Shown here: positions 1-64,000 of the stretch, one piece after another
How the letters are laid out: the number at the start of each line of letters is the position of its first letter
How positions within the stretch are numbered: position 1 is the stretch's first letter
Assembly: GCF_019753045.1 (NCBI RefSeq)
Contig: NZ_JAIELN010000007.1
Location: 1 to 64,000, forward strand
DNA from: Hyphomicrobium sp.
GTDB lineage: Bacteria; Pseudomonadota; Alphaproteobacteria; Rhizobiales; Hyphomicrobiaceae
Length of the DNA stretch: 64,000 bases
Direction of reading: 5' to 3'
Position numbers and translations under genes: made by a program
Notes under the pieces: generated by a model
What the model was told of the DNA's origin: nothing
The model's input: the letters and a program-made list of their open reading frames with translations, nothing else
The model's database searches: none

Positions 1-36
1 CTCGGCGGCGTCACCAAGACGGTCACGCTGACCTAA
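1..36 (+). CDS. 3' end of a gene that begins left of the window
   Basis: The first 36 bases read in frame 1 as LGGVTKTVTLT followed by a TAA stop. A stem-loop terminator follows about 60 bases later, so this is probably the end of a real gene lying directly before the portal gene. Terminase often occupies that place in tailed phages, but eleven residues cannot identify it. Confidence 0.35.
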   Translation, partial: LGGVTKTVTLT

Positions 37-93
37 CCGCTTACGCGCTGTAAGCGGCTCGTTCTCTCTCGCACTCGCAACACCCGATCTCTG

Positions 94-142
94 AGCCGGC
101 CACCCTCGTCAAGCGCGATGCTTTGCGAGGCCGCCGGCTTTT
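94..142 (+). terminator. stem-loop terminator before the portal gene
   Basis: The arms AGCCGGC and GCCGGCT enclose a second stem (CCTCG/CGAGG) and a third (AAGC/GCTT), giving a long three-part hairpin that ends in TTTT. It lies between the partial gene at the left edge and the portal gene. The rest of positions 37-205 shows no gene. Confidence 0.6.
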
Positions 143-205
143 CCGTGCTCCGACGCGCGATGCGTCGCGGGCTTGCCCCTTTCTTTTTCAACGGGACAAA
201 GCCTC

Positions 206-1864
206 ATGGCCAACGTCAAAGGCGCGATGCCTCTTGCCTATCAGTATTCCGTTCCCGTCCAATCCGACGCCGGCCGCATCCCCGACGTTCAGGATCAACC
301 GCCGCAACCCGACTACGACAACCCGTCGCTGACATCCTCGGCGCACGAGTTCATGAAGCACGACTGGCATCTCTGCCGCACGCTCTACGAGGGCACCCGC
401 ATGATGCGGCGTGCGAAAACCGAATTCCTGCCGCAGTATGAGCGCGAGACCGACAAGGAATACGAGCGCCGCCTCAACGCCACCACGCTGCTCAATATGT
501 TTCGCCTGGCGGTGATGAACGCCGTCGGCCGGCCGTTCTCCAAGCCGATCGTCATTGCCAACACCTCGTCCCAGGTCGTCTTCGACTGGGTCAAGGACTT
601 CGACATGGAAGGCCACGACATCAACGTCTGGGCGAGGCGGGCGATGCGCGAGGGCCTGATCGACGGCATGGTGCATTGCCTGATCGATCACGTGGCGCTC
701 CCCGATGGCCTCAACGCCAAGGAGTTCATGGAGCTCGGCGGTGGCCGTCCCTACGCCTGCCTCGTCCCGGCGCAGATGCTGCTCGCCGCTTACACCGACT
801 TTGTCGGCGGGCTGAAACGCTGCGTCCACGCCCGCATCCGCGAGTGGCACACGTATTTGAACGGCTTCCGCGAGGAAAAGCGCGAGCGCGTCCGCGTCCT
901 GGAGCCCGGCTACTATCAGCTCTGGGAAGCCGGCCCCGGCGGCTGGGGCATCATCGAAGAGGGCCAGCTCCTCAAGGCCGACGGCACGCCCTGGCAATGG
1001 GTGCCGCTCGAGACCTGGTATGCCGGCACCTCCGACATCGACTACGTCGTGACGCCGCCGTTCCTCGATCTCGCCTACAAGAACGTCGAGCACTGGCAGT
1101 CGACCTCGGATCAGAGGAACATCCTGACCAAGGGCCGCTTCCCGATGCTGGCTGCGTCCGGCGTCGATCCCAACTCGGTCAAGGACGAAAGCGGCAATCT
1201 CGTCGTTGGTCCGCACACGGCATTGGTCAGCGAAGATCCGGCCGGCAAGTGGTACTATGTCGAACCCGGCGGCGCGGCGATTGCAGCCGGTGAAAAAGAT
1301 CTCGAGCACCTCGAGCAGGCGATGAGCCGCTTGGCGATGGACCCGGTGCAGACCCAGCACGGCCGGGCGCAGACCGCGACGGGACAGACACTCGAAGATG
1401 CGAAAGCCCGTGCGCCGCTTGAAATCTGGGCGCGCGACTTTTCCAACTTCCTCGAGCGCGTGGTGAATAACTTTTTCATGTGGCTCGCCATTCCGGACGG
1501 CAAGGTCGACATGGAGGTCAATACCGACTTCGGCCTGGATCTCGCCAACATCCAGGAACTGACCACGCTCACCACCTTGCGCGGCATGCGCGAGCTCACC
1601 CGCTCGACGCTCTACTCCGAACTCAAACGCCGTCAGGTGCTGGGCGACGCCTTCGATCCGGATCTGGAAGAAGCGCTGCTCGAAATCGAGGCCTCGCAGA
1701 TGCCGGGCTTCGGGGCGCCAGACGGCAACTTGCCGCCGGAAGGCACCGATCCGTCTCTCGGCCTTGGCGCTCAGGGCCCCGACCCGAGTGCCGTCGATCC
1801 GATGGCCTCCGGCGCCAACCCCTCGGCGCCGGCAGCAACGAAGTCGAAAGCGAAGAAGAAATAA
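206..1864 (+). CDS. phage portal protein, DUF4055 family
   Basis: 552 residues. The portal forms the dodecameric ring at one capsid vertex through which DNA is packaged and ejected and to which the tail connector binds. The first half follows the DUF4055 portal pattern, with a DWHLCRTLYEGT segment, a TTLLNMF...VGRPFSKP stretch and a YELWEAG-like block. The last 70 residues are Pro/Gly/Ala-rich with a lysine-rich end (KSKAKKK). I chose the ATG at 206; the open frame reaches back to a TTG at 173, but the ATG begins the conserved part. It heads the head-gene module. Family identification is from remembered pattern, not a search. Confidence 0.85.
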   Translation: MANVKGAMPLAYQYSVPVQSDAGRIPDVQDQPPQPDYDNPSLTSSAHEFMKHDWHLCRTLYEGTRMMRRAKTEFLPQYERETDKEYERRLNATTLLNMFRLAVMNAVGRPFSKPIVIANTSSQVVFDWVKDFDMEGHDINVWARRAMREGLIDGMVHCLIDHVALPDGLNAKEFMELGGGRPYACLVPAQMLLAAYTDFVGGLKRCVHARIREWHTYLNGFREEKRERVRVLEPGYYQLWEAGPGGWGIIEEGQLLKADGTPWQWVPLETWYAGTSDIDYVVTPPFLDLAYKNVEHWQSTSDQRNILTKGRFPMLAASGVDPNSVKDESGNLVVGPHTALVSEDPAGKWYYVEPGGAAIAAGEKDLEHLEQAMSRLAMDPVQTQHGRAQTATGQTLEDAKARAPLEIWARDFSNFLERVVNNFFMWLAIPDGKVDMEVNTDFGLDLANIQELTTLTTLRGMRELTRSTLYSELKRRQVLGDAFDPDLEEALLEIEASQMPGFGAPDGNLPPEGTDPSLGLGAQGPDPSAVDPMASGANPSAPAATKSKAKKK

Positions 1865-1971
1865 CGGTTTGCGTCTCTGCCGCCACGAGCTCTCGCGTTT
1901 TACGCGGGGGCGTTCGAGTGGAGGTGGGGGCGCAACTCTTTCCATATTGGAAATAGTTCAAAGGACCCCCG

Positions 1972-2475
1972 ATGGCCAAAAAGTTCAAAGGCTCGATCGA
2001 GGACGATGTGAAGAGCCGCATGCGCGCCTACGCCGCCATGCACAACGGCGTCGTCAAGGCCCAGAAGGCGCTCGACGCCGTCATCAAATCCGACGCCATC
2101 GCCACCAACGGCACCGTCAAGCTCGACGCCATGAAACTTGGGGCGGCGCGCCTCGATACGGCGCGCAACAAACTGGCGATGGCGAAATTCACCGGCGAAA
2201 GGAAGTACGCGGAGGAGGGCCTCCACGATCTGGCGCTGGCGAAGAAGCACTTCGCCAAGATCGCCAAGGAGGCGGCCGAGATCGCGGCATCGCAATCGAT
2301 GGACGCGGTGCAGAAGCTTTACCTTGAAACGCACGGAAACCCGCAGGCCGGCGTTCGCGGGCATCCCTATTCCGACGGCCTGCCGAAGGTAACGCCGCTC
2401 AAGAGTGCGTGGTCGCGGACCGAGCATGAGAGTGGCCACATCTCGATCGTGACGCGGAAGAAGTTCTGGCGTTGA
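1972..2475 (+). CDS. hypothetical phage protein in the head module
   Basis: 167 residues, rich in Ala and Lys, mostly predicted helix for residues 1-115, then a Gly/Pro-containing tail ending in KKFWR. The start ATG has an AAAGGA Shine-Dalgarno a few bases upstream. It lies directly after the portal gene in the same direction, so a structural or assembly role is likely, but I recognise no family. Confidence 0.7.
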   Translation: MAKKFKGSIEDDVKSRMRAYAAMHNGVVKAQKALDAVIKSDAIATNGTVKLDAMKLGAARLDTARNKLAMAKFTGERKYAEEGLHDLALAKKHFAKIAKEAAEIAASQSMDAVQKLYLETHGNPQAGVRGHPYSDGLPKVTPLKSAWSRTEHESGHISIVTRKKFWR

Positions 2476-2620
2476 GAAGTTTACGCGCCGCACGACGATA
2501 CTGTGCGGCTGTGGCAAGCGTCGCCGCATTGGCGGCCTTATAGCGCGAGCGTTTCGTGCTCGCCTCCAGAGCTTCAGCCATGCGGATCAGATAACGTGCG
2601 GTTTTCTCCGTGTACGGCAT
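2399..2620 (-). CDS. small hypothetical protein
   Basis: 73 residues, very basic and rich in Ala, Arg and Ser. It starts just past the stop of the upstream minus-strand gene and runs into the 3' end of the opposing plus-strand gene by about 76 bases. Such a long convergent overlap and the lack of a clear ribosome site make it uncertain. An alternative start at 2638 overlaps the upstream stop. Confidence 0.4.
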   Translation of the reverse strand: MPYTEKTARYLIRMAEALEASTKRSRYKAANAATLATAAQYRRAARKLLNARTSSASRSRCGHSHARSATTHS

Positions 2621-2621
2621 T

Positions 2622-2972
2622 TCAGTTGACCGAGACATAGGGCATCCCGCCAGGAAGAACGTCCCACATGTCGCGCGGCATCAACCAGCGGGCCTTGCCG
2701 GCGGCGATGCCGAGCATGAAGAGCTTCTCCATGGTGGCGTGCAGGCTCGTCCATTGCTGGCCGTCGCGGCGATCGCAGGCATTGAGAAACGTCCAGCCAC
2801 CGCCGCCGGAAGCTTGGAATTCATCTGGCAGCTCGGCAAGCATGCCGGCGATCTCGGTCTCGCGGCCGGTCGTATCAAGCACTGCTTTACTGATGACGCC
2901 TTCGACTTGCGCGCCATCCGGCTTGCTGCATTCAGCAAAGAGCTTTTCGACGTTGTCGGCAGTCAGGTTCAT
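2622..2972 (-). CDS. hypothetical phage protein
   Basis: 116 residues with a balanced composition and normal minus-strand codon use: an acidic N-terminal half, a Gly-rich turn (ASGGGGW) near the middle, and an MLGIAAGKARWLMPRDMW segment near the end. It opens a two-gene minus-strand island placed between two late plus-strand genes, as moron genes often are. I do not recognise a family. Confidence 0.65.
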   Translation of the reverse strand: MNLTADNVEKLFAECSKPDGAQVEGVISKAVLDTTGRETEIAGMLAELPDEFQASGGGGWTFLNACDRRDGQQWTSLHATMEKLFMLGIAAGKARWLMPRDMWDVLPGGMPYVSVN

Positions 2973-3030
2973 TTCGTTCGCCTCCCGTTACCTCTTTCAT
3001 CATATCACGCCCACCCGTGGAGTTAGCCCG

Positions 3031-4035
3031 ATGGCCGTAAGTGGTTTGTTCAAGAAACTCGCCGTTGGCGGCGGCAAGGCGACCGGCAATCTCGTCAAGA
3101 CCGGCGTCGCCATGCAGGCCTACCAGAGCGTCCAGGACAAGGTGTTCGACGCCGTCGGCGCCGACAAGGAGAGCAAGGCAGCGTCGTTTCTCGGTGGCGC
3201 CGTTCCGGAATGGCTGCTGACGGCGGCGAGCGGCGCTTCGAAGTTGTCGCGCATGCGCTCGGCCCTGGTCTGGGGCGGTCTCAACGTCCTCTATGATCAA
3301 CTGATGGGCTCGAGCGATGCGCAGGCCGAAGAGGCGCGTCAGAACACCGACCAATCCTTCATGCCGCAGACGCAGCGGGTCGTCGATGCGCATCAGCGGT
3401 TCGCAACCCTCATGCAGCACGCCGAGGACGAGCGGGCGATGGCGGCATCGACGCGACCGACCATCGACATGAACGGTCACTATAATCTGACCGAGCACGG
3501 CGAGCGCATCGTCGCCCTCCTGAACAAGTCGTCATCGCTCCGGACGGAAGCCGAAAAGCAGCATCAGACTGCGCTGGCCGATGCCTGGGAGTCAAAGAAC
3601 CTCACCGGCATGTCGGCAAGCGAGATCTCGGTGGCGAAAATGGCTTGGCAGCGGCGGCATCGCCAGCAGATGGAGGCGCAGAACGCCAGGACAGCAGCAG
3701 CGCGGCACGTCGCCAACGTCGAAAGGATCAAGGATGCGATTGTCGGTGCCAAGAACCCGCGCCAGCAGACGCTGAGCGGCGCCTACAAGAAGAGCGCGGC
3801 ACTGAACAAGGCCACCGCAGCCAAGCGCATGAACGCGCAGCTGATGAAGAAGGGCAAGAAAGCCAAGGCCCAGGACAGCGGCCGCACCACCGGCTTTGCC
3901 GGCATGCCGAACGGCGCCGATCGCAAAATGATGTGGACGGACAAAAACGGCAAGGTTTATCACCGCCAGATGACGCTACCGAATTTCGAGTCACGCGCTC
4001 GGGATAAAATGCGCTCCGAGCGCAAAGGCGGTTGA
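3031..4035 (+). CDS. hypothetical structural protein, Ala/Lys-rich helical
   Basis: 334 residues. The frame is open from 2668, but the ATG at 3031 has a GTGGAG Shine-Dalgarno and begins sensible sequence. Residues 1-90 contain Gly/Ala-rich, weakly hydrophobic helices; residues 110-240 are charged helix; the C-terminal 90 residues are strongly basic (repeated KK and KAKAQ). Size, position between portal and minor head gene, and composition suit an internal virion or assembly protein. No family recognised. Confidence 0.7.
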   Translation: MAVSGLFKKLAVGGGKATGNLVKTGVAMQAYQSVQDKVFDAVGADKESKAASFLGGAVPEWLLTAASGASKLSRMRSALVWGGLNVLYDQLMGSSDAQAEEARQNTDQSFMPQTQRVVDAHQRFATLMQHAEDERAMAASTRPTIDMNGHYNLTEHGERIVALLNKSSSLRTEAEKQHQTALADAWESKNLTGMSASEISVAKMAWQRRHRQQMEAQNARTAAARHVANVERIKDAIVGAKNPRQQTLSGAYKKSAALNKATAAKRMNAQLMKKGKKAKAQDSGRTTGFAGMPNGADRKMMWTDKNGKVYHRQMTLPNFESRARDKMRSERKGG

Positions 4036-4061
4036 CAAATAAAGTCGCAGGAGGCTAGACG
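4032..4061 (+). promoter_or_regulatory. putative promoter for the tRNA cluster
   Basis: A perfect -35 hexamer TTGACA (4032-4037) is followed 18 bases later by TAGACG as a weak -10. It is the best sigma70-type match near the tRNA genes and would drive them and the gene at 4553. The -10 lies inside an operator-like inverted repeat (4041-4063), which suggests repression. Confidence 0.5.
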
Positions 4062-4063
4062 AT
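4041..4063. promoter_or_regulatory. operator-like 23-bp inverted repeat (copy 1)
   Basis: Left arm AAAGT and right inner arm GGCTAGAC match the recurring phage motif AAAGT-N13-ACTTT; the last three bases of the right arm are degenerate. It covers the putative -10 of the tRNA promoter. Confidence 0.45.
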
Positions 4064-4193
4064 AGCCATCGCGAGAGGGGCGCCCAATCGGTCTCCATGG
4101 AGCTGATTGCCCTTTTCGTAGGTACATAATTTCGACGCGGCTTCGGCCGCATCAAGGACAACTGCCTTCAATGTTTCGACCAACCCCAATGAC

Positions 4194-4237
4194 GCATCAC
4201 CTCTGGCGCCGCTAATTGCGCGGCGACTGGGTGATGC
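4194..4237 (+). other. long stem-loop immediately before tRNA-Pro
   Basis: Arms GCATCACC and GGTGATGC enclose a second stem (GCCGC/GCGGC) around the loop TAATTGC. It ends 7 bases before the tRNA-Pro gene. It could be a processing signal for the tRNA precursor or a leader structure. The remainder of 4064-4244 shows no gene, only a small GCGGC/GCCGC hairpin near 4140. Confidence 0.35.
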
Positions 4238-4244
4238 TGTCTAT

Positions 4245-4321
4245 CGGGGTGTAGCTCAGCATGGAAGAGCATCCGCGTCGGAAGCGGAGGGCCGTTGGTT
4301 CAAATCCAGCCGCCCCGACCA
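4245..4321 (+). tRNA. tRNA-Pro (anticodon CGG)
   Basis: A complete 77-base cloverleaf with encoded CCA. The acceptor stem CGGGGTG pairs with CGCCCCG, the D arm is GCTC/GAGC, the anticodon stem TCCGC/GCGGA holds loop GTCGGAA, and the T arm is GTTGG/CCAGC. The C1-G72 pair is typical of proline tRNAs. It reads CCG, a frequent codon in this GC-rich phage. Confidence 0.93.
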
Positions 4322-4369
4322 ATTTCTCAACCCCCAGACTTTGAGCGCTGCGCTGTCGCGCGCCGCTGT

Positions 4370-4445
4370 GCGGGTGAGGTGTAACGGTTCTGCATTACGG
4401 TCTCCAAAACCGTCGGATTGGGTTCAATTCCCAGCACCCGTGCCA
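4370..4445 (+). tRNA. tRNA-Trp (anticodon CCA)
   Basis: A 76-base cloverleaf with encoded CCA. The acceptor stem GCGGGTG pairs with CACCCGT (G1-U72 wobble), the anticodon stem ACGGT/ACCGT holds loop CTCCAAA, the T stem is TTGGG/CCCAG and the discriminator is G, as usual for tRNA-Trp. The D stem is weak (GTGT/GCAT). It is the second tRNA of the phage cluster. Confidence 0.88.
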
Positions 4446-4454
4446 ATTCAGTTT

Positions 4455-4531
4455 AGCAGAGTAGAGCAGCGGCCCAGCTCGACGCGCTCATAACGCGTAG
4501 GTCGTGGGTTCAAATCCCACCTCTGCAACCA
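4455..4531 (+). tRNA. tRNA-Met (CAT), initiator-like
   Basis: A 77-base cloverleaf with encoded CCA. Acceptor AGCAGAG faces CTCTGCA, so base pair 1-72 is an A/A mismatch. The D stem is GAGC/GCTC (A11-U24), the anticodon stem ACGCG/CGCGT holds loop CTCATAA, and the T arm is GTGGG/CCCAC. The unpaired 1-72 position, A11-U24, three G-C pairs next to the anticodon loop and A73 are features of initiator tRNAs rather than elongator Met or Ile2 tRNAs, although the usual GGG/CCC order in the anticodon stem is GCG/CGC here. Confidence 0.85.
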
Positions 4532-4552
4532 TCATCGAAAGGATCGCCTCGC

Positions 4553-4903
4553 ATGAGCCTTGACGAAATAATCGCCCCCTTCATCGGCAAGGGCATCACC
4601 GACGCGGAGCTCGTTGATGACGAGATCCGGCTGACTTTTCTCACAGGTGAAACGCTGGAGCTGCGGGATGCCGGCCCCGCCGAGAGCGTAGGCCGCTACA
4701 TCACGGCCAACGACGATATGAAGGATCTCAACGGCTACAACCTCGCGGCCATCACCCTTACGCGGGGCGATGACACGCCGGGCCCTGGCGAGGCGCACGA
4801 GATCTGCTTTCTCGAGATCCGCACCGACTGCAGCTTCGTGACGCTCGTCAAATGCAATGGCCACCTCGGTGGCTTCGGGCTCGCAGCGAACGTCCGCCAC
4901 TAG
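4553..4903 (+). CDS. small phage protein, possibly DUF7448-like
   Basis: 116 acidic residues, mostly predicted beta strand. The run ESVGRY...DLNGYNL and the later FLEIRTDCSFVTLVKCNGH recall a family of small phage proteins (DUF7448) with unknown function; I give this from memory of the pattern. The start has a GAAAGGA ribosome site. It directly follows the tRNA cluster and is probably co-transcribed with it. Confidence 0.7.
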   Translation: MSLDEIIAPFIGKGITDAELVDDEIRLTFLTGETLELRDAGPAESVGRYITANDDMKDLNGYNLAAITLTRGDDTPGPGEAHEICFLEIRTDCSFVTLVKCNGHLGGFGLAANVRH

Positions 4904-4923
4904 CCCGGTCCACGGCCCCATTC

Positions 4924-5307
4924 TCAGCCGAACCTCCGCATGAAGGCCGCCGCTTCGGCGTGGTTCGGGAAATCATAGATCACCCGCACCCGCCCACCAC
5001 TCACCACCGGCACCGGCCGCAACGACGACGCGACTGGCGTTGGCGCCGGAGAGGGATCGTTCGTCCGCGTCACCAGCGAGACGACCTTCGGCACTGGCGC
5101 GGCGGTCGCCGTCTCGATCTCGCCAGCGGCGCGGCGGCGCGCGATCGTCTCTTCGCACCAGAGCTCGGCGCGGCGCTGATCGTCCTTGGCGTAACTGCCG
5201 TCAGGTTGGGCGAACTTCTTTGTCGCCTTCGCAATCAGGGCGTGGTCATAGCCGAGCCGCCCGCGCTTGGCGGTCAGCTTCAGGATCATCTTCGATTGTC
5301 CTCGCAT
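4924..5307 (-). CDS. hypothetical protein, basic N-terminus
   Basis: 127 residues. The ATG at 5307 is preceded by AAAAGGAGAG, so I prefer it to the in-frame ATG at 5367. The first 60 residues are basic and helical, the middle is Ala/Pro/Val-rich and probably disordered, and the end (VRVIYDFPNHAEAAAFMRRF) looks like a short folded strand-helix unit. It is a single minus-strand gene converging on the gene ending at 4903. Confidence 0.6.
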   Translation of the reverse strand: MRGQSKMILKLTAKRGRLGYDHALIAKATKKFAQPDGSYAKDDQRRAELWCEETIARRRAAGEIETATAAPVPKVVSLVTRTNDPSPAPTPVASSLRPVPVVSGGRVRVIYDFPNHAEAAAFMRRFG

Positions 5308-5461
5308 AGAGGCTCTCCTTTTACTCGAACGCATCCGCGTCATCAGCGGACGGACGAATAAGGACACGGGGCCGGGTAGCTGTCAAATCATAGCTTATTA
5401 AAACGAAGCGACGACCAGACTAAAATAAAAGCCTGCCAAATCAGTGGCATGAGGAACGTCG

Positions 5462-5484
5462 AAAGTTTTCTTCATAAAAACTTT
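5462..5484. promoter_or_regulatory. operator-like 23-bp inverted repeat (copy 2)
   Basis: Perfect outer arms AAAGT and ACTTT separated by 13 bases; inner arms TTTTC and TAAAA also pair in part. It lies in the divergent gap between the genes starting at 5307 (minus) and 5538 (plus). The rest of 5308-5537 is comparatively AT-rich and shows no gene. Confidence 0.5.
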
Positions 5485-5537
5485 CGCCGAACTGCGGCAA
5501 CATTGCGATGACATCTTCAGCTTTCGAGAGGATCAGG

Positions 5538-5765
5538 ATGAGTGACAGCACCGAACCTGTGAAAACCGTTATCGCCGTCAACATTGCGCACCGCTATGTG
5601 CTGCTCGACGACGACACCGTGCATGAGATCCGCGCTTTGCTGGACGACGAAAAGGAAGAGACCAGCGACCTCGAGGAGGCCGAAACCTGCGTCGTGTTCT
5701 GGCAGACCGGCGGCTGGTCGGAGCTACCGATCCGCGATCTCGACCTCGACCAGGTCCTGCACTAG
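5538..5765 (+). CDS. small acidic hypothetical protein
   Basis: 75 residues, strongly acidic (DDEKEETSDLEEAE). The ATG at 5538 has a GAGAGG ribosome site; another ATG at 5508 in frame has none. It follows an operator-like repeat. Small acidic early phage proteins sometimes mimic DNA or bind host enzymes, but nothing here proves that. Confidence 0.6.
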   Translation: MSDSTEPVKTVIAVNIAHRYVLLDDDTVHEIRALLDDEKEETSDLEEAETCVVFWQTGGWSELPIRDLDLDQVLH

Positions 5766-5807
5766 GATCAGCTTGGGAACGGCCGCACTGCCAAAGGGCG
5801 ACGGCCA

Positions 5808-6047
5808 ATGAAGATCAAGGACTTTCTTATTCGCGGCCGAGAGCTTTATGCCGTCTGCCACGGCAACCACGGCTTTCTCGGCGGCGCGCGGCGCATCCCG
5901 ATCGACCTGTCGGACCTTGATCCCGAGATGGATCATGAGGAGCTTCGCGGCAAACTGCGCTGCACTGTGTGCGGGACGAAGGACCCGCGCACGATCCTGC
6001 TGATCAAGCAGACCGACCGGCAGATGCGCCAAGGGCGGCAGCGCTAG
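5808..6047 (+). CDS. small hypothetical protein with CxxC pair
   Basis: 79 residues. CHGNHG near residue 17 and CTVCG near residue 52 give Cys/His positions that could hold a zinc ion. The C-terminus is basic (RQMRQGRQR). It follows the gene at 5538 by 42 bases and converges with the minus-strand island. No family recognised. Confidence 0.6.
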   Translation: MKIKDFLIRGRELYAVCHGNHGFLGGARRIPIDLSDLDPEMDHEELRGKLRCTVCGTKDPRTILLIKQTDRQMRQGRQR

Positions 6048-6050
6048 GCG

Positions 6051-6221
6051 CTATTCCTTTTGCAGGATCTCCTCGACCTGCTTGCGAGAAAGCAGCGATT
6101 GCTTGCCAGCAAGGATCGCCTCGGCGTCCAAGATCACATCCCAGAGAGCGTGCATTGGACCGACGGCACTTGCTTTGGCGCGGGCACATTTTGTTGCGGT
6201 TCGAAGTTCTTCATCCGTCAT
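6051..6221 (-). CDS. small hypothetical protein
   Basis: 56 residues from the ATG at 6221, which has a GAGAGG ribosome site; longer in-frame starts lack one. It is an all-helical protein ending in LLSRKQVEEILQKE. It is the last gene of the minus-strand island that begins at 9309. Function unknown. Confidence 0.55.
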   Translation of the reverse strand: MTDEELRTATKCARAKASAVGPMHALWDVILDAEAILAGKQSLLSRKQVEEILQKE

Positions 6222-6231
6222 CGCAGCCCTC

Positions 6232-6477
6232 TCAGTGCACTTGCTTGGGGTCCGCTTTGATCGGGCGCCACTGGCCGTCGACGATGCCAATCTCGCCATG
6301 GCCGACGCATATCCCGCACCTGTCGCCGGGGAGCAGCTTTACCTCTTCCTTCTCGCCGCCATCGACAGGCGCGTGCGTGAAGGAGATGGGACGGGCGAGG
6401 ATGCCCGTGCCGTCGCAGTGCGGGCAAGGTTTCGACGGCATCTCGATCTCATCGCTGCCCGGTAGAGGGATCTTCAT
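6232..6477 (-). CDS. small zinc-finger protein, DnaJ-type CxxCxGxG repeats
   Basis: 81 residues. CPHCDGTG (near residue 18) and CGICVGHG (near residue 54) match the CxxCxGxG zinc-binding repeats of the DnaJ central domain, but with only two repeats. Such proteins can bind zinc and unfolded proteins. It sits in the minus-strand island of small genes between the portal and minor head genes. No J domain is present. Confidence 0.72.
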   Translation of the reverse strand: MKIPLPGSDEIEMPSKPCPHCDGTGILARPISFTHAPVDGGEKEEVKLLPGDRCGICVGHGEIGIVDGQWRPIKADPKQVH

Positions 6478-6515
6478 TCCAAGTTGCCTTTCCAGACATA
6501 GTCAAAGGAGGTTGC

Positions 6516-6614
6516 ATGGCCCCGCATGCGTTCGGATCGCTTCTCGCAATCCTGTTTGTCGTCGGTATCGGCGTCTTTCTGATAGCCTGCATTCACGGCA
6601 TTCACAGGCGATGA
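6516..6614 (+). CDS. 32-residue single-pass membrane micro-protein
   Basis: Begins MAPHAFGSLLAI and continues as one unbroken hydrophobic helix (about residues 8-26) before ending GIHRR. A strong ribosome site, AAAGGAGG, lies 5 bases before the ATG. It is transcribed against its neighbours. Its size and single helix would fit a membrane toxin, a small holin or an inhibitor; no assignment is possible. Confidence 0.55.
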   Translation: MAPHAFGSLLAILFVVGIGVFLIACIHGIHRR

Positions 6615-6615
6615 G

Positions 6616-6945
6616 TCAATTCCTGCGCTGGCGCTTCATCCCGGTATTCGCCTCAATCTCCGCCAGCTGCGTCGTCGTTACGTTGAGGGTAATGCTTTCG
6701 CCTTTTTCCTCTTCAGCCCGCATCCGGATTTGCATGCAGCGCTGGCAGACCTTGATGGCGTTTTTCGGCGACGTCGGCCGATAGATCAGGCGCTCGCCAC
6801 AGCCATCGGCGCAATCGGTTTCAAGGTTATCGTCGAACGGCGTCACCAGGTCGGCTGGCGCGCACATCATGTAGAGGGGCTCATCTGTCTTGGCCTCGAG
6901 CTTCTCGGTCGTCGTCTCTTCGATTTTGAATTTCGGCTCCGCCAT
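6616..6945 (-). CDS. small hypothetical protein with zinc-ribbon-like cysteines
   Basis: 109 residues from the ATG at 6945, which overlaps the stop of the upstream gene as TGATG and has a GGGGAG ribosome site. Cysteines CADGC (near 51) and CQRC (near 74) form a plausible zinc-binding set; the C-terminus is helical and basic. It is part of the minus-strand island. Confidence 0.65.
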   Translation of the reverse strand: MAEPKFKIEETTTEKLEAKTDEPLYMMCAPADLVTPFDDNLETDCADGCGERLIYRPTSPKNAIKVCQRCMQIRMRAEEEKGESITLNVTTTQLAEIEANTGMKRQRRN

Positions 6946-7370
6946 CAATTTCTCCCCTTCTGCGTCCGCGCGATCTGGTCGTTCAACAGGTCGCGCCAGT
7001 GCACAACTCCAATAGGGTCCAAAAGCAATGTCGCACCAACTCCATTCACGTCCTGAAAGCGGACCTCGCAAATGCCGGGTGTCCGTACGTTTTTCGGGTC
7101 AACTGGTTCACTCAGCTCAATGCGTGCTACGGGGACCATTTCCGGCACGTCTTCATCAAGCTGAACCGTTGGTCGAAGAGGCGGGATCTCCATTCTTTCT
7201 TGAGGAGATTGATCTCGTTCCGCTTGCAGCAGCTCGAGAAACTCCAGAAGCTGTTCACGCGGCAGAATAACGCCGCCCTCTTCGCCGTTCGAGAGCTCTA
7301 CGGCGACGACGAAGTCCCCGCCCTTGGTCCGTCGCGGACCGATCACGCCGACAACCTTGACTGCGCGCAT
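6945..7370 (-). CDS. hypothetical phage protein
   Basis: 141 residues. The N-terminal 40 residues read as beta strands (VKVVGVIGP..., FVVAVEL...GGVILP), then a helix, then a second strand-rich half. The stop overlaps the next start (TGATG), showing translational coupling inside the island. No family recognised. Confidence 0.65.
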   Translation of the reverse strand: MRAVKVVGVIGPRRTKGGDFVVAVELSNGEEGGVILPREQLLEFLELLQAERDQSPQERMEIPPLRPTVQLDEDVPEMVPVARIELSEPVDPKNVRTPGICEVRFQDVNGVGATLLLDPIGVVHWRDLLNDQIARTQKGRN

Positions 7371-7622
7371 TCAGACTGACTCCATTTCGTCGCTTGGACG
7401 CTCCGACCACCCGAGAGGGCGGAGGGTATTGGTCGTGAAGATCTTAGGGTCGCCCGTCCACTGTAGCCACTCATGTTGGCCGACGGAATTTGCGGCCCAG
7501 CGACCCTCGATCCACTGGTCGCCGGTCGGCTCCATGCGATTGTTGAGGTGATTATAACCGTACGTCACGGTCTTGATCAGGATGCGCGAGCCGTCCTTCG
7601 GCGCGGTGTCCATCGGTCTCAT
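7371..7622 (-). CDS. small phage protein, DUF551-like
   Basis: 83 residues. It begins MRPMDTAPKDGSRILI and has a WIEGRWAAN...W pattern; the opening xMDTAPKDGxxIL with later Trp residues is a common signature of small phage proteins of the DUF551 type, whose role is unknown. It overlaps the stop of the preceding gene (7619). Confidence 0.72.
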   Translation of the reverse strand: MRPMDTAPKDGSRILIKTVTYGYNHLNNRMEPTGDQWIEGRWAANSVGQHEWLQWTGDPKIFTTNTLRPLGWSERPSDEMESV

Positions 7623-7780
7623 CGCATCAACTCCCGCACCACCTTCATGACGCGCTTGCGCAGCGCTTCGTCGCTCTCGCCGTCTTCGGCGACGACGCCG
7701 TAGTGGAGCGCAATCCGCCGTAGACTCTCGCCTCTGGCCAGACTGTCATCGATGAACTTTTGCAATTTAGCCGATCGCAT
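7619..7780 (-). CDS. 53-residue helical protein
   Basis: Begins MRSAKLQKFIDDSLARG and ends VVRELMR; it reads as two or three charged helices. The stop overlaps the next start by the sequence TGATG style coupling (tca/cat at 7619-7622). LRRIALHYGVVAED resembles a helix-turn-helix core, but the protein is too short to be sure. Confidence 0.5.
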   Translation of the reverse strand: MRSAKLQKFIDDSLARGESLRRIALHYGVVAEDGESDEALRKRVMKVVRELMR

Positions 7781-7783
7781 TTC

Positions 7784-7984
7784 CTAATCCTCAGCCCGCG
7801 CCGGCGGGCCGACATGGATCATGTGAATGAGTTCGCCGGGCTTCATCTCGAGCGCGTGCATGGCGATGATGACGGCACCAGCGCTACCGGAGTCTTCCGG
7901 CACGGAAACCTTCATCTCCTCGTTGCGACCGTCCGCCGTGCCGTCCTCGATCATCACATCGATTTGGTAGACCTGATTGTTCAT
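7784..7984 (-). CDS. small acidic hypothetical protein
   Basis: 66 residues from the ATG at 7984, which overlaps the stop of the Doc-type toxin gene by 4 bases (ATGA) and has a GAGAGGAAG ribosome site inside that gene. It is strand-rich with a conserved-looking HMIHVGPPAR end. Its tight coupling to the toxin gene makes it a second candidate for a toxin partner, though the usual antitoxin position is upstream. Confidence 0.6.
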   Translation of the reverse strand: MNNQVYQIDVMIEDGTADGRNEEMKVSVPEDSGSAGAVIIAMHALEMKPGELIHMIHVGPPARAED

Positions 7985-8376
7985 ATCGACTTCCTCTCGA
8001 TCCGCTCCTTGAGCCACGCCGCGATGGCGTCTAGGCTCAGGTGGTCTTCGACGACATGGACCACGAAATCCTCGAGCGCGTCGTTCAGGTGTTCGCGGCC
8101 GAAGGGCTGCAGCCTGTAGCCGCTCTTCTCGATCAGCAGGTTGGTCAGGATCAGCGCCGTGCGCTTATTGCCGTCGATGAAGGCGTGATTGCTGGCGATT
8201 GCCTGCAACAGCGCCGCTGCCTTGCGGTGGATCGGACGGTGATAGCCGCTGTAGGGACGGCCGAGCGCCGAGAGCAGATCGCTTTCGCTTCTGAGCCCAG
8301 GCCGTCCACCACTTTCCGCCAGCGCCGTGTCGTGCGCTTCGAGGGCATCAGCGAGGGTGACTGTATAATGGCGCAC
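7981..8376 (-). CDS. doc: Doc-type (Fic fold) toxin
   Basis: 131 residues, the normal Doc length. The Fic-fold motif HAFIDGNKR lies at residues 64-72, matching HxFxDxNKR of Doc toxins, which phosphorylate elongation factor Tu and stop translation. GRPGLRSESDLLSALGRP upstream of the motif is also typical of the family. It is preceded at 5 bases by a small basic gene (8382-8591) in the place of an antitoxin. On a prophage it would act as an addiction or anti-superinfection module. Confidence 0.88.
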   Translation of the reverse strand: MRHYTVTLADALEAHDTALAESGGRPGLRSESDLLSALGRPYSGYHRPIHRKAAALLQAIASNHAFIDGNKRTALILTNLLIEKSGYRLQPFGREHLNDALEDFVVHVVEDHLSLDAIAAWLKERIERKSI

Positions 8377-8381
8377 GGGCC

Positions 8382-8591
8382 CTACCGTTTCGCCAGGCCC
8401 TTGAGGGCCGAAGAGAAGCGCTTTGCCGTCGCCTGAATGATGCGGCTCGAGTCCGCGCGGCCGCTGCTTTGCTTCAAAGCGCTACTGGCGCCTGCCTTCT
8501 GGACCACGCCCACGACGGCTTTCCCCTTGACCGCACTGCCAACCTTTTTCGATCCCACGCCCTTGCTTCCCGTCTTGCTTGTCTTTGCCAT
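8382..8591 (-). CDS. small basic protein, candidate antitoxin for the Doc toxin
   Basis: 69 residues, rich in Lys, Ser, Gly and Ala; the last 22 residues (SSRIIQATAKRFSSALKGLAKR region) form an amphipathic helix. The ATG at 8591 has GGGAG 6 bases upstream. It ends 5 bases before the doc start, the standard antitoxin place. It does not resemble Phd and lacks the SxxxE Fic-inhibitory motif, so the antitoxin role is inferred from position only. Confidence 0.6.
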   Translation of the reverse strand: MAKTSKTGSKGVGSKKVGSAVKGKAVVGVVQKAGASSALKQSSGRADSSRIIQATAKRFSSALKGLAKR

Positions 8592-8593
8592 TG

Positions 8594-8806
8594 TCATCTC
8601 CCGGCGCTGCCTCCCTCTTGGAGCGGCTGCGCGTGCTCTTCCTCGAGGTCGATCATAACCTCGTGTCCAGACCCTTCATCGACGACCTTGAAGACGTTGG
8701 CAATCGAGTCCGGCCGGCGCATGTGCCCCCAAGCCTGTTCGGCGGCATCGACGGGATCGTCCGCGACGTCAATGTCGATTTCCCAATAGACCTTATAGCT
8801 CGGCAT
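8594..8806 (-). CDS. small acidic hypothetical protein
   Basis: 70 residues from the ATG at 8806. MPSYKVYWEIDIDVADDP begins a strand, then a helix with AAEQAWGHM, then strands; this resembles small phage proteins with a ferredoxin-like strand-helix-strand layout. It overlaps the upstream gene by 14 bases. Confidence 0.6.
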   Translation of the reverse strand: MPSYKVYWEIDIDVADDPVDAAEQAWGHMRRPDSIANVFKVVDEGSGHEVMIDLEEEHAQPLQEGGSAGR

Positions 8807-9011
8807 CGGGGTCCGGCCTTTCTGTCGTATCGGTTTCCACTTCGTAGAGCTTCCCGCGCCTGGCGATCTGCGTGCCCGGTGGCGATTTCCAACCGCTCGG
8901 AAATATTGTCTCACCGAATGTCGCGCCCTCGGCAATCTGCAGCAGCCCCGCGTCATTGGTGTCGACCGGGGTCCAGAACCTGAGGCCCTTTCGCGTGACG
9001 CCTTCGATCAT
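8793..9011 (-). CDS. small hypothetical protein
   Basis: 72 residues, probably beta-rich (GLRFWTPVDTNDAGLLQI and GKLYEVETDTTERP). I use the ATG at 9011 with GGAG upstream; a TTG at 9020 is also possible. It overlaps genes on both sides within the minus-strand island. Confidence 0.5.
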   Translation of the reverse strand: MIEGVTRKGLRFWTPVDTNDAGLLQIAEGATFGETIFPSGWKSPPGTQIARRGKLYEVETDTTERPDPDAEL

Positions 9012-9309
9012 GGTCGCCAAAGCTCCATTTCCGGGTCCAAAATTGCGTCGAAGTCGTGGTCGACCCGCCGCCGTCGCGCACGGCCACGGTTATTCCGATG
9101 GAATGGCGGCGGCACAGCAGGTCATGCTGGATGTCGCGCAGCGTCACCCTTGGGACGCCGTTGACGGCGAGGCCCCGCTCATTGGCCTCAGCAATGCACT
9201 GCATCAGGTCGTCATCACTCAGGTTGGCGAGGTCGACGGCCTCGTCGTAGCAGGTCTCGCCCGACACCGTGATGGTGCGACCCGACCGACGCCTTTGCGC
9301 AAACCCCAT
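8953..9309 (-). CDS. hypothetical protein, first gene of the minus-strand island
   Basis: 118 residues. The first 80 residues look real (DLANLSDDDLMQCIAEANERGL forms a good helix; an HRRHSIGITV strand follows). The last 40 residues are basic and overlap the next gene by about 58 bases, so the true end may reflect a frameshift or simple overlap. GGAG lies 7 bases before the ATG. An operator pair sits 23 bases upstream. Confidence 0.55.
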   Translation of the reverse strand: MGFAQRRRSGRTITVSGETCYDEAVDLANLSDDDLMQCIAEANERGLAVNGVPRVTLRDIQHDLLCRRHSIGITVAVRDGGGSTTTSTQFWTRKWSFGDHDRRRHAKGPQVLDPGRHQ

Positions 9310-9331
9310 CCCTGAGCTCCGTTTTGCACCG

Positions 9332-9354
9332 GAAGTTAAAGTAAGCTAGATTTA
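9332..9354. promoter_or_regulatory. operator-like inverted repeat (copy 3a, weak)
   Basis: Left arm GAAGT and inner arm GCTAG match the recurring motif; the right arm ATTTA is degenerate. It lies 24 bases before the stronger copy at 9356 and 23 bases upstream of the minus-strand gene starting at 9309. Confidence 0.35.
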
Positions 9355-9355
9355 A

Positions 9356-9378
9356 AGAGTATCACCTTCCGAGACTTT
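9356..9378. promoter_or_regulatory. operator-like inverted repeat (copy 3b)
   Basis: AGAGT and ACTTT arms 13 bases apart, with inner ATCA...CGAG as in the copy at 44058. It lies 21 bases before the minor head protein start at 9399, in the divergent gap. Confidence 0.5.
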
Positions 9379-9398
9379 ATCATAGACAGGCAGCGCGC

Positions 9399-10406
9399 AT
9401 GGCGACACCCGCTCAACAGAATGCTTTGATCTCGCACCGCGTCGGCCTGGAGCATTTCTCCAACGGCGTCGTGAGGAAGGTCCTACGCCATCTCTCCGAG
9501 GTCGAGGCCGACGTCACCAACGCGCTCCATCGGGGCGGCGACATCCGCACCAAGGCCAAGCTGCAGAAGCAACTCCAGGTCATTCACGACCTGCAGAAGG
9601 AAGGCGAGCAGGTGCTGCGCGGCATCGCCGAGGAGGGCCTGTCGTCAGCGGTGCTGGCGGAGGCGCATTTTCTCGATGACTTCTACACCGAGGGCAAGGG
9701 CCCGTCGCAGCTCTTCGACTATCCCTCGGCTTCGACACTGGTCGCCGGCGCCCTCGCCGAGCCGCTCGCCAACAAGCATCTCGAAGCCTGGATCCGCAAA
9801 CTCACCAACGACCAGATTCGCGAGGTCAACCGCCAGATCCGCATCGGCGTCACCCTCGGCGAGGGCATCGACACCGTGGTCAAAAGGCTGGGCGGCTCCA
9901 TCGGCGCTTTCGGCGCCGACAGCGTCTGGGCCCGCTCTAAGCGCTCGGCCGAAACATTCGTGCGCACCGGCGTGTCCCACGTCTCCAACCAGGCGCACAA
10001 GATCTTCATCGACAATAACGCCGATGTCTTCGCTGAATGGGTTCACGTCTCGGTGCTGGACAGCCGCACCTCCGACATTTGCCAATCGCTCGCCGGCCAC
10101 GTCTACGATCGCGCCGAGGACGTCGAGTGGCCACCGCTGCACCCGGCGTGCCGCTCGACAATCATCGGCGTGCCCAAGGGCACTAGCGCCAAGAGCTTGA
10201 AGTTCGACACCTTCGAGGATTGGCTGAAGCGGCAGTCGCCGGCCAAGATCCATCAGATTTTGGGCCCGGCTCGTTCGCGGCTTTATCTCGAGGGTAAAAT
10301 CAAAGCCGACCGCTTCTTCAATAACAAGAACCACATGCTGACGCTGGAGGAGCTCAAGGCGCAGAACAAGGGCGTGTGGACGAGGGCCTTCGGGAACGAC
10401 AACTGA
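9399..10406 (+). CDS. phage minor head protein (SPP1 gp7 / Mu F family)
   Basis: 335 residues. The C-terminal third carries the family core: FVRTGVSHVSNQA (near 186), then SVLDSRTSDICQSLAG (near 218) and the short Trp-Pro-Pro-Leu-His-Pro-x-Cys-Arg-Ser block (near 245). In SPP1 gp7 and Mu gpF relatives, a few copies bind the portal and help head assembly or DNA ejection. The first 110 residues are helical. It begins a plus-strand transcription unit behind an operator pair. Confidence 0.88.
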   Translation: MATPAQQNALISHRVGLEHFSNGVVRKVLRHLSEVEADVTNALHRGGDIRTKAKLQKQLQVIHDLQKEGEQVLRGIAEEGLSSAVLAEAHFLDDFYTEGKGPSQLFDYPSASTLVAGALAEPLANKHLEAWIRKLTNDQIREVNRQIRIGVTLGEGIDTVVKRLGGSIGAFGADSVWARSKRSAETFVRTGVSHVSNQAHKIFIDNNADVFAEWVHVSVLDSRTSDICQSLAGHVYDRAEDVEWPPLHPACRSTIIGVPKGTSAKSLKFDTFEDWLKRQSPAKIHQILGPARSRLYLEGKIKADRFFNNKNHMLTLEELKAQNKGVWTRAFGNDN

Positions 10407-10459
10407 TGCCTACCGGGACGAAGGTGCTGTCTCTGCGCGCACACGCGGCGGGCGAGACG

Positions 10460-10484
10460 CCGGAAGGGAGCGACCCTTCTCCGG
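10460..10484. terminator. stem-loop between converging genes
   Basis: CCGGAAGGG pairs imperfectly with CCCTTCTCCGG around AGCGA. It lies in the 114-base gap between the minor head gene and the converging minus-strand gene at 10521. There is no T-tract, so it may act weakly or in both directions. Confidence 0.3.
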
Positions 10485-10520
10485 ACTGAGTACCGGCGGA
10501 CGCCTCGCGTCTCAGTAATA

Positions 10521-10925
10521 TCAGTGGGCTTGCTGCGCTTCAACTTCGGCGCGGTGATGCTCTTGCCAGCGATGCTGGGCGATCTCGAGCTGCACCGCCG
10601 TCATGCCGGGACGCTTCTCTTCCCAGTCCTTCCAGGTGATCGACGCGTTGTCGATCGCCGAGCTCGCGGGCGTTGCCGGCTGAGCGGTGACAGGCGGCGA
10701 CGATGGCGCTGACCCGACCTGCGTCAGCGAGTAGCCGACGCTGCCGATGCCGTACATCAGAACGAGAAACAGGCAGAGGCCGAGCAATGCAAACGGCAGC
10801 TTGACGAAAAACCAGGCCCAATCGTTGCCGGACATCTGGAGTTTGGGGCGAGAAGAAAAGAGCGAGCGGTCCATGCGCAAGCGAGCCCTGGGTGGAATTC
10901 TGGGTATCGCCAATGCACCGAACAT
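10521..10925 (-). CDS. membrane protein, one transmembrane helix
   Basis: 134 residues. One strong hydrophobic helix lies at about residues 39-61 (FFVKLPFALLGLCLFLVLMYG), followed by a Ser/Pro/Ala linker and a charged C-terminal helix (WKDWEEKRPG...HRWQEHHRAEVEAQ). The ATG at 10925 has GGAG 8 bases upstream. It is a lone minus-strand gene between late genes; a role in the cell envelope, such as superinfection exclusion, is possible but unproven. Confidence 0.65.
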   Translation of the reverse strand: MFGALAIPRIPPRARLRMDRSLFSSRPKLQMSGNDWAWFFVKLPFALLGLCLFLVLMYGIGSVGYSLTQVGSAPSSPPVTAQPATPASSAIDNASITWKDWEEKRPGMTAVQLEIAQHRWQEHHRAEVEAQQAH

Positions 10926-11016
10926 TCGTCGTCTCCGCTAGTAGGGCAAAAAGTGAACGTGTCACTTTCATTCACATCGCATCGCGGGACCGGTCTTCAA
11001 GACGGGGTCAAGCGGC

Positions 11017-11039
11017 AAAGTTAAGCGTTGCTTAACCGC
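11017..11039. promoter_or_regulatory. operator-like inverted repeat (copy 4), CtrA-like core
   Basis: AAAGTTAAGC and GCTTAACCG arms around GTT; the outer right arm is degenerate. The core TTAA-N7-TTAAC is also the consensus of the host cell-cycle regulator CtrA. It lies in the divergent gap 10926-11301, 92 bases from the minus-strand gene. Confidence 0.45.
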
Positions 11040-11078
11040 CACAGGCCAGAAAATGTCATTTTTGCGAAAATTTCCCTG

Positions 11079-11107
11079 TTGACGAAACCCGGGTTTTTCG
11101 GCATTTA
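11079..11107 (+). promoter_or_regulatory. putative promoter followed by a terminator
   Basis: TTGACG, a 17-base spacer and CATTTA give a moderate sigma70-type promoter. A strong terminator (11141-11169) lies about 35 bases beyond its expected start, so without read-through it would make only a short RNA. The region 10926-11301 otherwise holds an operator copy and no gene. Confidence 0.4.
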
Positions 11108-11140
11108 TGAGCTACACTGACGCTTTACGTGGCTTCGCCA

Positions 11141-11169
11141 AACCCGCCCCTTTTCCGGCGGGTTTTTTT
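11141..11169 (+). terminator. strong intrinsic terminator
   Basis: AACCCGCC and GGCGGGTT form an 8-bp stem around CCTTTTCC, followed by seven T. It points along the plus strand and lies 130 bases before the membrane-protein genes. Confidence 0.8.
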
Positions 11170-11301
11170 GTGGCCCGCGCCAGGGTTCGGTACAGTCAAA
11201 TAGTCCAGTCGTATCAGCAGCTTACGGCTTAGCCCAAGCACGCGATGTGTTTGGCGGTCTCCTGTGCATAACTCGAAGGCGCTAAACCATGGGCATGTAC
11301 A

Positions 11302-11634
11302 ATGTCGGTCAGGAACGGTGGGGGTCGCCTGCAATGGCCGGAGCCGCGCAAGGCTTCGCCGGAGTATCAGAGGCTGAGCCGAACGGACGAGGACCATCTC
11401 GTCGACACGATGAACCGCGTGGCCGTCCTGGAGACGGACCACGTCGAGCTGAAATCCCGGGTCGAGGACCTGGAGCAAATTCGCGAGACGGCGACGGACG
11501 CGGTCAAGTGGCTATGGAACGAGGTGCTGCGCTTCGTCCTGGGCGTCCTGTTCATCTGGCTGCTGGTCAGGTTCGGAAAGATGACGGCCGAACAAGCGGC
11601 CGAGTTCGTCAAAGCCATTTTAAGCGGTGGGTGA
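11302..11634 (+). CDS. small membrane protein with coiled coil
   Basis: 110 residues. Residues 27-70 form a charged coiled-coil-like helix (HLVDTMNRVAVLETDHVELK), and residues 73-90 form a transmembrane helix (VLRFVLGVLFIWLLVRF). The stop overlaps the GTG start of the next gene by four bases. Layout and size resemble haemolysin XhlA-like phage membrane proteins, but lysis genes exist elsewhere, so the function is open. Confidence 0.7.
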   Translation: MSVRNGGGRLQWPEPRKASPEYQRLSRTDEDHLVDTMNRVAVLETDHVELKSRVEDLEQIRETATDAVKWLWNEVLRFVLGVLFIWLLVRFGKMTAEQAAEFVKAILSGG

Positions 11635-12104
11635 GCAAGCGCACGCCTGGCCAGATGTTTCTGGAACCCGTTCTCTTCGTGTGCGCGGTGTTCCTGATCT
11701 CCTGCTTCACCGTCAAGCTGATGTCGAAAGTCGAGCCGGCAATGGTGTTCCGCAACCTCGTTTTTGTCGAGGCCGGACCGCTCAAAGCCCGGCAGACGGT
11801 GCATCTGTCGTTCGACTACGACAAGCGCGCCGACTGCGCCCCGCCGCACGGTTCGGGTGACTTTTATTTTCGCATCTACTCCCGCGACCCCGATGGCAGC
11901 TATCGTCATTTCATCAGAGTCGACGTCGGCAATGCCGCGCTCGAGGCCGCCGGCCAGGATCTGCACGCCACCATCGACATCGATCTACCGGATCTCGTAT
12001 CCGGCGTTTATGCGTTGGCGGTGCGTGGCGTCTTCCAGTGCGAAGGCGAGTGGACATCGCAGACCATCAACCCCGAAGCGCTGCCGTTCCGCATTGGCGT
12101 CTGA
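11631..12104 (+). CDS. membrane-anchored beta-rich protein
   Basis: 157 residues from the GTG at 11631, coupled to the preceding gene (GTGA overlap). One N-terminal transmembrane helix (LEPVLFVCAVFLISCFTVKL, about residues 11-30) is followed by an Ig-like, strand-rich domain with four cysteine-containing loops and the ending FRIGV. Topology predicts the domain on the outer side of the membrane. Together with the previous gene it forms a two-gene envelope unit of unknown function. Confidence 0.65.
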   Translation: MSKRTPGQMFLEPVLFVCAVFLISCFTVKLMSKVEPAMVFRNLVFVEAGPLKARQTVHLSFDYDKRADCAPPHGSGDFYFRIYSRDPDGSYRHFIRVDVGNAALEAAGQDLHATIDIDLPDLVSGVYALAVRGVFQCEGEWTSQTINPEALPFRIGV

Positions 12105-12151
12105 GGTCGTTGCTTTCGCGGCACGCTGACGATCCGGCGGCGTGGCACCGA

Positions 12152-12174
12152 AAAGTCAAGGTTGACGAGACTTT
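12152..12174. promoter_or_regulatory. operator-like inverted repeat (copy 5)
   Basis: Perfect AAAGT and ACTTT arms 13 bases apart, with inner CAAGG/CGAG. It lies in the 203-base gap before the gene at 12308; the rest of that gap shows no gene. Confidence 0.5.
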
Positions 12175-12307
12175 TGCACTTGGCTACCAAGAACCAACCG
12201 TTGCCGTCGCGCCGTAGGACAACGTCCCGTGCCTACGCGTTCGTTTTTGGCCCCCCTAGAAACGAAAATCCGCTGACGGCAACGGTGCTTATTTGGCTTA
12301 AGGCAGC

Positions 12308-12670
12308 ATGGCCAAGGACGTCGATCGTTTCCGCGTGATAAGGGGTGGCGAGCCTACCCCGAAACTCCACGCCGTCAACATCAAGACCGGTCGCACGGAG
12401 CAGTGGGAAAGTTACCGCTGCCATCCGTGCTCGGACGATCTGGGGTTTTCGTTCACGCAACTGCATGAAGTGCGCATCGGCGCCTTCGTCACCACTGCCC
12501 GAGGCGAGGCCGGTAAGCTCACCGGCGGTCAGCACTGGCTCGCTTGCCCACGCTGCTTCCGGCTCGTCTTCATGCTGAGGGATGCATCGCCCGCCAACGA
12601 GGACGCCGATGGCCAACCCGCCGATCAAGAATTCCCTTCTGGCAGCGGCGATGGCCGCGAGGAAGGCTGA
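12308..12670 (+). CDS. small hypothetical protein with two CxxC pairs
   Basis: 120 residues. CHPC near residue 38 and CPRC near residue 80 could form a zinc ribbon; between them are strand-forming segments. The C-terminal 30 residues are acidic and disordered and overlap the next gene out of frame by about 60 bases. It follows operator copy 5. Confidence 0.6.
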   Translation: MAKDVDRFRVIRGGEPTPKLHAVNIKTGRTEQWESYRCHPCSDDLGFSFTQLHEVRIGAFVTTARGEAGKLTGGQHWLACPRCFRLVFMLRDASPANEDADGQPADQEFPSGSGDGREEG

Positions 12671-13457
12671 GAAACTCTCTGCCGGCACATTGCAGCTGGC
12701 GCATTTGAAGCCCGCCGCCAAGACCGCTGCCGAACTCGCCGGCGTCGCCAAGGATCATCGCGAGCTGCCGACAACCTACGCCCGCGATCGCTTCACGCCG
12801 CAGGAAGGGCAGGGGGCGGACGAAAATCGCTCCGTCGCCGACGTCGTCGATCGCCTCGCCAATCGCGCCCACGCCATGGACCAAGTGTCGGTCGAAACCA
12901 AATTGCCACCCGATGCCGAGCCCTTGGTCGATGAAGGCCAAGAGGCGCCGTCGAAATTCAATCCAGCCAAGGCTGGACCGAAAAGGATCAAGGCCTCGGC
13001 ACTTGCCAACGCGGCGACGCCACAACACGTCGCCGACCGCATGCCGAACCTGATCAACGGTCACATCGAACGCTTGGCGCAGACCTTTGGCACGTCGCGT
13101 TTTGCCGGCGCCGTCGAAATGCTGCGCACCGACAAAATGGTCAAGGCGTCCGACTTCCGCGACATCGTCGCTAAGTTCACCGGCCAGAAGCCGCCGTCGC
13201 GCGAGGAGGGCTTGAAGAGCCTCGGCGTCACCGGCGAGCTTTTGAAAACGCAGAAGCCGAAGCGCGATATCGAGAACCGCAAGAAGTGGGACTACGTCAT
13301 CGCTGTCAGAAAGCATCAGATCAAGGAACATAAGCGCGCGCTGAAGCAGCAGGCCGAGACCGAGCGCAAATCGGGCTCTTCCGGCTCGCGGGGATCTTCG
13401 TCCTCCGGCGGATCGAGCGGCAGCAACAGCGCCCGCCTTATCTTGAAGGTCGAATGA
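12609..13457 (+). CDS. hypothetical head-module protein
   Basis: 282 residues from the ATG at 12609, which has GAGG 8 bases upstream. Long charged helices dominate; HIERLAQTFGTSRFAGAVEML and the section to residue 190 look conserved-type, and a Lys-rich region leads to a Ser/Gly-only stretch (SSGSRGSSSSGGSSGSNS) before the end. It lies upstream of the scaffold and capsid genes. A virion or assembly role is likely; no family recognised. Confidence 0.65.
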   Translation: MANPPIKNSLLAAAMAARKAEKLSAGTLQLAHLKPAAKTAAELAGVAKDHRELPTTYARDRFTPQEGQGADENRSVADVVDRLANRAHAMDQVSVETKLPPDAEPLVDEGQEAPSKFNPAKAGPKRIKASALANAATPQHVADRMPNLINGHIERLAQTFGTSRFAGAVEMLRTDKMVKASDFRDIVAKFTGQKPPSREEGLKSLGVTGELLKTQKPKRDIENRKKWDYVIAVRKHQIKEHKRALKQQAETERKSGSSGSRGSSSSGGSSGSNSARLILKVE

Positions 13458-13738
13458 TCGCGGCGCGGAATGTTTCACGCCAAACATTTTGGGAAGATCG
13501 CTTGACCAGCTATGGCGGCATGATCGGTCACTATTCGGAACGCTTTGGTCACGCCGAGCGCATTCATTCGATCGACTACACGCTGGCGCTCCGCGCCGGC
13601 GACATGCACCGCGAGAGCTGGGACAGCCCCGGCATCGTCCGCGATCGCGATGGTCGCGCCTGGATTGTCGACGACCGTGCACCGATGCGGCGCGGTTCGT
13701 GGGCGGCTTATCCCGAGCTGCACGCAAGGCCCTTTTAG
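13454..13738 (+). CDS. hypothetical phage protein
   Basis: 94 residues; the start overlaps the previous stop (ATGA). FWEDRLTSYGGMIGHYSERFGHAERIHSIDYTLALRAG is followed by DRDGRAWIVDDRAPM, probably a small alpha/beta fold. A parS-like 16-mer lies inside the first codons (13471-13486). Function unknown. Confidence 0.6.
   Translation: MIAARNVSRQTFWEDRLTSYGGMIGHYSERFGHAERIHSIDYTLALRAGDMHRESWDSPGIVRDRDGRAWIVDDRAPMRRGSWAAYPELHARPF
13471..13486. promoter_or_regulatory. parS-like 16-mer, copy 1
   Basis: TGTTTCACGCCAAACA differs from the chromosomal parS consensus TGTTTCACGTGAAACA at two central positions. An identical copy, extended to 17 bases, lies at 49127. It is within a coding region. Confidence 0.3.
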
Positions 13739-13993
13739 TAACGGCAAAATCCGCCCCTCGCTCCCGGCAATCTTGAGGTCGCAGAACGCGACGTCAAGAT
13801 GATCGCGGACGAGCGGGCCGATGCTGCCGCCAGTCACGACCCCACCCAAAACTCAAACCCGCGCCAGTGAGCGCTTTCACCCTCAGGGATCATGCCTCGA
13901 GGAGGAGAGTGGCTTTGCTGGAGCACCTCAACTCACTCGCTGGCGCGATGCCTGTCGAGAACCCCTGGGCGCGATGCCCTGGAAAGGACGACG
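13739..13993 (+). other. non-coding leader before the scaffold gene
   Basis: 255 bases with no convincing gene. It contains two copies of GGCGCGATGCC (near 13943 and 13969) and an open frame back to 13892 that joins the scaffold gene but lacks a good ribosome site. It is probably the 5' untranslated leader of the scaffold-capsid unit. Confidence 0.4.
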
Positions 13994-14866
13994 ATGTTCA
14001 CCTTCCCCGCCACTGTCACGTCACTCGCAGACGTTCCTAGCGAATTTCAATCCCTCTACGAACTCACCGCCGACGGTCGCGCCGCCATTCTCACCGAAGG
14101 GCTGCGCAAAAAAATCGAAGTCGGCGAAGGCCTCCAAAACGCTCTGAAAACCGAGCGCCGCCGGGCCGACGATGGCGAGAGGGCTCTGAAAGCTTGGAAG
14201 GATCTGTCGGGCGTCGAGACGCCAGAGCAGCTCCAGACTCGTCTCACCGAGATCGAGGAGAAATTCAAGCAGCAGCTTGCCGATGTCGACAAGGCATACG
14301 CCGGCAAGGTCGACAGCGCCGAGATGATTAAGCAAGTCAATAACATCAAGGAAGAGCTGACGCGCAATCACCAGCGTGAAGTCGCCAAGCTCACTGCCGA
14401 TCTGACCCAGGCCAATACCCAGGCCACGGTGTTGCAAGCCGATATCGAGAAAATGCTCAAGCAGTCCGCAGCCACAACTGCGATTGCCGAGCACAAAGGC
14501 AATGCCAACCTCTTGAAGCTCTTGGTCGAGAGCGCCTTGAAGCCCGTCAAGAACGAGTACGGCGAATACGTCGTGCGCGTCATTGACGTCGATGGCGACG
14601 AGCGCATCGACACGGATGGGAAGCCGATGACGCCGTCGGCCTACGTCGCAAAGCTTAAGCAAGACGACCGTTACGCCGGTGCCTTCGAGGGCGATGGCGC
14701 GACGGGTTCCGGGGCCCGAGGCGGAAACCTCCGTCCATCAGGCTCGAAGGTCAAGAACCCCTGGAAGAAAGACTCACCCGACTTCAACCTGACCGAACAG
14801 ATGCGGATCGAGAAGACGGACAAACGTCTTGCCGATCAGCTCAAAGCGGCGGCTGGCGTTGCGTGA
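13994..14866 (+). CDS. phage capsid scaffolding protein
   Basis: 290 residues. Residues 60-190 form a long coiled coil (TRLTEIEEKFKQQLADVDKA and following heptads), and the rest is charged and disordered, ending KRLADQLKAAAGV. This layout, directly upstream of the major capsid gene, is that of GP20-type scaffolding proteins that template the procapsid and then leave. The ATG at 13994 has AAAGGA 8 bases upstream. Confidence 0.82.
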   Translation: MFTFPATVTSLADVPSEFQSLYELTADGRAAILTEGLRKKIEVGEGLQNALKTERRRADDGERALKAWKDLSGVETPEQLQTRLTEIEEKFKQQLADVDKAYAGKVDSAEMIKQVNNIKEELTRNHQREVAKLTADLTQANTQATVLQADIEKMLKQSAATTAIAEHKGNANLLKLLVESALKPVKNEYGEYVVRVIDVDGDERIDTDGKPMTPSAYVAKLKQDDRYAGAFEGDGATGSGARGGNLRPSGSKVKNPWKKDSPDFNLTEQMRIEKTDKRLADQLKAAAGVA

Positions 14867-14913
14867 CGTCTCCATTCCTTTTTCCCAGCAAGCAGCCATC
14901 TTGGAGACGATAA

Positions 14914-15900
14914 ATGGTTGATGTACCGACCCGGATTAGCGACCTCTTGGTCGCCGACGCGTGGAATAGCTACACGCTGCAATTGACGACACAACTCTCG
15001 CGCTTCCGGCGCTCGGGGATCGTCGCCGACCTCTCGGCCGAGCTCGAGAACCAGATGAACGGCGTGTCTGTGCACATGCCGTTCTTCCAGGATCTCGGCG
15101 GCTCTGACGAGGTCGTGGACGACACCCAGGACCTGACGATCAGCTCGATGACGACGTCGCAAGACTTCGCCGTCAAACTGTATCGCGCCAAGGTCTTCGG
15201 TGCATCCGACCTCGCCGCCGATCTGTCGAAGACCGACCCGATGGCTGCGATCGCCACGCGCTTCGCCGACTGGTGGGTGCGCGCCGAGCAGACGATCCTG
15301 CTCTCGGTCTGCACCGGCGCCATGGGTTCCATGGCAGCAGAGTCGGGTTCGCCCAACGTCCTCGACATCACCGGCCTTTCTGGTGCAGCCGCCAACTTCG
15401 ACCCGCACTCGTTCATCGACGCGCAGTCGAAACTCGGCGATCACCAGGACTTGCTCTCGGGCGTCGCCGTGCACTCGATGGTCTACACGGCCATGAAGAA
15501 GATGGACCTCATCGACTTCATCAAGCCGTCGGAAGCCGAAGACGCCATCCCGACCTATATGGGCAAGGTCCTGATCGTCGACGACGGCATGCCGTACAAC
15601 TCCGGCACGGGCGTGTTCTCCACCTACATCTTCGGACCTGGCGCCATCGGCTACGTGTCGAGCAATCCTCGTCACCCGGTCGACGCATGGCGCGATCCGC
15701 TGAAGAACGGTGGCCAGGAATATATCGTCCAGCGCCGTCACATCTGCATGCATCCGCGCGGTATCCGTTGGAACCCCGCCAACGGCGTGCCGGTGAAGCA
15801 GACGCCGTCGAATGCCGAGCTGTCCGATGCCGGCAACTGGAGCCGCGTCTACGATCCGAAGAACATTCGTATCGTCCTTTTCAAGCACAAGATTGGCTAA
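14914..15900 (+). CDS. major capsid protein
   Basis: 328 residues, normal for an HK97-fold coat protein without a protease-removed delta domain. It has an N-terminal helix, an extended-loop-like region (SELENQMNGVSVHMPFF...), the usual FADWWVRAEQTILLSV spine helix near 125 and a C-terminal HPRGIRWNP segment typical of coat proteins that follow a separate scaffold. It forms the icosahedral shell. It lies 47 bases after the scaffold gene and is followed by a hairpin. Confidence 0.88.
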   Translation: MVDVPTRISDLLVADAWNSYTLQLTTQLSRFRRSGIVADLSAELENQMNGVSVHMPFFQDLGGSDEVVDDTQDLTISSMTTSQDFAVKLYRAKVFGASDLAADLSKTDPMAAIATRFADWWVRAEQTILLSVCTGAMGSMAAESGSPNVLDITGLSGAAANFDPHSFIDAQSKLGDHQDLLSGVAVHSMVYTAMKKMDLIDFIKPSEAEDAIPTYMGKVLIVDDGMPYNSGTGVFSTYIFGPGAIGYVSSNPRHPVDAWRDPLKNGGQEYIVQRRHICMHPRGIRWNPANGVPVKQTPSNAELSDAGNWSRVYDPKNIRIVLFKHKIG

Positions 15901-15920
15901 GGAGTATAGCCAGCCTTACC

Positions 15921-15955
15921 TCCGCACGGGGCAAGCCGCCCTTGACTCGTGCGGA
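15921..15955 (+). terminator. stem-loop after the major capsid gene
   Basis: TCCGCACG pairs with CGTGCGGA; AGTTTTCT follows a few bases later. It may reduce read-through after the capsid gene. The rest of 15901-16100 shows no gene. Confidence 0.4.
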
Positions 15956-16100
15956 CGAGGAGTTTTCTGTCCGCGCTTCCCCGCTCCCGGATCGAAATGC
16001 TCCCGCTCGAGAGCGTCTGCTGCGTTCCCCTCTGGCTCGGCAGGCGCTTTCGAACCGGATCATTTTTGGCCCAACGCTTGGCTCAGTCCCCGAGGTGATC

Positions 16101-17801
16101 ATGAGTAAATTCGAGATGCTGACGCGGCTCGCCCGGCGCAGCGTCACCGTCGCCGAGCACAAGGCGTCTGGTGCTTTCGGTCACGTCGAACCTGGTTACA
16201 AGGACAGCTGGCTCGTCGGCGGTCTGCATCCCCACATGGCCAACCGGCGCAACTTCTCGATCCGCAAAGGCGTCAAGGTCGCGGCAGCGAGCGGCGTTGC
16301 CGCCGCCTCGATGTTGGCAGCGAGCGCGGCCGAAGCGCGCTCGAAGAAAAACGGTAACGGCGCCAAGCCGCATCGCCCCGCATCCGAAGAGCGTCTCGCC
16401 ACTCAGGCCGGCGCACCGACGCCCGGCTCCCCCGAGGCGGCACCCGAATTGCCGGTCTCGGATGAGGAGCGCAACGATCCCATTCTCGCCGGCCTTGAGA
16501 ACCAGGTGCGCGCCGCCACGCGCGCCATGAATATCGAAGCCAGCCGAGGCGGCTTCGGCGATAAGTCGAAGAAGGCCTCCGACGCCGTCAACGACGCCCA
16601 GAACCGCGTCATCGCCTACAAAAAGCAGAAGGAGGCCGATAAGCGCGCCGCCGATGCGCAGGCATCCGCGCAGAAGGCCAAGGACGCCCAGGACGCTTAC
16701 GACAAGTCCTTTGTCGGCATGGGCGTTGCCGTCGCCAAGGAATACGGACCCTACGCCGTCGGCGCCATTCTCGGCGGCTTGATGGCAAAGGGGTTGACAA
16801 AAAAGCTGACCCAGGGCGTCGCCAAGAAGGTCGAACGCTTCGAGGCGATCTCGAAAGAGGTCGCCAAACTCAACGAGACGACAGCCGGCCGCGATATCGT
16901 CAATTCATCGAAGGGCGATAAGATGGCGGCGCTTCTGAAAGAGGCGTTTCGCACCGCCGGCGTCACCAAAGCGCCGAAAGGCACGCTCGATCCATTGTCG
17001 ATGAAAGCGCGGCAGATTTTGAACCCCGGTTCGAAAGCTGCAGCGCAGCGCTCCAAGACCATCGCCGTTGGCGACCTTCTGCACCCCGAGGCGCAGACGG
17101 CGAAGGCGGCCCGGGTCATGAAGGGCCAGCAGCTGGCACAGTCGATCGGCGAAAAGTCCGTCGTCGCCGAAGCCAGCGCCACGCATGCCGCCGTCGAAGC
17201 CGATCGCGCTACCATGGATGCGATCGCCAAGCACGCCGATCACGTCGACGCCAAGATCTTCAACAAGGGCGATTGGGGTGATGTCGTTCTCGGTGGCGCC
17301 CTCATCGCTGAAGGCGCCGGCACGCGCTACCTCGCCAGCCAGACCGACGACCCAAGTCAGAAGCAGTTGCTCAACATCGTCGGCATGTCGTCGATGGCGG
17401 CGGGCGCCACCTTCATGACCGGCCGCAAGATTGCCAAGCGCAATCCGACAGCCAAGCCGTCGTTCCATTCGGTCGCCAACGTCACGGCGGCCCGCGATCG
17501 CTTGGCGCGCGAATTGATGCGGGCCGGCAAGCCCGAGACTCGCGTCATCGAGCAGGCGATCGAGCGCGACAGCGCGGTGTCGACGGTCAAGCGGGCGATG
17601 GAAACCCGCAAGGCCGAAAAGCTCAAAGACGCCGTCGTCAGGCAGGCGAAGAAGGACGAAGCCAAGGAGGCCCGCAAAGCCGCCGAGCAGGTCTTCAAAA
17701 AACCTGGTCCCGGATCCACCGGCTCGCGTCAGCAAGCATCAACGCCGACTGGCCACATCGAAGCGCCGAAGAGTTCGAAGTTTCTCGGTCTCTTCCGCTG
17801 A
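16101..17801 (+). CDS. large Ala/Lys-rich virion protein, candidate ejection protein
   Basis: 566 residues; I chose the ATG at 16101 with GAGGTG upstream, although the frame is open much further back through the capsid gene. There are hydrophobic Gly/Ala helices near residues 55-72, 215-235 (YAVGAILGGLMAKG) and 395-405, separated by long charged coils. This mix of amphipathic and membrane-prone segments in a big protein next to the capsid gene resembles internal or ejection proteins. No family recognised. Confidence 0.65.
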   Translation: MSKFEMLTRLARRSVTVAEHKASGAFGHVEPGYKDSWLVGGLHPHMANRRNFSIRKGVKVAAASGVAAASMLAASAAEARSKKNGNGAKPHRPASEERLATQAGAPTPGSPEAAPELPVSDEERNDPILAGLENQVRAATRAMNIEASRGGFGDKSKKASDAVNDAQNRVIAYKKQKEADKRAADAQASAQKAKDAQDAYDKSFVGMGVAVAKEYGPYAVGAILGGLMAKGLTKKLTQGVAKKVERFEAISKEVAKLNETTAGRDIVNSSKGDKMAALLKEAFRTAGVTKAPKGTLDPLSMKARQILNPGSKAAAQRSKTIAVGDLLHPEAQTAKAARVMKGQQLAQSIGEKSVVAEASATHAAVEADRATMDAIAKHADHVDAKIFNKGDWGDVVLGGALIAEGAGTRYLASQTDDPSQKQLLNIVGMSSMAAGATFMTGRKIAKRNPTAKPSFHSVANVTAARDRLARELMRAGKPETRVIEQAIERDSAVSTVKRAMETRKAEKLKDAVVRQAKKDEAKEARKAAEQVFKKPGPGSTGSRQQASTPTGHIEAPKSSKFLGLFR

Positions 17802-17816
17802 GGCTCACCAGCGGAT

Positions 17817-17875
17817 GGTGCCGGGGGGCACCCAGGCGTCATGTTCAAAAAGGCTCACGCCTTGAACATGACGCC
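17817..17875 (+). repeat. two adjacent perfect inverted repeats
   Basis: First hairpin: GGTGCC/GGCACC around GGGG. Second: a perfect 14-bp stem, GGCGTCATGTTCAA/TTGAACATGACGCC, with a 13-base loop. They follow the 566-residue protein gene and lie in the 226-base gap before the gene at 18028. No T-tract follows, so they may stabilise the upstream mRNA end. Confidence 0.6.
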
Positions 17876-18027
17876 TCCCATCTGTGCACGCCGTGCACAT
17901 GAGGACGAGGGGCCTGAAACGGATGATCCTGCCGCCACGCATCATCGTTTTGTCGCCACCGCTCCGGCGGTCGACCTACCGCCGTAAAAAACAAAAACAG
18001 CCGCAACTCCCGTCAGGAGAGAATGAC

Positions 18028-18609
18028 ATGACCACGATTGGCCGCGTTCGCGGCTGGCAAGGGCGTATGGCCCATAGCCGTTACAAGCAGGCAGAGGCGC
18101 GCCAGCAGGACTATGTCCGCGTCGTCCGCGCCTTCAACCTCGAAGCCGGCAATATCGGCATGTCGAAGGATGCCATCGCCCTCGGCGTTCACGGCATCGA
18201 GCAGTCGATCATGGCTGGCTTGCCGTATGACGCCGTCCGCGCCATCGGCTGGCATCTCGCCAAGGGCGAGATGGATAAAGCCGAAGAGGTTTTGAAAAAC
18301 ACGGTGCCGGAATTCGACCCCGTGGACATCGACGAGAACGGCGAGCTCCAGCAGACCGACACGCCTTTGACGGCCGCAGAAATCGCGGCAAATCTGGCGG
18401 AAAAACATCCGGTCACCGAAGTCGCCACCGAAGCCCAAGCGATTGCAAAAAAGCCTGCTAAAGCAGTGGCTTCCAAACCCCCCAAAGCTGACAAAAAGGC
18501 GGACAAAGACGCGGCAAAACTGCCCGCAAAAGAGCCCGCAAAACCCGTGGCCTCAAAGGCTCCGGAGAGCGATCCGACCGAGGACGATCAATACGGCTAC
18601 GAGGCGTGA
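18028..18609 (+). CDS. hypothetical protein with histone H1-like tail
   Basis: 193 residues from the ATG at 18028 (AGGAGAG upstream). Residues 1-95 form a helical domain; residues 120-180 are a Lys/Ala/Pro-rich tail similar in composition to H1-like proteins; the end is acidic (PTEDDQYGYEA). The tail could bind DNA or RNA inside the head. It precedes the connector genes. Confidence 0.65.
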   Translation: MTTIGRVRGWQGRMAHSRYKQAEARQQDYVRVVRAFNLEAGNIGMSKDAIALGVHGIEQSIMAGLPYDAVRAIGWHLAKGEMDKAEEVLKNTVPEFDPVDIDENGELQQTDTPLTAAEIAANLAEKHPVTEVATEAQAIAKKPAKAVASKPPKADKKADKDAAKLPAKEPAKPVASKAPESDPTEDDQYGYEA

Positions 18610-18612
18610 GAC

Positions 18613-18816
18613 ATGGCCAGATCCATCTCCAACACCAAGGGCACGATCAAGATCTTTCCGGCGCCGAAGCCCGCCTCCAACGTGCACAGCCTGGAGGCCG
18701 CGCCCGGCGGTCAATTCGTCAAGCGTCATCCGCAACGCGGTCCGGGCGCTGGTTCGCAGCGCACGTTGAAGCCGATGCCACCCAAGGGATCCAAAGGTAG
18801 CTCACGCGGGAGGTAG
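18613..18816 (+). CDS. small basic hypothetical protein
   Basis: 67 residues, Pro/Gly/Lys/Arg-rich and largely disordered. It lies 3 bases after the previous stop, and its end contains the ribosome site of the next gene (GGGAGG). Small basic proteins at this place occur in head-tail joining modules, but no role is shown. Confidence 0.6.
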   Translation: MARSISNTKGTIKIFPAPKPASNVHSLEAAPGGQFVKRHPQRGPGAGSQRTLKPMPPKGSKGSSRGR

Positions 18817-18818
18817 GG

Positions 18819-19271
18819 ATGGCGAATTATTGCACGCGTGACGACATCGAGGCTCTCTACGGCCGAGATCTCGTGGCCTTGCTCGTCGACCAGGACGATG
18901 ATTTTCCCAACGATGCGAATGCCCGCATCGGCGCGGCGATCCAGTCGGCGTCCGACGAGATCGACAGCTACATCATGGCGTCCTACCAGCTGCCGCTGTC
19001 GCCGGCGCCACCGCAACTGAAAAACGCCTGTCGCGATATGGCGGTCTATCGCCTGGCCCTGAACCCAGGTCCAAGAACGGACGAGATGCGCAAGCGCTAC
19101 GAGGACTGGGTCAAGTGGCTCTTGAACGTTTCGACCGGCAAGGTGCACCTGGTGCCACCGGCACCAGCGCCACCCGACCCGAATGCGCCGCCGGACCCGA
19201 ATACGACGGGGCCCGATGGCAATCCGTTGCCGAGGCGCGGCTTTAATTCGCTGACAACGATGCGAGGCTGA
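18819..19271 (+). CDS. head-tail connector, DUF1320 (Mu gp36) family
   Basis: 150 residues. MANYCTRDDIEALYG at the start, an IQSASDEIDSYIMASYQLPL helix near 45 and CRDMAVYRLA near 72 match the DUF1320 pattern of Mu gp36-like connectors that lie between capsid and tail. The C-terminal 30 residues are a Pro/Asp-rich extension. It is followed directly by a gpG-type gene as in Mu-like phages. Confidence 0.82.
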   Translation: MANYCTRDDIEALYGRDLVALLVDQDDDFPNDANARIGAAIQSASDEIDSYIMASYQLPLSPAPPQLKNACRDMAVYRLALNPGPRTDEMRKRYEDWVKWLLNVSTGKVHLVPPAPAPPDPNAPPDPNTTGPDGNPLPRRGFNSLTTMRG

Positions 19272-19272
19272 A

Positions 19273-19719
19273 ATGGTTTCGATCAACGTCAAGGTCTCCG
19301 GTCTCGAGACGGCGGTGCATGTCATGCATCGCTTCGTCTTGCTGGCGGCGCAGGAGCACAAGCTCATCGTCGCCTTGACGGCGATCGTCAGGGCGCAAGC
19401 CCGCCGGCGTTTTCAGACCAAGCTCGATCCCGACGGCAAGGCGTGGCCGCCTCTGGCCTCGTCGACTGTCGATGGCGGCCGCGAGCAGGGCACCATGCTC
19501 GTCGATACCGGCACGCTCGCCAACTCGATCACCATGCAGGTGTCGGGCACCGTCGGCATCGTCAAGACCGTCGTCGAATACGCCAAGTATCACCACACCG
19601 GTTCGTTCAAGGTTCCCAATCATCCACCCAAGCGGCAGTTCTTGGGCGTCGGCAAGGCCGACATGCCCGAGCTCGAAGCCGCAGCTGAGGCCTGGTTGCT
19701 CGCCAACGTCGGCCTTTAG
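19273..19719 (+). CDS. virion morphogenesis protein, Mu gpG / tail-completion family
   Basis: 148 residues. FQTKLDPDGKAWPPLASSTV, LVDTGTLANSI, YAKYHHTGSF and RQFLGVG are the ordered blocks of the phage virion morphogenesis (gpG / P2 gpS type) family, which completes the tail end that joins the head. GAGG lies just before the ATG. Confidence 0.87.
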   Translation: MVSINVKVSGLETAVHVMHRFVLLAAQEHKLIVALTAIVRAQARRRFQTKLDPDGKAWPPLASSTVDGGREQGTMLVDTGTLANSITMQVSGTVGIVKTVVEYAKYHHTGSFKVPNHPPKRQFLGVGKADMPELEAAAEAWLLANVGL

Positions 19720-19729
19720 AGGCACCCAC

Positions 19730-20275
19730 ATGACCATTCGAATGCTCCGCGACGCGGCGATCGCCGACGTCAAACTCGGCATGGCCAAGACGTTCAAAAC
19801 CGTCGACACCGCGCCGCGCACCATCTCGCCGCAATGGATCGAGCGCACCAGCGCGCGCTGCCCAGCCTGCCTGATTGGTTTCACGACCATTCGCCAACTG
19901 AAGCGCACCAACGCCGGCACCTTCGTTGGCCCGATCGAACTCTGTGCCAACATCGTCGCCACCGACAAGGCCGGCAACCTGGCGCAGGACGCGCTGCTCG
20001 ATCTGATGACCGACTTCGCCACTTACATCGAGATGCGCAAGTTCGGTGTCGAGAAGGCCAACGGCGCCTACGTCACCGGCATCGAGAACATTTTCTCACT
20101 CGACCAGGACAAGGGCGGCATGGCGATCGGCACCGTCACCTGGCGGCAGCAGTACGAATTCGGCCGCGACTTCCTGCAGGAAGAGGTGGACCAGATGAAC
20201 CGCCAGTACGGCGGCGGCACGCTCCGCGACCTCGTCATCAACGGCGAGTCGGCCGACTTCTCGACGGTTACATGA
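19730..20275 (+). CDS. tail terminator-like protein (Mu gp37-like)
   Basis: 181 residues from the ATG at 19730. It has a mixed alpha/beta layout with a CPACLI pair near residue 42 and a VTWRQQYEF strand near 145. Its place after the DUF1320 and gpG-type genes and before the baseplate V gene is that of gp37/tail terminator genes in Mu-like phages. The assignment rests mainly on order. Confidence 0.6.
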   Translation: MTIRMLRDAAIADVKLGMAKTFKTVDTAPRTISPQWIERTSARCPACLIGFTTIRQLKRTNAGTFVGPIELCANIVATDKAGNLAQDALLDLMTDFATYIEMRKFGVEKANGAYVTGIENIFSLDQDKGGMAIGTVTWRQQYEFGRDFLQEEVDQMNRQYGGGTLRDLVINGESADFSTVT

Positions 20276-20282
20276 GGTTCCG

Positions 20283-20816
20283 ATGGATGCGCGCGATCAT
20301 CTGCGGCTGCTCGAGGATCTGATCGACCGGGTCATCACCGTGCAGCAGGAGCAGGCGAACCTCAATCGCCGCGTCTCCAACATCATTCGCCCCGCCCGTG
20401 TCACCAAGGTCGACGCCGACAAGTACACCCACCGCGTCGCCTATACGGTCGACGAGAACGGCCAGGACGTCGAGACGACCGATATCAAGTGGGCCGCCCG
20501 CGCCGGCAAGATCAAGGACTGGTCGCCGCCGACGGTTGGCGAGCAGGTATTTTTGATCTCGCCGTCCGGCGACATCAACGAGAACTCGTTCACGATGGCC
20601 GGCGGCTTCACCGACACCTTCAAGCCGAACCACGACAAGGAAGGCGAGCAGAAGATGACGGTCGACACCGGCCAGCAAGGCGGCAAGCAATCGATCGTGC
20701 TGACCAAGGCCGATAGCCAGACGACGTCGACACAAACGCTGAACTCGAATGCCGAGACGATGAACGACACCGCCGGCCGCATCAACCACTTGAAGGGCGG
20801 GGAGGTCGCCGTATGA
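20283..20816 (+). CDS. baseplate assembly protein V (P2 gpV-type spike)
   Basis: 177 residues. An N-terminal helix is followed by an OB-fold segment (RVTKVDADKYTHRVAYTVDE), then WAARAGKIKDWSPPTVGEQVFLISPSGD, a gpV hallmark, and AGGF. The C-terminus is Thr/Ser/Asn-rich, as expected for a beta-helix spike stem. It is the membrane-piercing centre of the baseplate and would carry the PAAR tip encoded at 21340. Confidence 0.88.
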   Translation: MDARDHLRLLEDLIDRVITVQQEQANLNRRVSNIIRPARVTKVDADKYTHRVAYTVDENGQDVETTDIKWAARAGKIKDWSPPTVGEQVFLISPSGDINENSFTMAGGFTDTFKPNHDKEGEQKMTVDTGQQGGKQSIVLTKADSQTTSTQTLNSNAETMNDTAGRINHLKGGEVAV

Positions 20817-21193
20817 CGGCTATGAGCTCTGATCTCTTGGCAGCCTTCAAGGCCTCGCTTGCCGATCCCGATGCGGCCTGGGTGCTGCAGGGCGCGATGA
20901 TCACGCCTCGGAAGGAGACGCTGTTTTCCGGGACGGGCATCACGCTTGCAACCTCGACGATTGTCGTCACGAACGCTTCGTTTCGTTTGGCATCCGCGCC
21001 GCTCAACCTGATGCTGGTTGTGCTGGCCGAATATACCTCGTCCGAGATCCGCTCGATCTCGGCGACCTTCCAGGGCATTACGCTGACAACAACCGACAGC
21101 GCGCTGCTCGATACACTTCAAGCCATGGCTGCTGCGGCAGCCCTCGCTGCCGATACCGCCTTCATGTCCGCGTTGACGTTGCCATCTCCTTGA
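20813..21193 (+). CDS. hypothetical protein between spike and PAAR genes
   Basis: 126 residues, rich in Ala, Thr, Ser and Leu with alternating strand segments; Arg and Lys are rare. Its start overlaps the gpV stop (ATGA). Position suggests a baseplate or tail component. No family recognised. Confidence 0.6.
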   Translation: MTAMSSDLLAAFKASLADPDAAWVLQGAMITPRKETLFSGTGITLATSTIVVTNASFRLASAPLNLMLVVLAEYTSSEIRSISATFQGITLTTTDSALLDTLQAMAAAAALAADTAFMSALTLPSP

Positions 21194-21206
21194 GGAGGCC
21201 TCTGCT

Positions 21207-21296
21207 ATGGATGTCACGGCTTTCGCGTTCGTCCTTGATGGACTTTATCTCGTTGCCGTCCTGGTGCTGCTTGCCGCCTACGGCGTGCTGCACTGA
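21207..21296 (+). CDS. 29-residue membrane micro-protein
   Basis: Reads MDVTAFAFVLDGLYLVAVLV and on to a C-terminal YGVLH: one hydrophobic helix covering nearly the whole peptide. A strong GAGGAGG ribosome site precedes the ATG. It lies among baseplate genes, so a role in lysis or membrane contact is conceivable. Confidence 0.5.
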   Translation: MDVTAFAFVLDGLYLVAVLVLLAAYGVLH

Positions 21297-21339
21297 TGAG
21301 TGAGAGCTACCACGACTTCATCCGTAAGGAACTCGACGC

Positions 21340-21612
21340 ATGCCAGGCGCCGCCCGCCGATCCAACGACACCGCTGCTGGACCCCAAATCGGCGCCAACC
21401 AAACCTTCGTCTACGTCGAGGGCGAGCTCTGGATGGTTCTTGGCGACGTTAACGCCGCCCATGGACCGGCCCCGCATGTCCCGGGTCCGGATTTGATGGT
21501 CGAGGGCTCGTCCTTCGTCTTCATCGATGGAATTCCGATTTGCCGCGAAGGGCACCTTGCCGGTTGCGGGCACCCGACGACCGGATCGAGCGTCGTCTTC
21601 TCGGAAGACTGA
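21340..21612 (+). CDS. PAAR-type spike tip protein
   Basis: 90 residues. Glycine-rich beta pattern with FVFIDGIPICREGHLAGCG and the ending HPTTGSSVVFSED, which fits the PAAR fold that caps phage and type VI spikes with a zinc-held cone (Cys/His present). AAGGA lies 9 bases before the ATG. It follows gpV, as expected for tip and spike. Confidence 0.8.
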   Translation: MPGAARRSNDTAAGPQIGANQTFVYVEGELWMVLGDVNAAHGPAPHVPGPDLMVEGSSFVFIDGIPICREGHLAGCGHPTTGSSVVFSED

Positions 21613-21697
21613 AAAACGGTAGAGACCGGCAAAGCCGGCGATCAGGAAACGTCCGCGTTTGTGTTGTGCAGTTCAACCCAAGCCGAAAGGATCTTTC

Positions 21698-21904
21698 ATG
21701 ATCGAGCTCGTTGTCGCCGTCTGCATGGTCGACCAGCCGTCGCGCTGCCGCGACGTGACTTTGAATTTCGAAGGCAACAGCGTCAGCGCTGAGCAGTGCA
21801 TGACGAACGGCCAGATCGAAATGGCGAAGTGGATCGGCGATCACCCAAACTGGACCATCAAGGACTGGCACTGCGGGATCGCCGGTCAGTTCGCAAAAAT
21901 GTAA
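21698..21904 (+). CDS. small cysteine-containing hypothetical protein
   Basis: 68 residues from the ATG at 21698 with GAAAGGA upstream. Four cysteines are spaced as possible disulphide pairs, and the N-terminus is moderately hydrophobic (MIELVVAVCMV), so it could be exported. It lies between PAAR and the repeat protein gene. Confidence 0.6.
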   Translation: MIELVVAVCMVDQPSRCRDVTLNFEGNSVSAEQCMTNGQIEMAKWIGDHPNWTIKDWHCGIAGQFAKM

Positions 21905-21923
21905 CCGCGCAAAGGAGTCTCAG

Positions 21924-23099
21924 ATGACGATCGCCTTCCCGTATTCCTCGACCATCGGCGCCAAGGCGCGGATGGATCGCGCCCGGTTTCAGGACGGCTT
22001 CGCGAAGGGCACTATCGCCTTCGCCGCCCAGCCCTCCAACAACGATACCATGGCCATCGCCGGCTCGACCTTCACCTTCAAGTCGTCGGCAGCGTCGGGA
22101 CTGCAGTCCAACATCGGCGCCTCCATCGACGCCTCCATCGACGCGGCGATCGCGGTTCTCAACGCCTCCGCCGACGCCAACATCGTCAAGTGCAAATATC
22201 GGCGCAAGGGCGGCGCGGTCGCGACCGGCAACATCGCCTTCGCCGCCAACCCGGCGAATAACGATACGGTCACGATCAACGGCGTCGCCATCACCTTCAA
22301 GTCGGCGAACCCGACCGGCAATCAGGTACTGATCGGCGCCAGCCTCGATGCTACGCTCGACAGGCTCGCCGACTTCCTCAATGCCTCAGCCAACGCGTCG
22401 CTGACGCCGGCGCTCTACGGCATTGGGACGCCGGTTGCCGCGACCGGTTCGTTCACGTTCTCGCAGAACCCGGCGAACAACGACACGATCACCATCGGCG
22501 GCACAGTCGTGACATTCAAGACGTCCGGCGCCACCGGCAACCAGCTCAACATCGGAGCGGATCTCGCCACCACGCTGACGGCGCTGAAAAACTTCCTCAA
22601 TGCCTCGGCCGATGCCAACGTGTCGAAGTGCACGTATGGGTCCGATGCCACGCACCTCTCCATCACGGCGAAAACCGGAGGCATCTCCGGCAACGCCATC
22701 ACGCTCGACTATGCATCTACCGCCGTATCGGCTCGCTCGGCCGCGACACTGACCGGCGGCAAGAGCAAGCTTTCGGTTCAGGCTCTTGTTCCCGGCGCTG
22801 CCGGCAACGCCTTCACGCTGGCGGCCTCGGCCGCGACCGCATCGGGGTCGACCCTGGCCGGCGGCACGTCTCTGCTCGAGGTGATCGCCAAGGTGGCCGG
22901 TTCGGCTGCCAACGCGCTGACCTTGGCGGCGTCCGTCGCAACGGTGTCGGCGGCAACGCTGGTCGGCGGCGACAGTCGCCGCACGCGCTGGGGCAGCCGC
23001 ACGGCAGGCAATCGCTTCGAGCCCGTCGATCGCTCGCGCTGGGCAACCCGCATGGGTTCGGCGCGCTGGGTGTGGACGCCTGGCGCCTACTACCCTTGA
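21924..23099 (+). CDS. repeat-built virion surface protein
   Basis: 391 residues, low in charged residues. Three tandem units of about 64 residues (about 29-92, 102-165, 175-238) share NPANNDTITIGG...FKT and a helix ending in LNASA. Three shorter units of about 36 residues (243-352) share GNAFTLAAS...LxGG. The end is Arg/Trp-rich. Such beta-strand repeats are common in phage fibres or capsid and tail decorations. It lies between the PAAR and wedge genes, where fibre or baseplate proteins are expected. Confidence 0.72.
   Translation: MTIAFPYSSTIGAKARMDRARFQDGFAKGTIAFAAQPSNNDTMAIAGSTFTFKSSAASGLQSNIGASIDASIDAAIAVLNASADANIVKCKYRRKGGAVATGNIAFAANPANNDTVTINGVAITFKSANPTGNQVLIGASLDATLDRLADFLNASANASLTPALYGIGTPVAATGSFTFSQNPANNDTITIGGTVVTFKTSGATGNQLNIGADLATTLTALKNFLNASADANVSKCTYGSDATHLSITAKTGGISGNAITLDYASTAVSARSAATLTGGKSKLSVQALVPGAAGNAFTLAASAATASGSTLAGGTSLLEVIAKVAGSAANALTLAASVATVSAATLVGGDSRRTRWGSRTAGNRFEPVDRSRWATRMGSARWVWTPGAYYP
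22008..22637 (+). repeat. three in-frame tandem repeats of about 64 codons
   Basis: Units begin near 22008, 22227 and 22446. Each encodes a strand-loop-strand (xIAFxxxPxNNDTxxIxGxxxTFK) and a helix (IGAxxxxxxxxLxxxLNASAxA). Similarity is clear at the protein level and partial at the DNA level, which indicates old internal duplication. Confidence 0.75.
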
Positions 23100-23108
23100 C
23101 GCTCCCCG

Positions 23109-23151
23109 CTGCCGGCTTGCCGGCAGTCCCCCGAGGGCTCGGTCCCTCGGG
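23109..23151 (+). terminator. two GC-rich stem-loops after the repeat protein gene
   Basis: CTGCCGGC/GCCGGCAG with a 2-base loop is followed by CCCGAGGG/CCCTCGGG. No T-tract is present. They occupy the 156-base gap before the gene at 23256, which shows no other feature. Confidence 0.45.
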
Positions 23152-23255
23152 CATCCCATTCCGCGACAAGTCCCTGCTTCGCGGTTTAACGGCCTCGGAT
23201 CGATCCCCTCCCGGTCCGGGGCCGTTCGCGTTTCTTGAACCTCAAGAGGATTGCC

Positions 23256-23519
23256 ATGCCGCTCCCGAGCAACGAACCCAAGCCCATTCGGCAGACCTAT
23301 GTCGTGACCGAGGACGGCTTCGTCTATGGCTCCTGGGCCAAACGGGGAAAGACGTTCGCGCTCTATCCCATCCAGGCCGAACACTTCGTGCAGAGCGGCC
23401 GCATGGCGCTCGCCACGAGCGCCGACGTTCCGTCGAAGCCGGTCAAGCCCGCCACCAACATCGCCGCACCCGATGCCGATAAAAAGCGGTCGATCTCGTC
23501 GGCGAATGATCCCGGTTGA
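23256..23519 (+). CDS. small hypothetical protein
   Basis: 87 residues from the ATG at 23256 (AGAGGA upstream). The first half reads as a small beta unit (QTYVVTEDGFVYGSWAKRGKTF); the second half is Lys/Ala/Pro/Ser-rich. It sits just before the wedge gene. No family recognised. Confidence 0.62.
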   Translation: MPLPSNEPKPIRQTYVVTEDGFVYGSWAKRGKTFALYPIQAEHFVQSGRMALATSADVPSKPVKPATNIAAPDADKKRSISSANDPG

Positions 23520-23541
23520 TCCCTGATGGAGGCCCGATGCC

Positions 23542-23880
23542 ATGGCAGACTCGCGCGGCCTCAATCGTCTGACCGGACACGTCATCTCCGACTGGGATGA
23601 CGTTTCGCAATCGATCAAGGACATTCTGACGACGCCGGTTGGAACGCGGGTTCTGCGCCGTGACTACGGCAGCCGCGTTCCCGATCTTCTCGATCACCCG
23701 GCCAATCCCGACACCATCTTGGACTTCACGTTCGCGGTTGCCGAAGCGCTGGCGTGGGAGCCACGCGTCAAATTTCTGTCCCTCGATTTCTCGGCCGGAG
23801 CCGACGGACATATCACCTTCGTCGTGGAGGTCATCTACCTCCGCACCGGCCTGACCAACTACGTCTACGTCGTTGTCTAA
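23542..23880 (+). CDS. baseplate wedge protein W (T4 gp25 / P2 gpW family)
   Basis: 112 residues. QSIKDILTTPVGTRVLRRDYGS and the later VAEALAWEPRV are the defining blocks of the gp25-like lysozyme-fold wedge family, which links sheath and baseplate. In P2 it is followed by J and I; here it is followed at once by the sheath gene. Confidence 0.9.
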   Translation: MADSRGLNRLTGHVISDWDDVSQSIKDILTTPVGTRVLRRDYGSRVPDLLDHPANPDTILDFTFAVAEALAWEPRVKFLSLDFSAGADGHITFVVEVIYLRTGLTNYVYVVV

Positions 23881-24004
23881 GCCTCTCTGATCCGCCCACG
23901 CGGACCTTCCCCCTCAACAGCGAAACGGCAGAACTCGAGAGCCCACGAGGGCTTTGGGGCGCGCCGTCGCGCGTCCCCGAAACCTTGATCGTGGAGACCA
24001 GCCA

Positions 24005-25471
24005 ATGGTTGCTAACGACACTTACTTGCACGGTATTGACATCGTCGAAATCGACGATGGCATCCGGCCCATCCAGACGGCCACCTCTTCGATCATCGGT
24101 CTGATCGGCACCGCGCCCGATGCCGATGAAGATGTTTTTCCGCTGAACGAGCCCGTGCTCATCATCGGCGATCGCACCAAGGCGGCGCTGCTCGGCGCCA
24201 CCGGCACGCTGCCGGCAGCGATGCGCGATATCCTGTCGGTGTTCGGCGCACCCGTCGTGCTGGTGCGCGTCGATGCAGGCCAGACGACGCCGCAAACCTG
24301 GTCCAACCTGATCGGCGATCCGACCACCAAGACCGGCGTCTACGCCTTCCTAACCGCCTGGCACAAGGTCAAGGCCAAGCCGCGCATGATCATCGCGCCG
24401 GGTTGGACGGGACTGCGTCCGTCGAACGGCATCAAACAGATCAACGTCGGCACCGCCGGTCAGTACGACAAGGTGCCGACGATCTCCTTCACCAACGCGC
24501 AAGGCGATACGGGCGCTGGTGCAGCGGCTGTCGCGCATGTCGTTGCGGGCGCACTGTCCTCGATCACGGTCACCAATCCCGGCTCCGGCTACACCTCGCC
24601 GCCGACGGTGGTGATCACCCGTGCCGCCGGCGACGGCAAGAGCTCGAGCGGCGCGGCGACGGCGGTTCTCGGCAAAGCCAAGAACCCGGTCGCGGCGGCC
24701 ATCGAAGGCATCCTGCCGAACTTGCGCGCCATCGCTCTGATCGAAGGTCCGAACATCTCCAACACCGAGGCGATCGACTTCCGTCAGGATTTCGGCACCT
24801 CGCGGACGATGATCATCGATCCCAACGTCCTCGTCTGGGATATTACGGTCTCCGATTACGTCTCGCGCTCGGGCGTTGCCTTGGCGGCTGCGATGCAGTC
24901 GTACATGGATAACACCTACGGCTTCTGGTGGAGCTTCTCGAACCAGGCGGTTCCCAATATCGGCGGCATCGACCGGCCAGTGACGTGGGATCTCGAAGAT
25001 CCGACGACGGACGCCAACTTCCTGAACCAAAACCAGGTGGCGACGATCGTTCGCGTCGACAGCCAGAGCCAGGGCGGCTTCCGCTTCTGGGGCTTGCGCA
25101 CGACATCGGCCGATCCGCTGTGGGCCTTTCTCTCGGTCCGGCGCACCGCCGACATGATCTACGACTCGATCGTCCAGGGCTTCCTTTGGATGCTCGACCG
25201 GCCGTTCTCGGCGCAGCTCATTATCGATGGCGTCGAGACGGTGAATTACTACCTGCGCTCGCTGAAAGCGCGCGGCGCCACCATCGACGGCTCGGCGTGG
25301 ATCGATCCGAACTTGAACTCCATCGACCAGTTGGTCGCGGGCAAGCTTCGCATTGAATTCGACTTCGAGCCGCCGGCCCCGATCGAGCGCATCACCTTCG
25401 GCGCTCGCCGGAACCCGAACTACTACGACGTCATGATCTCCGACGTGCTGCGCGACCTCCCGACGCTCTGA
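24005..25471 (+). CDS. contractile tail sheath protein (P2 FI-type) with an inserted domain
   Basis: 488 residues, about 90 longer than the usual P2-type sheath. The N-terminal ASSIIGLIGTAP-like block, the PVVLVRV strand, MIIAPGWTG, and the C-terminal PIERITFGARRNPNYYD are sheath features. Residues about 141-224 interrupt the core with a Gly/Thr-rich stretch containing ITVTNPGSGYTSPPTVVIT, a small beta repeat common in phage surface proteins. The core resumes at NPVAAAIEGILPNLRAIALI. GGAG precedes the ATG. Confidence 0.92.
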   Translation: MVANDTYLHGIDIVEIDDGIRPIQTATSSIIGLIGTAPDADEDVFPLNEPVLIIGDRTKAALLGATGTLPAAMRDILSVFGAPVVLVRVDAGQTTPQTWSNLIGDPTTKTGVYAFLTAWHKVKAKPRMIIAPGWTGLRPSNGIKQINVGTAGQYDKVPTISFTNAQGDTGAGAAAVAHVVAGALSSITVTNPGSGYTSPPTVVITRAAGDGKSSSGAATAVLGKAKNPVAAAIEGILPNLRAIALIEGPNISNTEAIDFRQDFGTSRTMIIDPNVLVWDITVSDYVSRSGVALAAAMQSYMDNTYGFWWSFSNQAVPNIGGIDRPVTWDLEDPTTDANFLNQNQVATIVRVDSQSQGGFRFWGLRTTSADPLWAFLSVRRTADMIYDSIVQGFLWMLDRPFSAQLIIDGVETVNYYLRSLKARGATIDGSAWIDPNLNSIDQLVAGKLRIEFDFEPPAPIERITFGARRNPNYYDVMISDVLRDLPTL

Positions 25472-25537
25472 TGATGGTCGCTGCCGACACGCCAGCGCGA
25501 GCCGGCCGGCAGTGACGCTCCACCAACTCAAAACCCC

Positions 25538-25568
25538 AGGCCGCCACTCGTGAGAGGGCGGCCTTTTT
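25538..25568 (+). terminator. intrinsic terminator between sheath and tube genes
   Basis: AGGCCGCC and GGCGGCCT with an 11-base loop, followed by TTTTT. It lies 17 bases before the tube start, so it could set the ratio of sheath to downstream tail transcripts. Confidence 0.65.
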
Positions 25569-25584
25569 CATTGGAGAAGCCCGC

Positions 25585-26130
25585 ATGGCACGCATGGATA
25601 ATATGCTGCGGTACTTCGCGATCTGGTTGAACGGTCGCGACTACCTCGGCGAAGGCATCGAACTCAAGATGCCCGACTTGAAGATCAAGACCGATGACGT
25701 TCGCGGCGGCGGCATGGATGCTCCGATCGAAGTCGACCTCGGCATGGACAAGCTCTCCGCCGAATGGAAAGTCACGTCCTACGACGAGGCGCTCTTTTCG
25801 CAATGGGGCTTGCGCCGCAGCCAAGTTTCGCGCCTGACCTTCCGAGGCCATTTGGAAGGTCAGAACCCGCAGGGCTCCAACGGTCAGGCCAACATCGCTC
25901 GCGTCATGGCGGTGATGGATGCCCGCATCATGGAACTCAACAAGGAAACGTGGGCGCCCGGCAAGCATGCCGTCATCAACGTCCGCGCCGCTGTCGACTA
26001 CTTCAAGCTGATCTTCAACGACCGGCCCGTCATTGAGATCGACGTCTTGGGGTTCAAGCGCTCGATCGGCGGCATCGATCAGCTGGCGGACGCTCGCGTC
26101 TCGCTCGGCATCACCAACTCCACCGGCTAA
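25585..26130 (+). CDS. tail tube protein (P2 FII-type)
   Basis: 181 residues, close to the family length. The blocks KMPDLKIKTDDVRGGGMDAPIEVDLGMD (from residue 30) and the Glu-Trp-Lys-Val strand with the later RGHL match P2 FII/Mu M tube proteins. It polymerises into the inner tail tube around the tape measure. GGAG precedes the ATG. Confidence 0.92.
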   Translation: MARMDNMLRYFAIWLNGRDYLGEGIELKMPDLKIKTDDVRGGGMDAPIEVDLGMDKLSAEWKVTSYDEALFSQWGLRRSQVSRLTFRGHLEGQNPQGSNGQANIARVMAVMDARIMELNKETWAPGKHAVINVRAAVDYFKLIFNDRPVIEIDVLGFKRSIGGIDQLADARVSLGITNSTG

Positions 26131-26165
26131 GTCGCACTTCCCGTCACACGCTTGCGACTTTGACT

Positions 26166-26202
26166 GCGGCCTCAGGACTTCCCGCCTGAGGCCGCTTCTT
26201 TT
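26166..26202 (+). terminator. intrinsic terminator after the tube gene
   Basis: GCGGCCTCAGG and CCTGAGGCCGC form an 11-bp stem around ACTTCCCG, followed by TTCTTTT. A further weak inverted repeat (AAGTCGCA/TGCGACTT) precedes it at 26129-26159. Confidence 0.7.
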
Positions 26203-26232
26203 CCAAAAAACAAAAACGCCAAGAGGCCCGAC

Positions 26233-26832
26233 ATGTCACATCCGCACCAGCCCGGTTCGGGACGGCAGCCCGCACCCCATCAAGGGGGCTTTGTGCCGTC
26301 TCCTCCGCAACCCGCGCAGGGTTTTATTCCGCAGGCGCAACCGCCCAAGATGCCGCCTCCGCCGTTGTCCGCGACGCACGCTCCCGTCGCGCACGAACAG
26401 GTTTCCGACTTCGGTGAAAAGCGCGATTTCAAGCCTGGCAGTGCCGCCGACCAGCTGGCACGCGCTGCGGCCTCGAAAGCCGCCATCGACGCCACCCAGG
26501 GCAATCCCGCACCCGCTCAAAGTCCCTTCGCCCAAGCCGATCCGTCGAAGCCCTATGTCTTCACGTTCTCCTATCCGATCGACAACGGCGGCAAGGACCC
26601 GATCACGACGGTGACGTTCAAGCGGCCGAAATGGTCGGACTTCCAGAAGGCCATGCGCCATCGCTTGGTCCTCTCCGGCGAGATGACCGACAACGACGCG
26701 CTGATCTCGGCTGTCACCGGTCTCTCCATGGAGCTCCTGCCCGACATCGACGGCTTCGATGGCGCGAGGTTGCTGATTGAAGTCCAAAATTTTTTCCTCA
26801 CGGACCCGATGGTCAAACTGTCCGCCACATAA
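26233..26832 (+). CDS. tail assembly chaperone E
   Basis: 199 residues. Residues 1-110 are Pro/Gln/Ala-rich and disordered; the folded part (YVFTFSYPIDNGGKDPITTV then KRPKWSDF and a helical end) matches the gpE/gp41-like tail assembly chaperones that guide the tape measure protein. Its place between tube and tape measure is exact. A slippery site near its end gives a longer E-E' form (see next entry). Confidence 0.82.
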   Translation: MSHPHQPGSGRQPAPHQGGFVPSPPQPAQGFIPQAQPPKMPPPPLSATHAPVAHEQVSDFGEKRDFKPGSAADQLARAAASKAAIDATQGNPAPAQSPFAQADPSKPYVFTFSYPIDNGGKDPITTVTFKRPKWSDFQKAMRHRLVLSGEMTDNDALISAVTGLSMELLPDIDGFDGARLLIEVQNFFLTDPMVKLSAT

Positions 26833-27035
26833 AGACGTGCGTCGCCGACATCGCCGAGCGCTTCAATTGGCAACCCGAGGCCGATTGGGAATGGGAGGAC
26901 ATCCTGTTCTGGCATGTCGAAGTGGTCAAGCGCCACAACGCCGAACAGGAGGCCTATGACGCAGCCGCCGGTTCCGGCTCATCCGGCGGCGACAATAGCC
27001 TTCTCGACCGGGTCCTTCCCATCCTCTCAACATGA
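26233..27035 (+). CDS. E-E' fusion made by -1 frameshift
   Basis: After the slippery heptamer AAATTTT (26787-26793) the -1 frame continues for 82 codons to TGA at 27033. It encodes an E'-type domain beginning HIKTCVADIAERFNWQP and containing DWEWEDILFWHVEVVKRHN, typical of the long form of tail assembly chaperones. No independent start is visible for this frame, and it ends 9 bases before the tape measure gene. The fusion would be 267 residues. Frameshifting here is well known in P2, lambda and Mu relatives. Confidence 0.8.
26787..26793 (+). other. slippery heptamer for -1 ribosomal frameshifting
   Basis: AAATTTT is in the right phase of gene E (A AAT TTT) so that both tRNAs can re-pair as AAA TTT one base back. 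It sits 13 codons before the E stop. Confidence 0.72.
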
Positions 27036-27044
27036 GGTGACACA

Positions 27045-29510
27045 GTGGCCGACGTAGAAGTCCGAGTCACAGCAAGCGGCGCTGGCTTTGATGCCATCGC
27101 CGCCGGCGCCGAGCGCGCCGAAGTTGCACTCAAAAACATGGGCGCCGCCGCACGCGGCGCCACCTCCACCAATTCTGCGGCTGCAACCGAAGAAGCCGCA
27201 AAAATCAACGCACTCGCCAATGCCACACGCAATGGTCTCGTGACGCGTGCCAACGAGATTGGTACGCAGATGCGCCAAGGCATCGCCAAGGCGCTCACCG
27301 ATAATTCATTCTGGAATAGAACCTTCAACGACCTGAAGGGACGCTTCAAGGCGCTCGGCCAGCAGCTCAACAAAGAGCTGACGACGGCGATGAACATCAA
27401 CAAGAAGATCGACGACAAGGTCTATGGCGAAGGCAAGCATGCCTCGCACACTGATCTGATGTACGGCGCCGCCGTTGGCTATGGCGCCTTCGAGGTCGTC
27501 AACAAGGCCGTGCGTTCCGCCGCCGATCGCGAGTCGGCGAAATTTCAAATGAACTCCATCGGCACCTTGTCGCCCGATCAGCAGGCAGCCCTTGCTGCAA
27601 CCGCTCAAAGACTTTCTGGCGAAAAAGGCAACATCACCACCGCCGAAGGCATCCGCTTTCTGGCGAGCGCCATCCGAATTTTCGGCGGCCCCGAACACGT
27701 CTTCACCAATGAGGGCAAGGGATCGACGCTGACGCCGGAAGCCATCGAGGGTTTCAATAAAATCTTCTCGTCGATGTCCTACGCCAAGACGTATGAGGAG
27801 GCGAGCGGTCACCATCAGGACCCCGAGGCCATTCGCAATCGCTTCGAGTCCGCCATCCGTTCCGGCGAAATCAAGGGCCTCGGCACCGACCCGGTCTCGA
27901 TTGCCAACTGGGTCGATAAACTGCTGCGCATCCAGATGGCGACCGGCGTCGATCCCGACCGTTTCCTGCAGGCGCAACAGCAAGCCGGCGTGTCGTTCCT
28001 CACGATGGACGACGACGCGATCTACGGCTTTGCCGCCATGGTGCAGGAAAACCGGCAGCGCGCCGGTACCATGCTGCGCACCTCGTTCATGCACCAGATC
28101 GCTGGCAACAGTCAGACGGTGCGTGGCAACAATCAGATGCGCGACCTGGGTCTCTTTGGTGACAAGGCCAACCAGGAACGACTGATCAAGGAAGGCAAAA
28201 TCGAAGTCGGCAAGGAGGGTGGGTACACACACATCGACCCAACCATCATCCCCGGCTATTATGAGAACGCCAGGAACCCCTATAAGTGGGACGCCGAAAC
28301 CTTCTACCCGCTGATCCGCAACAAGATCATGGAGGACACCGGCGAAGATATCGGCGATGCCACCAAGAAGCCGTCCGAGCGCAGCCTCAAAGAGATGACC
28401 GATATTCTCCGTAACGTCGGCGCCGCCTTCAAGAACCCGCAGGAGGCGCTACAGACGGCAGAAGCGATCATTCAGTATGCGCAGATGCAACGGCGCGGCG
28501 AAAACGCCAAGAAGGCCCTCATCGACGAGAAGCAGGCCGGTGATCTCTTCATCCGCCAGCTGCAAAATTTCTCGACACAGATGACGGAACTGGGCGCCAA
28601 TCTCGGTGAAGGCGTACTGCCGAAGCTCACAAATTTCCTGAAGGGCCTGAATAACGTCATCAAGTCCACGGGCCAGACCCTGAAAGAGCATCCGATGCTG
28701 GCCAAGGGGCTCGGCTTGGGATTGATGGGTCTTGCCGGAATGGGCGCCTGGTCGGGCCTGCGTCTTGTCGGCGGCATGTTCAAGACGCCGGTTGCCGATA
28801 TCCTGAAGGTCGTCACCTGGGGCTATCGCTTTGCCAAGGGCTTGATCACCGGCATTGGCGCCGCCGGCGCCATGAGCTTCGGCGATCAGATGGCCGGTTT
28901 GAACCTTGCCAAGACCGAGGGTTCGCTTGCTAAGCTTGCCAGCAACGCCGGCCGCTTCAAAAGCATCTTTGGTTTGCTCGGCAAGATCACCGGTCTCTTG
29001 GGCGCCGGTGCGTTGGCCTACGATGCTTCGCAGACCGAAGCCGGCCAAGCCTTCACGCACTCGATCGCCGCCGGCATGCGGGCCAGCCTCGACCCGCACA
29101 ACAAGTACAAGCAGCGCGCTTACGAACTCGCTCACACCGATGCCAACAATGCGCTCCGGAGTGTTGCCGGTTATGGCCCGCTGCCACCGCCACCATCGAG
29201 CCTCGAAAGTCCGTGGATGCGGCGCATGCGGAGCCAGTTCGCTCACGACCAGGAATGGCTGCAGGATCTGCGTCCGCCGCGTGCGACGTTCGCTGCCGGA
29301 CGTGTCGGCGGCAAAGGTCTACCGTCCGGGCCCTTGCCGGTGATCATCACCAACCCGCAGCCGCAGCAACCCGTACCGCCGCCTCAGGTCAACGTCGGCG
29401 GCGTCACGGTGACCGTCAACGGCGACAAGAACAACGCGGCGATCGCCGGCGCCACGGGTGCTGCCGTGCAGTCAAAGGTCGGCAGCGCGCTCTCCGATCA
29501 GCATCACTGA
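27045..29510 (+). CDS. tail tape measure protein
   Basis: 821 residues, starting at a GTG with GAGGTGAC upstream. Long helical, Ala-rich coils fill the first 120 residues; a mostly alpha central part (180-560) follows; hydrophobic segments lie near 560-580 (LAKGLGLGLMGLAGMGAW) and 600-660; the end is Pro/Gln-rich with a VTVNGDKNNAAIAGATGAAV unit seen in P2-like tape measures. Tail length scales with this protein; about 820 residues would suit a tail of roughly 120 nm by the usual 0.15 nm per residue. Confidence 0.9.
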   Translation: MADVEVRVTASGAGFDAIAAGAERAEVALKNMGAAARGATSTNSAAATEEAAKINALANATRNGLVTRANEIGTQMRQGIAKALTDNSFWNRTFNDLKGRFKALGQQLNKELTTAMNINKKIDDKVYGEGKHASHTDLMYGAAVGYGAFEVVNKAVRSAADRESAKFQMNSIGTLSPDQQAALAATAQRLSGEKGNITTAEGIRFLASAIRIFGGPEHVFTNEGKGSTLTPEAIEGFNKIFSSMSYAKTYEEASGHHQDPEAIRNRFESAIRSGEIKGLGTDPVSIANWVDKLLRIQMATGVDPDRFLQAQQQAGVSFLTMDDDAIYGFAAMVQENRQRAGTMLRTSFMHQIAGNSQTVRGNNQMRDLGLFGDKANQERLIKEGKIEVGKEGGYTHIDPTIIPGYYENARNPYKWDAETFYPLIRNKIMEDTGEDIGDATKKPSERSLKEMTDILRNVGAAFKNPQEALQTAEAIIQYAQMQRRGENAKKALIDEKQAGDLFIRQLQNFSTQMTELGANLGEGVLPKLTNFLKGLNNVIKSTGQTLKEHPMLAKGLGLGLMGLAGMGAWSGLRLVGGMFKTPVADILKVVTWGYRFAKGLITGIGAAGAMSFGDQMAGLNLAKTEGSLAKLASNAGRFKSIFGLLGKITGLLGAGALAYDASQTEAGQAFTHSIAAGMRASLDPHNKYKQRAYELAHTDANNALRSVAGYGPLPPPPSSLESPWMRRMRSQFAHDQEWLQDLRPPRATFAAGRVGGKGLPSGPLPVIITNPQPQQPVPPPQVNVGGVTVTVNGDKNNAAIAGATGAAVQSKVGSALSDQHH

Positions 29511-29522
29511 CGTTTCTTTTAA

Positions 29523-29561
29523 CCCACGGCGACACGCGTTCCGCGCGCCGGCCGCCGTGGG
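29523..29561 (+). terminator. stem-loop after the tape measure gene
   Basis: CCCACGGCG pairs with CGCCGTGGG across a 21-base GC-rich loop, followed by GTCCTCTTTC. It ends 27 bases before the U gene. Confidence 0.5.
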
Positions 29562-29588
29562 GTCCTCTTTCAAAATCTGAGGCAGTCG

Positions 29589-30077
29589 ATGACCGATACC
29601 ATCATGGGTCTCGGGCCGCCGGTCGGCGTGCGCCGGAACTCAACGCTCGCGACGAACGGCATCAACATCTATTCGACGCCGGGCTCGTTTCGGTTCCGCG
29701 TCAACCACGGCTTGTTGAACACCCACATCCGCCGCAAGCTTCCCATTCGTTGGGAGGCCGTCAACCGTATCGGCCGCGCGCCCGCGATGCAGTTCATGGG
29801 CGCGGGCGAAGAAACCGTCTCGATCCCGGGCTTTCTCTACCCGGAAGATTTCGGCGGCTGGGACATGTTGAACCGCATGCGCGATGAGGCGACCCAGGGC
29901 ATCCCGCGCCCGTTCGCCTCCGCCTCCGGCATCTATCACGGCATCTGGTGCATCAAGGAGATCTCCGATGAGCAGGAATATTTTCTGCCCAACGGCAACC
30001 CGCGCAAGGTGACGTTCACGATCGAGTTGTCCGCCTACGGGCCCGACGGTGCGTCTGGCTTCTCGATCTACATTTGA
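29589..30077 (+). CDS. tail protein U (P2 gpU family)
   Basis: 162 residues. RWEAVNRIGRAPAMQFMGAG followed by EETVSIPGF, a helix with MRDEA, and GIWCIKEISDE then PRKVTFTIEL form the gpU pattern. In P2-like phages gpU is a tail terminus or assembly protein encoded after the tape measure gene. Confidence 0.88.
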   Translation: MTDTIMGLGPPVGVRRNSTLATNGINIYSTPGSFRFRVNHGLLNTHIRRKLPIRWEAVNRIGRAPAMQFMGAGEETVSIPGFLYPEDFGGWDMLNRMRDEATQGIPRPFASASGIYHGIWCIKEISDEQEYFLPNGNPRKVTFTIELSAYGPDGASGFSIYI

Positions 30078-30106
30078 AATCCAAAACAAGGTGCAGGAGT
30101 TCGACC

Positions 30107-30862
30107 ATGGCTCTCTTGAAGGCGCTGATGAAAACCGTCGCTATGGCCGAACGCAAAGGCGCGCAGGAGGCTGCCGGCACCACTGGTCACGTGCGGGGCC
30201 ACTTCGCCAAGAACAAGAACGGCGGCACGCATTTCGTGCAGGAACACATGCGCGCCGTGAAAGGTCCGAGCCACGTCGCGGTTGGCCCAGCACCGGAAAT
30301 CAGGAACGTCGAAGGCTGGAGAGAAAAGCACGTCAGTCTGGCGAAGCCCGGCGAACACAAGGCTGAGGCGCCGTTCGTGTCTCTCGATGCCCGCTCCGGC
30401 AGTGCCGCCGTGCATCGCCGTGATACCATCGGCGGCCGCACCGAGACGACCTACCTGTCGAAGTCCGAAGTCAACAAGCTGGTTGCCGCCCAGCGTCAGG
30501 TTCGCTCCGAGTCCGCCGCGCAGCTCCGCGCCGCCCGCGCCGCCGATCGCCAGGTCTCGCCGCTGTCCAAACACGAAGAGCTTGGCGCCAAATTGAAGAA
30601 TGGCATTTCATCCACCAAGCAGCGGCTGAAGGAGCTGGAACGTGAACGTTATCGCGATAACAGCCAAACGATTGCCAGGTATCAGGCGAGCCTTGCCAGC
30701 GCCAACGACCTTTTGAAGACGCACAACGCCAACAAAAAATTCGCCACCGCTGCGACGGCGGGACCGCAGAACGCCAAGGCCCGCGCTCAGTACTTCGCCG
30801 CCCACAACGCCACGCGCAAGGCGGCGCGCAAGCTCATGTTTCCCGGTGGCCAGCAATTTTAA
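30107..30862 (+). CDS. hypothetical tail-module protein
   Basis: 251 residues from the ATG at 30107 with AGGAG upstream; the frame is open from 30074. It is basic and helical with Ala-rich coils (RSESAAQLRAARAADRQ, and KELERERYRDNSQTIARYQ) and an HVRGHFAKNKNGGTHFVQEH segment near residue 30. It lies between U and X, where P2 has no gene of this type. Function unknown. Confidence 0.62.
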   Translation: MALLKALMKTVAMAERKGAQEAAGTTGHVRGHFAKNKNGGTHFVQEHMRAVKGPSHVAVGPAPEIRNVEGWREKHVSLAKPGEHKAEAPFVSLDARSGSAAVHRRDTIGGRTETTYLSKSEVNKLVAAQRQVRSESAAQLRAARAADRQVSPLSKHEELGAKLKNGISSTKQRLKELERERYRDNSQTIARYQASLASANDLLKTHNANKKFATAATAGPQNAKARAQYFAAHNATRKAARKLMFPGGQQF

Positions 30863-30889
30863 TCCGAACAGAGTAGCGAGAGGGCCGTC

Positions 30890-31114
30890 ATGACCAACAC
30901 GCCGACGGACTTTCTCTACACCACTCAGGACGGCGACATGCTCGATGCCATTTGCTGGAAGCACTATGGCACCTCGCATTTGACGACCGAGCTCGTTCTC
31001 AAAGCCAACTATCGCCTGTCCGATCAACCGCCGGTGCTCCCGCGTGGGCTGAAGATCCTGTTGCCCGCGTATCAGGCGCCAGGCCCCACCCAGAGAATTC
31101 AGATCTGGGACTGA
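30890..31114 (+). CDS. tail protein X, LysM-like (P2 gpX)
   Basis: 74 residues. YTTQDGDMLDAICWKHYG...VLKANYRL...LPRGLKILLP is a LysM-type fold used by gpX in tail completion, possibly binding peptidoglycan. It lies between U and D as in P2. Confidence 0.88.
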   Translation: MTNTPTDFLYTTQDGDMLDAICWKHYGTSHLTTELVLKANYRLSDQPPVLPRGLKILLPAYQAPGPTQRIQIWD

Positions 31115-31196
31115 TCCGTTCCAATTGAGCGGCGACACGGTGAAATTCTGCCTGCCGTAGGACGGTCAGTAACTCCGGATCAGCATGCCGGGGTGA

Positions 31197-32297
31197 ATGC
31201 CGGACCGCTTTGTGGGGTTCACGTGGCAGGCCCCACCCGCTCGAACCAATCCGCTCGGCGGAGGCCACTTCATGAAACCGACACCCATCGTCTCCGGCCT
31301 CACCGCCGGAGCGAACGACCGTCTCATCTCTGTCGAGGTCACCGACCACGAAGGCACGCACTCCGATACCGCCACCATCGTTCTCGATGACCGCGACGGC
31401 ATCTTGGCGTTGCCGCAGAAGGGCCAGGTCTTCACCGTGTCGCTCGGCTACCGCGAGACCGGCGTCGAGCTGATGGGGGAATACACCGTCAACGACGTCA
31501 CGCTCGAGGGCTACCCGCAAAAGATCAAGGTGCAAGGCAAGTCGGCCGACATGGGCAAGTCCAAACTCAAGGAGCCGAGATCGAAGCACCACGAGAAAAA
31601 GACCATCGGACAAATCGTCGGCGAAGCTGCAGCGCGCGCCGGTGTCGTGCCCATGGTCGGGCCGGAGCTCGGCAACTTCGTCTACAATTCGCTGCATCAG
31701 ACCGACGAGAGCGACATGAGCTTGCTGTCGCGCCTGGCGCACGATCACGACGCCACTTTCACCGTTAAGAACGGCCGCATGATCTTCATGCCGAAGGAAG
31801 GCGGCTTCTCGGTGACGGGCTTAGCGATGGGCGCCGCCTTCATCCGTGGTCCCGGCTCGTTCATCGGTGTTCTGCCGGCAGCAAACATTCCCGGCGACGT
31901 CATCAAGTACGATTGCACGCTACCCGACCGCCCGAAGCACAGCCAGATCAAGGTCGGCTGGTGGGATACCGCCAAGGCCAAGCTGATGGTCGAACAGGCG
32001 CAGTCGGGATCAGATGGACCGACCTTCTTCGATCGCCATCACGCGCCGAACCAGAAGGAGGCGCAGGCGCGCGCCAAGGGCCGTGGCAAGCGCATGAAGC
32101 GCGAGCAGGGGCACTTGCGCGTCGAAGTCGTCGGCGATCCCTCGCTCCGCGCCGAGATGCTCGCCATCGTCACCGGCATTCGCGCCGGCGTCGACGGTCC
32201 GTGGCGCGTGAAGAGCGCCACGCATCACGTCGAAGAGAAGGGCTACACCTGCTCGCTTGACTGCGAGCTTCCCGGTTCCGGTGCCGCGTCCCAGTAA
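31197..32297 (+). CDS. baseplate hub protein D (P2 gpD / T4 gp27-like)
   Basis: 366 residues. After a 38-residue start come RLISVEVTDHEGTHSDTATI, VLDDRDGILALPQKG, and SLGYRETGVELMGEYTVNDV, the conserved front of late control/hub protein D. KSADMGKSKLKEPRS and the following helix TIGQIVGEAAARAG are also typical. It forms the trimeric hub that holds spike V. Positions 31115-31196 carry no gene. Confidence 0.9.
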   Translation: MPDRFVGFTWQAPPARTNPLGGGHFMKPTPIVSGLTAGANDRLISVEVTDHEGTHSDTATIVLDDRDGILALPQKGQVFTVSLGYRETGVELMGEYTVNDVTLEGYPQKIKVQGKSADMGKSKLKEPRSKHHEKKTIGQIVGEAAARAGVVPMVGPELGNFVYNSLHQTDESDMSLLSRLAHDHDATFTVKNGRMIFMPKEGGFSVTGLAMGAAFIRGPGSFIGVLPAANIPGDVIKYDCTLPDRPKHSQIKVGWWDTAKAKLMVEQAQSGSDGPTFFDRHHAPNQKEAQARAKGRGKRMKREQGHLRVEVVGDPSLRAEMLAIVTGIRAGVDGPWRVKSATHHVEEKGYTCSLDCELPGSGAASQ

Positions 32298-32341
32298 CCC
32301 GTTCCCAAAAAATCAGCCGCAACACCCAATGAGGTGACCCA

Positions 32342-32713
32342 ATGAAATCCACGACCAAGTCGCGGACGATCAAGCCGCGCAAACTCAAGACTGGCGAGGT
32401 CGGCATTGTTCATGCAGCCCCGCATCGCCGTCCCATCGTCATCGACTTCCCGCTGTTTCTCTGCTCCGAGGTCGTGACACTCGGCCGCTTTCTTGGCCGC
32501 ATCGTGCATCGCATCTTTTTGCTCGATGTAGCGACCTCGGCGGGTCGAAAAGTGCGCCAGCGCCATCGCAACCGCCGCGCCGTCAAGGCTATCAATCGTT
32601 CGCGCCGCGTGCGTCTCAACCCCATTGAAATTCTGCCTGAACCGGAGGCTCCGCGCGGACGCGGCCGCCCGTCGGGCTCGCGCGATAAGTTCCCGCGCAA
32701 GAAACGCGCTTGA
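32342..32713 (+). CDS. basic hypothetical protein before the endolysin
   Basis: 123 residues, strongly basic at both ends with one moderately hydrophobic middle part (PIVIDFPLFLCSEVVTLGRF). GAGGTGACC precedes the ATG. It opens the lysis region. The middle segment might be a membrane helix, which would make it a candidate for the otherwise missing holin, but the signal is weak. Confidence 0.55.
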   Translation: MKSTTKSRTIKPRKLKTGEVGIVHAAPHRRPIVIDFPLFLCSEVVTLGRFLGRIVHRIFLLDVATSAGRKVRQRHRNRRAVKAINRSRRVRLNPIEILPEPEAPRGRGRPSGSRDKFPRKKRA

Positions 32714-32723
32714 GGAGGGTGCC

Positions 32724-33818
32724 ATGGCTGTCATTCTGACCCACGACATCCTGCAGAGGATCTTCCCCAGGCCGCCGGCGGCGCACGCGCACCAAGCCGC
32801 GATCTGGGACATGTATGCCGACATGCTGGCGTCGCCTGAGGCCGGCAAACTGCTGGCCCAGGCGGGGATCGTGACGCAGACGATCTTCAAGCAGTTCTGC
32901 GCCATGATCCAGGCCGAGACTGGCGGTCTGACCGTAATTCAGGAGAGCGGCGCCTATCGCGCTTCGACGATCCTGAGGATCTTCGGGGCCGGCCATCACT
33001 CCGACCCGGTTTCGCCCGCCGAAGCCAACAGGATCGCGGCGCTCCCCGTCTACGACGACGGTTCGGGCCCGCGCTGCAACGCGCTGTTCGAGCGCGTTTA
33101 TGGCTACCTGACCCACATCGGCAAGCAGCTCGGCAACAAGTTTGCCGGCGATGGGCCGCTGTTTCGCGGTCTTGGCCTCAACCAGCTCACGGGGCGCGAT
33201 GCGCACACCAAGATGGCGAAGGCCATCGGCTGCTCGGTCGAGGACTTGAAACAGCCGATCAATCTTTTGAAGATCGCGCTCCTCGAGTGGACGCAGAAGA
33301 ACTGCAACAAGTACGCCGCCAAGGGCGATTACCTTTCCGTTCGCAAGCTGATCAATGGCGGTTCGCTGAAAGTCTCGGAAAGCCAGCTCAACGGTCTGCC
33401 GGAAGTGCGCAACTTCCTTGCCGGGTCCGACAGCCGCTTTGCCGGCATCGCCTATAACGCCCCCGATCCGGTCGTTGCCGCGACCGCTATCGCGGATGCA
33501 ACCGTGCCGCCGGCGGTGACCCCGCAGATGAGCCTGGCGAAGGCCACGCAAAGTCTCGGCTTCGTCACGACGGCAGCCGGCGCCTTGGGCGAGGTCGGCC
33601 AGAACCTGTCGGACACCGTCTCGTTGTTCCAGCCGATCAAGTCCAACATCGACGCCCTGCATCAGATGCTGCCCAACACCCCGACCTTGTTCGCCATGGT
33701 CGTCGGCGGCGTCGTCGTGCTCGTCATTGGCCGCTACCTCGAGAAGATCATCGTCGACTCGATCAAGGCCGGACACCTGGTCTTCACCACGCCGGAACCC
33801 ATTGCCGGACCGGCATAA
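32724..33818 (+). CDS. endolysin (GH19/lysozyme-like) with C-terminal membrane segment
   Basis: 364 residues from the ATG at 32724 (GAGGAGGG upstream). FCAMIQAETGGLTVIQESGAY (residues 58-78) places the catalytic Glu at 65; ILRIFG, KFAGDGPLFRGLGLNQLTGRD near 140-160 are the other blocks of GH19-type phage endolysins, which cut peptidoglycan. Residues 240-315 are a linker-like helical region, and residues about 322-338 (FAMVVGGVVVLVIG) form a strong transmembrane helix. Phage endolysins are seldom anchored at the C-terminus. The spanin genes follow. Confidence 0.82.
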   Translation: MAVILTHDILQRIFPRPPAAHAHQAAIWDMYADMLASPEAGKLLAQAGIVTQTIFKQFCAMIQAETGGLTVIQESGAYRASTILRIFGAGHHSDPVSPAEANRIAALPVYDDGSGPRCNALFERVYGYLTHIGKQLGNKFAGDGPLFRGLGLNQLTGRDAHTKMAKAIGCSVEDLKQPINLLKIALLEWTQKNCNKYAAKGDYLSVRKLINGGSLKVSESQLNGLPEVRNFLAGSDSRFAGIAYNAPDPVVAATAIADATVPPAVTPQMSLAKATQSLGFVTTAAGALGEVGQNLSDTVSLFQPIKSNIDALHQMLPNTPTLFAMVVGGVVVLVIGRYLEKIIVDSIKAGHLVFTTPEPIAGPA

Positions 33819-33827
33819 GGAGGGCCC

Positions 33828-34280
33828 ATGCTCGGTTTGATCAAGAAAGGCTTTGGGCTGCTGACGGCGCCGGAATGGACGCTGGCGTCGATTGCAGTCC
33901 GGCTGGTGGCATTTCTCGCCGCTACCGGCGGCGCCTGGTACGCCATCGACACGGCGTGGACGAACTGGACGGCCAGCCTCTGCGATGCGCGCGTCAGCGA
34001 TATCACCAGCGCGGTGAAGGACAAGACGATCGCCACCCTCGAGGCCGAGCTCAAGGCCAAGGCCGCCACGCTCGACAATCTTGAAAAACGCCGTGTCGAC
34101 GACATGGCGGCGGTCGAGATGGCGTCGAGCCAGGCCAAAGCCGCAATGGATGAACTCAAGGCGCTGTCCGAAACCGAGAAGCCGGTGCTCATCCCCGACA
34201 GCCACGTCGACATCATCAACGGCGTGCTGTCGGGCAAATCCTCGGGCTCGACGGCCAAATCGAAGCTCGGAGGCTCCTGA
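33828..34280 (+). CDS. inner-membrane spanin (Rz-like)
   Basis: 150 residues: an N-terminal transmembrane helix (about 17-40, WTLASIAVRLVAFLAATGGA) and a long periplasmic coiled coil (60-115, KDKTIATLEAELKAKAATLD and on). This is the i-spanin layout. The stop overlaps the next start as TGATG, which encodes the lipoprotein partner. I-spanins join the outer-membrane partner and fuse the membranes in the last lysis step. Confidence 0.75.
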   Translation: MLGLIKKGFGLLTAPEWTLASIAVRLVAFLAATGGAWYAIDTAWTNWTASLCDARVSDITSAVKDKTIATLEAELKAKAATLDNLEKRRVDDMAAVEMASSQAKAAMDELKALSETEKPVLIPDSHVDIINGVLSGKSSGSTAKSKLGGS

Positions 34281-34675
34281 TGCCCAAGATCCTGAAATGG
34301 GCGCCGGTGACTCTTCTATTGAGTCTGACGGCCTGCGCGCAAGATCCGGCTCCGGCGCCGCTGCCCTTTGTGGTGGCGACGCCGCCCGCGCCGATCGCCG
34401 CCGAGTGCAACCCGAGGGGCCGCGCCAACATGAGCCCGATCCCGAAGGCCGCCGGCAACAAGACGCCGCTCGGCAATCTCGAGAACGGCTTGATCGACGC
34501 CGGCACTGTCGACGCCCGCAACAAGATCCGCGAGACCCGTTGCTACTGTGCCCAGGTCGCAGAGCGGGGCAGCGAGGACGAGAAGTCGAAGTCGCAAAAA
34601 CTTTGCGGCCTCAAGGCGCCGGCAGCTCCCGCCCCGACGGGCTGGAAAGCACTGGTGCAGAAGGTGACATTGTAA
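34280..34675 (+). CDS. outer-membrane spanin lipoprotein (Rz1-like)
   Basis: 131 residues with a lipoprotein signal: LLLSLTAC puts the lipidated Cys at about residue 19. The mature part is Pro/Ala-rich with four more cysteines (CNPRG, CYC, CGL). Separate adjacent i- and o-spanin genes, as here, are a common arrangement. It is longer than classic Rz1 and lacks its very high Pro content, so other lipoprotein roles remain possible. Confidence 0.68.
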   Translation: MPKILKWAPVTLLLSLTACAQDPAPAPLPFVVATPPAPIAAECNPRGRANMSPIPKAAGNKTPLGNLENGLIDAGTVDARNKIRETRCYCAQVAERGSEDEKSKSQKLCGLKAPAAPAPTGWKALVQKVTL

Positions 34676-34699
34676 TTCAAAACTAATGGAGAGCCCACG

Positions 34700-35050
34700 A
34701 TGGTTGGGAAGACCCCGCACGCGCCGCCAGGACCCGGCAAGTCGAAGCACAAGGTCGACAAGACGCCGATCGACAACCCGTTGCCGGCGCCGCGCTCGGT
34801 TGCGCACCTGTTCGAAGATGGGGCGCCGCCGCCACCGTTGGCCGAGACGCCTATTTCCGATCCGGTCGGCCCGGCGATGGGTGTCGAGGAAGCGGCTGGC
34901 GTGCCGATCGTCGCCCCGGCTGCCCCGGCACCGGCAGCCAAGGGCTACGTGCTCCCCGAGGAGCAGCCGGCGGCAGCGCCCGCACCGAAGCCAAAGGCCA
35001 AACCCAAAGCCGATGCGGCGCCTGAGGTCGAACCTGCATCAGCTTCGTAA
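34700..35050 (+). CDS. Pro/Ala-rich hypothetical protein
   Basis: 116 residues dominated by Pro, Ala, Lys and Glu, predicted disordered. GGAG lies 8 bases before the ATG. It follows the spanin genes and ends the long plus-strand late series. Positions 35051-35270 show no clear gene; a 33-codon frame at 35132 is doubtful. Confidence 0.6.
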   Translation: MVGKTPHAPPGPGKSKHKVDKTPIDNPLPAPRSVAHLFEDGAPPPPLAETPISDPVGPAMGVEEAAGVPIVAPAAPAPAAKGYVLPEEQPAAAPAPKPKAKPKADAAPEVEPASAS

Positions 35051-35270
35051 TCCGAACCCTATCGGCGAGCTGACCGCGATGGCAGCCCGTCTTTGTCTCG
35101 CGTACCCCCTGCAGGCATGGAGATGCTCTCATGTTGAAAGCACCGTTTGCAACGAGCCGCGCACACCTCGGCCTTCCGAAGGCCCAGACCTGGTGGCTCA
35201 TTCATACCGCACATTGTCCAAGGCGGAGGTGACTGACGCAGGGTCGATGCGATCATCGGCTACGACTTTC

Positions 35271-35308
35271 AAAGCGCCGTTGGGAGAAATCCCAACGGCG
35301 CTTTTTTT
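35271..35308 (+). terminator. strong intrinsic terminator, end of the late region
   Basis: AAAGCGCCGTTGGG and CCCAACGGCGCTTT form a perfect 14-bp stem with loop AGAAAT, followed by a T-tract. It is the best terminator in the window and closes late transcription before the gene at 35336. Confidence 0.9.
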
Positions 35309-35335
35309 GTTTCAGGGGCTATCGAGGAGGACAAC

Positions 35336-35617
35336 ATGACGGACGCGCCCAACAAAGTCACGCTGCTGGCCGAAAAGATGTTCGTCATCCGGTCGCTGAC
35401 CGACAGCCGCATCAATTTCTACGAAGCGCGCCGCGTTTGGAACACGTCGCCGGCACACGCCACCATCTTCCAAAGCCGGGAAGCCGCCGAGCATGTCGTC
35501 TATGACCTCGAGCATGGTCGTGACCGCATCACGCTCGAGGGCGAGGAGCTTGCAATCGTGCCGTTCGTCGACGCGATCATGGCGCACGGCACGATCATTC
35601 AGGTCCGCAAGCCCTAG
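35336..35617 (+). CDS. small hypothetical protein, moron-like position
   Basis: 93 residues, mixed alpha/beta, starting after GAGGAGG. It lies alone between the strong terminator at 35271 and the converging early array, with 4 bases overlap at its 3' end. An isolated gene behind a terminator in this position often has its own promoter; I see no clear one. Family unknown. Confidence 0.62.
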   Translation: MTDAPNKVTLLAEKMFVIRSLTDSRINFYEARRVWNTSPAHATIFQSREAAEHVVYDLEHGRDRITLEGEELAIVPFVDAIMAHGTIIQVRKP

Positions 35618-35916
35618 GTCTCGGCGTCATTGTCGACGCGAACGCCGGGATCGGTGAGGAAGCGCGATGCCAGGAGATGCGCGCCCGAATTCATGTAATG
35701 GAAGTTGCCGTCATCGGTATCGGCATAGGCGGTGCGTACGCTGCCGCCACGACCGACCTCGAAATAGCCGACCGCGACGCTACTCCCGTTTTTAAGTCTC
35801 TCGAGCAACGTTTCCACCAACTCGACCGCGCGCTGATTGACGGCGTGATCAATCGTTCTGAGTGTCTGAACTTTTTCCGCTGCCATCGGCGGCACCTCCT
35901 CGGTTTCGATTTCCAT
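35614..35916 (-). CDS. small hypothetical protein, last gene of the early array
   Basis: 100 residues from the ATG at 35916, which overlaps the stop of the upstream gene (TGATG). An N-terminal helix (VNQRAVELVETLLERLKNG) is followed by strands (AVGYFEVGRGGSVRTAYADT). It ends the leftward array. No family recognised. Confidence 0.62.
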   Translation of the reverse strand: MEIETEEVPPMAAEKVQTLRTIDHAVNQRAVELVETLLERLKNGSSVAVGYFEVGRGGSVRTAYADTDDGNFHYMNSGAHLLASRFLTDPGVRVDNDAET

Positions 35917-36191
35917 CAGGCTTCGGCCGGCTTGTTGTGAAGGGCGAGCTCTTCGACCGTGAAGTGCGCATCTGACCAGAGCGCTCCTTGGATGAAGCCG
36001 AGCCAGCGGAAGGCTTTCTCCATCCGCCCCTCGGCAACGAATTTGCGGATCTCGGCGCACATGTAGAGCAGGTGGCCGATACGCTCCTTGTAGATGACGC
36101 CCTTGCCGGTCAGTCGCTTCGGCTCGAGCTTCTTGGGCGCCAGAAATTTCTCGTAGCGGTCGATGACCTCGAGGACCTTCTCCGGCGTCAT
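35916..36191 (-). CDS. small helical hypothetical protein
   Basis: 91 residues, all helix. RIGHLLYMCAEIRKFVAEGRMEKAFRWLGFIQGALW is a pattern I associate with small phage proteins that occur next to other early genes, without known function. Both ends overlap neighbours by a few bases. Confidence 0.65.
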   Translation of the reverse strand: MTPEKVLEVIDRYEKFLAPKKLEPKRLTGKGVIYKERIGHLLYMCAEIRKFVAEGRMEKAFRWLGFIQGALWSDAHFTVEELALHNKPAEA

Positions 36192-36511
36192 GGCTTAAAT
36201 CCTCCTGACCAGAGTTCTTCGACCTTGCCTGGCACTGGCCACGCTTTGCGGCCGGCGAGGATCTCTTCCAGAAGCCACAGGCAATTGGCCATGCGCTCGG
36301 GAAGTTCCTCCGCCTTCACCGGATCGCGCCAGATGACGCAGAGCCCGGTGTTGGTGCGGGTATCTTCACGGCAGGCGATGAGGCCGTGCAATTCAGGCAT
36401 CTGGCGCTTCCGATGCAGGACATAGCGCATCGCCAGGTCTTTCGACGAGAACGCAATCATCGTATTGCCCTCGTAGGCATCGCAGGCGGCGAACTGTTCT
36501 TCTTCGGTCAT
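36188..36511 (-). CDS. hypothetical phage protein
   Basis: 107 residues with alternating helix and strand; the segment GLCVIWRDPVKAEELPERMANCLWLLEEILAGR is well formed. It overlaps both neighbours by 4 bases, as in coupled translation. Family unknown. Confidence 0.65.
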   Translation of the reverse strand: MTEEEQFAACDAYEGNTMIAFSSKDLAMRYVLHRKRQMPELHGLIACREDTRTNTGLCVIWRDPVKAEELPERMANCLWLLEEILAGRKAWPVPGKVEELWSGGFKP

Positions 36512-36726
36512 GTCGACTCTTTCAGTGCAGCTCGTGCCGCCCGGTGGATATCGCCGTTGAGCTTCGTCAGTATGCGCGCCTGCACCATGATCTCGTTGTG
36601 CCGGCGCCGTGGACCGCCCCAGACGTTCGGACGCAAGCGGAGATGTTCGGCCTCGAGACGATCATGCTCGGCCATGAGCATCGCAGCAGCGGCCACCATG
36701 CCTTTGGCAAAATCTGCTGACGCCAT
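36508..36726 (-). CDS. small helical hypothetical protein
   Basis: 72 residues from the ATG at 36726, which shares its A with the upstream stop (TGATG) and has GGAGG just before. It reads as one long helix pair with a basic middle (RLRPNVWGGPRRRHNEIMV). Function unknown. Confidence 0.58.
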   Translation of the reverse strand: MASADFAKGMVAAAAMLMAEHDRLEAEHLRLRPNVWGGPRRRHNEIMVQARILTKLNGDIHRAARAALKEST

Positions 36727-36890
36727 CACTCCTCCTCTGGTCTCAGACACTCGCCCTGGCGCACGATCGTGAAGCCGTTGCGCGTGAGCTCCTTTTCGAT
36801 GGCGATGGCCAGCACAGCCGCGAAGGTACGCGTCACTGCCGGCGACACGCCTTGCAGGGTTTCGGCGATGATCCGCTGCGCTTCCTTCAT
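36726..36890 (-). CDS. 54-residue helical protein
   Basis: Starts MKEAQRIIAETLQGVSPAV and ends with acidic residues. The start overlaps the stop of the zinc-ribbon gene upstream. Two helices with a turn at SPAVTRTF are likely. Function unknown. Confidence 0.5.
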   Translation of the reverse strand: MKEAQRIIAETLQGVSPAVTRTFAAVLAIAIEKELTRNGFTIVRQGECLRPEEE

Positions 36891-37060
36891 CCGCGCTCGC
36901 AGTGATTGAGCAGGCCGAGAACGGCAGCCTCGCGGTTGGTGATCAGGCAGCGCGAGCACATGGCATCGCCGTGACCGAGAGTCGACTTCACCCAGTCGTG
37001 AAGCTGCGGCGCCGGCTTCTTATCGGGCGCGTCGGCTTTTTCGCTTGTCTCTTGTTCCAT
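36887..37060 (-). CDS. 57-residue zinc-ribbon protein
   Basis: Begins MEQETSEKADAPDKKP; CSRC and a later His-Cys near the end (LLNHCERG) give a CxxC...HC set. The last bases overlap the next start. It is one of about ten small CxxC proteins of the phage. Function unknown. Confidence 0.52.
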   Translation of the reverse strand: MEQETSEKADAPDKKPAPQLHDWVKSTLGHGDAMCSRCLITNREAAVLGLLNHCERG

Positions 37061-37100
37061 TCAGTCGCGACCTCCTATGTCTTGGGTCCTCTCCTGCGCA

Positions 37101-37478
37101 TCAGTTCTTTTTCTCCGGCCTGAAATCCTCTTCCGGGTCGAATTGAACGAGGCCCGGCGTGATATCGAAATGCTGCGACAGCATCTTGAAGACAGACTCC
37201 ATCGCCTGGAAGCCCTGCGCACAGAGATCCCGCATCGCCACGATCGTGTGGACGGAGAGCTCGGTTGCCTTGTGCTGCGCCTCCCGGCTCGGAAAATCCT
37301 CGCGCTTGGAGCGGAAGCGGATGCCGGTATCGGTCGGGCGAATGACGCCCCACGTCGGCCATTCAAAGCGGAACATCGTCCGCTCCTTGTCGACAACGAT
37401 GACATAGCCGCCCATGTCGTACTTGTTCAGCACGGCGACGATCTCGGCCATGCAGTCCTGGTAGCGCTTGTCTTTCAA
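37101..37478 (-). CDS. hypothetical phage protein
   Basis: 125 residues, beta-rich front (GGYVIVVDKERTMFRFEW) and a helical back (VAMRDLCAQGFQAMESVFKML). A short gap with a GGAGG sequence separates it from the next gene. Family unknown. Confidence 0.65.
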   Translation of the reverse strand: MKDKRYQDCMAEIVAVLNKYDMGGYVIVVDKERTMFRFEWPTWGVIRPTDTGIRFRSKREDFPSREAQHKATELSVHTIVAMRDLCAQGFQAMESVFKMLSQHFDITPGLVQFDPEEDFRPEKKN

Positions 37479-37753
37479 TGTTTCGGCCTTTCATTGTGAA
37501 CCGTACGGAACGCCTCAACCGCTGCTCGCACCTGCGGTGAGGCGTTGAGCTCGGCTTGCTCTGCTTCCGTCGGCGGCCGGATCGTCAGGTCGGCATTGAA
37601 GATGCTGAGCGTGCCGCAGGAGAAGCATAGGCTGAGGTCGCCCTCAGCCGGCCTCGCGGCGCCAACACCAGTGGTGAGTTCGTTGACTTCGCCGCAGACA
37701 GGGCAGCGATTGGGCGGCGTTTCAATGCTGACGGCGTCGGAAATGGTGTGCAT
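37475..37753 (-). CDS. zinc-ribbon protein
   Basis: 92 residues. CPVCG (near 17) and CFSCG (near 43) form a classic four-cysteine zinc ribbon; a helical tail follows (TEAEQAELNASPQVRAAVEAF). Similar small proteins are frequent in phages of Hyphomicrobiales; the role is unknown but nucleic-acid or protein binding is likely. Confidence 0.7.
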   Translation of the reverse strand: MHTISDAVSIETPPNRCPVCGEVNELTTGVGAARPAEGDLSLCFSCGTLSIFNADLTIRPPTEAEQAELNASPQVRAAVEAFRTVHNERPKH

Positions 37754-37995
37754 TATCTTTCGCGCTCCCTGCTAAAGCTCTCGATTGTTTCGAGCATGTT
37801 CGATCCCGGTAGAGGAATGAAGTTGCCGGCCCGCGTCATGGCGTCGATCCAGAGGAACATCGCGGTCTCCACCTCCTTGATGGCCTCGAGCCGGTTCTCG
37901 CCCCAGGCGCTGCAACCAGGCAGGTCGGGTGCAATGGCGATGAAACCCTTGTCCTCTTCTCTCCAAGCAACGAGCACGGGATAGGCATTATTCAT
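37753..37995 (-). CDS. HicB-like antitoxin-type protein without HicA
   Basis: 80 residues from the ATG at 37995. YPVLVAWREEDKGFIAIAPDLPGC then AWGENRLEAIKEVETAMFLW matches the HicB partial RNase H-like fold. HicB normally neutralises the mRNA-cutting toxin HicA encoded upstream. No HicA-like gene is adjacent, and no C-terminal DNA-binding domain is present, so it may be a lone inhibitor of host HicA toxins. Confidence 0.8.
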   Translation of the reverse strand: MNNAYPVLVAWREEDKGFIAIAPDLPGCSAWGENRLEAIKEVETAMFLWIDAMTRAGNFIPLPGSNMLETIESFSRERER

Positions 37996-38236
37996 GGGTC
38001 GCCTCCTCGGCTGCAAAGCGACCCGCCTTGATGTCGGCAGAGGAGAGATCGCGCAGCCGTATAGCTTCGCGCGTGTCGCGGCGCGCCAGGGCTTGCGAGA
38101 TCAACGTCTTCCAGATCTCGACATTGGTTTTTTCGCGCCTCATCGCACGCCCGATGCTGCGCGTGAAAATAACGACGACGATCGTCATGACTATAATTGC
38201 GGAGGCCTCGACGATATAGACAGCGACCATCACCAT
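37988..38236 (-). CDS. small single-pass membrane protein
   Basis: 82 residues with one N-terminal transmembrane helix (VAVYIVEASAIIVMTIVVVIF) and a charged cytoplasmic helix behind it. It overlaps both neighbours. Function unknown. Confidence 0.62.
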   Translation of the reverse strand: MVMVAVYIVEASAIIVMTIVVVIFTRSIGRAMRREKTNVEIWKTLISQALARRDTREAIRLRDLSSADIKAGRFAAEEATHE

Positions 38237-38487
38237 AGGTCCTCCGAGTAAAGCTCGCAGGGCAGGCGTCGTGGCATGAACTGTTCGGCCTCGAAGGCGA
38301 TCAGGGCAGCGCGCTCGCGATCGACGAACGTACCCTTGTCCGTCAGAAAACCCTGAATGCAGCCTGCGATCTCAAGCGGCGACGTGCCGCCGAAATGCAT
38401 TGCGCTGATGATGTCCGAATGCCGGGCTGGCGCCGGCATCGACAAGATCAGGCCCTGGCTCTTCAGCGCGGCGGCGACGATTTTCAT
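38230..38487 (-). CDS. small conserved-type phage protein
   Basis: 85 residues. LKSQGLILSMPAPARHSDII, then QGFLTDKGTFVDRERAAL and the ending LYSEDLW form a recurring pattern in small proteins from alphaproteobacterial phages and prophages. The function is unknown. It overlaps the next gene by 7 bases. Confidence 0.75.
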   Translation of the reverse strand: MKIVAAALKSQGLILSMPAPARHSDIISAMHFGGTSPLEIAGCIQGFLTDKGTFVDRERAALIAFEAEQFMPRRLPCELYSEDLW

Positions 38488-38711
38488 TGTGGGGCAAACA
38501 CCATGATGTTGGAGAGGTCGATCAGCGCAAAGCCGCCGACGACCATGGCATTGAGCGTAAAGATGACGGACAGCGGCAGCGACATCAGCCAGTTGAGGAC
38601 GTTCTCTTCGTCAGGGGCTTCGTTTCGCAGCCAATAGAGCACCGCCGGCGACACCACGCTCAGCATGCCGAGCACAAGCATCATTTGCCTCAAGGAAGGC
38701 GCGGTTATCAT
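38484..38711 (-). CDS. small membrane protein, two helices
   Basis: 75 residues with transmembrane helices at about 8-27 (RQMMLVLGMLSVVSPAVLYW) and 42-65 (LMSLPLSVIFTLNAMVVGGF). The short acidic loop between them makes a hairpin topology. The shape would suit a holin or a superinfection-exclusion protein, but it is in the early array. Confidence 0.62.
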   Translation of the reverse strand: MITAPSLRQMMLVLGMLSVVSPAVLYWLRNEAPDEENVLNWLMSLPLSVIFTLNAMVVGGFALIDLSNIMVFAPQ

Positions 38712-39205
38712 GGACGCTTCGCCTCCTCTTTCAGCATGTCGAGGAGCTCTTGGTTCTGGCGAACGATCTGCTGCATGACGGCCAAGCGATCGGCTGTCGG
38801 CGCGACAGCGGCCGGGGATGCGGCCGCGCCTTGCGAGACCTGCGCCTCTGGTTTGCCGATCGACTCGATGGAGTCGAGGAAATCGCCGCCCGAGTCGGAG
38901 CGGCAGGGGCTGTAGAAAGTTTCGGTGTGAAAGTGGATTTTGACTTCTTGCTGGCTTTCCATCACCTGACGCAGGCGCTCGGCGGTGGCATCGTCCTCGA
39001 TGGTGAAATCGAAGGCGGCGCCATTGACGCCGGAGCCAGAGGTGAAGCCACCCCGAATAATCTCGGCCTCCCAGGTCGGGCAGATCGGGCCCGATCGGTA
39101 GAGCTTGGTGATCCTGCCGATTTTTTCGCCGGTCCGGCTGGTGTAACAGCCGCCGACGGCAACGCTCAACGCCACCGCACTAACGATCGTCAGGATCTTT
39201 TTCAT
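38708..39205 (-). CDS. lipoprotein
   Basis: 165 residues with a lipoprotein signal: AVGGC puts the lipid Cys near residue 20. The mature part is mixed strand and helix, then a Ser/Ala/Pro linker and a C-terminal helix (LAVMQQIVRQNQELLDML). A surface lipoprotein expressed early would fit an anti-superinfection role; that is inference. Confidence 0.68.
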   Translation of the reverse strand: MKKILTIVSAVALSVAVGGCYTSRTGEKIGRITKLYRSGPICPTWEAEIIRGGFTSGSGVNGAAFDFTIEDDATAERLRQVMESQQEVKIHFHTETFYSPCRSDSGGDFLDSIESIGKPEAQVSQGAAASPAAVAPTADRLAVMQQIVRQNQELLDMLKEEAKRP

Positions 39206-39405
39206 ACCGGTCTCCAGCCGTGAATGTTCTTCATCGCAAAGTCACGCTCCTCGCCCTTGGCGACATCAAGCGCCCGCAACAGCCACTGCTTTTCCGGATG
39301 CCATTCGGTGGACCCCCAATAGATCGCCGCTTGCGGGACGATCGTGCGCCAGGCCCGTTCACCTCGCCAATTGGTGTAGTCGATTGCGACTGCGCGCTCG
39401 TTCAT
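39202..39405 (-). CDS. small WYL-domain-like protein
   Basis: 67 residues from the ATG at 39405. IDYTNWRGERAWRTIVPQAAI then WGSTEWHPEKQWLLRALDV and RDFAMKNI follow the strand pattern of WYL domains, which bind ligands or nucleic acid in host regulators. Only the sensor-like portion is present, with no DNA-binding part. Such stand-alone units recur in phages. Confidence 0.75.
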   Translation of the reverse strand: MNERAVAIDYTNWRGERAWRTIVPQAAIYWGSTEWHPEKQWLLRALDVAKGEERDFAMKNIHGWRPV

Positions 39406-39563
39406 TGCGTCTTCCACCCCGACAGCAGCTTGCCGTCGCCCTTGCACTTGCAGTCGCGCTTGGAAATATCGGCGCCGCAACTCGAGCAGAGCACGGCGGT
39501 GACGGGCTCAGGCTTTGGCGGCGCGTCTTCGGCTTCGCGCTCTTTGACGGCGGCTTTGCTCAC
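39402..39563 (-). CDS. 53-residue zinc-ribbon protein
   Basis: Starts at a GTG that overlaps the upstream stop (GTGA). CSSCG and CKCKG supply cysteines in an otherwise Glu/Pro/Lys-rich peptide, and it ends GKLLSGWKTQ. Its stop overlaps the WYL-like gene start. Function unknown. Confidence 0.5.
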   Translation of the reverse strand: MSKAAVKEREAEDAPPKPEPVTAVLCSSCGADISKRDCKCKGDGKLLSGWKTQ

Positions 39564-39772
39564 TGCATCATCCTTTCGATCCGAACCTGTTCGACTTCGG
39601 CCTTACCTTTAAGTTCGCGCCAGCAGAGCTCGATCTCGACATCTTCGATGTCGTTCGTCGCTAAGAAGCGCCGCTCAGTGCACATGAAATTCAGAATGGC
39701 GCCCCGCCGCGTCGGCGACACCGAGCGGACGTTGATCTCGCCGTTTTCAACGATGGCGTAGGCAAGCGGCAT
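39560..39772 (-). CDS. small hypothetical protein
   Basis: 70 residues from the ATG at 39772. Strand-helix pattern (YAIVENGEINVRSVSPTRRGAI, then ATNDIEDVEIELCWREL) common in small phage proteins. Both ends overlap neighbours. Confidence 0.58.
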   Translation of the reverse strand: MPLAYAIVENGEINVRSVSPTRRGAILNFMCTERRFLATNDIEDVEIELCWRELKGKAEVEQVRIERMMQ

Positions 39773-39956
39773 CGTGCTCCATCCTCTCGCATTCCATTTC
39801 GAGTTCCCTGGCAAACTTGTCTTTCGCGGCGGCGATTAAGAGCTCGCGTGCTGGCTCGTCGGCGTATCTGGCCTCGATATTCGCGTGCACGCTCTCGACG
39901 TAACGCTTGGCAATCGCCTGCATGACTTCCTCGAGATTGTCGACGCGCTCACTCAC
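39747..39956 (-). CDS. small helical hypothetical protein
   Basis: 69 residues from a GTG at 39956 that overlaps the upstream stop. It is a charged helical protein (VMQAIAKRYVESVHANIEAR and ELEMECERME). Function unknown. Confidence 0.5.
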   Translation of the reverse strand: MSERVDNLEEVMQAIAKRYVESVHANIEARYADEPARELLIAAAKDKFARELEMECERMEHDAACLRHR

Positions 39957-40180
39957 GGCGCCACCTTGATGATCGTGTCCGGCTTCAGACAGACGAGATC
40001 GCTCTTGAGTTGGGCCGGGATGCCGCCCGCAACTGCGCACCGCTTGTTGAACCGGCCCTGCAGATAGAGCCCGGTGAACATCAGCGAGAGCGAGACAGCG
40101 AAGAACACGCCCATGATCAGTTTGAACTCGCGCATCTCGCGGCGATAGCGCTCCCAGGGTGTCTCGATTTTTTGGGTCAT
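39953..40180 (-). CDS. small membrane protein
   Basis: 75 residues from the ATG at 40180. A basic N-terminus leads to one transmembrane helix (LIMGVFFAVSLSLMFTGLYL, about 22-41), then a short outer part with two cysteines and LKPDTIIKVAP. Function unknown. Confidence 0.6.
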   Translation of the reverse strand: MTQKIETPWERYRREMREFKLIMGVFFAVSLSLMFTGLYLQGRFNKRCAVAGGIPAQLKSDLVCLKPDTIIKVAP

Positions 40181-40281
40181 GACTTCTCTTCTTGTTTCGC
40201 AGCTCGCTTCTGGCGACGCTTTAGCGCCCACTCTTCATCGCCTGCCATGATCGAGCCGAACGGGACTACTTCGTCAGCCAT
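40177..40281 (-). CDS. 34-residue basic/acidic micro-protein
   Basis: Reads MADEVVPFGSIMAGDEEWAL and ends with a Lys/Arg/Glu-rich helix. GAGG precedes the ATG, which lies inside the 3' end of the LAGLIDADG gene; the stop overlaps the next start. The tight overlaps support a real gene. Confidence 0.45.
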   Translation of the reverse strand: MADEVVPFGSIMAGDEEWALKRRQKRAAKQEEKS

Positions 40282-40987
40282 CCTCGACCTCCAAGATGTC
40301 TTCAGCCGTGAGGCCATTCTTGAGCGGAAAGCTGTTCCAGCAGATCTTCTTGGCCATCACGCCTTTGCGATGGATGCGCGGCCAGTGATCTTCATAAGTC
40401 TCGTCGAGGAGATCGGCAGCGCGTGCGTTCGTCAGAACTATGTTGCGCACGCCGTCTCGTTTGTTCGGATTGACACGTGGGCGGCGCCCGGTGACGGCAG
40501 CGACGTAGTCGCAATAGGCATCTGCCAGAGCGTCGCTCTTGGTCACAAAAGAGACGAACGCCAATCCCTTGGCCGTGATACCAAGGGAGCCGTCGCCGTC
40601 GATCACGCCACGCCAAAAATCCGGCGCGGAAAAAGGAACAATTGGCGGCGTCGCAGCCCGAGACTTGCCTTTCGTCGGGAATCCTGCTGCCTTCATCTCT
40701 TCGCGGATGCCCGCGCCGAAAAAGAGTAAACTGGAGCTTGCGTGCTCGGTCGCGAAGTTCGTTGTCCGTTTTCGGTGCGTGATTGTCGACTTCCACGGCA
40801 ATAAATCCCGAAGGGTCAAGAGGACGCCGTTGTCGCCCATCGAGAGCTCGACACAAACGCGGCCACGGCCTCGCTCCATCTCGATGAGATAGCCGTCGGC
40901 GATGCAGAGCCCATAGAAGTAGGCGTGCACGGGGTTCTTGAGGTTCAGCCCTTCCACGGATCCGTAGGGATCAGGTCTACGATCCAT
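40274..40987 (-). CDS. LAGLIDADG homing endonuclease
   Basis: 237 residues from the ATG at 40987 (GGAGACC upstream). Two dodecapeptide motifs are visible: YFYGLCIADGYL (23-34) and FWRGVIDGDGSL (124-135), each with the acidic residue that holds a catalytic metal. The spacing of about 100 residues is normal for a two-motif monomeric enzyme. These cut long DNA sites and promote their own copying. It is free-standing here, not inside an intron. Confidence 0.88.
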   Translation of the reverse strand: MDRRPDPYGSVEGLNLKNPVHAYFYGLCIADGYLIEMERGRGRVCVELSMGDNGVLLTLRDLLPWKSTITHRKRTTNFATEHASSSLLFFGAGIREEMKAAGFPTKGKSRAATPPIVPFSAPDFWRGVIDGDGSLGITAKGLAFVSFVTKSDALADAYCDYVAAVTGRRPRVNPNKRDGVRNIVLTNARAADLLDETYEDHWPRIHRKGVMAKKICWNSFPLKNGLTAEDILEVEDG

Positions 40988-40991
40988 TGCT

Positions 40992-41309
40992 TTAAAGGTC
41001 TCCGGACGACCCGCCGCCGCCAAAATCGCCGCCGCCAGCCGAGAACGTGTCATTGGATGACACGTCAATCGCGGACGAGGCGGCAGCGTCCGACGTCACG
41101 GCATCGAGAATGGTCTCGAGCAGCAGTGCGGTTCCAAGGGCGTCGAAACCATCGTCGGTGCCCTGGGCCGGTCGATCGCTCGGGCTCGGCGGCTGAATGC
41201 TGACGCCATGCCTCTTAAGCATCTGCGTGGCGGCGGAGCGTGTCAGGGGCGGCAAGCCCTTTCTGCGCCGTGCGGTATTGAGGCGGTCGAGGTCCTGATG
41301 CGAAATCAT
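40992..41309 (-). CDS. hypothetical protein with Gly-rich tail
   Basis: 105 residues. The first 40 residues (DLDRLNTARRRKGLPPLTRSAATQMLKRHG) suggest a small DNA-binding helical domain; a Ser/Ala/Asp middle leads to a tail GGGDFGGGGSSGD that resembles tails of some Hyphomicrobiales proteins. It is the first gene of its block, 19 bases after operator copy 6. Confidence 0.65.
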   Translation of the reverse strand: MISHQDLDRLNTARRRKGLPPLTRSAATQMLKRHGVSIQPPSPSDRPAQGTDDGFDALGTALLLETILDAVTSDAAASSAIDVSSNDTFSAGGGDFGGGGSSGDL

Positions 41310-41327
41310 GGTCTAGGTCTCCCCATG

Positions 41328-41350
41328 AAAGTCTAGCATGGCTTAACTTT
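41328..41350. promoter_or_regulatory. operator-like inverted repeat (copy 6, best palindrome)
   Basis: Arms AAAGTCTAGC and GCTTAACTTT around ATG: 8 of 10 positions pair. It lies in the 92-base gap between two minus-strand blocks, 19 bases upstream of the gene starting at 41309. Confidence 0.6.
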
Positions 41351-41401
41351 AAACGAGGACAACTGGGAGACAAAGAGCCTCGCCATTGTTGTCCTCAACG
41401 C

Positions 41402-41650
41402 TTATTCCACCGTGAGCGGACGCTTACGGGCTTGCAGGTCGCTGAGATAGACCTCTGAGGACCAGCGCGGATATGCCGTCGGCAGCCCCATGTTGAGAGC
41501 TGGGCGTTCATCGAGGAGGCGCTGCAATCGTCCCTTCTCTTCAATCAGCCAGGACATCGTCGGCTTGAGGAGGGCTTTGCAGCGCGGACATTCCCCACAG
41601 GCCGTCCCGAGTAGCCAGTCGCCTTTGCAAAGAGACAGAGGCTCAGACAT
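41402..41650 (-). CDS. small zinc-finger-like protein
   Basis: 82 residues from the ATG at 41650. CGECPRC near residue 19 and an earlier Cys at 8 form a compact cysteine set; the remainder is helical then Pro-containing. It is the last gene of its block before operator copy 6. Confidence 0.62.
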   Translation of the reverse strand: MSEPLSLCKGDWLLGTACGECPRCKALLKPTMSWLIEEKGRLQRLLDERPALNMGLPTAYPRWSSEVYLSDLQARKRPLTVE

Positions 41651-41954
41651 GCTGTGGGTCCTCCGGTTGAAAAACGACCCACTGATGGGTTTCGGTCCGG
41701 ACGATCGTTTCGATTGCGGCCTCGCCGTTCGCAAGCGGGCGACCCGCATCACCCGAGAGCACCGCTACGATGTCGATGAGCGCATTCATTGCCTCGGTGG
41801 ACAAGATGAGTTTGGTCGACTCGTCGCCGACATTTTCGCCATTCATGAAGTTGACGTAAAAGCGGCCATCGCCTTCGACGCGGCCGGCGAAGACGGAGCG
41901 CTTGTCGTCTAGCGTGATGCAGTAGCCCTTGATGGGCGTGATGATTTCGGTCAA
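41643..41954 (-). CDS. hypothetical phage protein
   Basis: 103 residues, beta-rich (KGYCITLDDKRSVFAGRVEG) and then helical (TEAMNALIDIVAVLSGDAGR). It overlaps both neighbours by a few bases. Family unknown. Confidence 0.64.
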   Translation of the reverse strand: MTEIITPIKGYCITLDDKRSVFAGRVEGDGRFYVNFMNGENVGDESTKLILSTEAMNALIDIVAVLSGDAGRPLANGEAAIETIVRTETHQWVVFQPEDPQHV

Positions 41955-42172
41955 TAGGTCCCCCCACAGTCAACGTATTTTCCGTCCCTGTCGTAGATGT
42001 ACATTTTCAGCATCTGCGCTCCCTTCGTCTGCTTGGCGACAAAAACCTGCGCTTCCGCGAGCGTGTCGAATTCGTCGGCGATCCAGTCGTCTTGACTGAA
42101 GGTGTCAACACCGACGACGCGAAAATTCTTGTGGTTGGGCGCGCGCGTGAAACTACGATCAATATCCGCCAT
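41951..42172 (-). CDS. small hypothetical protein
   Basis: 73 residues from the ATG at 42172. FRVVGVDTFSQDDWIADEFDT, then a helix (LAEAQVFVAKQT) and MYIYDRDGKYV: the layout of small phage proteins often described as having a DUF-type ferredoxin-like fold. Function unknown. Confidence 0.64.
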   Translation of the reverse strand: MADIDRSFTRAPNHKNFRVVGVDTFSQDDWIADEFDTLAEAQVFVAKQTKGAQMLKMYIYDRDGKYVDCGGTY

Positions 42173-42174
42173 GC

Positions 42175-42342
42175 CTAGCGTTCCCAGCACGTGAGGCTCG
42201 TGCGCTGGTGCGTTGCCATCGCTGCACGCGCATCCTCGCATTCGAGGCTGGTCGAGAACGGCCCGACGCTGATAGCATGCGAGTTGAGGTCGTACTGGTA
42301 ATAGGTGAAGAACCAGCCGAGAATAACGATGGCGTGCTTCAT
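42175..42342 (-). CDS. small protein with hydrophobic N-terminus
   Basis: 55 residues from the ATG at 42342 (ATGA overlap with the MazG-like gene stop). MKHAIVILGWFFTYYQYDL may be a signal or membrane segment; SLECEDARAAMATHQRTSLTC follows, a pattern of two cysteines in small exported phage proteins. Confidence 0.58.
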   Translation of the reverse strand: MKHAIVILGWFFTYYQYDLNSHAISVGPFSTSLECEDARAAMATHQRTSLTCWER

Positions 42343-42896
42343 GACGATGGCCCTGGTAGCGGAGAGTGTTTCGGTTTTGCGGCTTGCTTGGCGCGGATTT
42401 TCTCGAGGTTCGCCCAACAACGAGCGAGTTCATCCCCCGCTGCGCTCGCAACGTCGAAGTCATGAGCATTGGCGAGCGCGCACAGCGTCGTCATCGTGCC
42501 GCCAAGCTCCTGCATCGGCTCGCCGACGGGACGATCGTAGACGTAATCCACCAGCGCTTTTGCTTCGGCGCGGGTGCAGCCAAGCGACTGCACGAGCTCA
42601 AGCGCCTCTTCGAGAAAGCGATGATTGCGCTCGATGGTGTCAGCCGAGATCGTTTCGCCAAAGCAGGCTGCGGTCCAACGCTTGACGGCGAGTTGAAAAT
42701 CTCTAAGGAACATCAACGCACCTCCGGCTCGGATGGACTCAGCCGCTAGACATCGGCGATCGGCATTTTCGTTATAAGCGTTGGCCCGGTCGAAGCGTCC
42801 CTTGGCCCGCTCTTTCGCCGCTCTGTGCTTCCATCGCGCTGCAGCCGCCTCGTGCTCAGCGATAAGCATCTCCGGGAATATGGTTTTGTAGTCCAT
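42339..42896 (-). CDS. MazG-like nucleotide pyrophosphohydrolase
   Basis: 185 residues from the ATG at 42896. Residues 75-170 carry FGETISADTIERNHRFLEEA then LELVQSLGCTRAEAKALVDY and RPVGEPMQELGG, a pattern of phage MazG/PRA-PH-type enzymes with clustered acidic metal ligands (E97, E98, E101). These remove pyrophosphate from dNTPs or the alarmone ppGpp. The first 60 residues are an extra helical domain. It is part of the nucleotide-metabolism group of the early array. Confidence 0.8.
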   Translation of the reverse strand: MDYKTIFPEMLIAEHEAAAARWKHRAAKERAKGRFDRANAYNENADRRCLAAESIRAGGALMFLRDFQLAVKRWTAACFGETISADTIERNHRFLEEALELVQSLGCTRAEAKALVDYVYDRPVGEPMQELGGTMTTLCALANAHDFDVASAAGDELARCWANLEKIRAKQAAKPKHSPLPGPSS

Positions 42897-42964
42897 CACG
42901 CGCTGAGCTCCTCCCGCCAGCCGCCGAGCGCCAGCGCGGTCAAAGCGATTGCGAGTTTCTTCAT
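42896..42964 (-). CDS. 22-residue peptide between two coupled genes
   Basis: MKKLAIALTALALGGWREEL plus SA. Its ATG overlaps the upstream stop (ATGA) and its stop overlaps the downstream start (TGATG); it also contains the GGGAGGAG ribosome site of the MazG-like gene. It may be a membrane-targeted micro-protein or a translated leader that couples its neighbours. Confidence 0.4.
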   Translation of the reverse strand: MKKLAIALTALALGGWREELSA

Positions 42965-43323
42965 TCGTTTCCTTCCTGGAAGCCCGGGACATCCCGTCCC
43001 TGAATGCTCTCTGGAATGGTGCGATACGGCTGCGACTTCTTCCACTTCTGGTAAAACTCGTAGGCCTCGCGGAGCTTCGGGGTGACGCCATACTTCTCGT
43101 AGAGCCTGCGCACCAGCTCGTAGGCTTCATCCGCCGAGAGGTCGTCCGGTTTCGCTTCATCCCTGACGGCGTCGCGAAAGGTGCAGATGATCGCGTCGAG
43201 CAGCACATCCATGCCGCGCGACGAATTGAGAACCGTTCCCGGATCGCTCAAGGCTTCGTTCAAAATACGCTCGATCTCCCTCCGGACGTCGCCGCTTTCG
43301 ATGACTTCTTCCGCCGTCTTCAC
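42961..43323 (-). CDS. helical hypothetical protein
   Basis: 120 residues, fully helical and charged; VIESGDVRREIERILNEALSD and YELVRRLYEKYGV are its clearest helices. It overlaps neighbours by 4 bases at each end. Family unknown. Confidence 0.66.
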   Translation of the reverse strand: MKTAEEVIESGDVRREIERILNEALSDPGTVLNSSRGMDVLLDAIICTFRDAVRDEAKPDDLSADEAYELVRRLYEKYGVTPKLREAYEFYQKWKKSQPYRTIPESIQGRDVPGFQEGNE

Positions 43324-43511
43324 TTCTTCACCTCATTCGGGAATGTGCAATCACCGCTGGCCATCGAGCCGTGCTGCTTGGCACACTCGATTTCAACGTC
43401 GTTGCGGCCTTTCATGTTCTGAGCGCAGCCGGTCACGGAATTGACCGCCCAGCCACAGGCAAGCGCGACGGCGGCCCAGACGATCGCCTGGGGCATGGTC
43501 AGGTCGCTCAT
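43320..43511 (-). CDS. small membrane or exported protein
   Basis: 63 residues from the ATG at 43511 (TGATG overlap). One hydrophobic helix (MPQAIVWAAVALACGWAVNS) is followed by a short polar part with four cysteines in total, suggesting export with disulphides or a lipidated N-terminus. Function unknown. Confidence 0.56.
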   Translation of the reverse strand: MSDLTMPQAIVWAAVALACGWAVNSVTGCAQNMKGRNDVEIECAKQHGSMASGDCTFPNEVKK

Positions 43512-44044
43512 CAGTTCAACACCATCGATGGGCTGTCGCGGCTTTCGAGGGCGACGCAGTTGTCGCCATAGAGCGTCAGCCATTGCCGGATGTCGTCAGT
43601 ATCGGGCGACAAGGTGCCAGCGCAGATACGCGCTACCGCATCGTCGAGCACCGCGATCGCAGCCTCATGACTGGGCTTGATCAACTGGGCGGCAAAATTC
43701 ATCGGCGAAAGGAATGCGCCCTGTTCCGCGCCACGGATCATGGGCTCGCGTGGAAATCTCGGATCGAGCGCCTGGAGCTGCATTTCGTGGGTGGCGCCCC
43801 TGAGGTAGCGGATTGGGTTGAGGATGAGATCGAGCCGCATCATGGCGAGGCTATAGCTGTGCCACACCGGATGCGCATCGGGGGCTTCGATCACCCAGCA
43901 GGCGATGACATCCCGACAGTCTTCCGGGACGTCGTAGCTGGTGTAACCGGTCGCCAGATCCTGGCGCCAGGCTCGTATGTTCCGCCCTGTCATCTGCGGC
44001 ACAAGCGAAATCGGATCGATCTCTTGCGGGGTCATGACGCCCAT
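43511..44044 (-). CDS. hypothetical phage protein
   Basis: 177 residues with mixed helix and strand and a normal composition; the C-terminal part (SHEAAIAVLDDAVARICAGT) is helical. It is the first gene of its block, 14 bases from operator copy 7. ATGs at 44044 and 44035 are both possible starts. Family unknown. Confidence 0.65.
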   Translation of the reverse strand: MGVMTPQEIDPISLVPQMTGRNIRAWRQDLATGYTSYDVPEDCRDVIACWVIEAPDAHPVWHSYSLAMMRLDLILNPIRYLRGATHEMQLQALDPRFPREPMIRGAEQGAFLSPMNFAAQLIKPSHEAAIAVLDDAVARICAGTLSPDTDDIRQWLTLYGDNCVALESRDSPSMVLN

Positions 44045-44057
44045 CCCTCGTTGATCA

Positions 44058-44080
44058 AAAGTATCATATACCGAGACTTT
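44058..44080. promoter_or_regulatory. operator-like inverted repeat (copy 7)
   Basis: Perfect AAAGT and ACTTT arms 13 bases apart; inner ATCA...CGAG as in the copy at 9356. It lies directly upstream of the gene starting at 44044. A further short repeat AAAGT/ACTTT with a 3-base gap follows at 44090-44102. Confidence 0.58.
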
Positions 44081-44113
44081 AGGGAGATCAAAGTCCCACT
44101 TTCAACAGCTCTT

Positions 44114-44272
44114 CTAGGGGAGTGCCGGAACGCTCGGCTCGTCGTCAGGCCAGACGTTGAGGCGCCGGCATTTCCCACACACCCAGAAGCGAAAGCGCAC
44201 CGCCAAGATGTGCAGCACGTACACCGTCTTGCAGTGCTTGCAGGCCGGTCCTGGCTTGTGAAATTCGTCCAT
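44114..44272 (-). CDS. 52-residue zinc-ribbon protein
   Basis: Begins MDEFHKPGPACKHCKTVYVL; CKHC and CGKC are 20 residues apart in a typical ribbon, with a strand pair between and an acidic, Pro-rich end. GGAAAGAG precedes the ATG. It is the last gene of its block before operator copy 7. Confidence 0.58.
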   Translation of the reverse strand: MDEFHKPGPACKHCKTVYVLHILAVRFRFWVCGKCRRLNVWPDDEPSVPALP

Positions 44273-44341
44273 CTCTTTCCCCGAGATCCGGCCTAGGCCT
44301 CTTGGCCGGTACGCCCTGACTGCTTTGCGGCCATCAGTGCG

Positions 44342-44926
44342 TTAACTGCCCCGCTGGGTTCTGGCGCTCTGGCGCTGGACCTGGCGGGGCTTTTTTTGCG
44401 TTTCAGAGCCTTTTTTCGCCTTGCTGCGCCGAATGGGCGACGGCGTGCGATCGAGTATTTTGCTGAGACCGCCCGCCATGGGCATGTATTCAGTCACCAC
44501 GATGCCGGCCTCATCGAACAGGAATTTTGCTTCCGCAAAACTTTCCGCCCACTTGGGACCAAGCGCATCGTCGAATGTTTCGATCACCGAGACCCGCGTA
44601 ATGCCCGCCTGGATGACATGACAGGCGCAGCGATCGCAGATGGGCATCGAGCAATAGAGCTCATAGCCACGGACCGACACTGCGCTTGACAGGATGGCGT
44701 TGAGCTCGGCGTGGATGGTGCGCGAATGTTTGGAGCCATTTTGAAAGGCCGAGCGATCGGAAACGCCGCGCGGCGGGCCATTGAAGCCCATCGAGGCAAC
44801 GGTCCGATCCGGCCTGACGATCACCGCCCCGACCTTGCAGGTTGGGTGCTTGGACCACTGCGCCACATGCAGCGAGAGATCCAGAAACCGGCTTGCCCAT
44901 TTGGCGTCGGTTGCGAAACTCCCCAT
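44342..44926 (-). CDS. dCMP deaminase
   Basis: 194 residues from the ATG at 44926; the open frame is longer, but this start begins the family. HAE (72-74) and the cysteines 97 and 100 in MPICDRC are the zinc site; KVGAVIVRPDRTVASMGFNGP is the usual front. The enzyme turns dCMP into dUMP, the precursor of dTMP or of modified uracils. The last 45 residues are a basic Lys/Arg/Gln-rich extension not needed for catalysis. It lies in the nucleotide gene group. Confidence 0.88.
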   Translation of the reverse strand: MGSFATDAKWASRFLDLSLHVAQWSKHPTCKVGAVIVRPDRTVASMGFNGPPRGVSDRSAFQNGSKHSRTIHAELNAILSSAVSVRGYELYCSMPICDRCACHVIQAGITRVSVIETFDDALGPKWAESFAEAKFLFDEAGIVVTEYMPMAGGLSKILDRTPSPIRRSKAKKGSETQKKPRQVQRQSARTQRGS

Positions 44927-44936
44927 CACGACCCTT

Positions 44937-45350
44937 TTAGTGCTGTTGCGGCAGGTGTTCCTGGTGGAACGCAGCCAGCCCCTCGGAAAAACCGGCAAGC
45001 GGATCTTGCGCCTCGGCACGCGGCATCGGCGGCGGCTGCGATACGCGGTAGTAGTTGTCGTATCGCTGTTTCTCCGCCTGGGCTGCGGCTTGCGCATCTT
45101 CGATGCGACGGGCGATCTTCAGCAGCATCAGGTAGCCGACCAGATCGTCGATCGTCGACTCGCTGGCGAGTTCTGAGCCCTTCATGATGCGCGTGATTTG
45201 GTCGTCAATCCGGACCTTGAGGCCCTCGAGGCGATCGGCGCGCGAAAAAATGCGCACCGGTTCCAAGGCTGAATTGCCGTAGGTTTGGTTTTTCTCAATG
45301 AGCAGTGCGCGGATTTCCTCGCACGCTTCATTGATCAGCTCGATGATCAT
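44937..45350 (-). CDS. nucleotide modification-associated domain 1 protein (Nmad1/DUF1599)
   Basis: 137 residues. IEKNQTYGNSALEPVRIFSR, then GLKVRIDDQITRIMKG and STIDDLVGYLMLLKIAR are the ordered blocks of the Nmad1/DUF1599 family, a helical family linked by gene context to base modification and nucleotide handling in phages. A Pro/Gln/His-rich tail follows. It lies between the dCMP deaminase and dUTPase genes. Confidence 0.8.
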   Translation of the reverse strand: MIIELINEACEEIRALLIEKNQTYGNSALEPVRIFSRADRLEGLKVRIDDQITRIMKGSELASESTIDDLVGYLMLLKIARRIEDAQAAAQAEKQRYDNYYRVSQPPPMPRAEAQDPLAGFSEGLAAFHQEHLPQQH

Positions 45351-45607
45351 GCCACTTTTCCCTTCTTGGAATGCACCTTGCGTTCGAAATACGTGTCAAG
45401 GACCTGGCGGCCGCTCGTCGTGATGAAGGCATTGGCGAAGAGCTTGGCGCCGTCGCGGGGCTTCAATTCAATGAAGCCGCCGCTGACCATCCCCTCGACC
45501 TCTTCGTCCATGACGTCCGGGTTGGTCGGCACCGGCACGCCGCAACCTGTGTCGGTGGCGTAGCGAATGAGCTCGAGGATGTGGGCGCCGGTGCGCGTCA
45601 TCTCCAT
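45347..45607 (-). CDS. small winged-helix-like hypothetical protein
   Basis: 86 residues from the ATG at 45607 (TGATG overlap). Helix-turn-helix-like order: HILELIRYATDTG, EEVEGMVSGGFIELKP, then a strand-turn and LFANAFITTSGRQVLDTYF, as in short winged-helix proteins. DNA binding is possible but unproven. Confidence 0.55.
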   Translation of the reverse strand: MEMTRTGAHILELIRYATDTGCGVPVPTNPDVMDEEVEGMVSGGFIELKPRDGAKLFANAFITTSGRQVLDTYFERKVHSKKGKVA

Positions 45608-45813
45608 CAGTCCGCATTCCCCTTGATGTGATTGCGCACGTCGTTCAAGTCGTCGATGTAGCTGCTGCAGATGGCGGCGATCAGGCCGACGAGCAGCGTG
45701 TCGCAATCGCGTTCGACGGTGCCGCAAAAGGTGCAGTACTGCACCGGCATATTCATCGGTCGATCTGGCGCCGAGCCTTGCGACGGCGTTTCAGTCTTGT
45801 TGAGGTTCAGCAT
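45607..45813 (-). CDS. ClpX zinc-domain-like small protein
   Basis: 68 residues from the ATG at 45813. VQYCTFCGTVERDCDTLLVG then AAICSSYIDDLNDVRNHI follows the layout of the ClpX N-terminal zinc domain (YCSFCG...LIxG...YICDxC...LC), but the second CxxC is reduced to one Cys. ClpX uses this domain to dimerise and to bind adaptors and substrates. A phage copy could interfere with host ClpXP; this is inference. Confidence 0.58.
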   Translation of the reverse strand: MLNLNKTETPSQGSAPDRPMNMPVQYCTFCGTVERDCDTLLVGLIAAICSSYIDDLNDVRNHIKGNAD

Positions 45814-46180
45814 TGAGCGCCTCTGCTTGAAGTTTCGCCTTGAAGGCCTCGCGCTCGGCGAGGAGCGCTTCGATACGATTGCCAAACAGCTGCAAATCGA
45901 AATTGGGGGACGCGATCAGGCGCTTTCTGGCGCGGAAGGCGATGTAGTTCTCCGGCAGGCGCGGATCGAAGACAAGACCGATGGCTTCGCGCTCGTTGGG
46001 GAACTGCTCGAGGAAGGCATCGATGACGGCGACACCGAAATCTTCCTTCGTATGTTTGGGTGTCTCGCCCGCCATGTAGAACGGCATCGTAATGTCGACG
46101 TGCTGGTAGTGGTCGAGCACGTCGTCAACCGAAAAGCCGGTATTGAGTTGGGGCAGGCCGCTCTCGGCGGTATCGGTCAT
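45791..46180 (-). CDS. hypothetical phage protein
   Basis: 129 residues from the ATG at 46180. The middle block HVDITMPFYMAGETPKHTKED is distinctive; a C-terminal coiled helix (NRIEALLAEREAFKAKLQAE) follows. It overlaps both neighbours. Family unknown. Confidence 0.64.
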   Translation of the reverse strand: MTDTAESGLPQLNTGFSVDDVLDHYQHVDITMPFYMAGETPKHTKEDFGVAVIDAFLEQFPNEREAIGLVFDPRLPENYIAFRARKRLIASPNFDLQLFGNRIEALLAEREAFKAKLQAEALNAEPQQD

Positions 46181-46527
46181 TGCAGGGTCGCCTCCACAAA
46201 ACCGACGTCGGAGAGGGCTTCGCGCGCTTCTTCCTTGAGGCCGGCGTTCCATAGCGCCATGAACCGCTGCATGGCCTTCAGCTTCACGACGAAGTCGGCA
46301 GTGTTGGCTTGCGCCTCGCGCTGCAGATCGTTCTTCATCGTCTCAATTTCATCGCGCGTCTGATTGAGGAGGGCCTGGCCGGCGTCGATTTCGGCGCAGC
46401 CCCGTTCGATGGCGACCTGGATCTCGGCCAGCGCCCGCATATTGGCGACAGCGGCCTCTTGCGTGCGCAGCATCGCCGCGCCGTTGAGAACGAGCAGGAC
46501 AACGAGCAGGATGGCAAGCGCCGTCAT
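46177..46527 (-). CDS. membrane-anchored coiled-coil protein
   Basis: 116 residues: an N-terminal transmembrane helix (LAILLVVLLVLNGAAML, about 3-20) and a long coiled coil (25-80). This resembles an i-spanin by layout but lies in the early array without a lipoprotein partner. Function unknown. Confidence 0.62.
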   Translation of the reverse strand: MTALAILLVVLLVLNGAAMLRTQEAAVANMRALAEIQVAIERGCAEIDAGQALLNQTRDEIETMKNDLQREAQANTADFVVKLKAMQRFMALWNAGLKEEAREALSDVGFVEATLQ

Positions 46528-46600
46528 GGGTCAAACCCTCGCGGTTGAACGCAGAGACTGACTGGAACCGACGCTTACAAGAACTCAGGCGGCAAAAAAC

Positions 46601-47650
46601 TCAGGTGCCGAGACCGGTCGAACCAAACCCGCCGGCGCCCCGCTCGGTCGCCTCGAAATCGTCGACGGCCTCGACGACCTCGATCTCGGGAATGCGCTGG
46701 ATGACAAGCTGCGCAATTCGATCGCCGCGCTTGACGGGGAAGGGATCGGCGCCGTGGTTGATCAGAATGACCCCCACGGCGCCTGTAAATCCCTCGTCGA
46801 TCGTTCCCGGAGAATTAAGTACGCTGATACCGTGCTTCAGCGCAAGACCGGAACGCGGACGGATCTGGGCCTCGTGTCCCGGCGGCAACTTCATCGAAAA
46901 TCCGATCGGCACGAGGACACGGCCGCCCTTCGGAAAAATGAGCATGTCCGCTTCGCAGGCCGCTCTGAGATCCAAACCGGCGTCGCCCGGATGCGCCTTC
47001 GCCGGCAGCGGCAGATCGTGGCCGTTGGGGAGGCGCTTGAAGGAGACTACGGGCCCTAGTCGCGCCAGCGCGGCCGGGGTCTGCATTGCCATTGTCGTCA
47101 TGTCCAGTCTCCGTTGCTCGTGCCTCAGCAAAAGGCCATTGCGGTCGCGGATTTTCAATCTGTTGGCGGTGGCCTCGCTATCGTCGGCGTAGGGCGCAAT
47201 AACTTCCGACGTTATCGCTTCGGCAAGCGGCATCGCCGACTGTTGCGCCAACTTGTGGGCGTACATCAGCGCGCGGGCATCCGAGAGGGCGTTGTGTGGG
47301 ATCTCGGGATGCGTCTCGAGGCCGTACACGAGCTGCATGTTGAGCTCGACGTGGAGACAGATACCATTGGGCTCGGTGATCATCTGCAGGAGGTAACGAA
47401 AGTCGCACGGGAAGTCGGCAATGATCGTTTCGTCCTCATGCTTGACCAGAAAGTCGGCGAGGCGCGTGCGAAAGAGAGCGACGGGAATTTTCGGCTTATT
47501 CAGGATCGGCAGCACATTCTCCTTGACCCACGCGTCGTCGGCGGTGTCCCGCAGCACCTCGTAGAATTCATCGCCATCGGTGGCGACCAACGCCAGCGAG
47601 ATCAGGAGCCCGTTGAAGCCATTGAATTCGGTGTCGAGATAGAGCGTCAT
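46601..47650 (-). CDS. fused DEDDh 3'-5' exonuclease and dUTPase
   Basis: 349 residues in one frame. Residues 1-140 carry the exonuclease residues D6, E8 (DTEFNGF), a middle Asp at 79 or 83, H119 and D124 (HNALSDARAL). Residues 200-349 carry all five dUTPase motifs: PGDAGLDLRA (221-230), RPRSGLA (264), GTIDEGFTG (282), RGDRIAQLVI (308) and GAGGFGSTG (338). dUTPase turns dUTP into dUMP and pyrophosphate. No stop separates the two parts, though M184 could start dUTPase alone. PRTase and orotidylate decarboxylase genes lie directly upstream. Confidence 0.88.
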   Translation of the reverse strand: MTLYLDTEFNGFNGLLISLALVATDGDEFYEVLRDTADDAWVKENVLPILNKPKIPVALFRTRLADFLVKHEDETIIADFPCDFRYLLQMITEPNGICLHVELNMQLVYGLETHPEIPHNALSDARALMYAHKLAQQSAMPLAEAITSEVIAPYADDSEATANRLKIRDRNGLLLRHEQRRLDMTTMAMQTPAALARLGPVVSFKRLPNGHDLPLPAKAHPGDAGLDLRAACEADMLIFPKGGRVLVPIGFSMKLPPGHEAQIRPRSGLALKHGISVLNSPGTIDEGFTGAVGVILINHGADPFPVKRGDRIAQLVIQRIPEIEVVEAVDDFEATERGAGGFGSTGLGT

Positions 47651-48012
47651 CCGATCCTCGCGAAAGCAAAGACGTTATCGGGGAGGGGGCCACGCGCAAA
47701 GGCGACGGCGCCGATCCAATCACGCCCGGCATAGTTTTCACCAACCTTCCGCATGCTGGAGCCGGTCGTCCAAACGTCGTCGACGACGAGGAGCGTGTCC
47801 AGCCGCACGGTTGCGAAGTCCATGAGGCGGGTCATCAGCTTGGCGCCGCCGGTCGGGACGTACGTCAGCCCGGAAAACGGCGGCAGCTTCGGTCCGAGGA
47901 CCTGAGCAATGCACGCCCAGTCTTCGTCCGACAGCGCATCGCACTCGATTTTCCAATCGAGTTCGCGGCCCGAGGCGCCGATGAATTTCCCCCACTGAAA
48001 GAGATTGTTCAC
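47647..48012 (-). CDS. phosphoribosyltransferase (orotate/ComF-like)
   Basis: 121 residues. LLVVDDVWTTGSSM (74-87) is the PRPP-binding motif of type I phosphoribosyltransferases. The N-terminal Trp-Lys-Ile-Glu-Cys-Asp-Ala-Leu run recurs in phage relatives. It is much shorter than host PyrE (about 210), so the substrate is uncertain. Its start overlaps the end of the orotidylate decarboxylase gene by 4 bases, which favours orotate as substrate. Confidence 0.8.
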   Translation of the reverse strand: MNNLFQWGKFIGASGRELDWKIECDALSDEDWACIAQVLGPKLPPFSGLTYVPTGGAKLMTRLMDFATVRLDTLLVVDDVWTTGSSMRKVGENYAGRDWIGAVAFARGPLPDNVFAFARIG

Positions 48013-48605
48013 GCGGCGATCTCCAGGAACTTCTTATATGCAGCGTACGGATCATCGGCGCGTGTGATCGGGCGGCCGATGACGAGAAAGTCGGCTTCTT
48101 CGCAGCTGGCCGCTGGAACCGCATGATCGTCGCTGATGTTGCCCGGGAGCCTGATCCCGGGAACGATGAGGGTCTTATCGAGGATGCCAAAATCATGCCG
48201 GTAATTCCGCGCCAAATGCGCCGAGCAGACAAGGGCTGGTGCCGGCGTGGCGATGCAGTACTGCTCGCGATCGCTGGTGAGATATGGCACGTGCGCAATA
48301 CGCGTAATGCCGGAGGCACCTTTGAGTGCGGCTTCGACATTATTTCGAACCGATAGAAATTCGGGCTCGATCTCGCGGCAGATGGCGGCGGTCGCTCGCT
48401 CGACGGTCGTTGGCACGTCCGAGAGCTTGGCATCCAGAAAAAGCTTCACGCCTGCCATCTTGAGTTGGCGAGCGAAGCGAAGGCCATCCTTGGAATAGAT
48501 CAACTCAAGACCTACTTTGTACCATGAGGCGCGGATAACTCCCGCGAGTCCCGCCGCCTCTCTGACGCTCGGCACGTCGAGCGCGACAATCACTTGCTGG
48601 CTCAT
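48009..48605 (-). CDS. pyrF: orotidine 5'-phosphate decarboxylase
   Basis: 198 residues. VALDVPS at the start, YKVGLELI, the catalytic FLDAKLSDVPTTVERA with D58-x-K60-x-x-D63, PGIRLPG (149-155) and IGRPIT (176-181) are the full set of OMP decarboxylase motifs in order. It converts OMP to UMP, the last step of de novo pyrimidine synthesis. It is about 30 residues shorter than host PyrF. It is coupled to the PRTase gene, so the two may form a small UMP-making unit carried by the phage. Confidence 0.9.
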   Translation of the reverse strand: MSQQVIVALDVPSVREAAGLAGVIRASWYKVGLELIYSKDGLRFARQLKMAGVKLFLDAKLSDVPTTVERATAAICREIEPEFLSVRNNVEAALKGASGITRIAHVPYLTSDREQYCIATPAPALVCSAHLARNYRHDFGILDKTLIVPGIRLPGNISDDHAVPAASCEEADFLVIGRPITRADDPYAAYKKFLEIAA

Positions 48606-48940
48606 TGCTTCACCTTGGCGAGAAACGTCGCTGCGATATCGGCGAGCGCTGCCGTGCAGCGCTTCAGGTATTCATCGTGCGTGATGCCGATTTCGCGCGC
48701 CGCCGCGAAACGCGCCTCGATTTCATTCTGCAACGCAATCCTGTCGGGCAGAGGCGGCGCTTCAATCGGGCTGACTTTGATCTTTAGAAACTTCCGCCAC
48801 GGCGTCAGCCTTGGTCGCCATCCGCGCCACCAGTAGGTCTTGATGCCAATCGTGTCGCGCTCGGCTCCAACCTCCCAATGATCGACGTAGTAACCATCGA
48901 CCTCGATCTCATATTCGCCGCTCGGGATCTGGACCTTCAT
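48602..48940 (-). CDS. hypothetical phage protein
   Basis: 112 residues from the ATG at 48940. Beta-rich front (QIPSGEYEIEVDGYYVDHWE), a tryptophan-rich link and a helical end (NEIEARFAAAREIGITHDEYL). It overlaps pyrF by 4 bases. Family unknown. Confidence 0.64.
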   Translation of the reverse strand: MKVQIPSGEYEIEVDGYYVDHWEVGAERDTIGIKTYWWRGWRPRLTPWRKFLKIKVSPIEAPPLPDRIALQNEIEARFAAAREIGITHDEYLKRCTAALADIAATFLAKVKQ

Positions 48941-49122
48941 TCCGCCGCCTCGAGCTTGGGTTGATCCTGATACATGACGGCGTTGAGGAGGAGGCCCTTG
49001 TGCTCCTCGCGTTTTCGCTCGAGGCGGGCCTTCAGGTATTCGAGGCGGCAAGCGCTGATCACGTGCGTTTTGGCCTTGTCACGGAGGTCGGCCTGCTTTC
49101 TGGCCATGCGGAGCTGCTTCAT
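48937..49122 (-). CDS. small basic helical protein
   Basis: 61 residues from the ATG at 49122; a TTG at 49155 in frame would overlap the operator. Charged helix throughout (ARLERKREEHKGLLLNAVMY). It is the first gene of the longest early block. Function unknown. Confidence 0.55.
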   Translation of the reverse strand: MKQLRMARKQADLRDKAKTHVISACRLEYLKARLERKREEHKGLLLNAVMYQDQPKLEAAE

Positions 49123-49126
49123 GGGA

Positions 49127-49142
49127 TGTTTCACGCCAAACA
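49127..49142. promoter_or_regulatory. parS-like 16-mer, copy 2
   Basis: TGTTTCACGCCAAACA, the same two-mismatch version of the parS consensus as at 13471. It lies between the gene start at 49122 and operator copy 8. Confidence 0.32.
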
Positions 49143-49153
49143 ATTTCGACGCC

Positions 49154-49176
49154 AAAGTCTAGCTAGATGAGACTTT
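49154..49176. promoter_or_regulatory. operator-like inverted repeat (copy 8)
   Basis: Perfect AAAGT and ACTTT arms 13 bases apart, inner CTAGC...TGAG. It lies 32 bases upstream of the gene starting at 49122. Confidence 0.58.
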
Positions 49177-49220
49177 GCTGGACGCCTGACAAGCCCGCAA
49201 TTTGTGACGGCTGTGGGTAA

Positions 49221-49243
49221 TCGGTCAAGCACAGCTTAACTGT
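49221..49243. promoter_or_regulatory. operator-like inverted repeat (copy 9, degenerate ends)
   Basis: Inner arms GTCAAGC and GCTTAAC around ACA match the motif well; the outer bases are TCG and TGT. It lies 44 bases from copy 8 in the same gap and touches the stop of the gene ending at 49243. Confidence 0.45.
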
Positions 49244-49575
49244 TACTCCGTGGACTCATCATCCGGATCCCAGCACACAACCTCCGTCAGGTTGGCGGTC
49301 TGCACGGCATGCCAGCCGGAGATCGGAAAGGGACCTTGATCGATGACCTTCTGCCGCCAGCGCCGGCACTCCGAGTCGGGCTCGGAGACGACGACCGCCG
49401 GCCCCGCATCGAAATTATAGCGCGCCCAATGGTAGGGCTCGTACGTCAACTGAAAGTTGGTCCAGGCAAACGCAAGCAGGAGGACACCGCCGAGAAGCCA
49501 ATCGCAGGCGCGTCCGGCCCAGCAGCGCTGACGCACGGAGGTGCGGGTGAGCCAGAAAGTGCGCAGCCGCTCCAT
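49243..49575 (-). CDS. small membrane protein
   Basis: 110 residues: a basic N-terminus, one transmembrane helix (WLLGGVLLLAFAWTNFQL, about 26-43), then an outer domain with three cysteines and an acidic end. Its start overlaps the ParB-like gene stop. Function unknown. Confidence 0.62.
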   Translation of the reverse strand: MERLRTFWLTRTSVRQRCWAGRACDWLLGGVLLLAFAWTNFQLTYEPYHWARYNFDAGPAVVVSEPDSECRRWRQKVIDQGPFPISGWHAVQTANLTEVVCWDPDDESTE

Positions 49576-50414
49576 CAGATTTTGTCCACGTCGAGACCGT
49601 CAATTTCCATTGTTTCTTGGACCGACTTGCGTCGCGCTACCGGCGACTTCGTTGCGAAGTTGTTCCAACCCCAAACGAGCATTTGAAAAGACCGTGCGCG
49701 GCCATTTCGCTCGCTTGTCCCTTTTTTCGCAATCCACTCCCGCGCAAAATGAGCCGCGTCGCCGGGATAGTTCGGAACCCCGGTTCTCAGGACCTCGGCA
49801 AATTCATCAGCGCGTTGGCGCTGACCAACGAGTTCAGCGGCGCAATAGTGCACTGCTGCAGCCATCGAGCGGCTAACCGCTCCACACGAAAGGCAGGTGG
49901 TAATCGAGTCATCCAGTCGCGGATGGCGACTGGACATCGCCTCCTGATCCAATGCCGTAATCTTCAGATACGAGGTGATGTTGGCGTTGCGGCTTTTGAT
50001 TGCATAAAGCGCCCGGACCGTGGCTGCGAATACAGCGGCATTGCGATGTCCAGCGAGGTGGGCATGATCGGCGTTGCTGCGCGTAATTCCAGTGTCGATC
50101 ACGGCCATCACCTTCTTGCGATCGAGCCCCCAAATAACCGGCGCCCGGATCGGCATTCTAGCTATGACGCACGCAGACAATCGATGCTGACCGTCGAGAA
50201 GCACTGGTGGGGTTTCATTGGAGAAGAGAATTGGACCGCCGATATCCTGCCATTCGCCGGCTTGGATCGCTCGTGCGATCGCGGCTGCGTGGTGTGGTCT
50301 AAACAAGCGATTGACGGTGTTGAAGTTCAACCACTCCGCCGCCATCTCCGGCGTGATGGTCTGATAATTTCCTGCGGCGTGTGGATGAAAAAGGTCGACG
50401 AGTTGTTGGTTCAT
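49575..50414 (-). CDS. ParB/Srx-fold protein
   Basis: 279 residues from the ATG at 50414, with AGGAG 8 bases upstream. LLDGQHRLSAC (72-82) is the ParB/sulfiredoxin-fold core, used for CTP or ATP binding and sometimes nuclease activity; residues 85-110 (APVIWGLDRKKVMAVIDTGI) continue this domain. The helical C-terminal part has no obvious parS-reading helix-turn-helix. Such proteins are common in phages with roles in partition, transcription or DNA cleavage. Two parS-like sites occur in the phage. Confidence 0.78.
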   Translation of the reverse strand: MNQQLVDLFHPHAAGNYQTITPEMAAEWLNFNTVNRLFRPHHAAAIARAIQAGEWQDIGGPILFSNETPPVLLDGQHRLSACVIARMPIRAPVIWGLDRKKVMAVIDTGITRSNADHAHLAGHRNAAVFAATVRALYAIKSRNANITSYLKITALDQEAMSSRHPRLDDSITTCLSCGAVSRSMAAAVHYCAAELVGQRQRADEFAEVLRTGVPNYPGDAAHFAREWIAKKGTSERNGRARSFQMLVWGWNNFATKSPVARRKSVQETMEIDGLDVDKI

Positions 50415-50447
50415 TGGAGGCTCCTGCTCGGATGACGGTTCATGCAA

Positions 50448-50470
50448 AAAGTATCAGCAGGCTTGACTTT
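50448..50470. promoter_or_regulatory. operator-like inverted repeat (copy 10)
   Basis: Perfect AAAGT and ACTTT arms 13 bases apart, with right arm GGCTTGACTTT. It lies 34 bases upstream of the ParB-like gene. Confidence 0.58.
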
Positions 50471-50529
50471 GCACTTAACCCGCTTTCGTTTTATCCACGT
50501 AACAATGAACTCTAGATCCAGTGAGACAG

Positions 50530-50892
50530 TTACGCCGCCACCTCATCATCAAGGTGATCGAGTGCCGAGACGACCAGGTTGAGCTTGTGCTCGACGTGGC
50601 CGACATGGAGGCCCTTACGCTGCAGGCGTTCGATCTCCGCCTGCATCAGAGCGCCGGCACGCACGAGATCGCGGCGCTTGTTCTTCGGCTTCCACCACAT
50701 CGGGTCCCACGGCCAGCAGATCGGGCAACCGTCGGCGCGCAAGGATGGTTCGCGATCGGTGCCGCGCAGGAAGTAGCACATGGCGGCATCCAACATCTCG
50801 CCGTCCGCATGCGTGTCGTCGTGTTCCGGCGTCCAACCTTCGACGGTTTTCTGCCGGGCTCTCTCGTCACAGATTTGGGCGATCGCGCTCAA
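50530..50892 (-). CDS. conserved-type phage protein
   Basis: 120 residues. QKTVEGWTPEHDDTHADGEM, a WPWDPMWWKPK block and RRDLVRAGALMQAEIERLQR form a pattern found in many phages and prophages; the function is unknown. It ends the first early block. Confidence 0.78.
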   Translation of the reverse strand: MSAIAQICDERARQKTVEGWTPEHDDTHADGEMLDAAMCYFLRGTDREPSLRADGCPICWPWDPMWWKPKNKRRDLVRAGALMQAEIERLQRKGLHVGHVEHKLNLVVSALDHLDDEVAA

Positions 50893-51250
50893 GGTTGAAC
50901 AAAGCCTCCGGTGTGTCGATACGGTCAGCGCCCGGCCGCTCGCCGAGACGGAGCTGCCGCGTGGTGGAGTTGCGCGCTGAAACGAGCAGACAGATGTGTT
51001 GGGTATAACTCGCGCGCGGGCTCGGCCTACGGATCGAGTCGGTAACGATGAGGCGAATGCCGCGAAATGTCGGAAACGTCCGGTCTTCGAACTTGCGCCA
51101 AATCACCTCGTCAAACATGCGGAACCACGCGTAGGTTTCGCTGTGGACGATCACCATGTCGACGTCCCACTTCCAGCGTTCGTCGCCGAGACCGTCCTTA
51201 TGCATCCAGACATCGTCGCGGTGCTTCGGAGTGAGGTGCGCATCCGTCAT
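50867..51250 (-). CDS. hypothetical phage protein
   Basis: 127 residues, rich in Trp, Asp and Arg in the first half (DVWMHKDGLGDERWKWDVDM) and basic near the end. It overlaps the next gene by 26 bases. Family unknown. Confidence 0.58.
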   Translation of the reverse strand: MTDAHLTPKHRDDVWMHKDGLGDERWKWDVDMVIVHSETYAWFRMFDEVIWRKFEDRTFPTFRGIRLIVTDSIRRPSPRASYTQHICLLVSARNSTTRQLRLGERPGADRIDTPEALFNLERDRPNL

Positions 51251-51468
51251 GCGGGATCGGCCTCCGGCAGTTTTTCATCGGGGTCGATGTTCGACACCTC
51301 GCTCATCGCTATGAAGTGCCCGTTGAGCGCATCCCACACTCCCCAGTGATCGGAGGGCCTCACAATCGGTTTCTCGGTCAAGGAGCGCGCCTGATAGCGG
51401 AAACTCATGCCGCCCGGCTCGTCGTAGCGGTGATAGACGCGCATCAGGTTGGCGGTCGAAAAGGTCAC
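51247..51468 (-). CDS. small hypothetical protein
   Basis: 73 residues from a GTG at 51468 that overlaps the upstream stop (GTGA). Strand-rich (LMRVYHRYDEPGGMSFRYQA) with an acidic end. Function unknown. Confidence 0.55.
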   Translation of the reverse strand: MTFSTANLMRVYHRYDEPGGMSFRYQARSLTEKPIVRPSDHWGVWDALNGHFIAMSEVSNIDPDEKLPEADPA

Positions 51469-51935
51469 GGATTGATCTCGCGATTGAAGGCCTGGCACTT
51501 GGCGAAGAACTTCTGGTGCGTCGGAATGTCGATGGCGCCGTCGCGCACGGCTTCCGGATAGAGCTTACGGCAGGCCTTGTCTTTCCATTCGCCCGGCAGG
51601 CGGTCGAAGTTGGAAAACACGGCGCGCACGAACTCGCCTTGTGGTGGACGTCCCTCGGCCGGCATTTTGCTGTTCTGATCGAAGGCGGTGAAATAGTCGG
51701 CGATCGATGGCTCGATCTTGGCAGCCACTTTTGGCTTTGATGGCTGAGCCGGAACCTCGGCGAACGCTTCGCAGGCGAAGTCGCCGGGGAGGCAAGCCTT
51801 CGCCGGCAGTGGCGTCAGGAAAGCGGCGGCGAGCGCGACCAGGGGAAGGGCCAGGGGACGCCGGACGCGCAACTGCACCGGCGTCTTTGACTGGACAAGG
51901 ACGGGGTGAGCAACAGCACGGACAAGCACTAACAT
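51465..51935 (-). CDS. exported hypothetical protein
   Basis: 156 residues. A basic N-terminus and hydrophobic stretch (PLALPLVALAAAFLTPLPAKA) form a signal peptide with cleavage likely after AKA near residue 47. The mature part has four cysteines (CLPGDFAC and two later), suiting an oxidising periplasm. Function unknown; early export suggests an envelope target. Confidence 0.64.
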   Translation of the reverse strand: MLVLVRAVAHPVLVQSKTPVQLRVRRPLALPLVALAAAFLTPLPAKACLPGDFACEAFAEVPAQPSKPKVAAKIEPSIADYFTAFDQNSKMPAEGRPPQGEFVRAVFSNFDRLPGEWKDKACRKLYPEAVRDGAIDIPTHQKFFAKCQAFNREINP

Positions 51936-51947
51936 CTCTCCTATCGG

Positions 51948-52430
51948 TTATGGCGACTCGGGCTGCAAGTCATTTTTCGCAGCTGCCGGTTTTCGAGTTT
52001 TGGCGTTGCGTTGAAAGCGCAAAATGTCGTCCGGCGAACCGCCGGCGATGATGACGAAAATGTTGCGGCGACGCGCTTGCTCGATCATGCCGCGCGTGCC
52101 GCGTCCACCCTCGAAAGCGACGACGGCATCGGGCTTGAAGATCTGCAGGAGCTCGACATTGCGACGCATGCCGGCGGCCTTGCCCCATTGCTTCCAGTCG
52201 GCCACGAACGGCCTGAGCAATTCATGCCCACGCTTGGCGGCCCACACGCGCGCCAGCGTGTCGGCGCCTCTAGCATCGCCGGTCGCGACCGTGATCAGGC
52301 GCTTGTCCTTGACGATCTCATCCAGCGCCGCGTCGAGGTAATCCTGGTTGGTGAAATCGCGACCACCACAGACGGCGAGCCGATAGGGCCGGTCGGGTTC
52401 GACTGTCGGAAAGAGATCGTCTTGCATCAT
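51948..52430 (-). CDS. SLOG-family nucleotide-binding protein (DUF2493)
   Basis: 160 residues. YRLAVCGGRDFTNQDYLDAA at the start, TVATGDARGADTLARVWAAK in the middle and DAVVAFEGGRGTRGMIEQAR later are the three blocks of the DUF2493/YspA branch of the SLOG superfamily, relatives of DprA and TIR-linked SLOG proteins that bind nucleotides or nucleotide-derived signals. The last 30 residues are a basic extension. Confidence 0.85.
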   Translation of the reverse strand: MMQDDLFPTVEPDRPYRLAVCGGRDFTNQDYLDAALDEIVKDKRLITVATGDARGADTLARVWAAKRGHELLRPFVADWKQWGKAAGMRRNVELLQIFKPDAVVAFEGGRGTRGMIEQARRRNIFVIIAGGSPDDILRFQRNAKTRKPAAAKNDLQPESP

Positions 52431-52732
52431 TCACCCGCCATCTGGTTGATGATGGCGGTAGCGCGCTCAAGCCCTTCATTGGTCCGCTGCATGGCGTCGG
52501 CGAGAGCAAAGCGGTTGTTGGCGATCTGCACCAGTCTTCCGCGCCACACGAGCCGGAGCAGGCAATCCCGCGCCGAGCCTTCCTTGGTCCAACCCACGTG
52601 ATCGGCGATCGCCCGAAATGACGGAAAGGGTCGCGCGGCGGCGAGCTCGTCGACAACGAAGGCCAGCACCACGGCCTGCTGTGCCGGCAGTGGGCCCGGA
52701 CGATATTTGGGTTTGGTGAATGCCCGGCTCAT
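52427..52732 (-). CDS. LexA-like winged-helix protein
   Basis: 101 residues. QQAVVLAFVVDELAAARPFP then SFRAIADHVGWTKEGSARDC and LLRLVWRGRL fit the winged-helix DNA-binding domain of LexA (PxxREIAxxxG...HLxxLxxxG). The self-cleaving peptidase domain is absent. Lying at the start of the early array next to two operator copies, it is a candidate regulator of the phage, although the link is only positional. Confidence 0.7.
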   Translation of the reverse strand: MSRAFTKPKYRPGPLPAQQAVVLAFVVDELAAARPFPSFRAIADHVGWTKEGSARDCLLRLVWRGRLVQIANNRFALADAMQRTNEGLERATAIINQMAGE

Positions 52733-53103
52733 TCGGCGGCATCCTGCTGCTCAGGAGGGCGGCGCACATAGCCGTCGGCCTCGCCTTCGTGGACGTAAAT
52801 CTTGACGGTCAGCTGGCCTGGATTGCCGGCGCGGCGGAGGCCGTATTCGAAGACGACCATCTCGGGCGGGAAGGCGGTCTCGCGCACCAGCTTGTCGACC
52901 CAGGCGAGGGCGGTCAGCGCCACCTGCGTATCCATATTCGCCGGCACCTCGAGGTCGACGGTCACCCGGTCGCCCCGGCGGTAGTCACGGACCTTTTCAA
53001 TGCTCGTCGCGCGCCGGCAATCATCGCGCCAGGCGTCATACATGCCCTGGCCCACCCGGACGGGCGCCGGGATTTCTATCAACTTGTAGGTGTGAAAGGC
53101 CAC
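52729..53103 (-). CDS. hypothetical protein, first gene of the early array
   Basis: 124 residues from a GTG at 53103; the frame stays open to 53184, but that start would overlap both operators. Beta-rich (YRRGDRVTVDLEVPANMDTQ, then MVVFEYGLRRAGNPGQLTVKI), with alternating strands, acidic end. It lies 28 bases from the tandem operator pair. Family unknown. Confidence 0.6.
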   Translation of the reverse strand: MAFHTYKLIEIPAPVRVGQGMYDAWRDDCRRATSIEKVRDYRRGDRVTVDLEVPANMDTQVALTALAWVDKLVRETAFPPEMVVFEYGLRRAGNPGQLTVKIYVHEGEADGYVRRPPEQQDAAE

Positions 53104-53130
53104 CGCGTCCGAACCCCCCGTCTTTGCTGG

Positions 53131-53153
53131 GAAGTTAAGCGCTGTTTGACTTT
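53131..53153. promoter_or_regulatory. operator-like inverted repeat (copy 11a)
   Basis: GAAGTTAAGC and GTTTGACTTT arms around GCT. First of a tandem pair 24 bases apart, 28 bases upstream of the first early gene. Confidence 0.58.
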
Positions 53154-53154
53154 T

Positions 53155-53177
53155 AAAGTCTAGCCTTGCTTGACCTT
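53155..53177. promoter_or_regulatory. operator-like inverted repeat (copy 11b)
   Basis: AAAGTCTAGC and GCTTGACCTT arms around CTT. Second of the tandem pair. Positions 53178-53453 between it and tRNA-Cys show no convincing gene and no integrase; this is the phage-host junction region. Confidence 0.56.
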
Positions 53178-53453
53178 TGTGCACAGCCGTTTCGGCGTGC
53201 CGTTAACCCTCGATTGGCCCAGAATGTCGCACCCCTCCCGCATCGAGGGAGGGGTTGGAGGTTGTGTGGCGCCCTTGCGACTGTGTCTCGGGCGGTCAGG
53301 CGGTGTGGTCCGGATGCCTACACGATGTCGGACAAATTGTAGGACACCGTGTCTCGCTTCGTTCGCGCTTTGCACCAATTGTGGCAGCCGGCGAGAACGT
53401 CCGAGCGTTTACCTTATCGACTGATTTTACTGGATTTTTTAGGGGGGTTTTGC

Positions 53454-53527
53454 TGGAGGCCACGCCCGGAATTGAACCGGGGTACGCGGATTTGCAGTCC
53501 GCTACGTAACCACTCCGCCACGTGGCC
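53454..53527 (-). tRNA. tRNA-Cys (anticodon GCA), host gene at the prophage edge
   Basis: A 74-base cloverleaf with encoded CCA. The acceptor stem GGCCACG pairs with CGTGGCC, the anticodon stem GCGGA/TCCGC holds the GCA loop, the T stem is CCCGG/CCGGG, and the discriminator is T, as usual for tRNA-Cys. Its 3' end faces the phage, the normal geometry for integration into a tRNA gene. Confidence 0.93.
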
Positions 53528-53782
53528 TCTCTGCGATCGTGCGGCCGTCTTTATCGGGTCTGAAATGGAACGCGGCTCCGAAAGTTTCGGAAAAGCTTCC
53601 ACTGGACCAAGACGAGACGCACGTCGACCGATCGGGCATCTACCATACACCGGTCTCTCCTTACAAGCCGTTACGGCCACGAATGAATTTTCCACATGCG
53701 ACGGCGTTCCCGTCGCACTCGTGAGGCGCGTCGTCTATAGAGGTGTCCTCGACGGCAAATCTCGGGGGCGGGGAGATAGGCG

Positions 53783-54436
53783 ATGGCAGACGTGGCTTTG
53801 CAGCGCAAGAACATGGTCGAAAGCCAGATCCGTCCAAGCGACGTGACGGACCGGCGTATCACGGCAGCCATGACGGCCATCCCGCGCGAAAAATTCCTTC
53901 CCGCGCGCCTCGCAAGCCTCGCTTATAGCGACGAGAGCTTAACGATCGCGCCGGGGCGGGAAACGTTGCCTCCTGTGGTGCTCGCTAAGCTGATCCAGCT
54001 TGCCGAGTTCGACGCTGGCGACAATGTTCTCGTGATTAGCGAGTCGGGCTATGCCGCGGCCGTTGTGGCTGAGATGGCAAAGAAGGTCGTCGCCCTTTTC
54101 GCTGACGACCAAGCGGCAAGGGCTGCCGCTGAAGCCCTCGCGTCGCTTGCGATCGGAAATGTCGTTGCTGTCTCGGGTGCCGCCGCATCGGGTTGGGCGG
54201 CGAGGGCCCCCTATGACGTCGTGTTGATCGAAGGCGGCATCGAAAAGATACCCGACACAATCAAGGATCAGATACGCGAAAACGGCCGGTTGGTCTCGAT
54301 TGCGATAAATGACAAGATTGGTCGCGCGGTAGTCCTGCATAAGCGCGCCAGCATTTTCGCGAGGCGAGACGCGTTCCAGGCTGCCGCACCTTTGATTTCC
54401 GGCTTTGCGGAGGCGCGGCCGGCTTTCGTCTTCTGA
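53783..54436 (+). CDS. protein-L-isoaspartate O-methyltransferase family protein
   Basis: 217 residues. ALQRKNMVESQIRPSDVTDR at the start, IPREKFLP and the Rossmann-like core match the Pcm family, which repairs isoaspartyl residues using S-adenosylmethionine. The SAM motif I reads VLVISESGYAAAV instead of the usual GTGSGY, so binding may be weakened; this divergent form is common next to tolC in Hyphomicrobiales as I recall it. GGGGAG precedes the ATG. Positions 53528-53782 hold no gene. Confidence 0.82.
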   Translation: MADVALQRKNMVESQIRPSDVTDRRITAAMTAIPREKFLPARLASLAYSDESLTIAPGRETLPPVVLAKLIQLAEFDAGDNVLVISESGYAAAVVAEMAKKVVALFADDQAARAAAEALASLAIGNVVAVSGAAASGWAARAPYDVVLIEGGIEKIPDTIKDQIRENGRLVSIAINDKIGRAVVLHKRASIFARRDAFQAAAPLISGFAEARPAFVF

Positions 54437-54729
54437 GACGCTTGTTGAGTGCGGCAAACCAGACACAGGTTGCCGCATACGGGGCCGTCGCAGACGGGAT
54501 TTGCAAGTTCAGACGTTTACGGGGGAGCTTCGGGGGAAGCGCGAAAAAAGCAACTCTTTCGAAGAAATTAGCAAAGAGCTCTGGCGTGGCGCGAATACCG
54601 CCATAAGTTAGAAGCCGGGCTCAGGGGAAGTGAAACCGCTTAGTCGATCGAGATCGAATCGGCTAGACGGGGATAATTGGGGGGACCTCTCTGTTCAGGC
54701 TGGGCAGAGTGGTGTGCAGGTGAATTCCA
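54437..54729 (+). other. intergenic region before tolC
   Basis: No gene seen. TGCGGCAA and TTGCCGCA (54451-54477) form an 8-bp stem that may end the methyltransferase transcript. The tolC promoter should lie in the AT-richer second half, but I cannot place it with confidence. Confidence 0.4.
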
Positions 54730-56193
54730 TTGGCTAGAACCAAGAGCAAAGTATCGTCACACAATGGCGCGACCTCGGTCGGCCATTACGCGTCTAAAAC
54801 TTTCCTCGCTTTGGCAGTTGGCGTCGCAATGACTGCGACGGCGCATGCGGAAACGCTGCTCGACGCGCTGACGGCGACTTATCAGTATAGCCCAACACTC
54901 GATTCCGCCCGCGCGACGCAAAGGGCGCGCGACGAGGATATCTCGAGAGCAAATGCTGGCTACCGGCCGGACATCAACGCATCGGCCAATGTCGGCCGCC
55001 AGAAGAGCAACACCATCTCACCGCTGATCGGACAATCCAATCGCGCAATAACTTCTCCGCGCGGCTATGCGCTCGACCTTGTGCAGCCCATCTTTACCGG
55101 CTTTCAAGTCACGAACGCTGTCAACGCCGCCGAAGCCAACGATCGCGCCGGGCGCGAGACGCTGAGACAGACGGAACAGCAGGTTTTGCTCGATGCGGTG
55201 ACCTCGTTCGGCGACGTGACCCGTGACCTGGCCATCGTCAAGTTGAACGAAAACAACTTGAAGTTTCTCGATGCCGAACTGAAAGCGCAGCGGGACCGCT
55301 TCAGCGTCGGCGAAGTGACGAGAACCGACGTTGCGCAGTCGGAAGCCCGGCGCGCCCTCGGCCAGTCGAATCTCGATCAGGCCAAAGCCAATCTGAAGTC
55401 GAGCCGCGCCATCTTCGACCAGGTCGTCGGCCATCAGCCGACGGGGCTGATCGAAGCAAATCCGAATACGAAGCTCGTCCCGCGGTCGCTCGAAGACGCA
55501 ATAGCGATCGGCGTGAAAGAAAATCCCCAGGTCGTGCAGGCTCTCTATCTGGAGCAGGCTCAGCGGTTCACTGTTGATCAGATTCGGGGCGCCTTGCTTC
55601 CTCAGGCACAACTTGAAGCAAATTACACCAATCAGTTCGATCCGTCGGACGGCATTGACGAGGCGACATCCGCTTCGATCGTCGGGCGTGTGACCGTTCC
55701 GATCTATCCGGCAGGCGGCGAAGTCTACGCCCGCGTGCGGCAGGCCAAGCACAACCACATCGCAGCACTACAGCAGATCGAAGTAGCGCGCGCAGCCTCT
55801 CAATCCCAAGTTGTTCAGGCCTGGGCGCAGCTGCAAGGCTTCAAGGCTCAGCAGGAATCCGATAAGGCCTCGATCGTCGCCAACACGACCGCTCTCAACG
55901 GCGTTCGTGAAGAAGAGCGGGTTGGCCAGCGTACCGTTCTCGACGTGTTGAACGCCCAGCAGGAACTGCTTCAGTCCCAGGTGAACCTGGAAACAACGAA
56001 GCGGAACATCTTGGTTGCGTCCTATACGGTGGTCTCTGCCATCGGACGCCTGAGCGTTTCCGAGGTCGGCGCCGCCACCGCAGTTTACAATCCGGAAGTG
56101 CATTACCTCGAAGTCCGGAACAAGTGGTTCGGCTTGGACATCACCCACGACGACGGGCGCCAGGAGCATTTGGACGTCGCGCCGATCAAGTGA
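54730..56193 (+). CDS. tolC: TolC family outer-membrane channel protein
   Basis: 487 residues from a TTG start. A signal peptide (TFLALAVGVAMTATAHA) leads to ETLLDALTATYQYSPTLDSA, the usual TolC mature front. Repeated long helices (AQSEARRALGQSNLDQAKAN; REEERVGQRTVLDVLNAQQE) belong to the two-fold repeat of the trimeric channel. It is the outer-membrane exit of type I secretion and efflux pumps. It lies between the Pcm-like and PopZ-type genes. Confidence 0.93.
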   Translation: MARTKSKVSSHNGATSVGHYASKTFLALAVGVAMTATAHAETLLDALTATYQYSPTLDSARATQRARDEDISRANAGYRPDINASANVGRQKSNTISPLIGQSNRAITSPRGYALDLVQPIFTGFQVTNAVNAAEANDRAGRETLRQTEQQVLLDAVTSFGDVTRDLAIVKLNENNLKFLDAELKAQRDRFSVGEVTRTDVAQSEARRALGQSNLDQAKANLKSSRAIFDQVVGHQPTGLIEANPNTKLVPRSLEDAIAIGVKENPQVVQALYLEQAQRFTVDQIRGALLPQAQLEANYTNQFDPSDGIDEATSASIVGRVTVPIYPAGGEVYARVRQAKHNHIAALQQIEVARAASQSQVVQAWAQLQGFKAQQESDKASIVANTTALNGVREEERVGQRTVLDVLNAQQELLQSQVNLETTKRNILVASYTVVSAIGRLSVSEVGAATAVYNPEVHYLEVRNKWFGLDITHDDGRQEHLDVAPIK

Positions 56194-56446
56194 TCGGCCG
56201 CAACTTATGCTTTGCCAGGGCTGGATTTTTCGCCCGAAAGATTTAAATTTCATTGTGCCCCGTCGCCTTGAGAGTGCCTCTCTCCGGGGATAACTGCTCG
56301 TGGGATCGTTGCGGTTTTTCCGCAACCTGCCACCATGCTGGATCTCCGAGGGCCTTCAATGAGTCCTACGGAAGGCAAGAGCGGTTGGGTGCGGTGAGTT
56401 CGCTACGCTTTCGGTGAAAGCGGCCTGTTTGCGAAAAAGGTAGGGT

Positions 56447-58081
56447 ATGTCGAGACTGGAATCCACAGCCGAGCCGAGCATGGAGGAAATCCTCGCCTCG
56501 ATCCGCAAGATTATCGCGGAGGATTCGTCCGGCCTGAGATCACCGTCGACGCCGCCGAGACCCGGTGCTCCGTTTTCCCCGGCCATGAAGGCGTCGCCCG
56601 CGCCGTCGCCGTCCGCACCCACGCCGCAGCGTGGTTTCATGTCGCGTGAAGCTTTTCTGAAATCCTCGCACCCGGTTGATCCCGAGCCTGAGATCAAGCC
56701 GGCGCACAGTTTCTCGAATCCGGCCCCGTCCATCGATGCGGAAAAGCTGTCGTCTTTGAGGTCGCGCCCTGCTGATGATAGCCGGGAAGCCGGAACTGCC
56801 GCGGCCAAAGCCGAGCAGCGGGTGCCGTCGTTCACGCCGATCGAGAAAAATGATTTCCCGGCCGCGGAGCCCGCGCCGAAACAGCGAAATGGATCCGCGT
56901 CGCCGGAAGCATCGCCAAAATCGGTGACGGTTGAATCGATCACGATAGAGTCGATTTCGATCGAGACGGTCGCGGCACAAGCTGAACCCGTCGAACCGGC
57001 CGTGGTCGTTGATGCGACGCCCGTCGATGTTCATCCGGTCATCGAAAGCGATACTGCACGGATCGAGGCGCAGCTTGCTGAGCTGCTCAATGATGATCTG
57101 AATGCTCTGCGCCAGGGCCGCAGCGCGCCGGCTCACGATACGGCCAGTCAGCCGGCCATTGGCGAGGCGGGAGTGCCCCCAGTGTCGTCCGGCGAGACGC
57201 CTTCAAAGGTTGCCTCCAGCGAGCCGGCCGACAGCGTCGATCCGTTCGCCTTCGATCTTGGACCGTCGCCGTTCGCGAAGAGTGCGCCAAAGGTCGAGCT
57301 GCAACCGGAAGTCAAGGCCGACCCGAAGGTCGAGCCAAAGTTCGAAGCCAAGATCGAGCCGAAACTCGAACCCAAGATCGAACCGAAATTTGAAGTCAGG
57401 GCTGAACCGAAATTCGAGGCTAAATTCGAACCGAAGGTCGAACCGGCCCGGCCGATCGAAACGGCACCTGCGCCCCAGTCGGCGATGGCGCCATTCGAAC
57501 CGCCGTTCACCAACGCTCGGCCAGCCTATTCAGGCACTAACGAAACGCCCGTGAACGGCGCGGTCAACGGATCGCATGCAAGCCACGCCTTCGAGGTCTC
57601 GAAGAGCGCCGGTTTCGGAAGCTCGGAAGCTCCGGCATCCGCACAGAAACCGCGTCAGACCTTCGTCGTCCCAAGCGTTTCCGCGACGCTCGGACCATCG
57701 CGCAAGCTCGAGCCGCTGTCGGAAGCGTTCCGGCCGTCGTTCGGATTGAGCGTGCCGGAAAGAACGATCCCGACAGCGGAACTCGCGCCAGAGCCTCAGC
57801 AACCTGTTCGCTCAGCTGAGTCCGATCGCACCCGTCACGAGTCGTCGGCTGCGCCGACCCTCCGCTGCGAGCACAGCGACACCAACCTGCCAGCCACTTC
57901 GCTTCCGTCATCGAACGAACTGACCAGCGGCGATCGGCCGATGGAAGATGCGGTCGCCGATCTGCTGCGGCCACTGCTCAAAACTTGGCTCGCCGAAAAC
58001 ATGCCGAAGATTCTCGAGCGCGCGCTCCGCCGCGAAATGTCCGAGCGGCTGTTGCCAGGTCAGAAGAACCCCCGCGACTAG
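56447..58081 (+). CDS. PopZ-type polar organising protein (DUF2497)
   Basis: 544 residues. An N-terminal helix SMEEILASIRKIIAED and a C-terminal helical block (MEDAVADLLRPLLKTWLAEN, then MPKILERALRREMSERL) are the two conserved parts of the DUF2497/PopZ family. The long middle is Pro/Ala/Glu-rich and disordered, with a run of near-repeats of the type K-x-E-P-K-F-E-A (about residues 285-340). PopZ self-assembles at cell poles and holds ParB-parS and cell-cycle proteins. It is much longer than Caulobacter PopZ (177). Confidence 0.88.
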   Translation: MSRLESTAEPSMEEILASIRKIIAEDSSGLRSPSTPPRPGAPFSPAMKASPAPSPSAPTPQRGFMSREAFLKSSHPVDPEPEIKPAHSFSNPAPSIDAEKLSSLRSRPADDSREAGTAAAKAEQRVPSFTPIEKNDFPAAEPAPKQRNGSASPEASPKSVTVESITIESISIETVAAQAEPVEPAVVVDATPVDVHPVIESDTARIEAQLAELLNDDLNALRQGRSAPAHDTASQPAIGEAGVPPVSSGETPSKVASSEPADSVDPFAFDLGPSPFAKSAPKVELQPEVKADPKVEPKFEAKIEPKLEPKIEPKFEVRAEPKFEAKFEPKVEPARPIETAPAPQSAMAPFEPPFTNARPAYSGTNETPVNGAVNGSHASHAFEVSKSAGFGSSEAPASAQKPRQTFVVPSVSATLGPSRKLEPLSEAFRPSFGLSVPERTIPTAELAPEPQQPVRSAESDRTRHESSAAPTLRCEHSDTNLPATSLPSSNELTSGDRPMEDAVADLLRPLLKTWLAENMPKILERALRREMSERLLPGQKNPRD

Positions 58082-58413
58082 GATCTTGATTAGCGCCGGA
58101 AAACACAACTCCACGACGTTAGTCTTGGAGATCGATGACGGCTGCGCATCCACACGCCAAGCCGCTACAACAAATTTTTTTCTTGCGCGTGGCTTTCGCC
58201 ACACGGCTGCCTCGACCTGCTCCTAGTTTGGTGTCTGCGGGGGGACGCATCGATCATCGCGTGAATGATCGGGACGCCCGCTACGTCACTGGGGTGATGG
58301 GGGCGCGTTGAAACACTTCCTCATCTGTCCAGAAGCGACGAACCGGAGGGGCAACACGGGGCTGCCGACGCGGTTCTGCGAATTTGAAGTTCGTACGCAG
58401 AAGAGGAAGCGTC
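58082..58413 (+). other. intergenic region between the two PopZ-type genes
   Basis: 332 bases without a recognisable gene. It contains a small hairpin (CGTGGC/GCCACA near 58186) and a GATCAT/ATGATC repeat near 58250. It may hold the promoter of the second gene; no clear hexamers were found. Confidence 0.35.
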
Positions 58414-59127
58414 ATGACAATGATGAATGGTGCGAAGCACGACGTCGAAGACATTCTGGCATCGATCCGAACCAGCATCGCCGATCGATCCCCGATGTTT
58501 GAAAGTGAAAAGCGCGAGGTCCGCATCACAACTCTGCGCGGCCGTAGCACGATTGCAGATGAAGCCGCGGAGTTCGAACTGCCGGCAATATTCAAGACGG
58601 CAGCGCAACAGACCTCCGAGCGGCCGAATTTACTTGGGAGGCTGAGTGAAGCATTGGCATCAAGTGGACACCAGGAGCGCGATCGCTCCCGCACGGTAAT
58701 ACCGTTCGAGCCGGCGCACGGCCGTATGATCGAGCCGCCGCCAGTCACCCTGGTCGCGGTCGAGGAAGACTCGGCGGCCGCCGCCGAGAAGATTGCCGCC
58801 GAAAACGACGGCCTGAAGCGGAACATGCCGACCTTCTTCGACACCCGCCTCAACCGCATGAGCGCGATGTCGCGGCCAGCCGAGGCGCCGCAACCCGCGC
58901 CGGCACCGGCGCCCGCCCCAAAAGCCGAGCTTCCGCAGCGCCCGCAACCGCCGCGCTTGCCGGAACTCTACGCCTCCACTGAACCGGTCGATGGGGCCGA
59001 GGACGCGGCTGCCCAGCTTCTGCGGCCGATCCTGAGACAGTGGCTAACCGAGAATATGCCCAAAATCGTCGAGAAAGCCCTCTTGAACGAGGCCGGCGCC
59101 GGGCTCAATGGACCTTCGCGTCGTTGA
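58414..59127 (+). CDS. second DUF2497/PopZ-like protein
   Basis: 237 residues from the ATG at 58414 (GAGGAAG upstream). It has the same ends as its neighbour: VEDILASIRTSIADRS near residue 10 and the closing AAAQLLRPILRQWLTENMPK then IVEKAL. The middle is shorter and Pro/Ala-rich. The tandem position indicates duplication; a divided pole-organising role is likely. Confidence 0.84.
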   Translation: MTMMNGAKHDVEDILASIRTSIADRSPMFESEKREVRITTLRGRSTIADEAAEFELPAIFKTAAQQTSERPNLLGRLSEALASSGHQERDRSRTVIPFEPAHGRMIEPPPVTLVAVEEDSAAAAEKIAAENDGLKRNMPTFFDTRLNRMSAMSRPAEAPQPAPAPAPAPKAELPQRPQPPRLPELYASTEPVDGAEDAAAQLLRPILRQWLTENMPKIVEKALLNEAGAGLNGPSRR

Positions 59128-59256
59128 CGCGAAGGTTGCCTGCCAACGGAGAATATCCGGACATTAGGGAGCGAAGGTTGACAGCCGGCGAAGGTCGGCC
59201 GTACGACCGGGGGTCCAAAACCCCGGCCAGATAGCTGATAAGCGACGCTCCCTCAG

Positions 59257-62025
<2,769 letters not shown>

Positions 62026-62096
62026 TCTTCGTTTCGATGTGTGCCGTGGCCGACAATCGAAACGCGGTCATTCAGAGTGTTGTGGTCGGTAGAACA

Positions 62097-62537
62097 ATGT
62101 CCTCGGTCTTGACCCTCGAACCGGGAAGCCAAAGCGAAGGTTTTTGCGACTGCTGTGGCTATGCCAGTCGAACAGTCTGGGGCTATGTTTACTCCGATGG
62201 GCGGCCTCGCGCGGCATACTTTGTCCAATGGACACCAGGACGCGTCCGTTCGTGCGGAGCGAATATCGATGTGATCATTGGAGAGTGGGGCGAAGGGATG
62301 TTGGCAAACAACAGAAATGCGGTTGCCCTAGAATATCGTGTTCTCGACACCGGACCGGCAATGATGTTGATCGACGCTAGCTCGCGTACCTTTTCTGTAA
62401 GCCCTCTTGTGGGCAAAGTTCTCGATCGGAACCAAGTCTTTAAATTGGAACTTGCGAGCGAGACGTTTGCGCTCGCGGATGTAATACTACTAAACGATGG
62501 TCGCGTTTCGGAACTGATGGATAGGTCCCGGCCCTAA
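62097..62537 (+). CDS. hypothetical host protein with CDCCG motif
   Basis: 146 residues from the ATG at 62097; an ATG at 62037 is also in frame. FCDCCGYASRTVWGYVYSDG, then AAYFVQWTPGR and a later IGEWGEGM suggest a small zinc-containing beta-rich fold. Protein families with this opening exist in diverse bacteria without known function. It lies after valS in the same direction. Confidence 0.72.
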   Translation: MSSVLTLEPGSQSEGFCDCCGYASRTVWGYVYSDGRPRAAYFVQWTPGRVRSCGANIDVIIGEWGEGMLANNRNAVALEYRVLDTGPAMMLIDASSRTFSVSPLVGKVLDRNQVFKLELASETFALADVILLNDGRVSELMDRSRP

Positions 62538-62549
62538 ACTCGACCCGGG

Positions 62550-63158
62550 CTACATATTTGTATCGGTGAACTTCTGCACCGCGTTCTTGGCCGTCGTCAG
62601 AAATTTCACGCGCAGCTCCGTGAGCTTCCATCCGACCGATCGAAGCTCGAGCTTGCCGAGATAAATCCGCGTCGGATCGTACTTGTCTTCCATGTCGATC
62701 TCGAAGCTCGTCGGACTTGTGAACTCCGCGCGCTTCACGCGAGCCCATGCGCGTTGGATCCGGTCGAGAATGGGCATGGTCTTCGCTTCGTCGGCGTCGC
62801 TGCCGACCAGATCGCGATACTTACCGCGAAGCGTGAAAAGCTGCGGAAGCCCCTCTGGCGTTACATACGTCTCGACAACGCTGTCGACGGCGCTTTGGCC
62901 CCAATAGGCCTTGAAACGCGTCCAGAGCCCATTGCTGGCGGCCGGATCGGCATTTGGATCGGGAAGATTGAGCGCGATCCTCGCGATCGAGGGCTTCAGC
63001 GTTTCGCGAACCGTCGGCCATTCGATGGCGCTGGCAAGGTACTCCGAATCGCCGTTGCGGACCGCTTCGCGAATGCCCCAGGCCGTCGCGAAGGGCGAGC
63101 CGATATAAATCGCTGCGGCAACAAGAAAAAATCCGAATACGATTGAAACCGGCTTCAT
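62550..63158 (-). CDS. DUF2939 family protein
   Basis: 202 residues. An N-terminal membrane anchor (VSIVFGFFLVAAAIYIGSPF) is followed by AWGIREAVRNGDSEYLASAIEWPTVRETLK, the DUF2939 pattern. The rest is a periplasmic-looking alpha/beta domain. Function unknown. Confidence 0.82.
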   Translation of the reverse strand: MKPVSIVFGFFLVAAAIYIGSPFATAWGIREAVRNGDSEYLASAIEWPTVRETLKPSIARIALNLPDPNADPAASNGLWTRFKAYWGQSAVDSVVETYVTPEGLPQLFTLRGKYRDLVGSDADEAKTMPILDRIQRAWARVKRAEFTSPTSFEIDMEDKYDPTRIYLGKLELRSVGWKLTELRVKFLTTAKNAVQKFTDTNM

Positions 63159-63258
63159 GCAGAGTTCCGTTGAAACGCGCGATCATCTCGCGCTGTCATT
63201 GTCCTCTTACGAACAAAATCTGACGAACTTCGGGCCAAGCATGCCGCGTTCCGTGCCG

Positions 63259-64000
63259 CTATTCAGCCTGATCCGGGTCGCGCGTTTTCTTGCACACCGA
63301 TTTCAGACTTTGCCAGGCTTCCGCAGTGAGGGCCGGGCTCGACTGATAGTCCTTCTGCTCGCTGACGAGGCGCGCACGTTCGGCGGCCGGAGGGTGCGTG
63401 CGAAACCAGCTGAAAGCGCCGGGCCCTTCATCGCCGTCTTCAGCTTCCATCTTCGTGACGCGGGTGAAGAAGTTTCCGAGACCTTTGGGCGAAATATCGG
63501 CCGCCTTCAGAAGCTCCAGCGCATGCTTGTCGGCCTCGCGTTCGGCGCTCCGGGAATATCCGAGCTGCGCCAGCATAAGCCCGACGTTGGCAAGCCCGCC
63601 CCCCGTCGTATTGCCAAGCATGACCTCGAGCGTCGCCCCAAGACCGACGCCGCGAATGATCGCAGACTCCGGATGGAGTTCGATCCCGTGTCCCATTTCG
63701 TGGGCGAGCACACCGGCGGCTTCGTCTGGGCTTTCCGATTTGTCGAGCAACCCGCTGGTCAAGACGATCTGGCCGCCCGGCACGGCAAAGGCGTTCATCA
63801 GAGGCCAGTCGTAAACGTGGATATGGAATGGGACGCTTCCCGACGCGCCTTTCGAAAGCCGTTCGGTCAACCGCGTGAGAGCCGCGAGACCTGCAGGGTC
63901 GACGCACTCCTTATGCCCCTTGGTCATCGATGACCGGGTGGCATCGCCGAGCCGTTCGCGCCAGCTGTTGGGCAGGTGTCGCGCGATCGATTTCGACGGA
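63259..64000 (-). CDS. M48 family metallopeptidase, 5' end beyond the window
   Basis: The frame runs open to the right edge, and codons upstream of the ATG at 63927 read LPNSWRERLGD, a typical M48 segment, so that ATG is internal and the gene starts outside. VLAHEMGHGIELH carries the HExxH zinc site; EREADKHALELL gives the third ligand; WFRTHPPAAERARL closes the family pattern. Such proteins degrade damaged membrane or periplasmic proteins. Confidence 0.9.
   Translation of the reverse strand, partial: PSKSIARHLPNSWRERLGDATRSSMTKGHKECVDPAGLAALTRLTERLSKGASGSVPFHIHVYDWPLMNAFAVPGGQIVLTSGLLDKSESPDEAAGVLAHEMGHGIELHPESAIIRGVGLGATLEVMLGNTTGGGLANVGLMLAQLGYSRSAEREADKHALELLKAADISPKGLGNFFTRVTKMEAEDGDEGPGAFSWFRTHPPAAERARLVSEQKDYQSSPALTAEAWQSLKSVCKKTRDPDQAE

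Follow-up and report, generated by a model that had tools for sequence, protein, structure and literature searches.

The window (the whole 64,000-nucleotide stretch of Hyphomicrobium sp. contig NZ_JAIELN010000007.1 that was analysed) holds about one third of the ~147-kb prophage of a temperate, contractile-tailed phage. The prophage is integrated at tRNA-Cys and spread over three contigs, C8, C32 and C4. Part of the tRNA-Cys on the attR side (Table 1) is repeated within C8:147088-147153, and this duplicate is adjoined by an integrase gene (Pfam). As the ends of the three contigs share no overlap, their order, C8-C32-C4, had to be inferred.

Table 1 Candidate operator sites and the attR-side tRNA gene in the window
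Feature	Position	Context	Score and remarks
Weak operator	4041..4063	on promoter-like TTGACA-N18-TAGACG	12.8; 13.6 with C8/C32 matrix; window rank 11-12
Operator	9332..9354	tandem with 9356, 24-bp spacing	20.4
Operator	9356..9378	ends 21 nt before gene start 9399	23.5
Operator	11017..11039	intergenic, late region	19.8
Operator	12152..12174	intergenic, late region	29.3; outer arms exact
Operator	41328..41350	19 nt from minus-strand gene start 41309	32.5; window's best
Operator	44058..44080	14 nt from minus-strand ATG 44044	26.1
Operator	49154..49176	32 nt from minus-strand gene start 49122 (gene caller)	29.9
Weaker operator	49221..49243	67 bp from 49154	15.0; 13.0 with C8/C32 matrix
Operator	50448..50470	34 nt from minus-strand ATG 50414 (read from sequence)	27.4
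Operator	53131..53153	28 nt from minus-strand start 53103 (gene caller)	25.9
Operator	53155..53177	tandem with 53131, 24-bp spacing; last before attR	29.3
tRNA-Cys, attR side	53454..53527	minus strand	45-nt exact part repeated within C8:147088-147153

A 23-bp palindrome recurs throughout the prophage

The recurring element is a 23-bp palindrome of two 9-bp half-sites separated by 5 bp, each half-site reading AAAGT followed by CTAG, CAAG, TAAG, CTCG, ATCA or a few other sequences. In a de novo search of every 5-mer arm pair with gaps of 3-18, AAAGT-N13-ACTTT ranked first in the prophage part of the window (6 occurrences vs 0.02 expected) and, separately, in C8 plus C32 (9 vs 0.03), while it was absent from the best six pairs listed for the host flanks. 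Allowing up to two mismatches, the plain palindrome occurred 19 times in the window, compared to 8.8 expected and a maximum of 16 in 100 shuffles.

A refined matrix located 47 sites with a score >14 in the 146.6 kb of prophage (Markov expectation 0.46). The host flanks, 42.4 kb in all, gave 0 sites >12 and 2 sites >10. The set noticed in the initial annotation, about thirteen copies, is thus real but larger, and extends over all three contigs. A matrix built from nine window sites alone already returned 25 sites >15 in the C8 stretch (mean of 0.25 in shuffles of the window and C8). Vice versa, a further matrix was derived from 36 sites of C8 and C32 and none of the window, these 36 having initially been gathered with a matrix seeded from window sites. 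Its 12 top-scoring places in the window were 12 of the 13 originally listed sites. Ten of them scored at least 18.6, followed by the sites at 4041 (13.6) and 49221 (13.0); since the next place in the window scored 11.7, the margin at the bottom of the set is thin. Hence, 12 of the listed sites were borne out, the one at 4041 as a weak member, and the site at 5462 was dropped, its inner arms being TTTTC/TTTTT, its refined score 2.4 and its window rank 31. The exact AAAGT-N13-ACTTT pattern, by which the copies had been described, is present at only 6 of the 13 coordinates. The excluded site at 5462 is one of these six and matches the outer arms exactly.

The palindrome is confined to the prophage. 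A strict search of the 4.5-Mb genome gave 27 matches, every one of them on C4, C8 or C32 (2 for a reversed-pattern control), and none in the rest of the host genome, in line with the originally proposed phage-wide regulon. Across 21 other genomes of the genus, 6 strict matches vs 23 for the control likewise indicated no excess. That the phage has gathered sites of a host regulator is therefore extremely unlikely. The operator sequence was not named in the titles and abstract starts of the phage-operator literature looked through, and among the listed papers matching operator fragments none was, by title, on phage operators.

The sites avoid coding DNA and tend to overlap predicted gene-facing promoters

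Only 4 of the 47 sites fall mostly within called coding DNA, compared to a coding fraction of 82.5% (binomial 2e-28), and 31 of 47 are followed by a called gene within 150 nt, a count affected by genes that the gene caller overlooked, for example the one at 41309. The five sites that the initial annotation had assigned to the heads of early blocks indeed begin 14, 19, 28, 32 and 34 nt from the respective starts. Of these, 44044 and 41309 coincide with the beginning of an ORF, 53103 and 49122 are choices of the gene caller inside longer ORFs, and 50414 is an ATG within ORF 49575-50447. The tandem pair at 9332 and 9356 precedes a gene for a Mu-F-like protein (Pfam Phage_Mu_F), and the weak site at 4041, with a promoter read from the sequence, is positioned ~180 nt upstream of a phage tRNA cluster (Pro, Trp, Met).

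The position of the sites relative to promoters was scored with general promoter tables that we assume to apply here. The test comprised 36 of the 47 sites, as the other 11 had flanks that were too short or lacked a called gene within 300 nt. With the -10 box placed at the gene-proximal half, the mean promoter score was 4.1 sd above that of shuffled flanks in gene direction and -0.4 in reverse, in a scan of 80 offsets of which several gave 2.0-2.9 sd and one in reverse direction 4.0. The best operator-overlapping promoter scored 6.85, compared to 5.03 ± 0.34 in 200 shuffles and 4.84 when reversed. In a first comparison, in which the control retained the operator, the excess was modest (15 vs 10.6 and 9 vs 4.3). 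On the whole, the -10 box of predicted promoters directed at a gene tends to coincide with part of a site.

This placement bears on a likeness to repressor/stoperator systems drawn in the initial annotation. In cluster A mycobacteriophages, as described in PMC6550527, repressor sites are spread through the genome, and these stoperators are asymmetric, mostly in one orientation and mostly off promoters, and block elongation. A similar role, with bound repressor halting elongating rather than initiating RNA polymerase, would fit the dispersal of the sites in long transcription units and the position of a few of them (177412, 182436 and 12152) inside called coding DNA or well away from any called start. 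Unlike the cluster A sites as described there, the prophage sites are palindromic and overlap promoters in gene direction, with a gene-facing -10-like overlap exceeding expectation. We therefore regard elongation block as very unlikely here: the dispersal holds, but most sites look like promoter operators rather than stoperators.

A CI/Cro-type switch outside the window carries the same sites

Two of the sites, 171759 and 171794, are located between divergent genes on C8 and hence outside the window. One of these (C8:170989-171723, equal to L007:15990-16724; minus strand) encodes a CI-like protein of 244 aa with the layout typical of CI, an N-terminal HTH_3 domain (9.1e-13) and a C-terminal S24-like domain (Peptidase_S24, 1.5e-6), both above the Pfam gathering score. 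P22 C2 was among its weak PDB sequence matches (1.8e-3), and for the C-terminal domain the PDB held no convincing match, with one at E 0.97. The divergent partner (C8:171960-172241) is YdaS/Cro-like (YdaS_toxin 9.8e-14; P22_Cro 0.043, below cut-off).

In an alignment of seven sequences, a Ser and a Lys of CobraSix and Pantoea phage PA-1, which we take to be the catalytic protease residues, are replaced by Ala and Arg, respectively, in both the CI-like protein and its homologue in the sister genome G019; no Ala-Gly was aligned. As both protease residues are replaced, self-cleavage of the CI-like protein appears unlikely.

The palindrome accompanies CI/Cro-type genes in other elements

Close relatives of the CI-like protein are rare. 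IMG/VR yielded none, genome_contigs a single 55-residue HTH match (32%), and annotated phages 11 matching records, the best covered being PA-1 (29%). Among 100 relatives and 397 genomes of the order, the latter searched at E 1e-12 or better, only G019 encodes a protein of more than 30% identity over most of the repressor. This 44%-identical CI homologue is surrounded, within 4 kb, by the only four sites >16 in 200 kb, two of them weak (16-19). By tblastn of 270 prophage proteins against these 200 kb, the prophage and the vicinity of the G019 sites also have in common a membrane-like protein and, in its N-terminal part, a recombinase-like protein. In G266, a 26%-identical homologue is flanked by sites on both sides, 3 sites >15 in 40 kb being within background (mean 0.58, maximum 5 of 50). 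The distant homologue loci L015, L016 and L058 gave no clear operator site.

With the operator core alone, five IMG/VR records (G479-G483) were retrieved. G480 and G483 each contain two sites >18 (0.0 and 0.02 expected), of which one in G480 and both in G483 lie between divergent CI- and Cro-type HTH genes. The Cro-like protein beside the G480 site (P22_Cro 1.8e-8) is 42% identical to the prophage partner over 50 aa, the CI-like protein 27% to its prophage counterpart over 48 aa. G482 has 6 sites vs 0.08 expected, several directly upstream of successive minus-strand ORFs; this record, possibly a fragment, shows no CI match. The three sites each in G479 and G481 (GC 0.28-0.29; about 1 expected) look like chance. 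Phages sharing only few proteins with the prophage, such as portal or terminase (stretches of G198, G035 and G062), lacked a dispersed palindrome, and 13 IMG/VR loci at which the portal or the capsid has a relative contained one site >14 in 165 kb.

As the Cro-like match in G480 exceeds the CI-like match, the sites could be read by the Cro-like protein or by the two proteins alike. That the sites serve mainly this YdaS-type divergent partner, with the CI-like protein reading something else or coming second, is nevertheless decidedly unlikely: by tblastn, no relative of it was found in the 200-kb stretch of G019 in which the sites adjoin the CI homologue. In lambdoid phages, CI and Cro bind identical operators, so the two readings are compatible.

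Two further prophage proteins were considered. A ParB-like protein (C8:201851-202753; ParB_N 1.4e-25, HTH_ParB 6.5e-10) might use the palindromes as partition sites, or a recombinase-like protein (C8:183118-184062; Phage_int_SAM_1 3.1e-6, GerE 3.8e-5) might bind them by analogy to MrpR, and G019 has a 351-aa recombinase ORF (37% over the 83 N-terminal aa) ~2.4 kb upstream of a site pair. Both assignments are highly improbable, given that the G019 stretch holds no relative of the ParB-like protein, that the recombinase match ends before the HTH, and that the switch sites in G480 and G483 are adjoined by HTH genes of CI/Cro type. Less probable still is an activator by which the phage would turn on its middle or late genes: the sites precede early and some late units, but they cover the -10 region, where bound proteins would usually repress, and copies occur in the CI/Cro-type switch here and in those of G480 and G483.

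Discussion

From a motif that is restricted to the prophage, placed in a regular way with respect to genes and promoter-like sequence, and found together with CI/Cro-type genes elsewhere, we infer that the sites probably serve a single master repressor as operators. The best candidate for it is the CI-like protein of C8, which would bind as a dimer and repress. The evidence thus favours the phage-wide regulon under a single dimeric regulator put forward initially, and supplies a candidate for a regulator that had been left without a name.

A repressor dimer would occupy the two 9-bp half-sites of each palindrome and thereby obstruct RNA polymerase, since the half closer to the gene frequently also serves as -10 box (TAGACT and variants) of a promoter directed at that gene. 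Parallel shut-off in the lysogen would then affect the early units, the repressor's own gene and the opposite Cro-like gene, as well as parts of the late region and possibly the phage tRNAs.

The CI repressors of lambda and P22 act at two operator regions. The prophage resembles them in the HTH_3 plus S24 layout, the divergent Cro-like partner and the operators in the switch, but differs in its dozens of operators and in the exchange of the protease Ser for Ala and Lys for Arg. Such a protease-less repressor may have turned a two-operator switch genome-wide and made the operator set itself a sensor, although we consider this unlikely. About 47 sites of graded strength would then keep the repressor near its limit, release would be a response not to DNA damage but to replication of the phage DNA, to infection by a second genome or to an antirepressor, and units would be freed in order of operator strength. 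The repressor of Streptomyces phage phiC31 binds conserved inverted repeats, palindromic operators at several early promoters; repressor and operator sequence differ from those of the prophage.

Dispersed operators under one repressor are also described for P1, whose C1 repressor has 22 operators over a temperate phage genome, each 17 bp and asymmetric (PMC8546580); compared to that account, the prophage has about 47 sites in 146.6 kb, these are 23-bp palindromes, and the candidate repressor is of the HTH_3 plus S24 type. In SPbeta, the master repressor MrpR (YopR), which has a tyrosine-recombinase fold, binds the repeated intergenic SPBRE, a 15-bp motif for which ten promoter regions are named and which was already known from in silico prediction long before MrpR itself was identified (PMC10516654). 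The prophage shares with SPbeta, as described there, a repeated intergenic element at promoter regions. Its favoured repressor candidate is of the HTH_3/S24 type, but the prophage also encodes a recombinase-like protein with an HTH (C8:183118-184062), a partial relative of which lies near the G019 sites.

Judging from sequence, the prophage system parallels the dispersed-operator regulons of P1 and SPbeta in its mode of action, yet its operators are palindromic and its probable repressor is of the CI/S24 type. Dispersed-operator control is known in few phages, and the three compared differ in sites or repressor; the operator sequence and a repressor without apparent self-cleavage look new. Here, nearly fifty operator copies, mostly beside gene starts, are probably all shut by one repressor, and about 47 palindromic operators in a large prophage seem to be governed by a common fold, CI/S24, in which neither protease residue is left. 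As the case illustrates, the regulator may go unseen if the window is truncated by the end of a contig. In other virus records, CI/Cro-type switches came to light from nothing but the operator sequence, and prophage-confined palindromes can therefore serve to find master repressors.

A putative operator family confined to the prophage

Direct reading of the 13 places listed in the initial annotation gave a half-site of AAAGT followed by one of a few inner arms. A first matrix, built from nine window sites, was applied to the window and to a second stretch on C8, which together with C32 carries the other prophage pieces. On C8, this window-only matrix found 25 sites over 15, compared to a mean of 0.25 when window and C8 together were shuffled 20 times by mononucleotide. 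A search of the genome itself likewise returned many further copies on C8 between 148.6 and 216.0 kb. The refined, self-trained matrix (24.5 bits) yielded 47 prophage sites over 14 versus none over 12 in 42.4 kb of host flank (two over 10), as expected of the phage-wide regulon proposed at the outset; 50 Markov sequences gave a mean of 0.46 sites and a maximum of 4. In a matrix-free de novo search for gapped palindromes, AAAGT-N13-ACTTT ranked first both in C8 and C32 alone and in the window alone.

With a matrix from 36 C8 and C32 sites, the top 12 places of the window were 12 of the 13 listed sites, a check that is only partly independent, as the 36 sites were first collected with a matrix started from window sites. 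The thirteenth, 5462-5484 (AAAGTTTTCTTCATAAAAACTTT), has the outer but not the inner arms and was rejected as an operator by score; this palindrome is possibly a hairpin. The strict pattern AAAGTHWMR-N5-YKWDACTTT, allowing at most one mismatch, matched 27 times in the genome, all on the prophage-bearing contigs (8 on C4, whose positions 1-64000 are the window, 16 on C8 and 3 on C32), compared to 2 matches for the reversed-pattern control, and showed no excess in 21 other genomes of the genus (6 in total versus 23 for the control). The inner positions are interdependent: mutual information between positions 7 and 8 is 0.33 (0.02 when shuffled), and across 94 half-sites they read TA, AA or TC, with CA occurring once and AC never.

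Summing the pieces on three contigs (C8:147088-221523, C32:1-18685 and window 1-53498) gives a prophage of about 147 kb (~146.6 kb). From the tRNA-Cys at window 53454-53527, 45 nt recur exactly within C8:147088-147153. Judged by the order of genes on the right side of the prophage, the host is probably a member of the Rhizobiales (Alphaproteobacteria). The C8 contig end falls within phage genes, and because the ends of C8, C32 and C4 show no overlap, we infer the contig order from the two att halves and the direction in which the genes run. The window portion encodes portal, major head, tail sheath and tail proteins and endolysin; C32 (18,685 bases) carries the large terminase gene and four sites; and C8 carries DnaB helicase, RecT, thymidylate synthase and the repressor region. 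Both integrase and candidate repressor lie on C8, outside the window. Other prophage genes include a 75-aa protein (window 7981-8208, minus) matching the end of a Fic/Doc domain, a possible toxin-antitoxin pair, a ParB-like protein with an HTH domain (C8:201851-202753) in the integrated prophage, and two shorter ParB_N-like proteins (C32:11057-11578 and 11628-12194; one by domain search, the other by eye).

Features of the prophage and of the sister genome G019
Feature	Position	Strand	Details
Integrase gene	C8:147172-148389		Phage_integrase 4.9e-26; adjoins tRNA-Cys repeat
CI-like protein (candidate repressor)	C8:170989-171723 (L007:15990-16724)	minus	244 aa; HTH_3 and S24 domains
YdaS/Cro-like gene	C8:171960-172241		opposite CI-like gene
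Phage-borne tRNA cluster	window 4245-4531		Pro, Trp, Met
Close site pairs	window 9332/9356; 53131/53155		24 bp apart
Close site pairs	C8 156528/156554; 170875/170901		26 bp apart
Close site pair	C8 171759/171794		35 bp apart
G019 tandem pair			scores 27.0, 25.3
G019 site	24 nt before repressor homologue		score 16.1
G019 site	before excisionase-like gene		score 18.8; excise 1.5e-5, below its cut-off

Sites tend to precede genes and to overlap predicted promoters

Coding calls came from a simple gene caller made for this analysis. The intergenic placement seen initially held: only 4 of the 47 sites lie mostly inside called genes, one of which appears spurious by eye, in a prophage that is 82.5% coding, and 31 precede a called gene by 150 nt or less. 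Of 110 genes whose upstream gap measures at least 50 nt, 34 have a site, compared to none of the 160 with shorter gaps, into which a site hardly fits. The close pairs include spacings of 26 bp, as does the tandem pair in G019, a sister genome of the same genus. Two genes were classified by eye: a porin-like one without Pfam match (C8:149393-150664) lies near operator 150849, and an outer-membrane-protein-like one (C8:160066-160758) near operator 160674.

Promoter overlap was scored at 36 sites, those that had complete flanks and lay no more than 300 nt from a called gene. With the -10 element at the gene-proximal half-site, the mean score in gene direction was 4.1 sd above shuffled flanks (reverse, -0.4), among 80 scanned offsets of which others reached 2.0-2.9 sd and one reverse offset 4.0. 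Free of any offset choice, the best operator-overlapping promoter scored 6.85 versus 5.03 ± 0.34 when shuffled (maximum 5.70 of 200) and 4.84 when reversed. Weak site 4041 agrees: its TTGACA-N18-TAGACG stands some 180 nt ahead of the phage tRNA cluster, which is possibly under this operator.

A candidate repressor and its sister-genome homologue

Two sites lie between the CI-like and Cro-like genes, one of them 36 nt upstream of the former. Residues 1 to ~20 of the CI-like protein resemble the next ~20 (ITAIGKRLRDPRK / LIAIGKRLKEARK), reflecting either a small tandem duplication or a real start further downstream. Its sole close homologue found is that of G019 (44%), with SKQxIxHxE common to both recognition-helix regions. 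In an alignment that adds three distant relatives and two phage repressors, these two proteins carry Ala at the catalytic Ser of GDSM and GKSM and Arg at the catalytic Lys of FKKY, and neither has an aligned Ala-Gly. Given these features, self-cleavage of the CI-like protein would be unlikely, and its release would probably need another signal.

In 200 kb of G019, only four sites score over 16, all within 4 kb. Comparing 270 prophage proteins with this stretch by tblastn placed near them the repressor and a membrane-like protein of 448 aa; the recombinase-like protein C8:183118-184062 also matched there, by its N-terminal part, which corresponds to part of a complete recombinase ORF of 351 aa in G019. 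The prophage protein itself combines an integrase-type SAM N-terminal domain with a LuxR-type HTH, reminiscent of MrpR. The 79-aa protein at window 5808-6047 has a counterpart (91%, 69 aa) at C3:3424463-3424669, separated by 34 kb from the repressor homologue; a porin-like protein has a 33% match about 96 kb away, and one further match is marginal. No Cro-like or ParB-like relative was found by tblastn in the 200 kb.

Related putative operators in virus records

Unbiased support came from among five IMG/VR records that were retrieved with the operator core alone and then examined whole. G480 (GC 0.62) has sites at 4611 and 5090 (expected over 18, 0.0), the first between a Cro-like gene (start 4582) and an HTH_3 gene (start 4664). 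Both sites of G483 (GC 0.61; 22066 and 22099; expected over 18, 0.02) lie between a CI/Cro-type gene (start 21999) and an HTH_3 gene (start 22132), one within the spacer of a TTGACA-N17-TATATT promoter. G482 (GC 0.48; IMGVR_UViG_3300010885_035971; 22119-25720, L086-L087) holds a related palindrome of greater length, approximately AAAGTYWAGAC-N-GTCTTRACTTT, in six copies spread over 3.6 kb (expected, 0.08); several of them stand directly in front of minus-strand ORFs that follow one another. Judged by these copies, we regard G482 as a further virus that has an operator set to itself; the record gave no match to the CI-like protein. G479 and G481 (GC 0.28-0.29), with three sites each versus about one expected, were counted as chance. 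In G266, which encodes a 26%-identical repressor homologue, only two TCAAG-N5-CTTGA sites occur in 40 kb, on either side of the homologue, and the matrix score of this stretch is within background; three other distant homologue loci showed no clear sites.

In Cluster A phages the sites are asymmetric, point mostly the same way and lie for the most part outside promoters (PMC6550527). P1 spreads 22 asymmetric operators of 17 bp over its genome (PMC8546580), and the target of MrpR in SPbeta is a repeated element of 15 bp, for which ten promoter regions are named (PMC10516654). By its proposed mode of working, the prophage system resembles those of P1 and SPbeta, and we assign it to neither.
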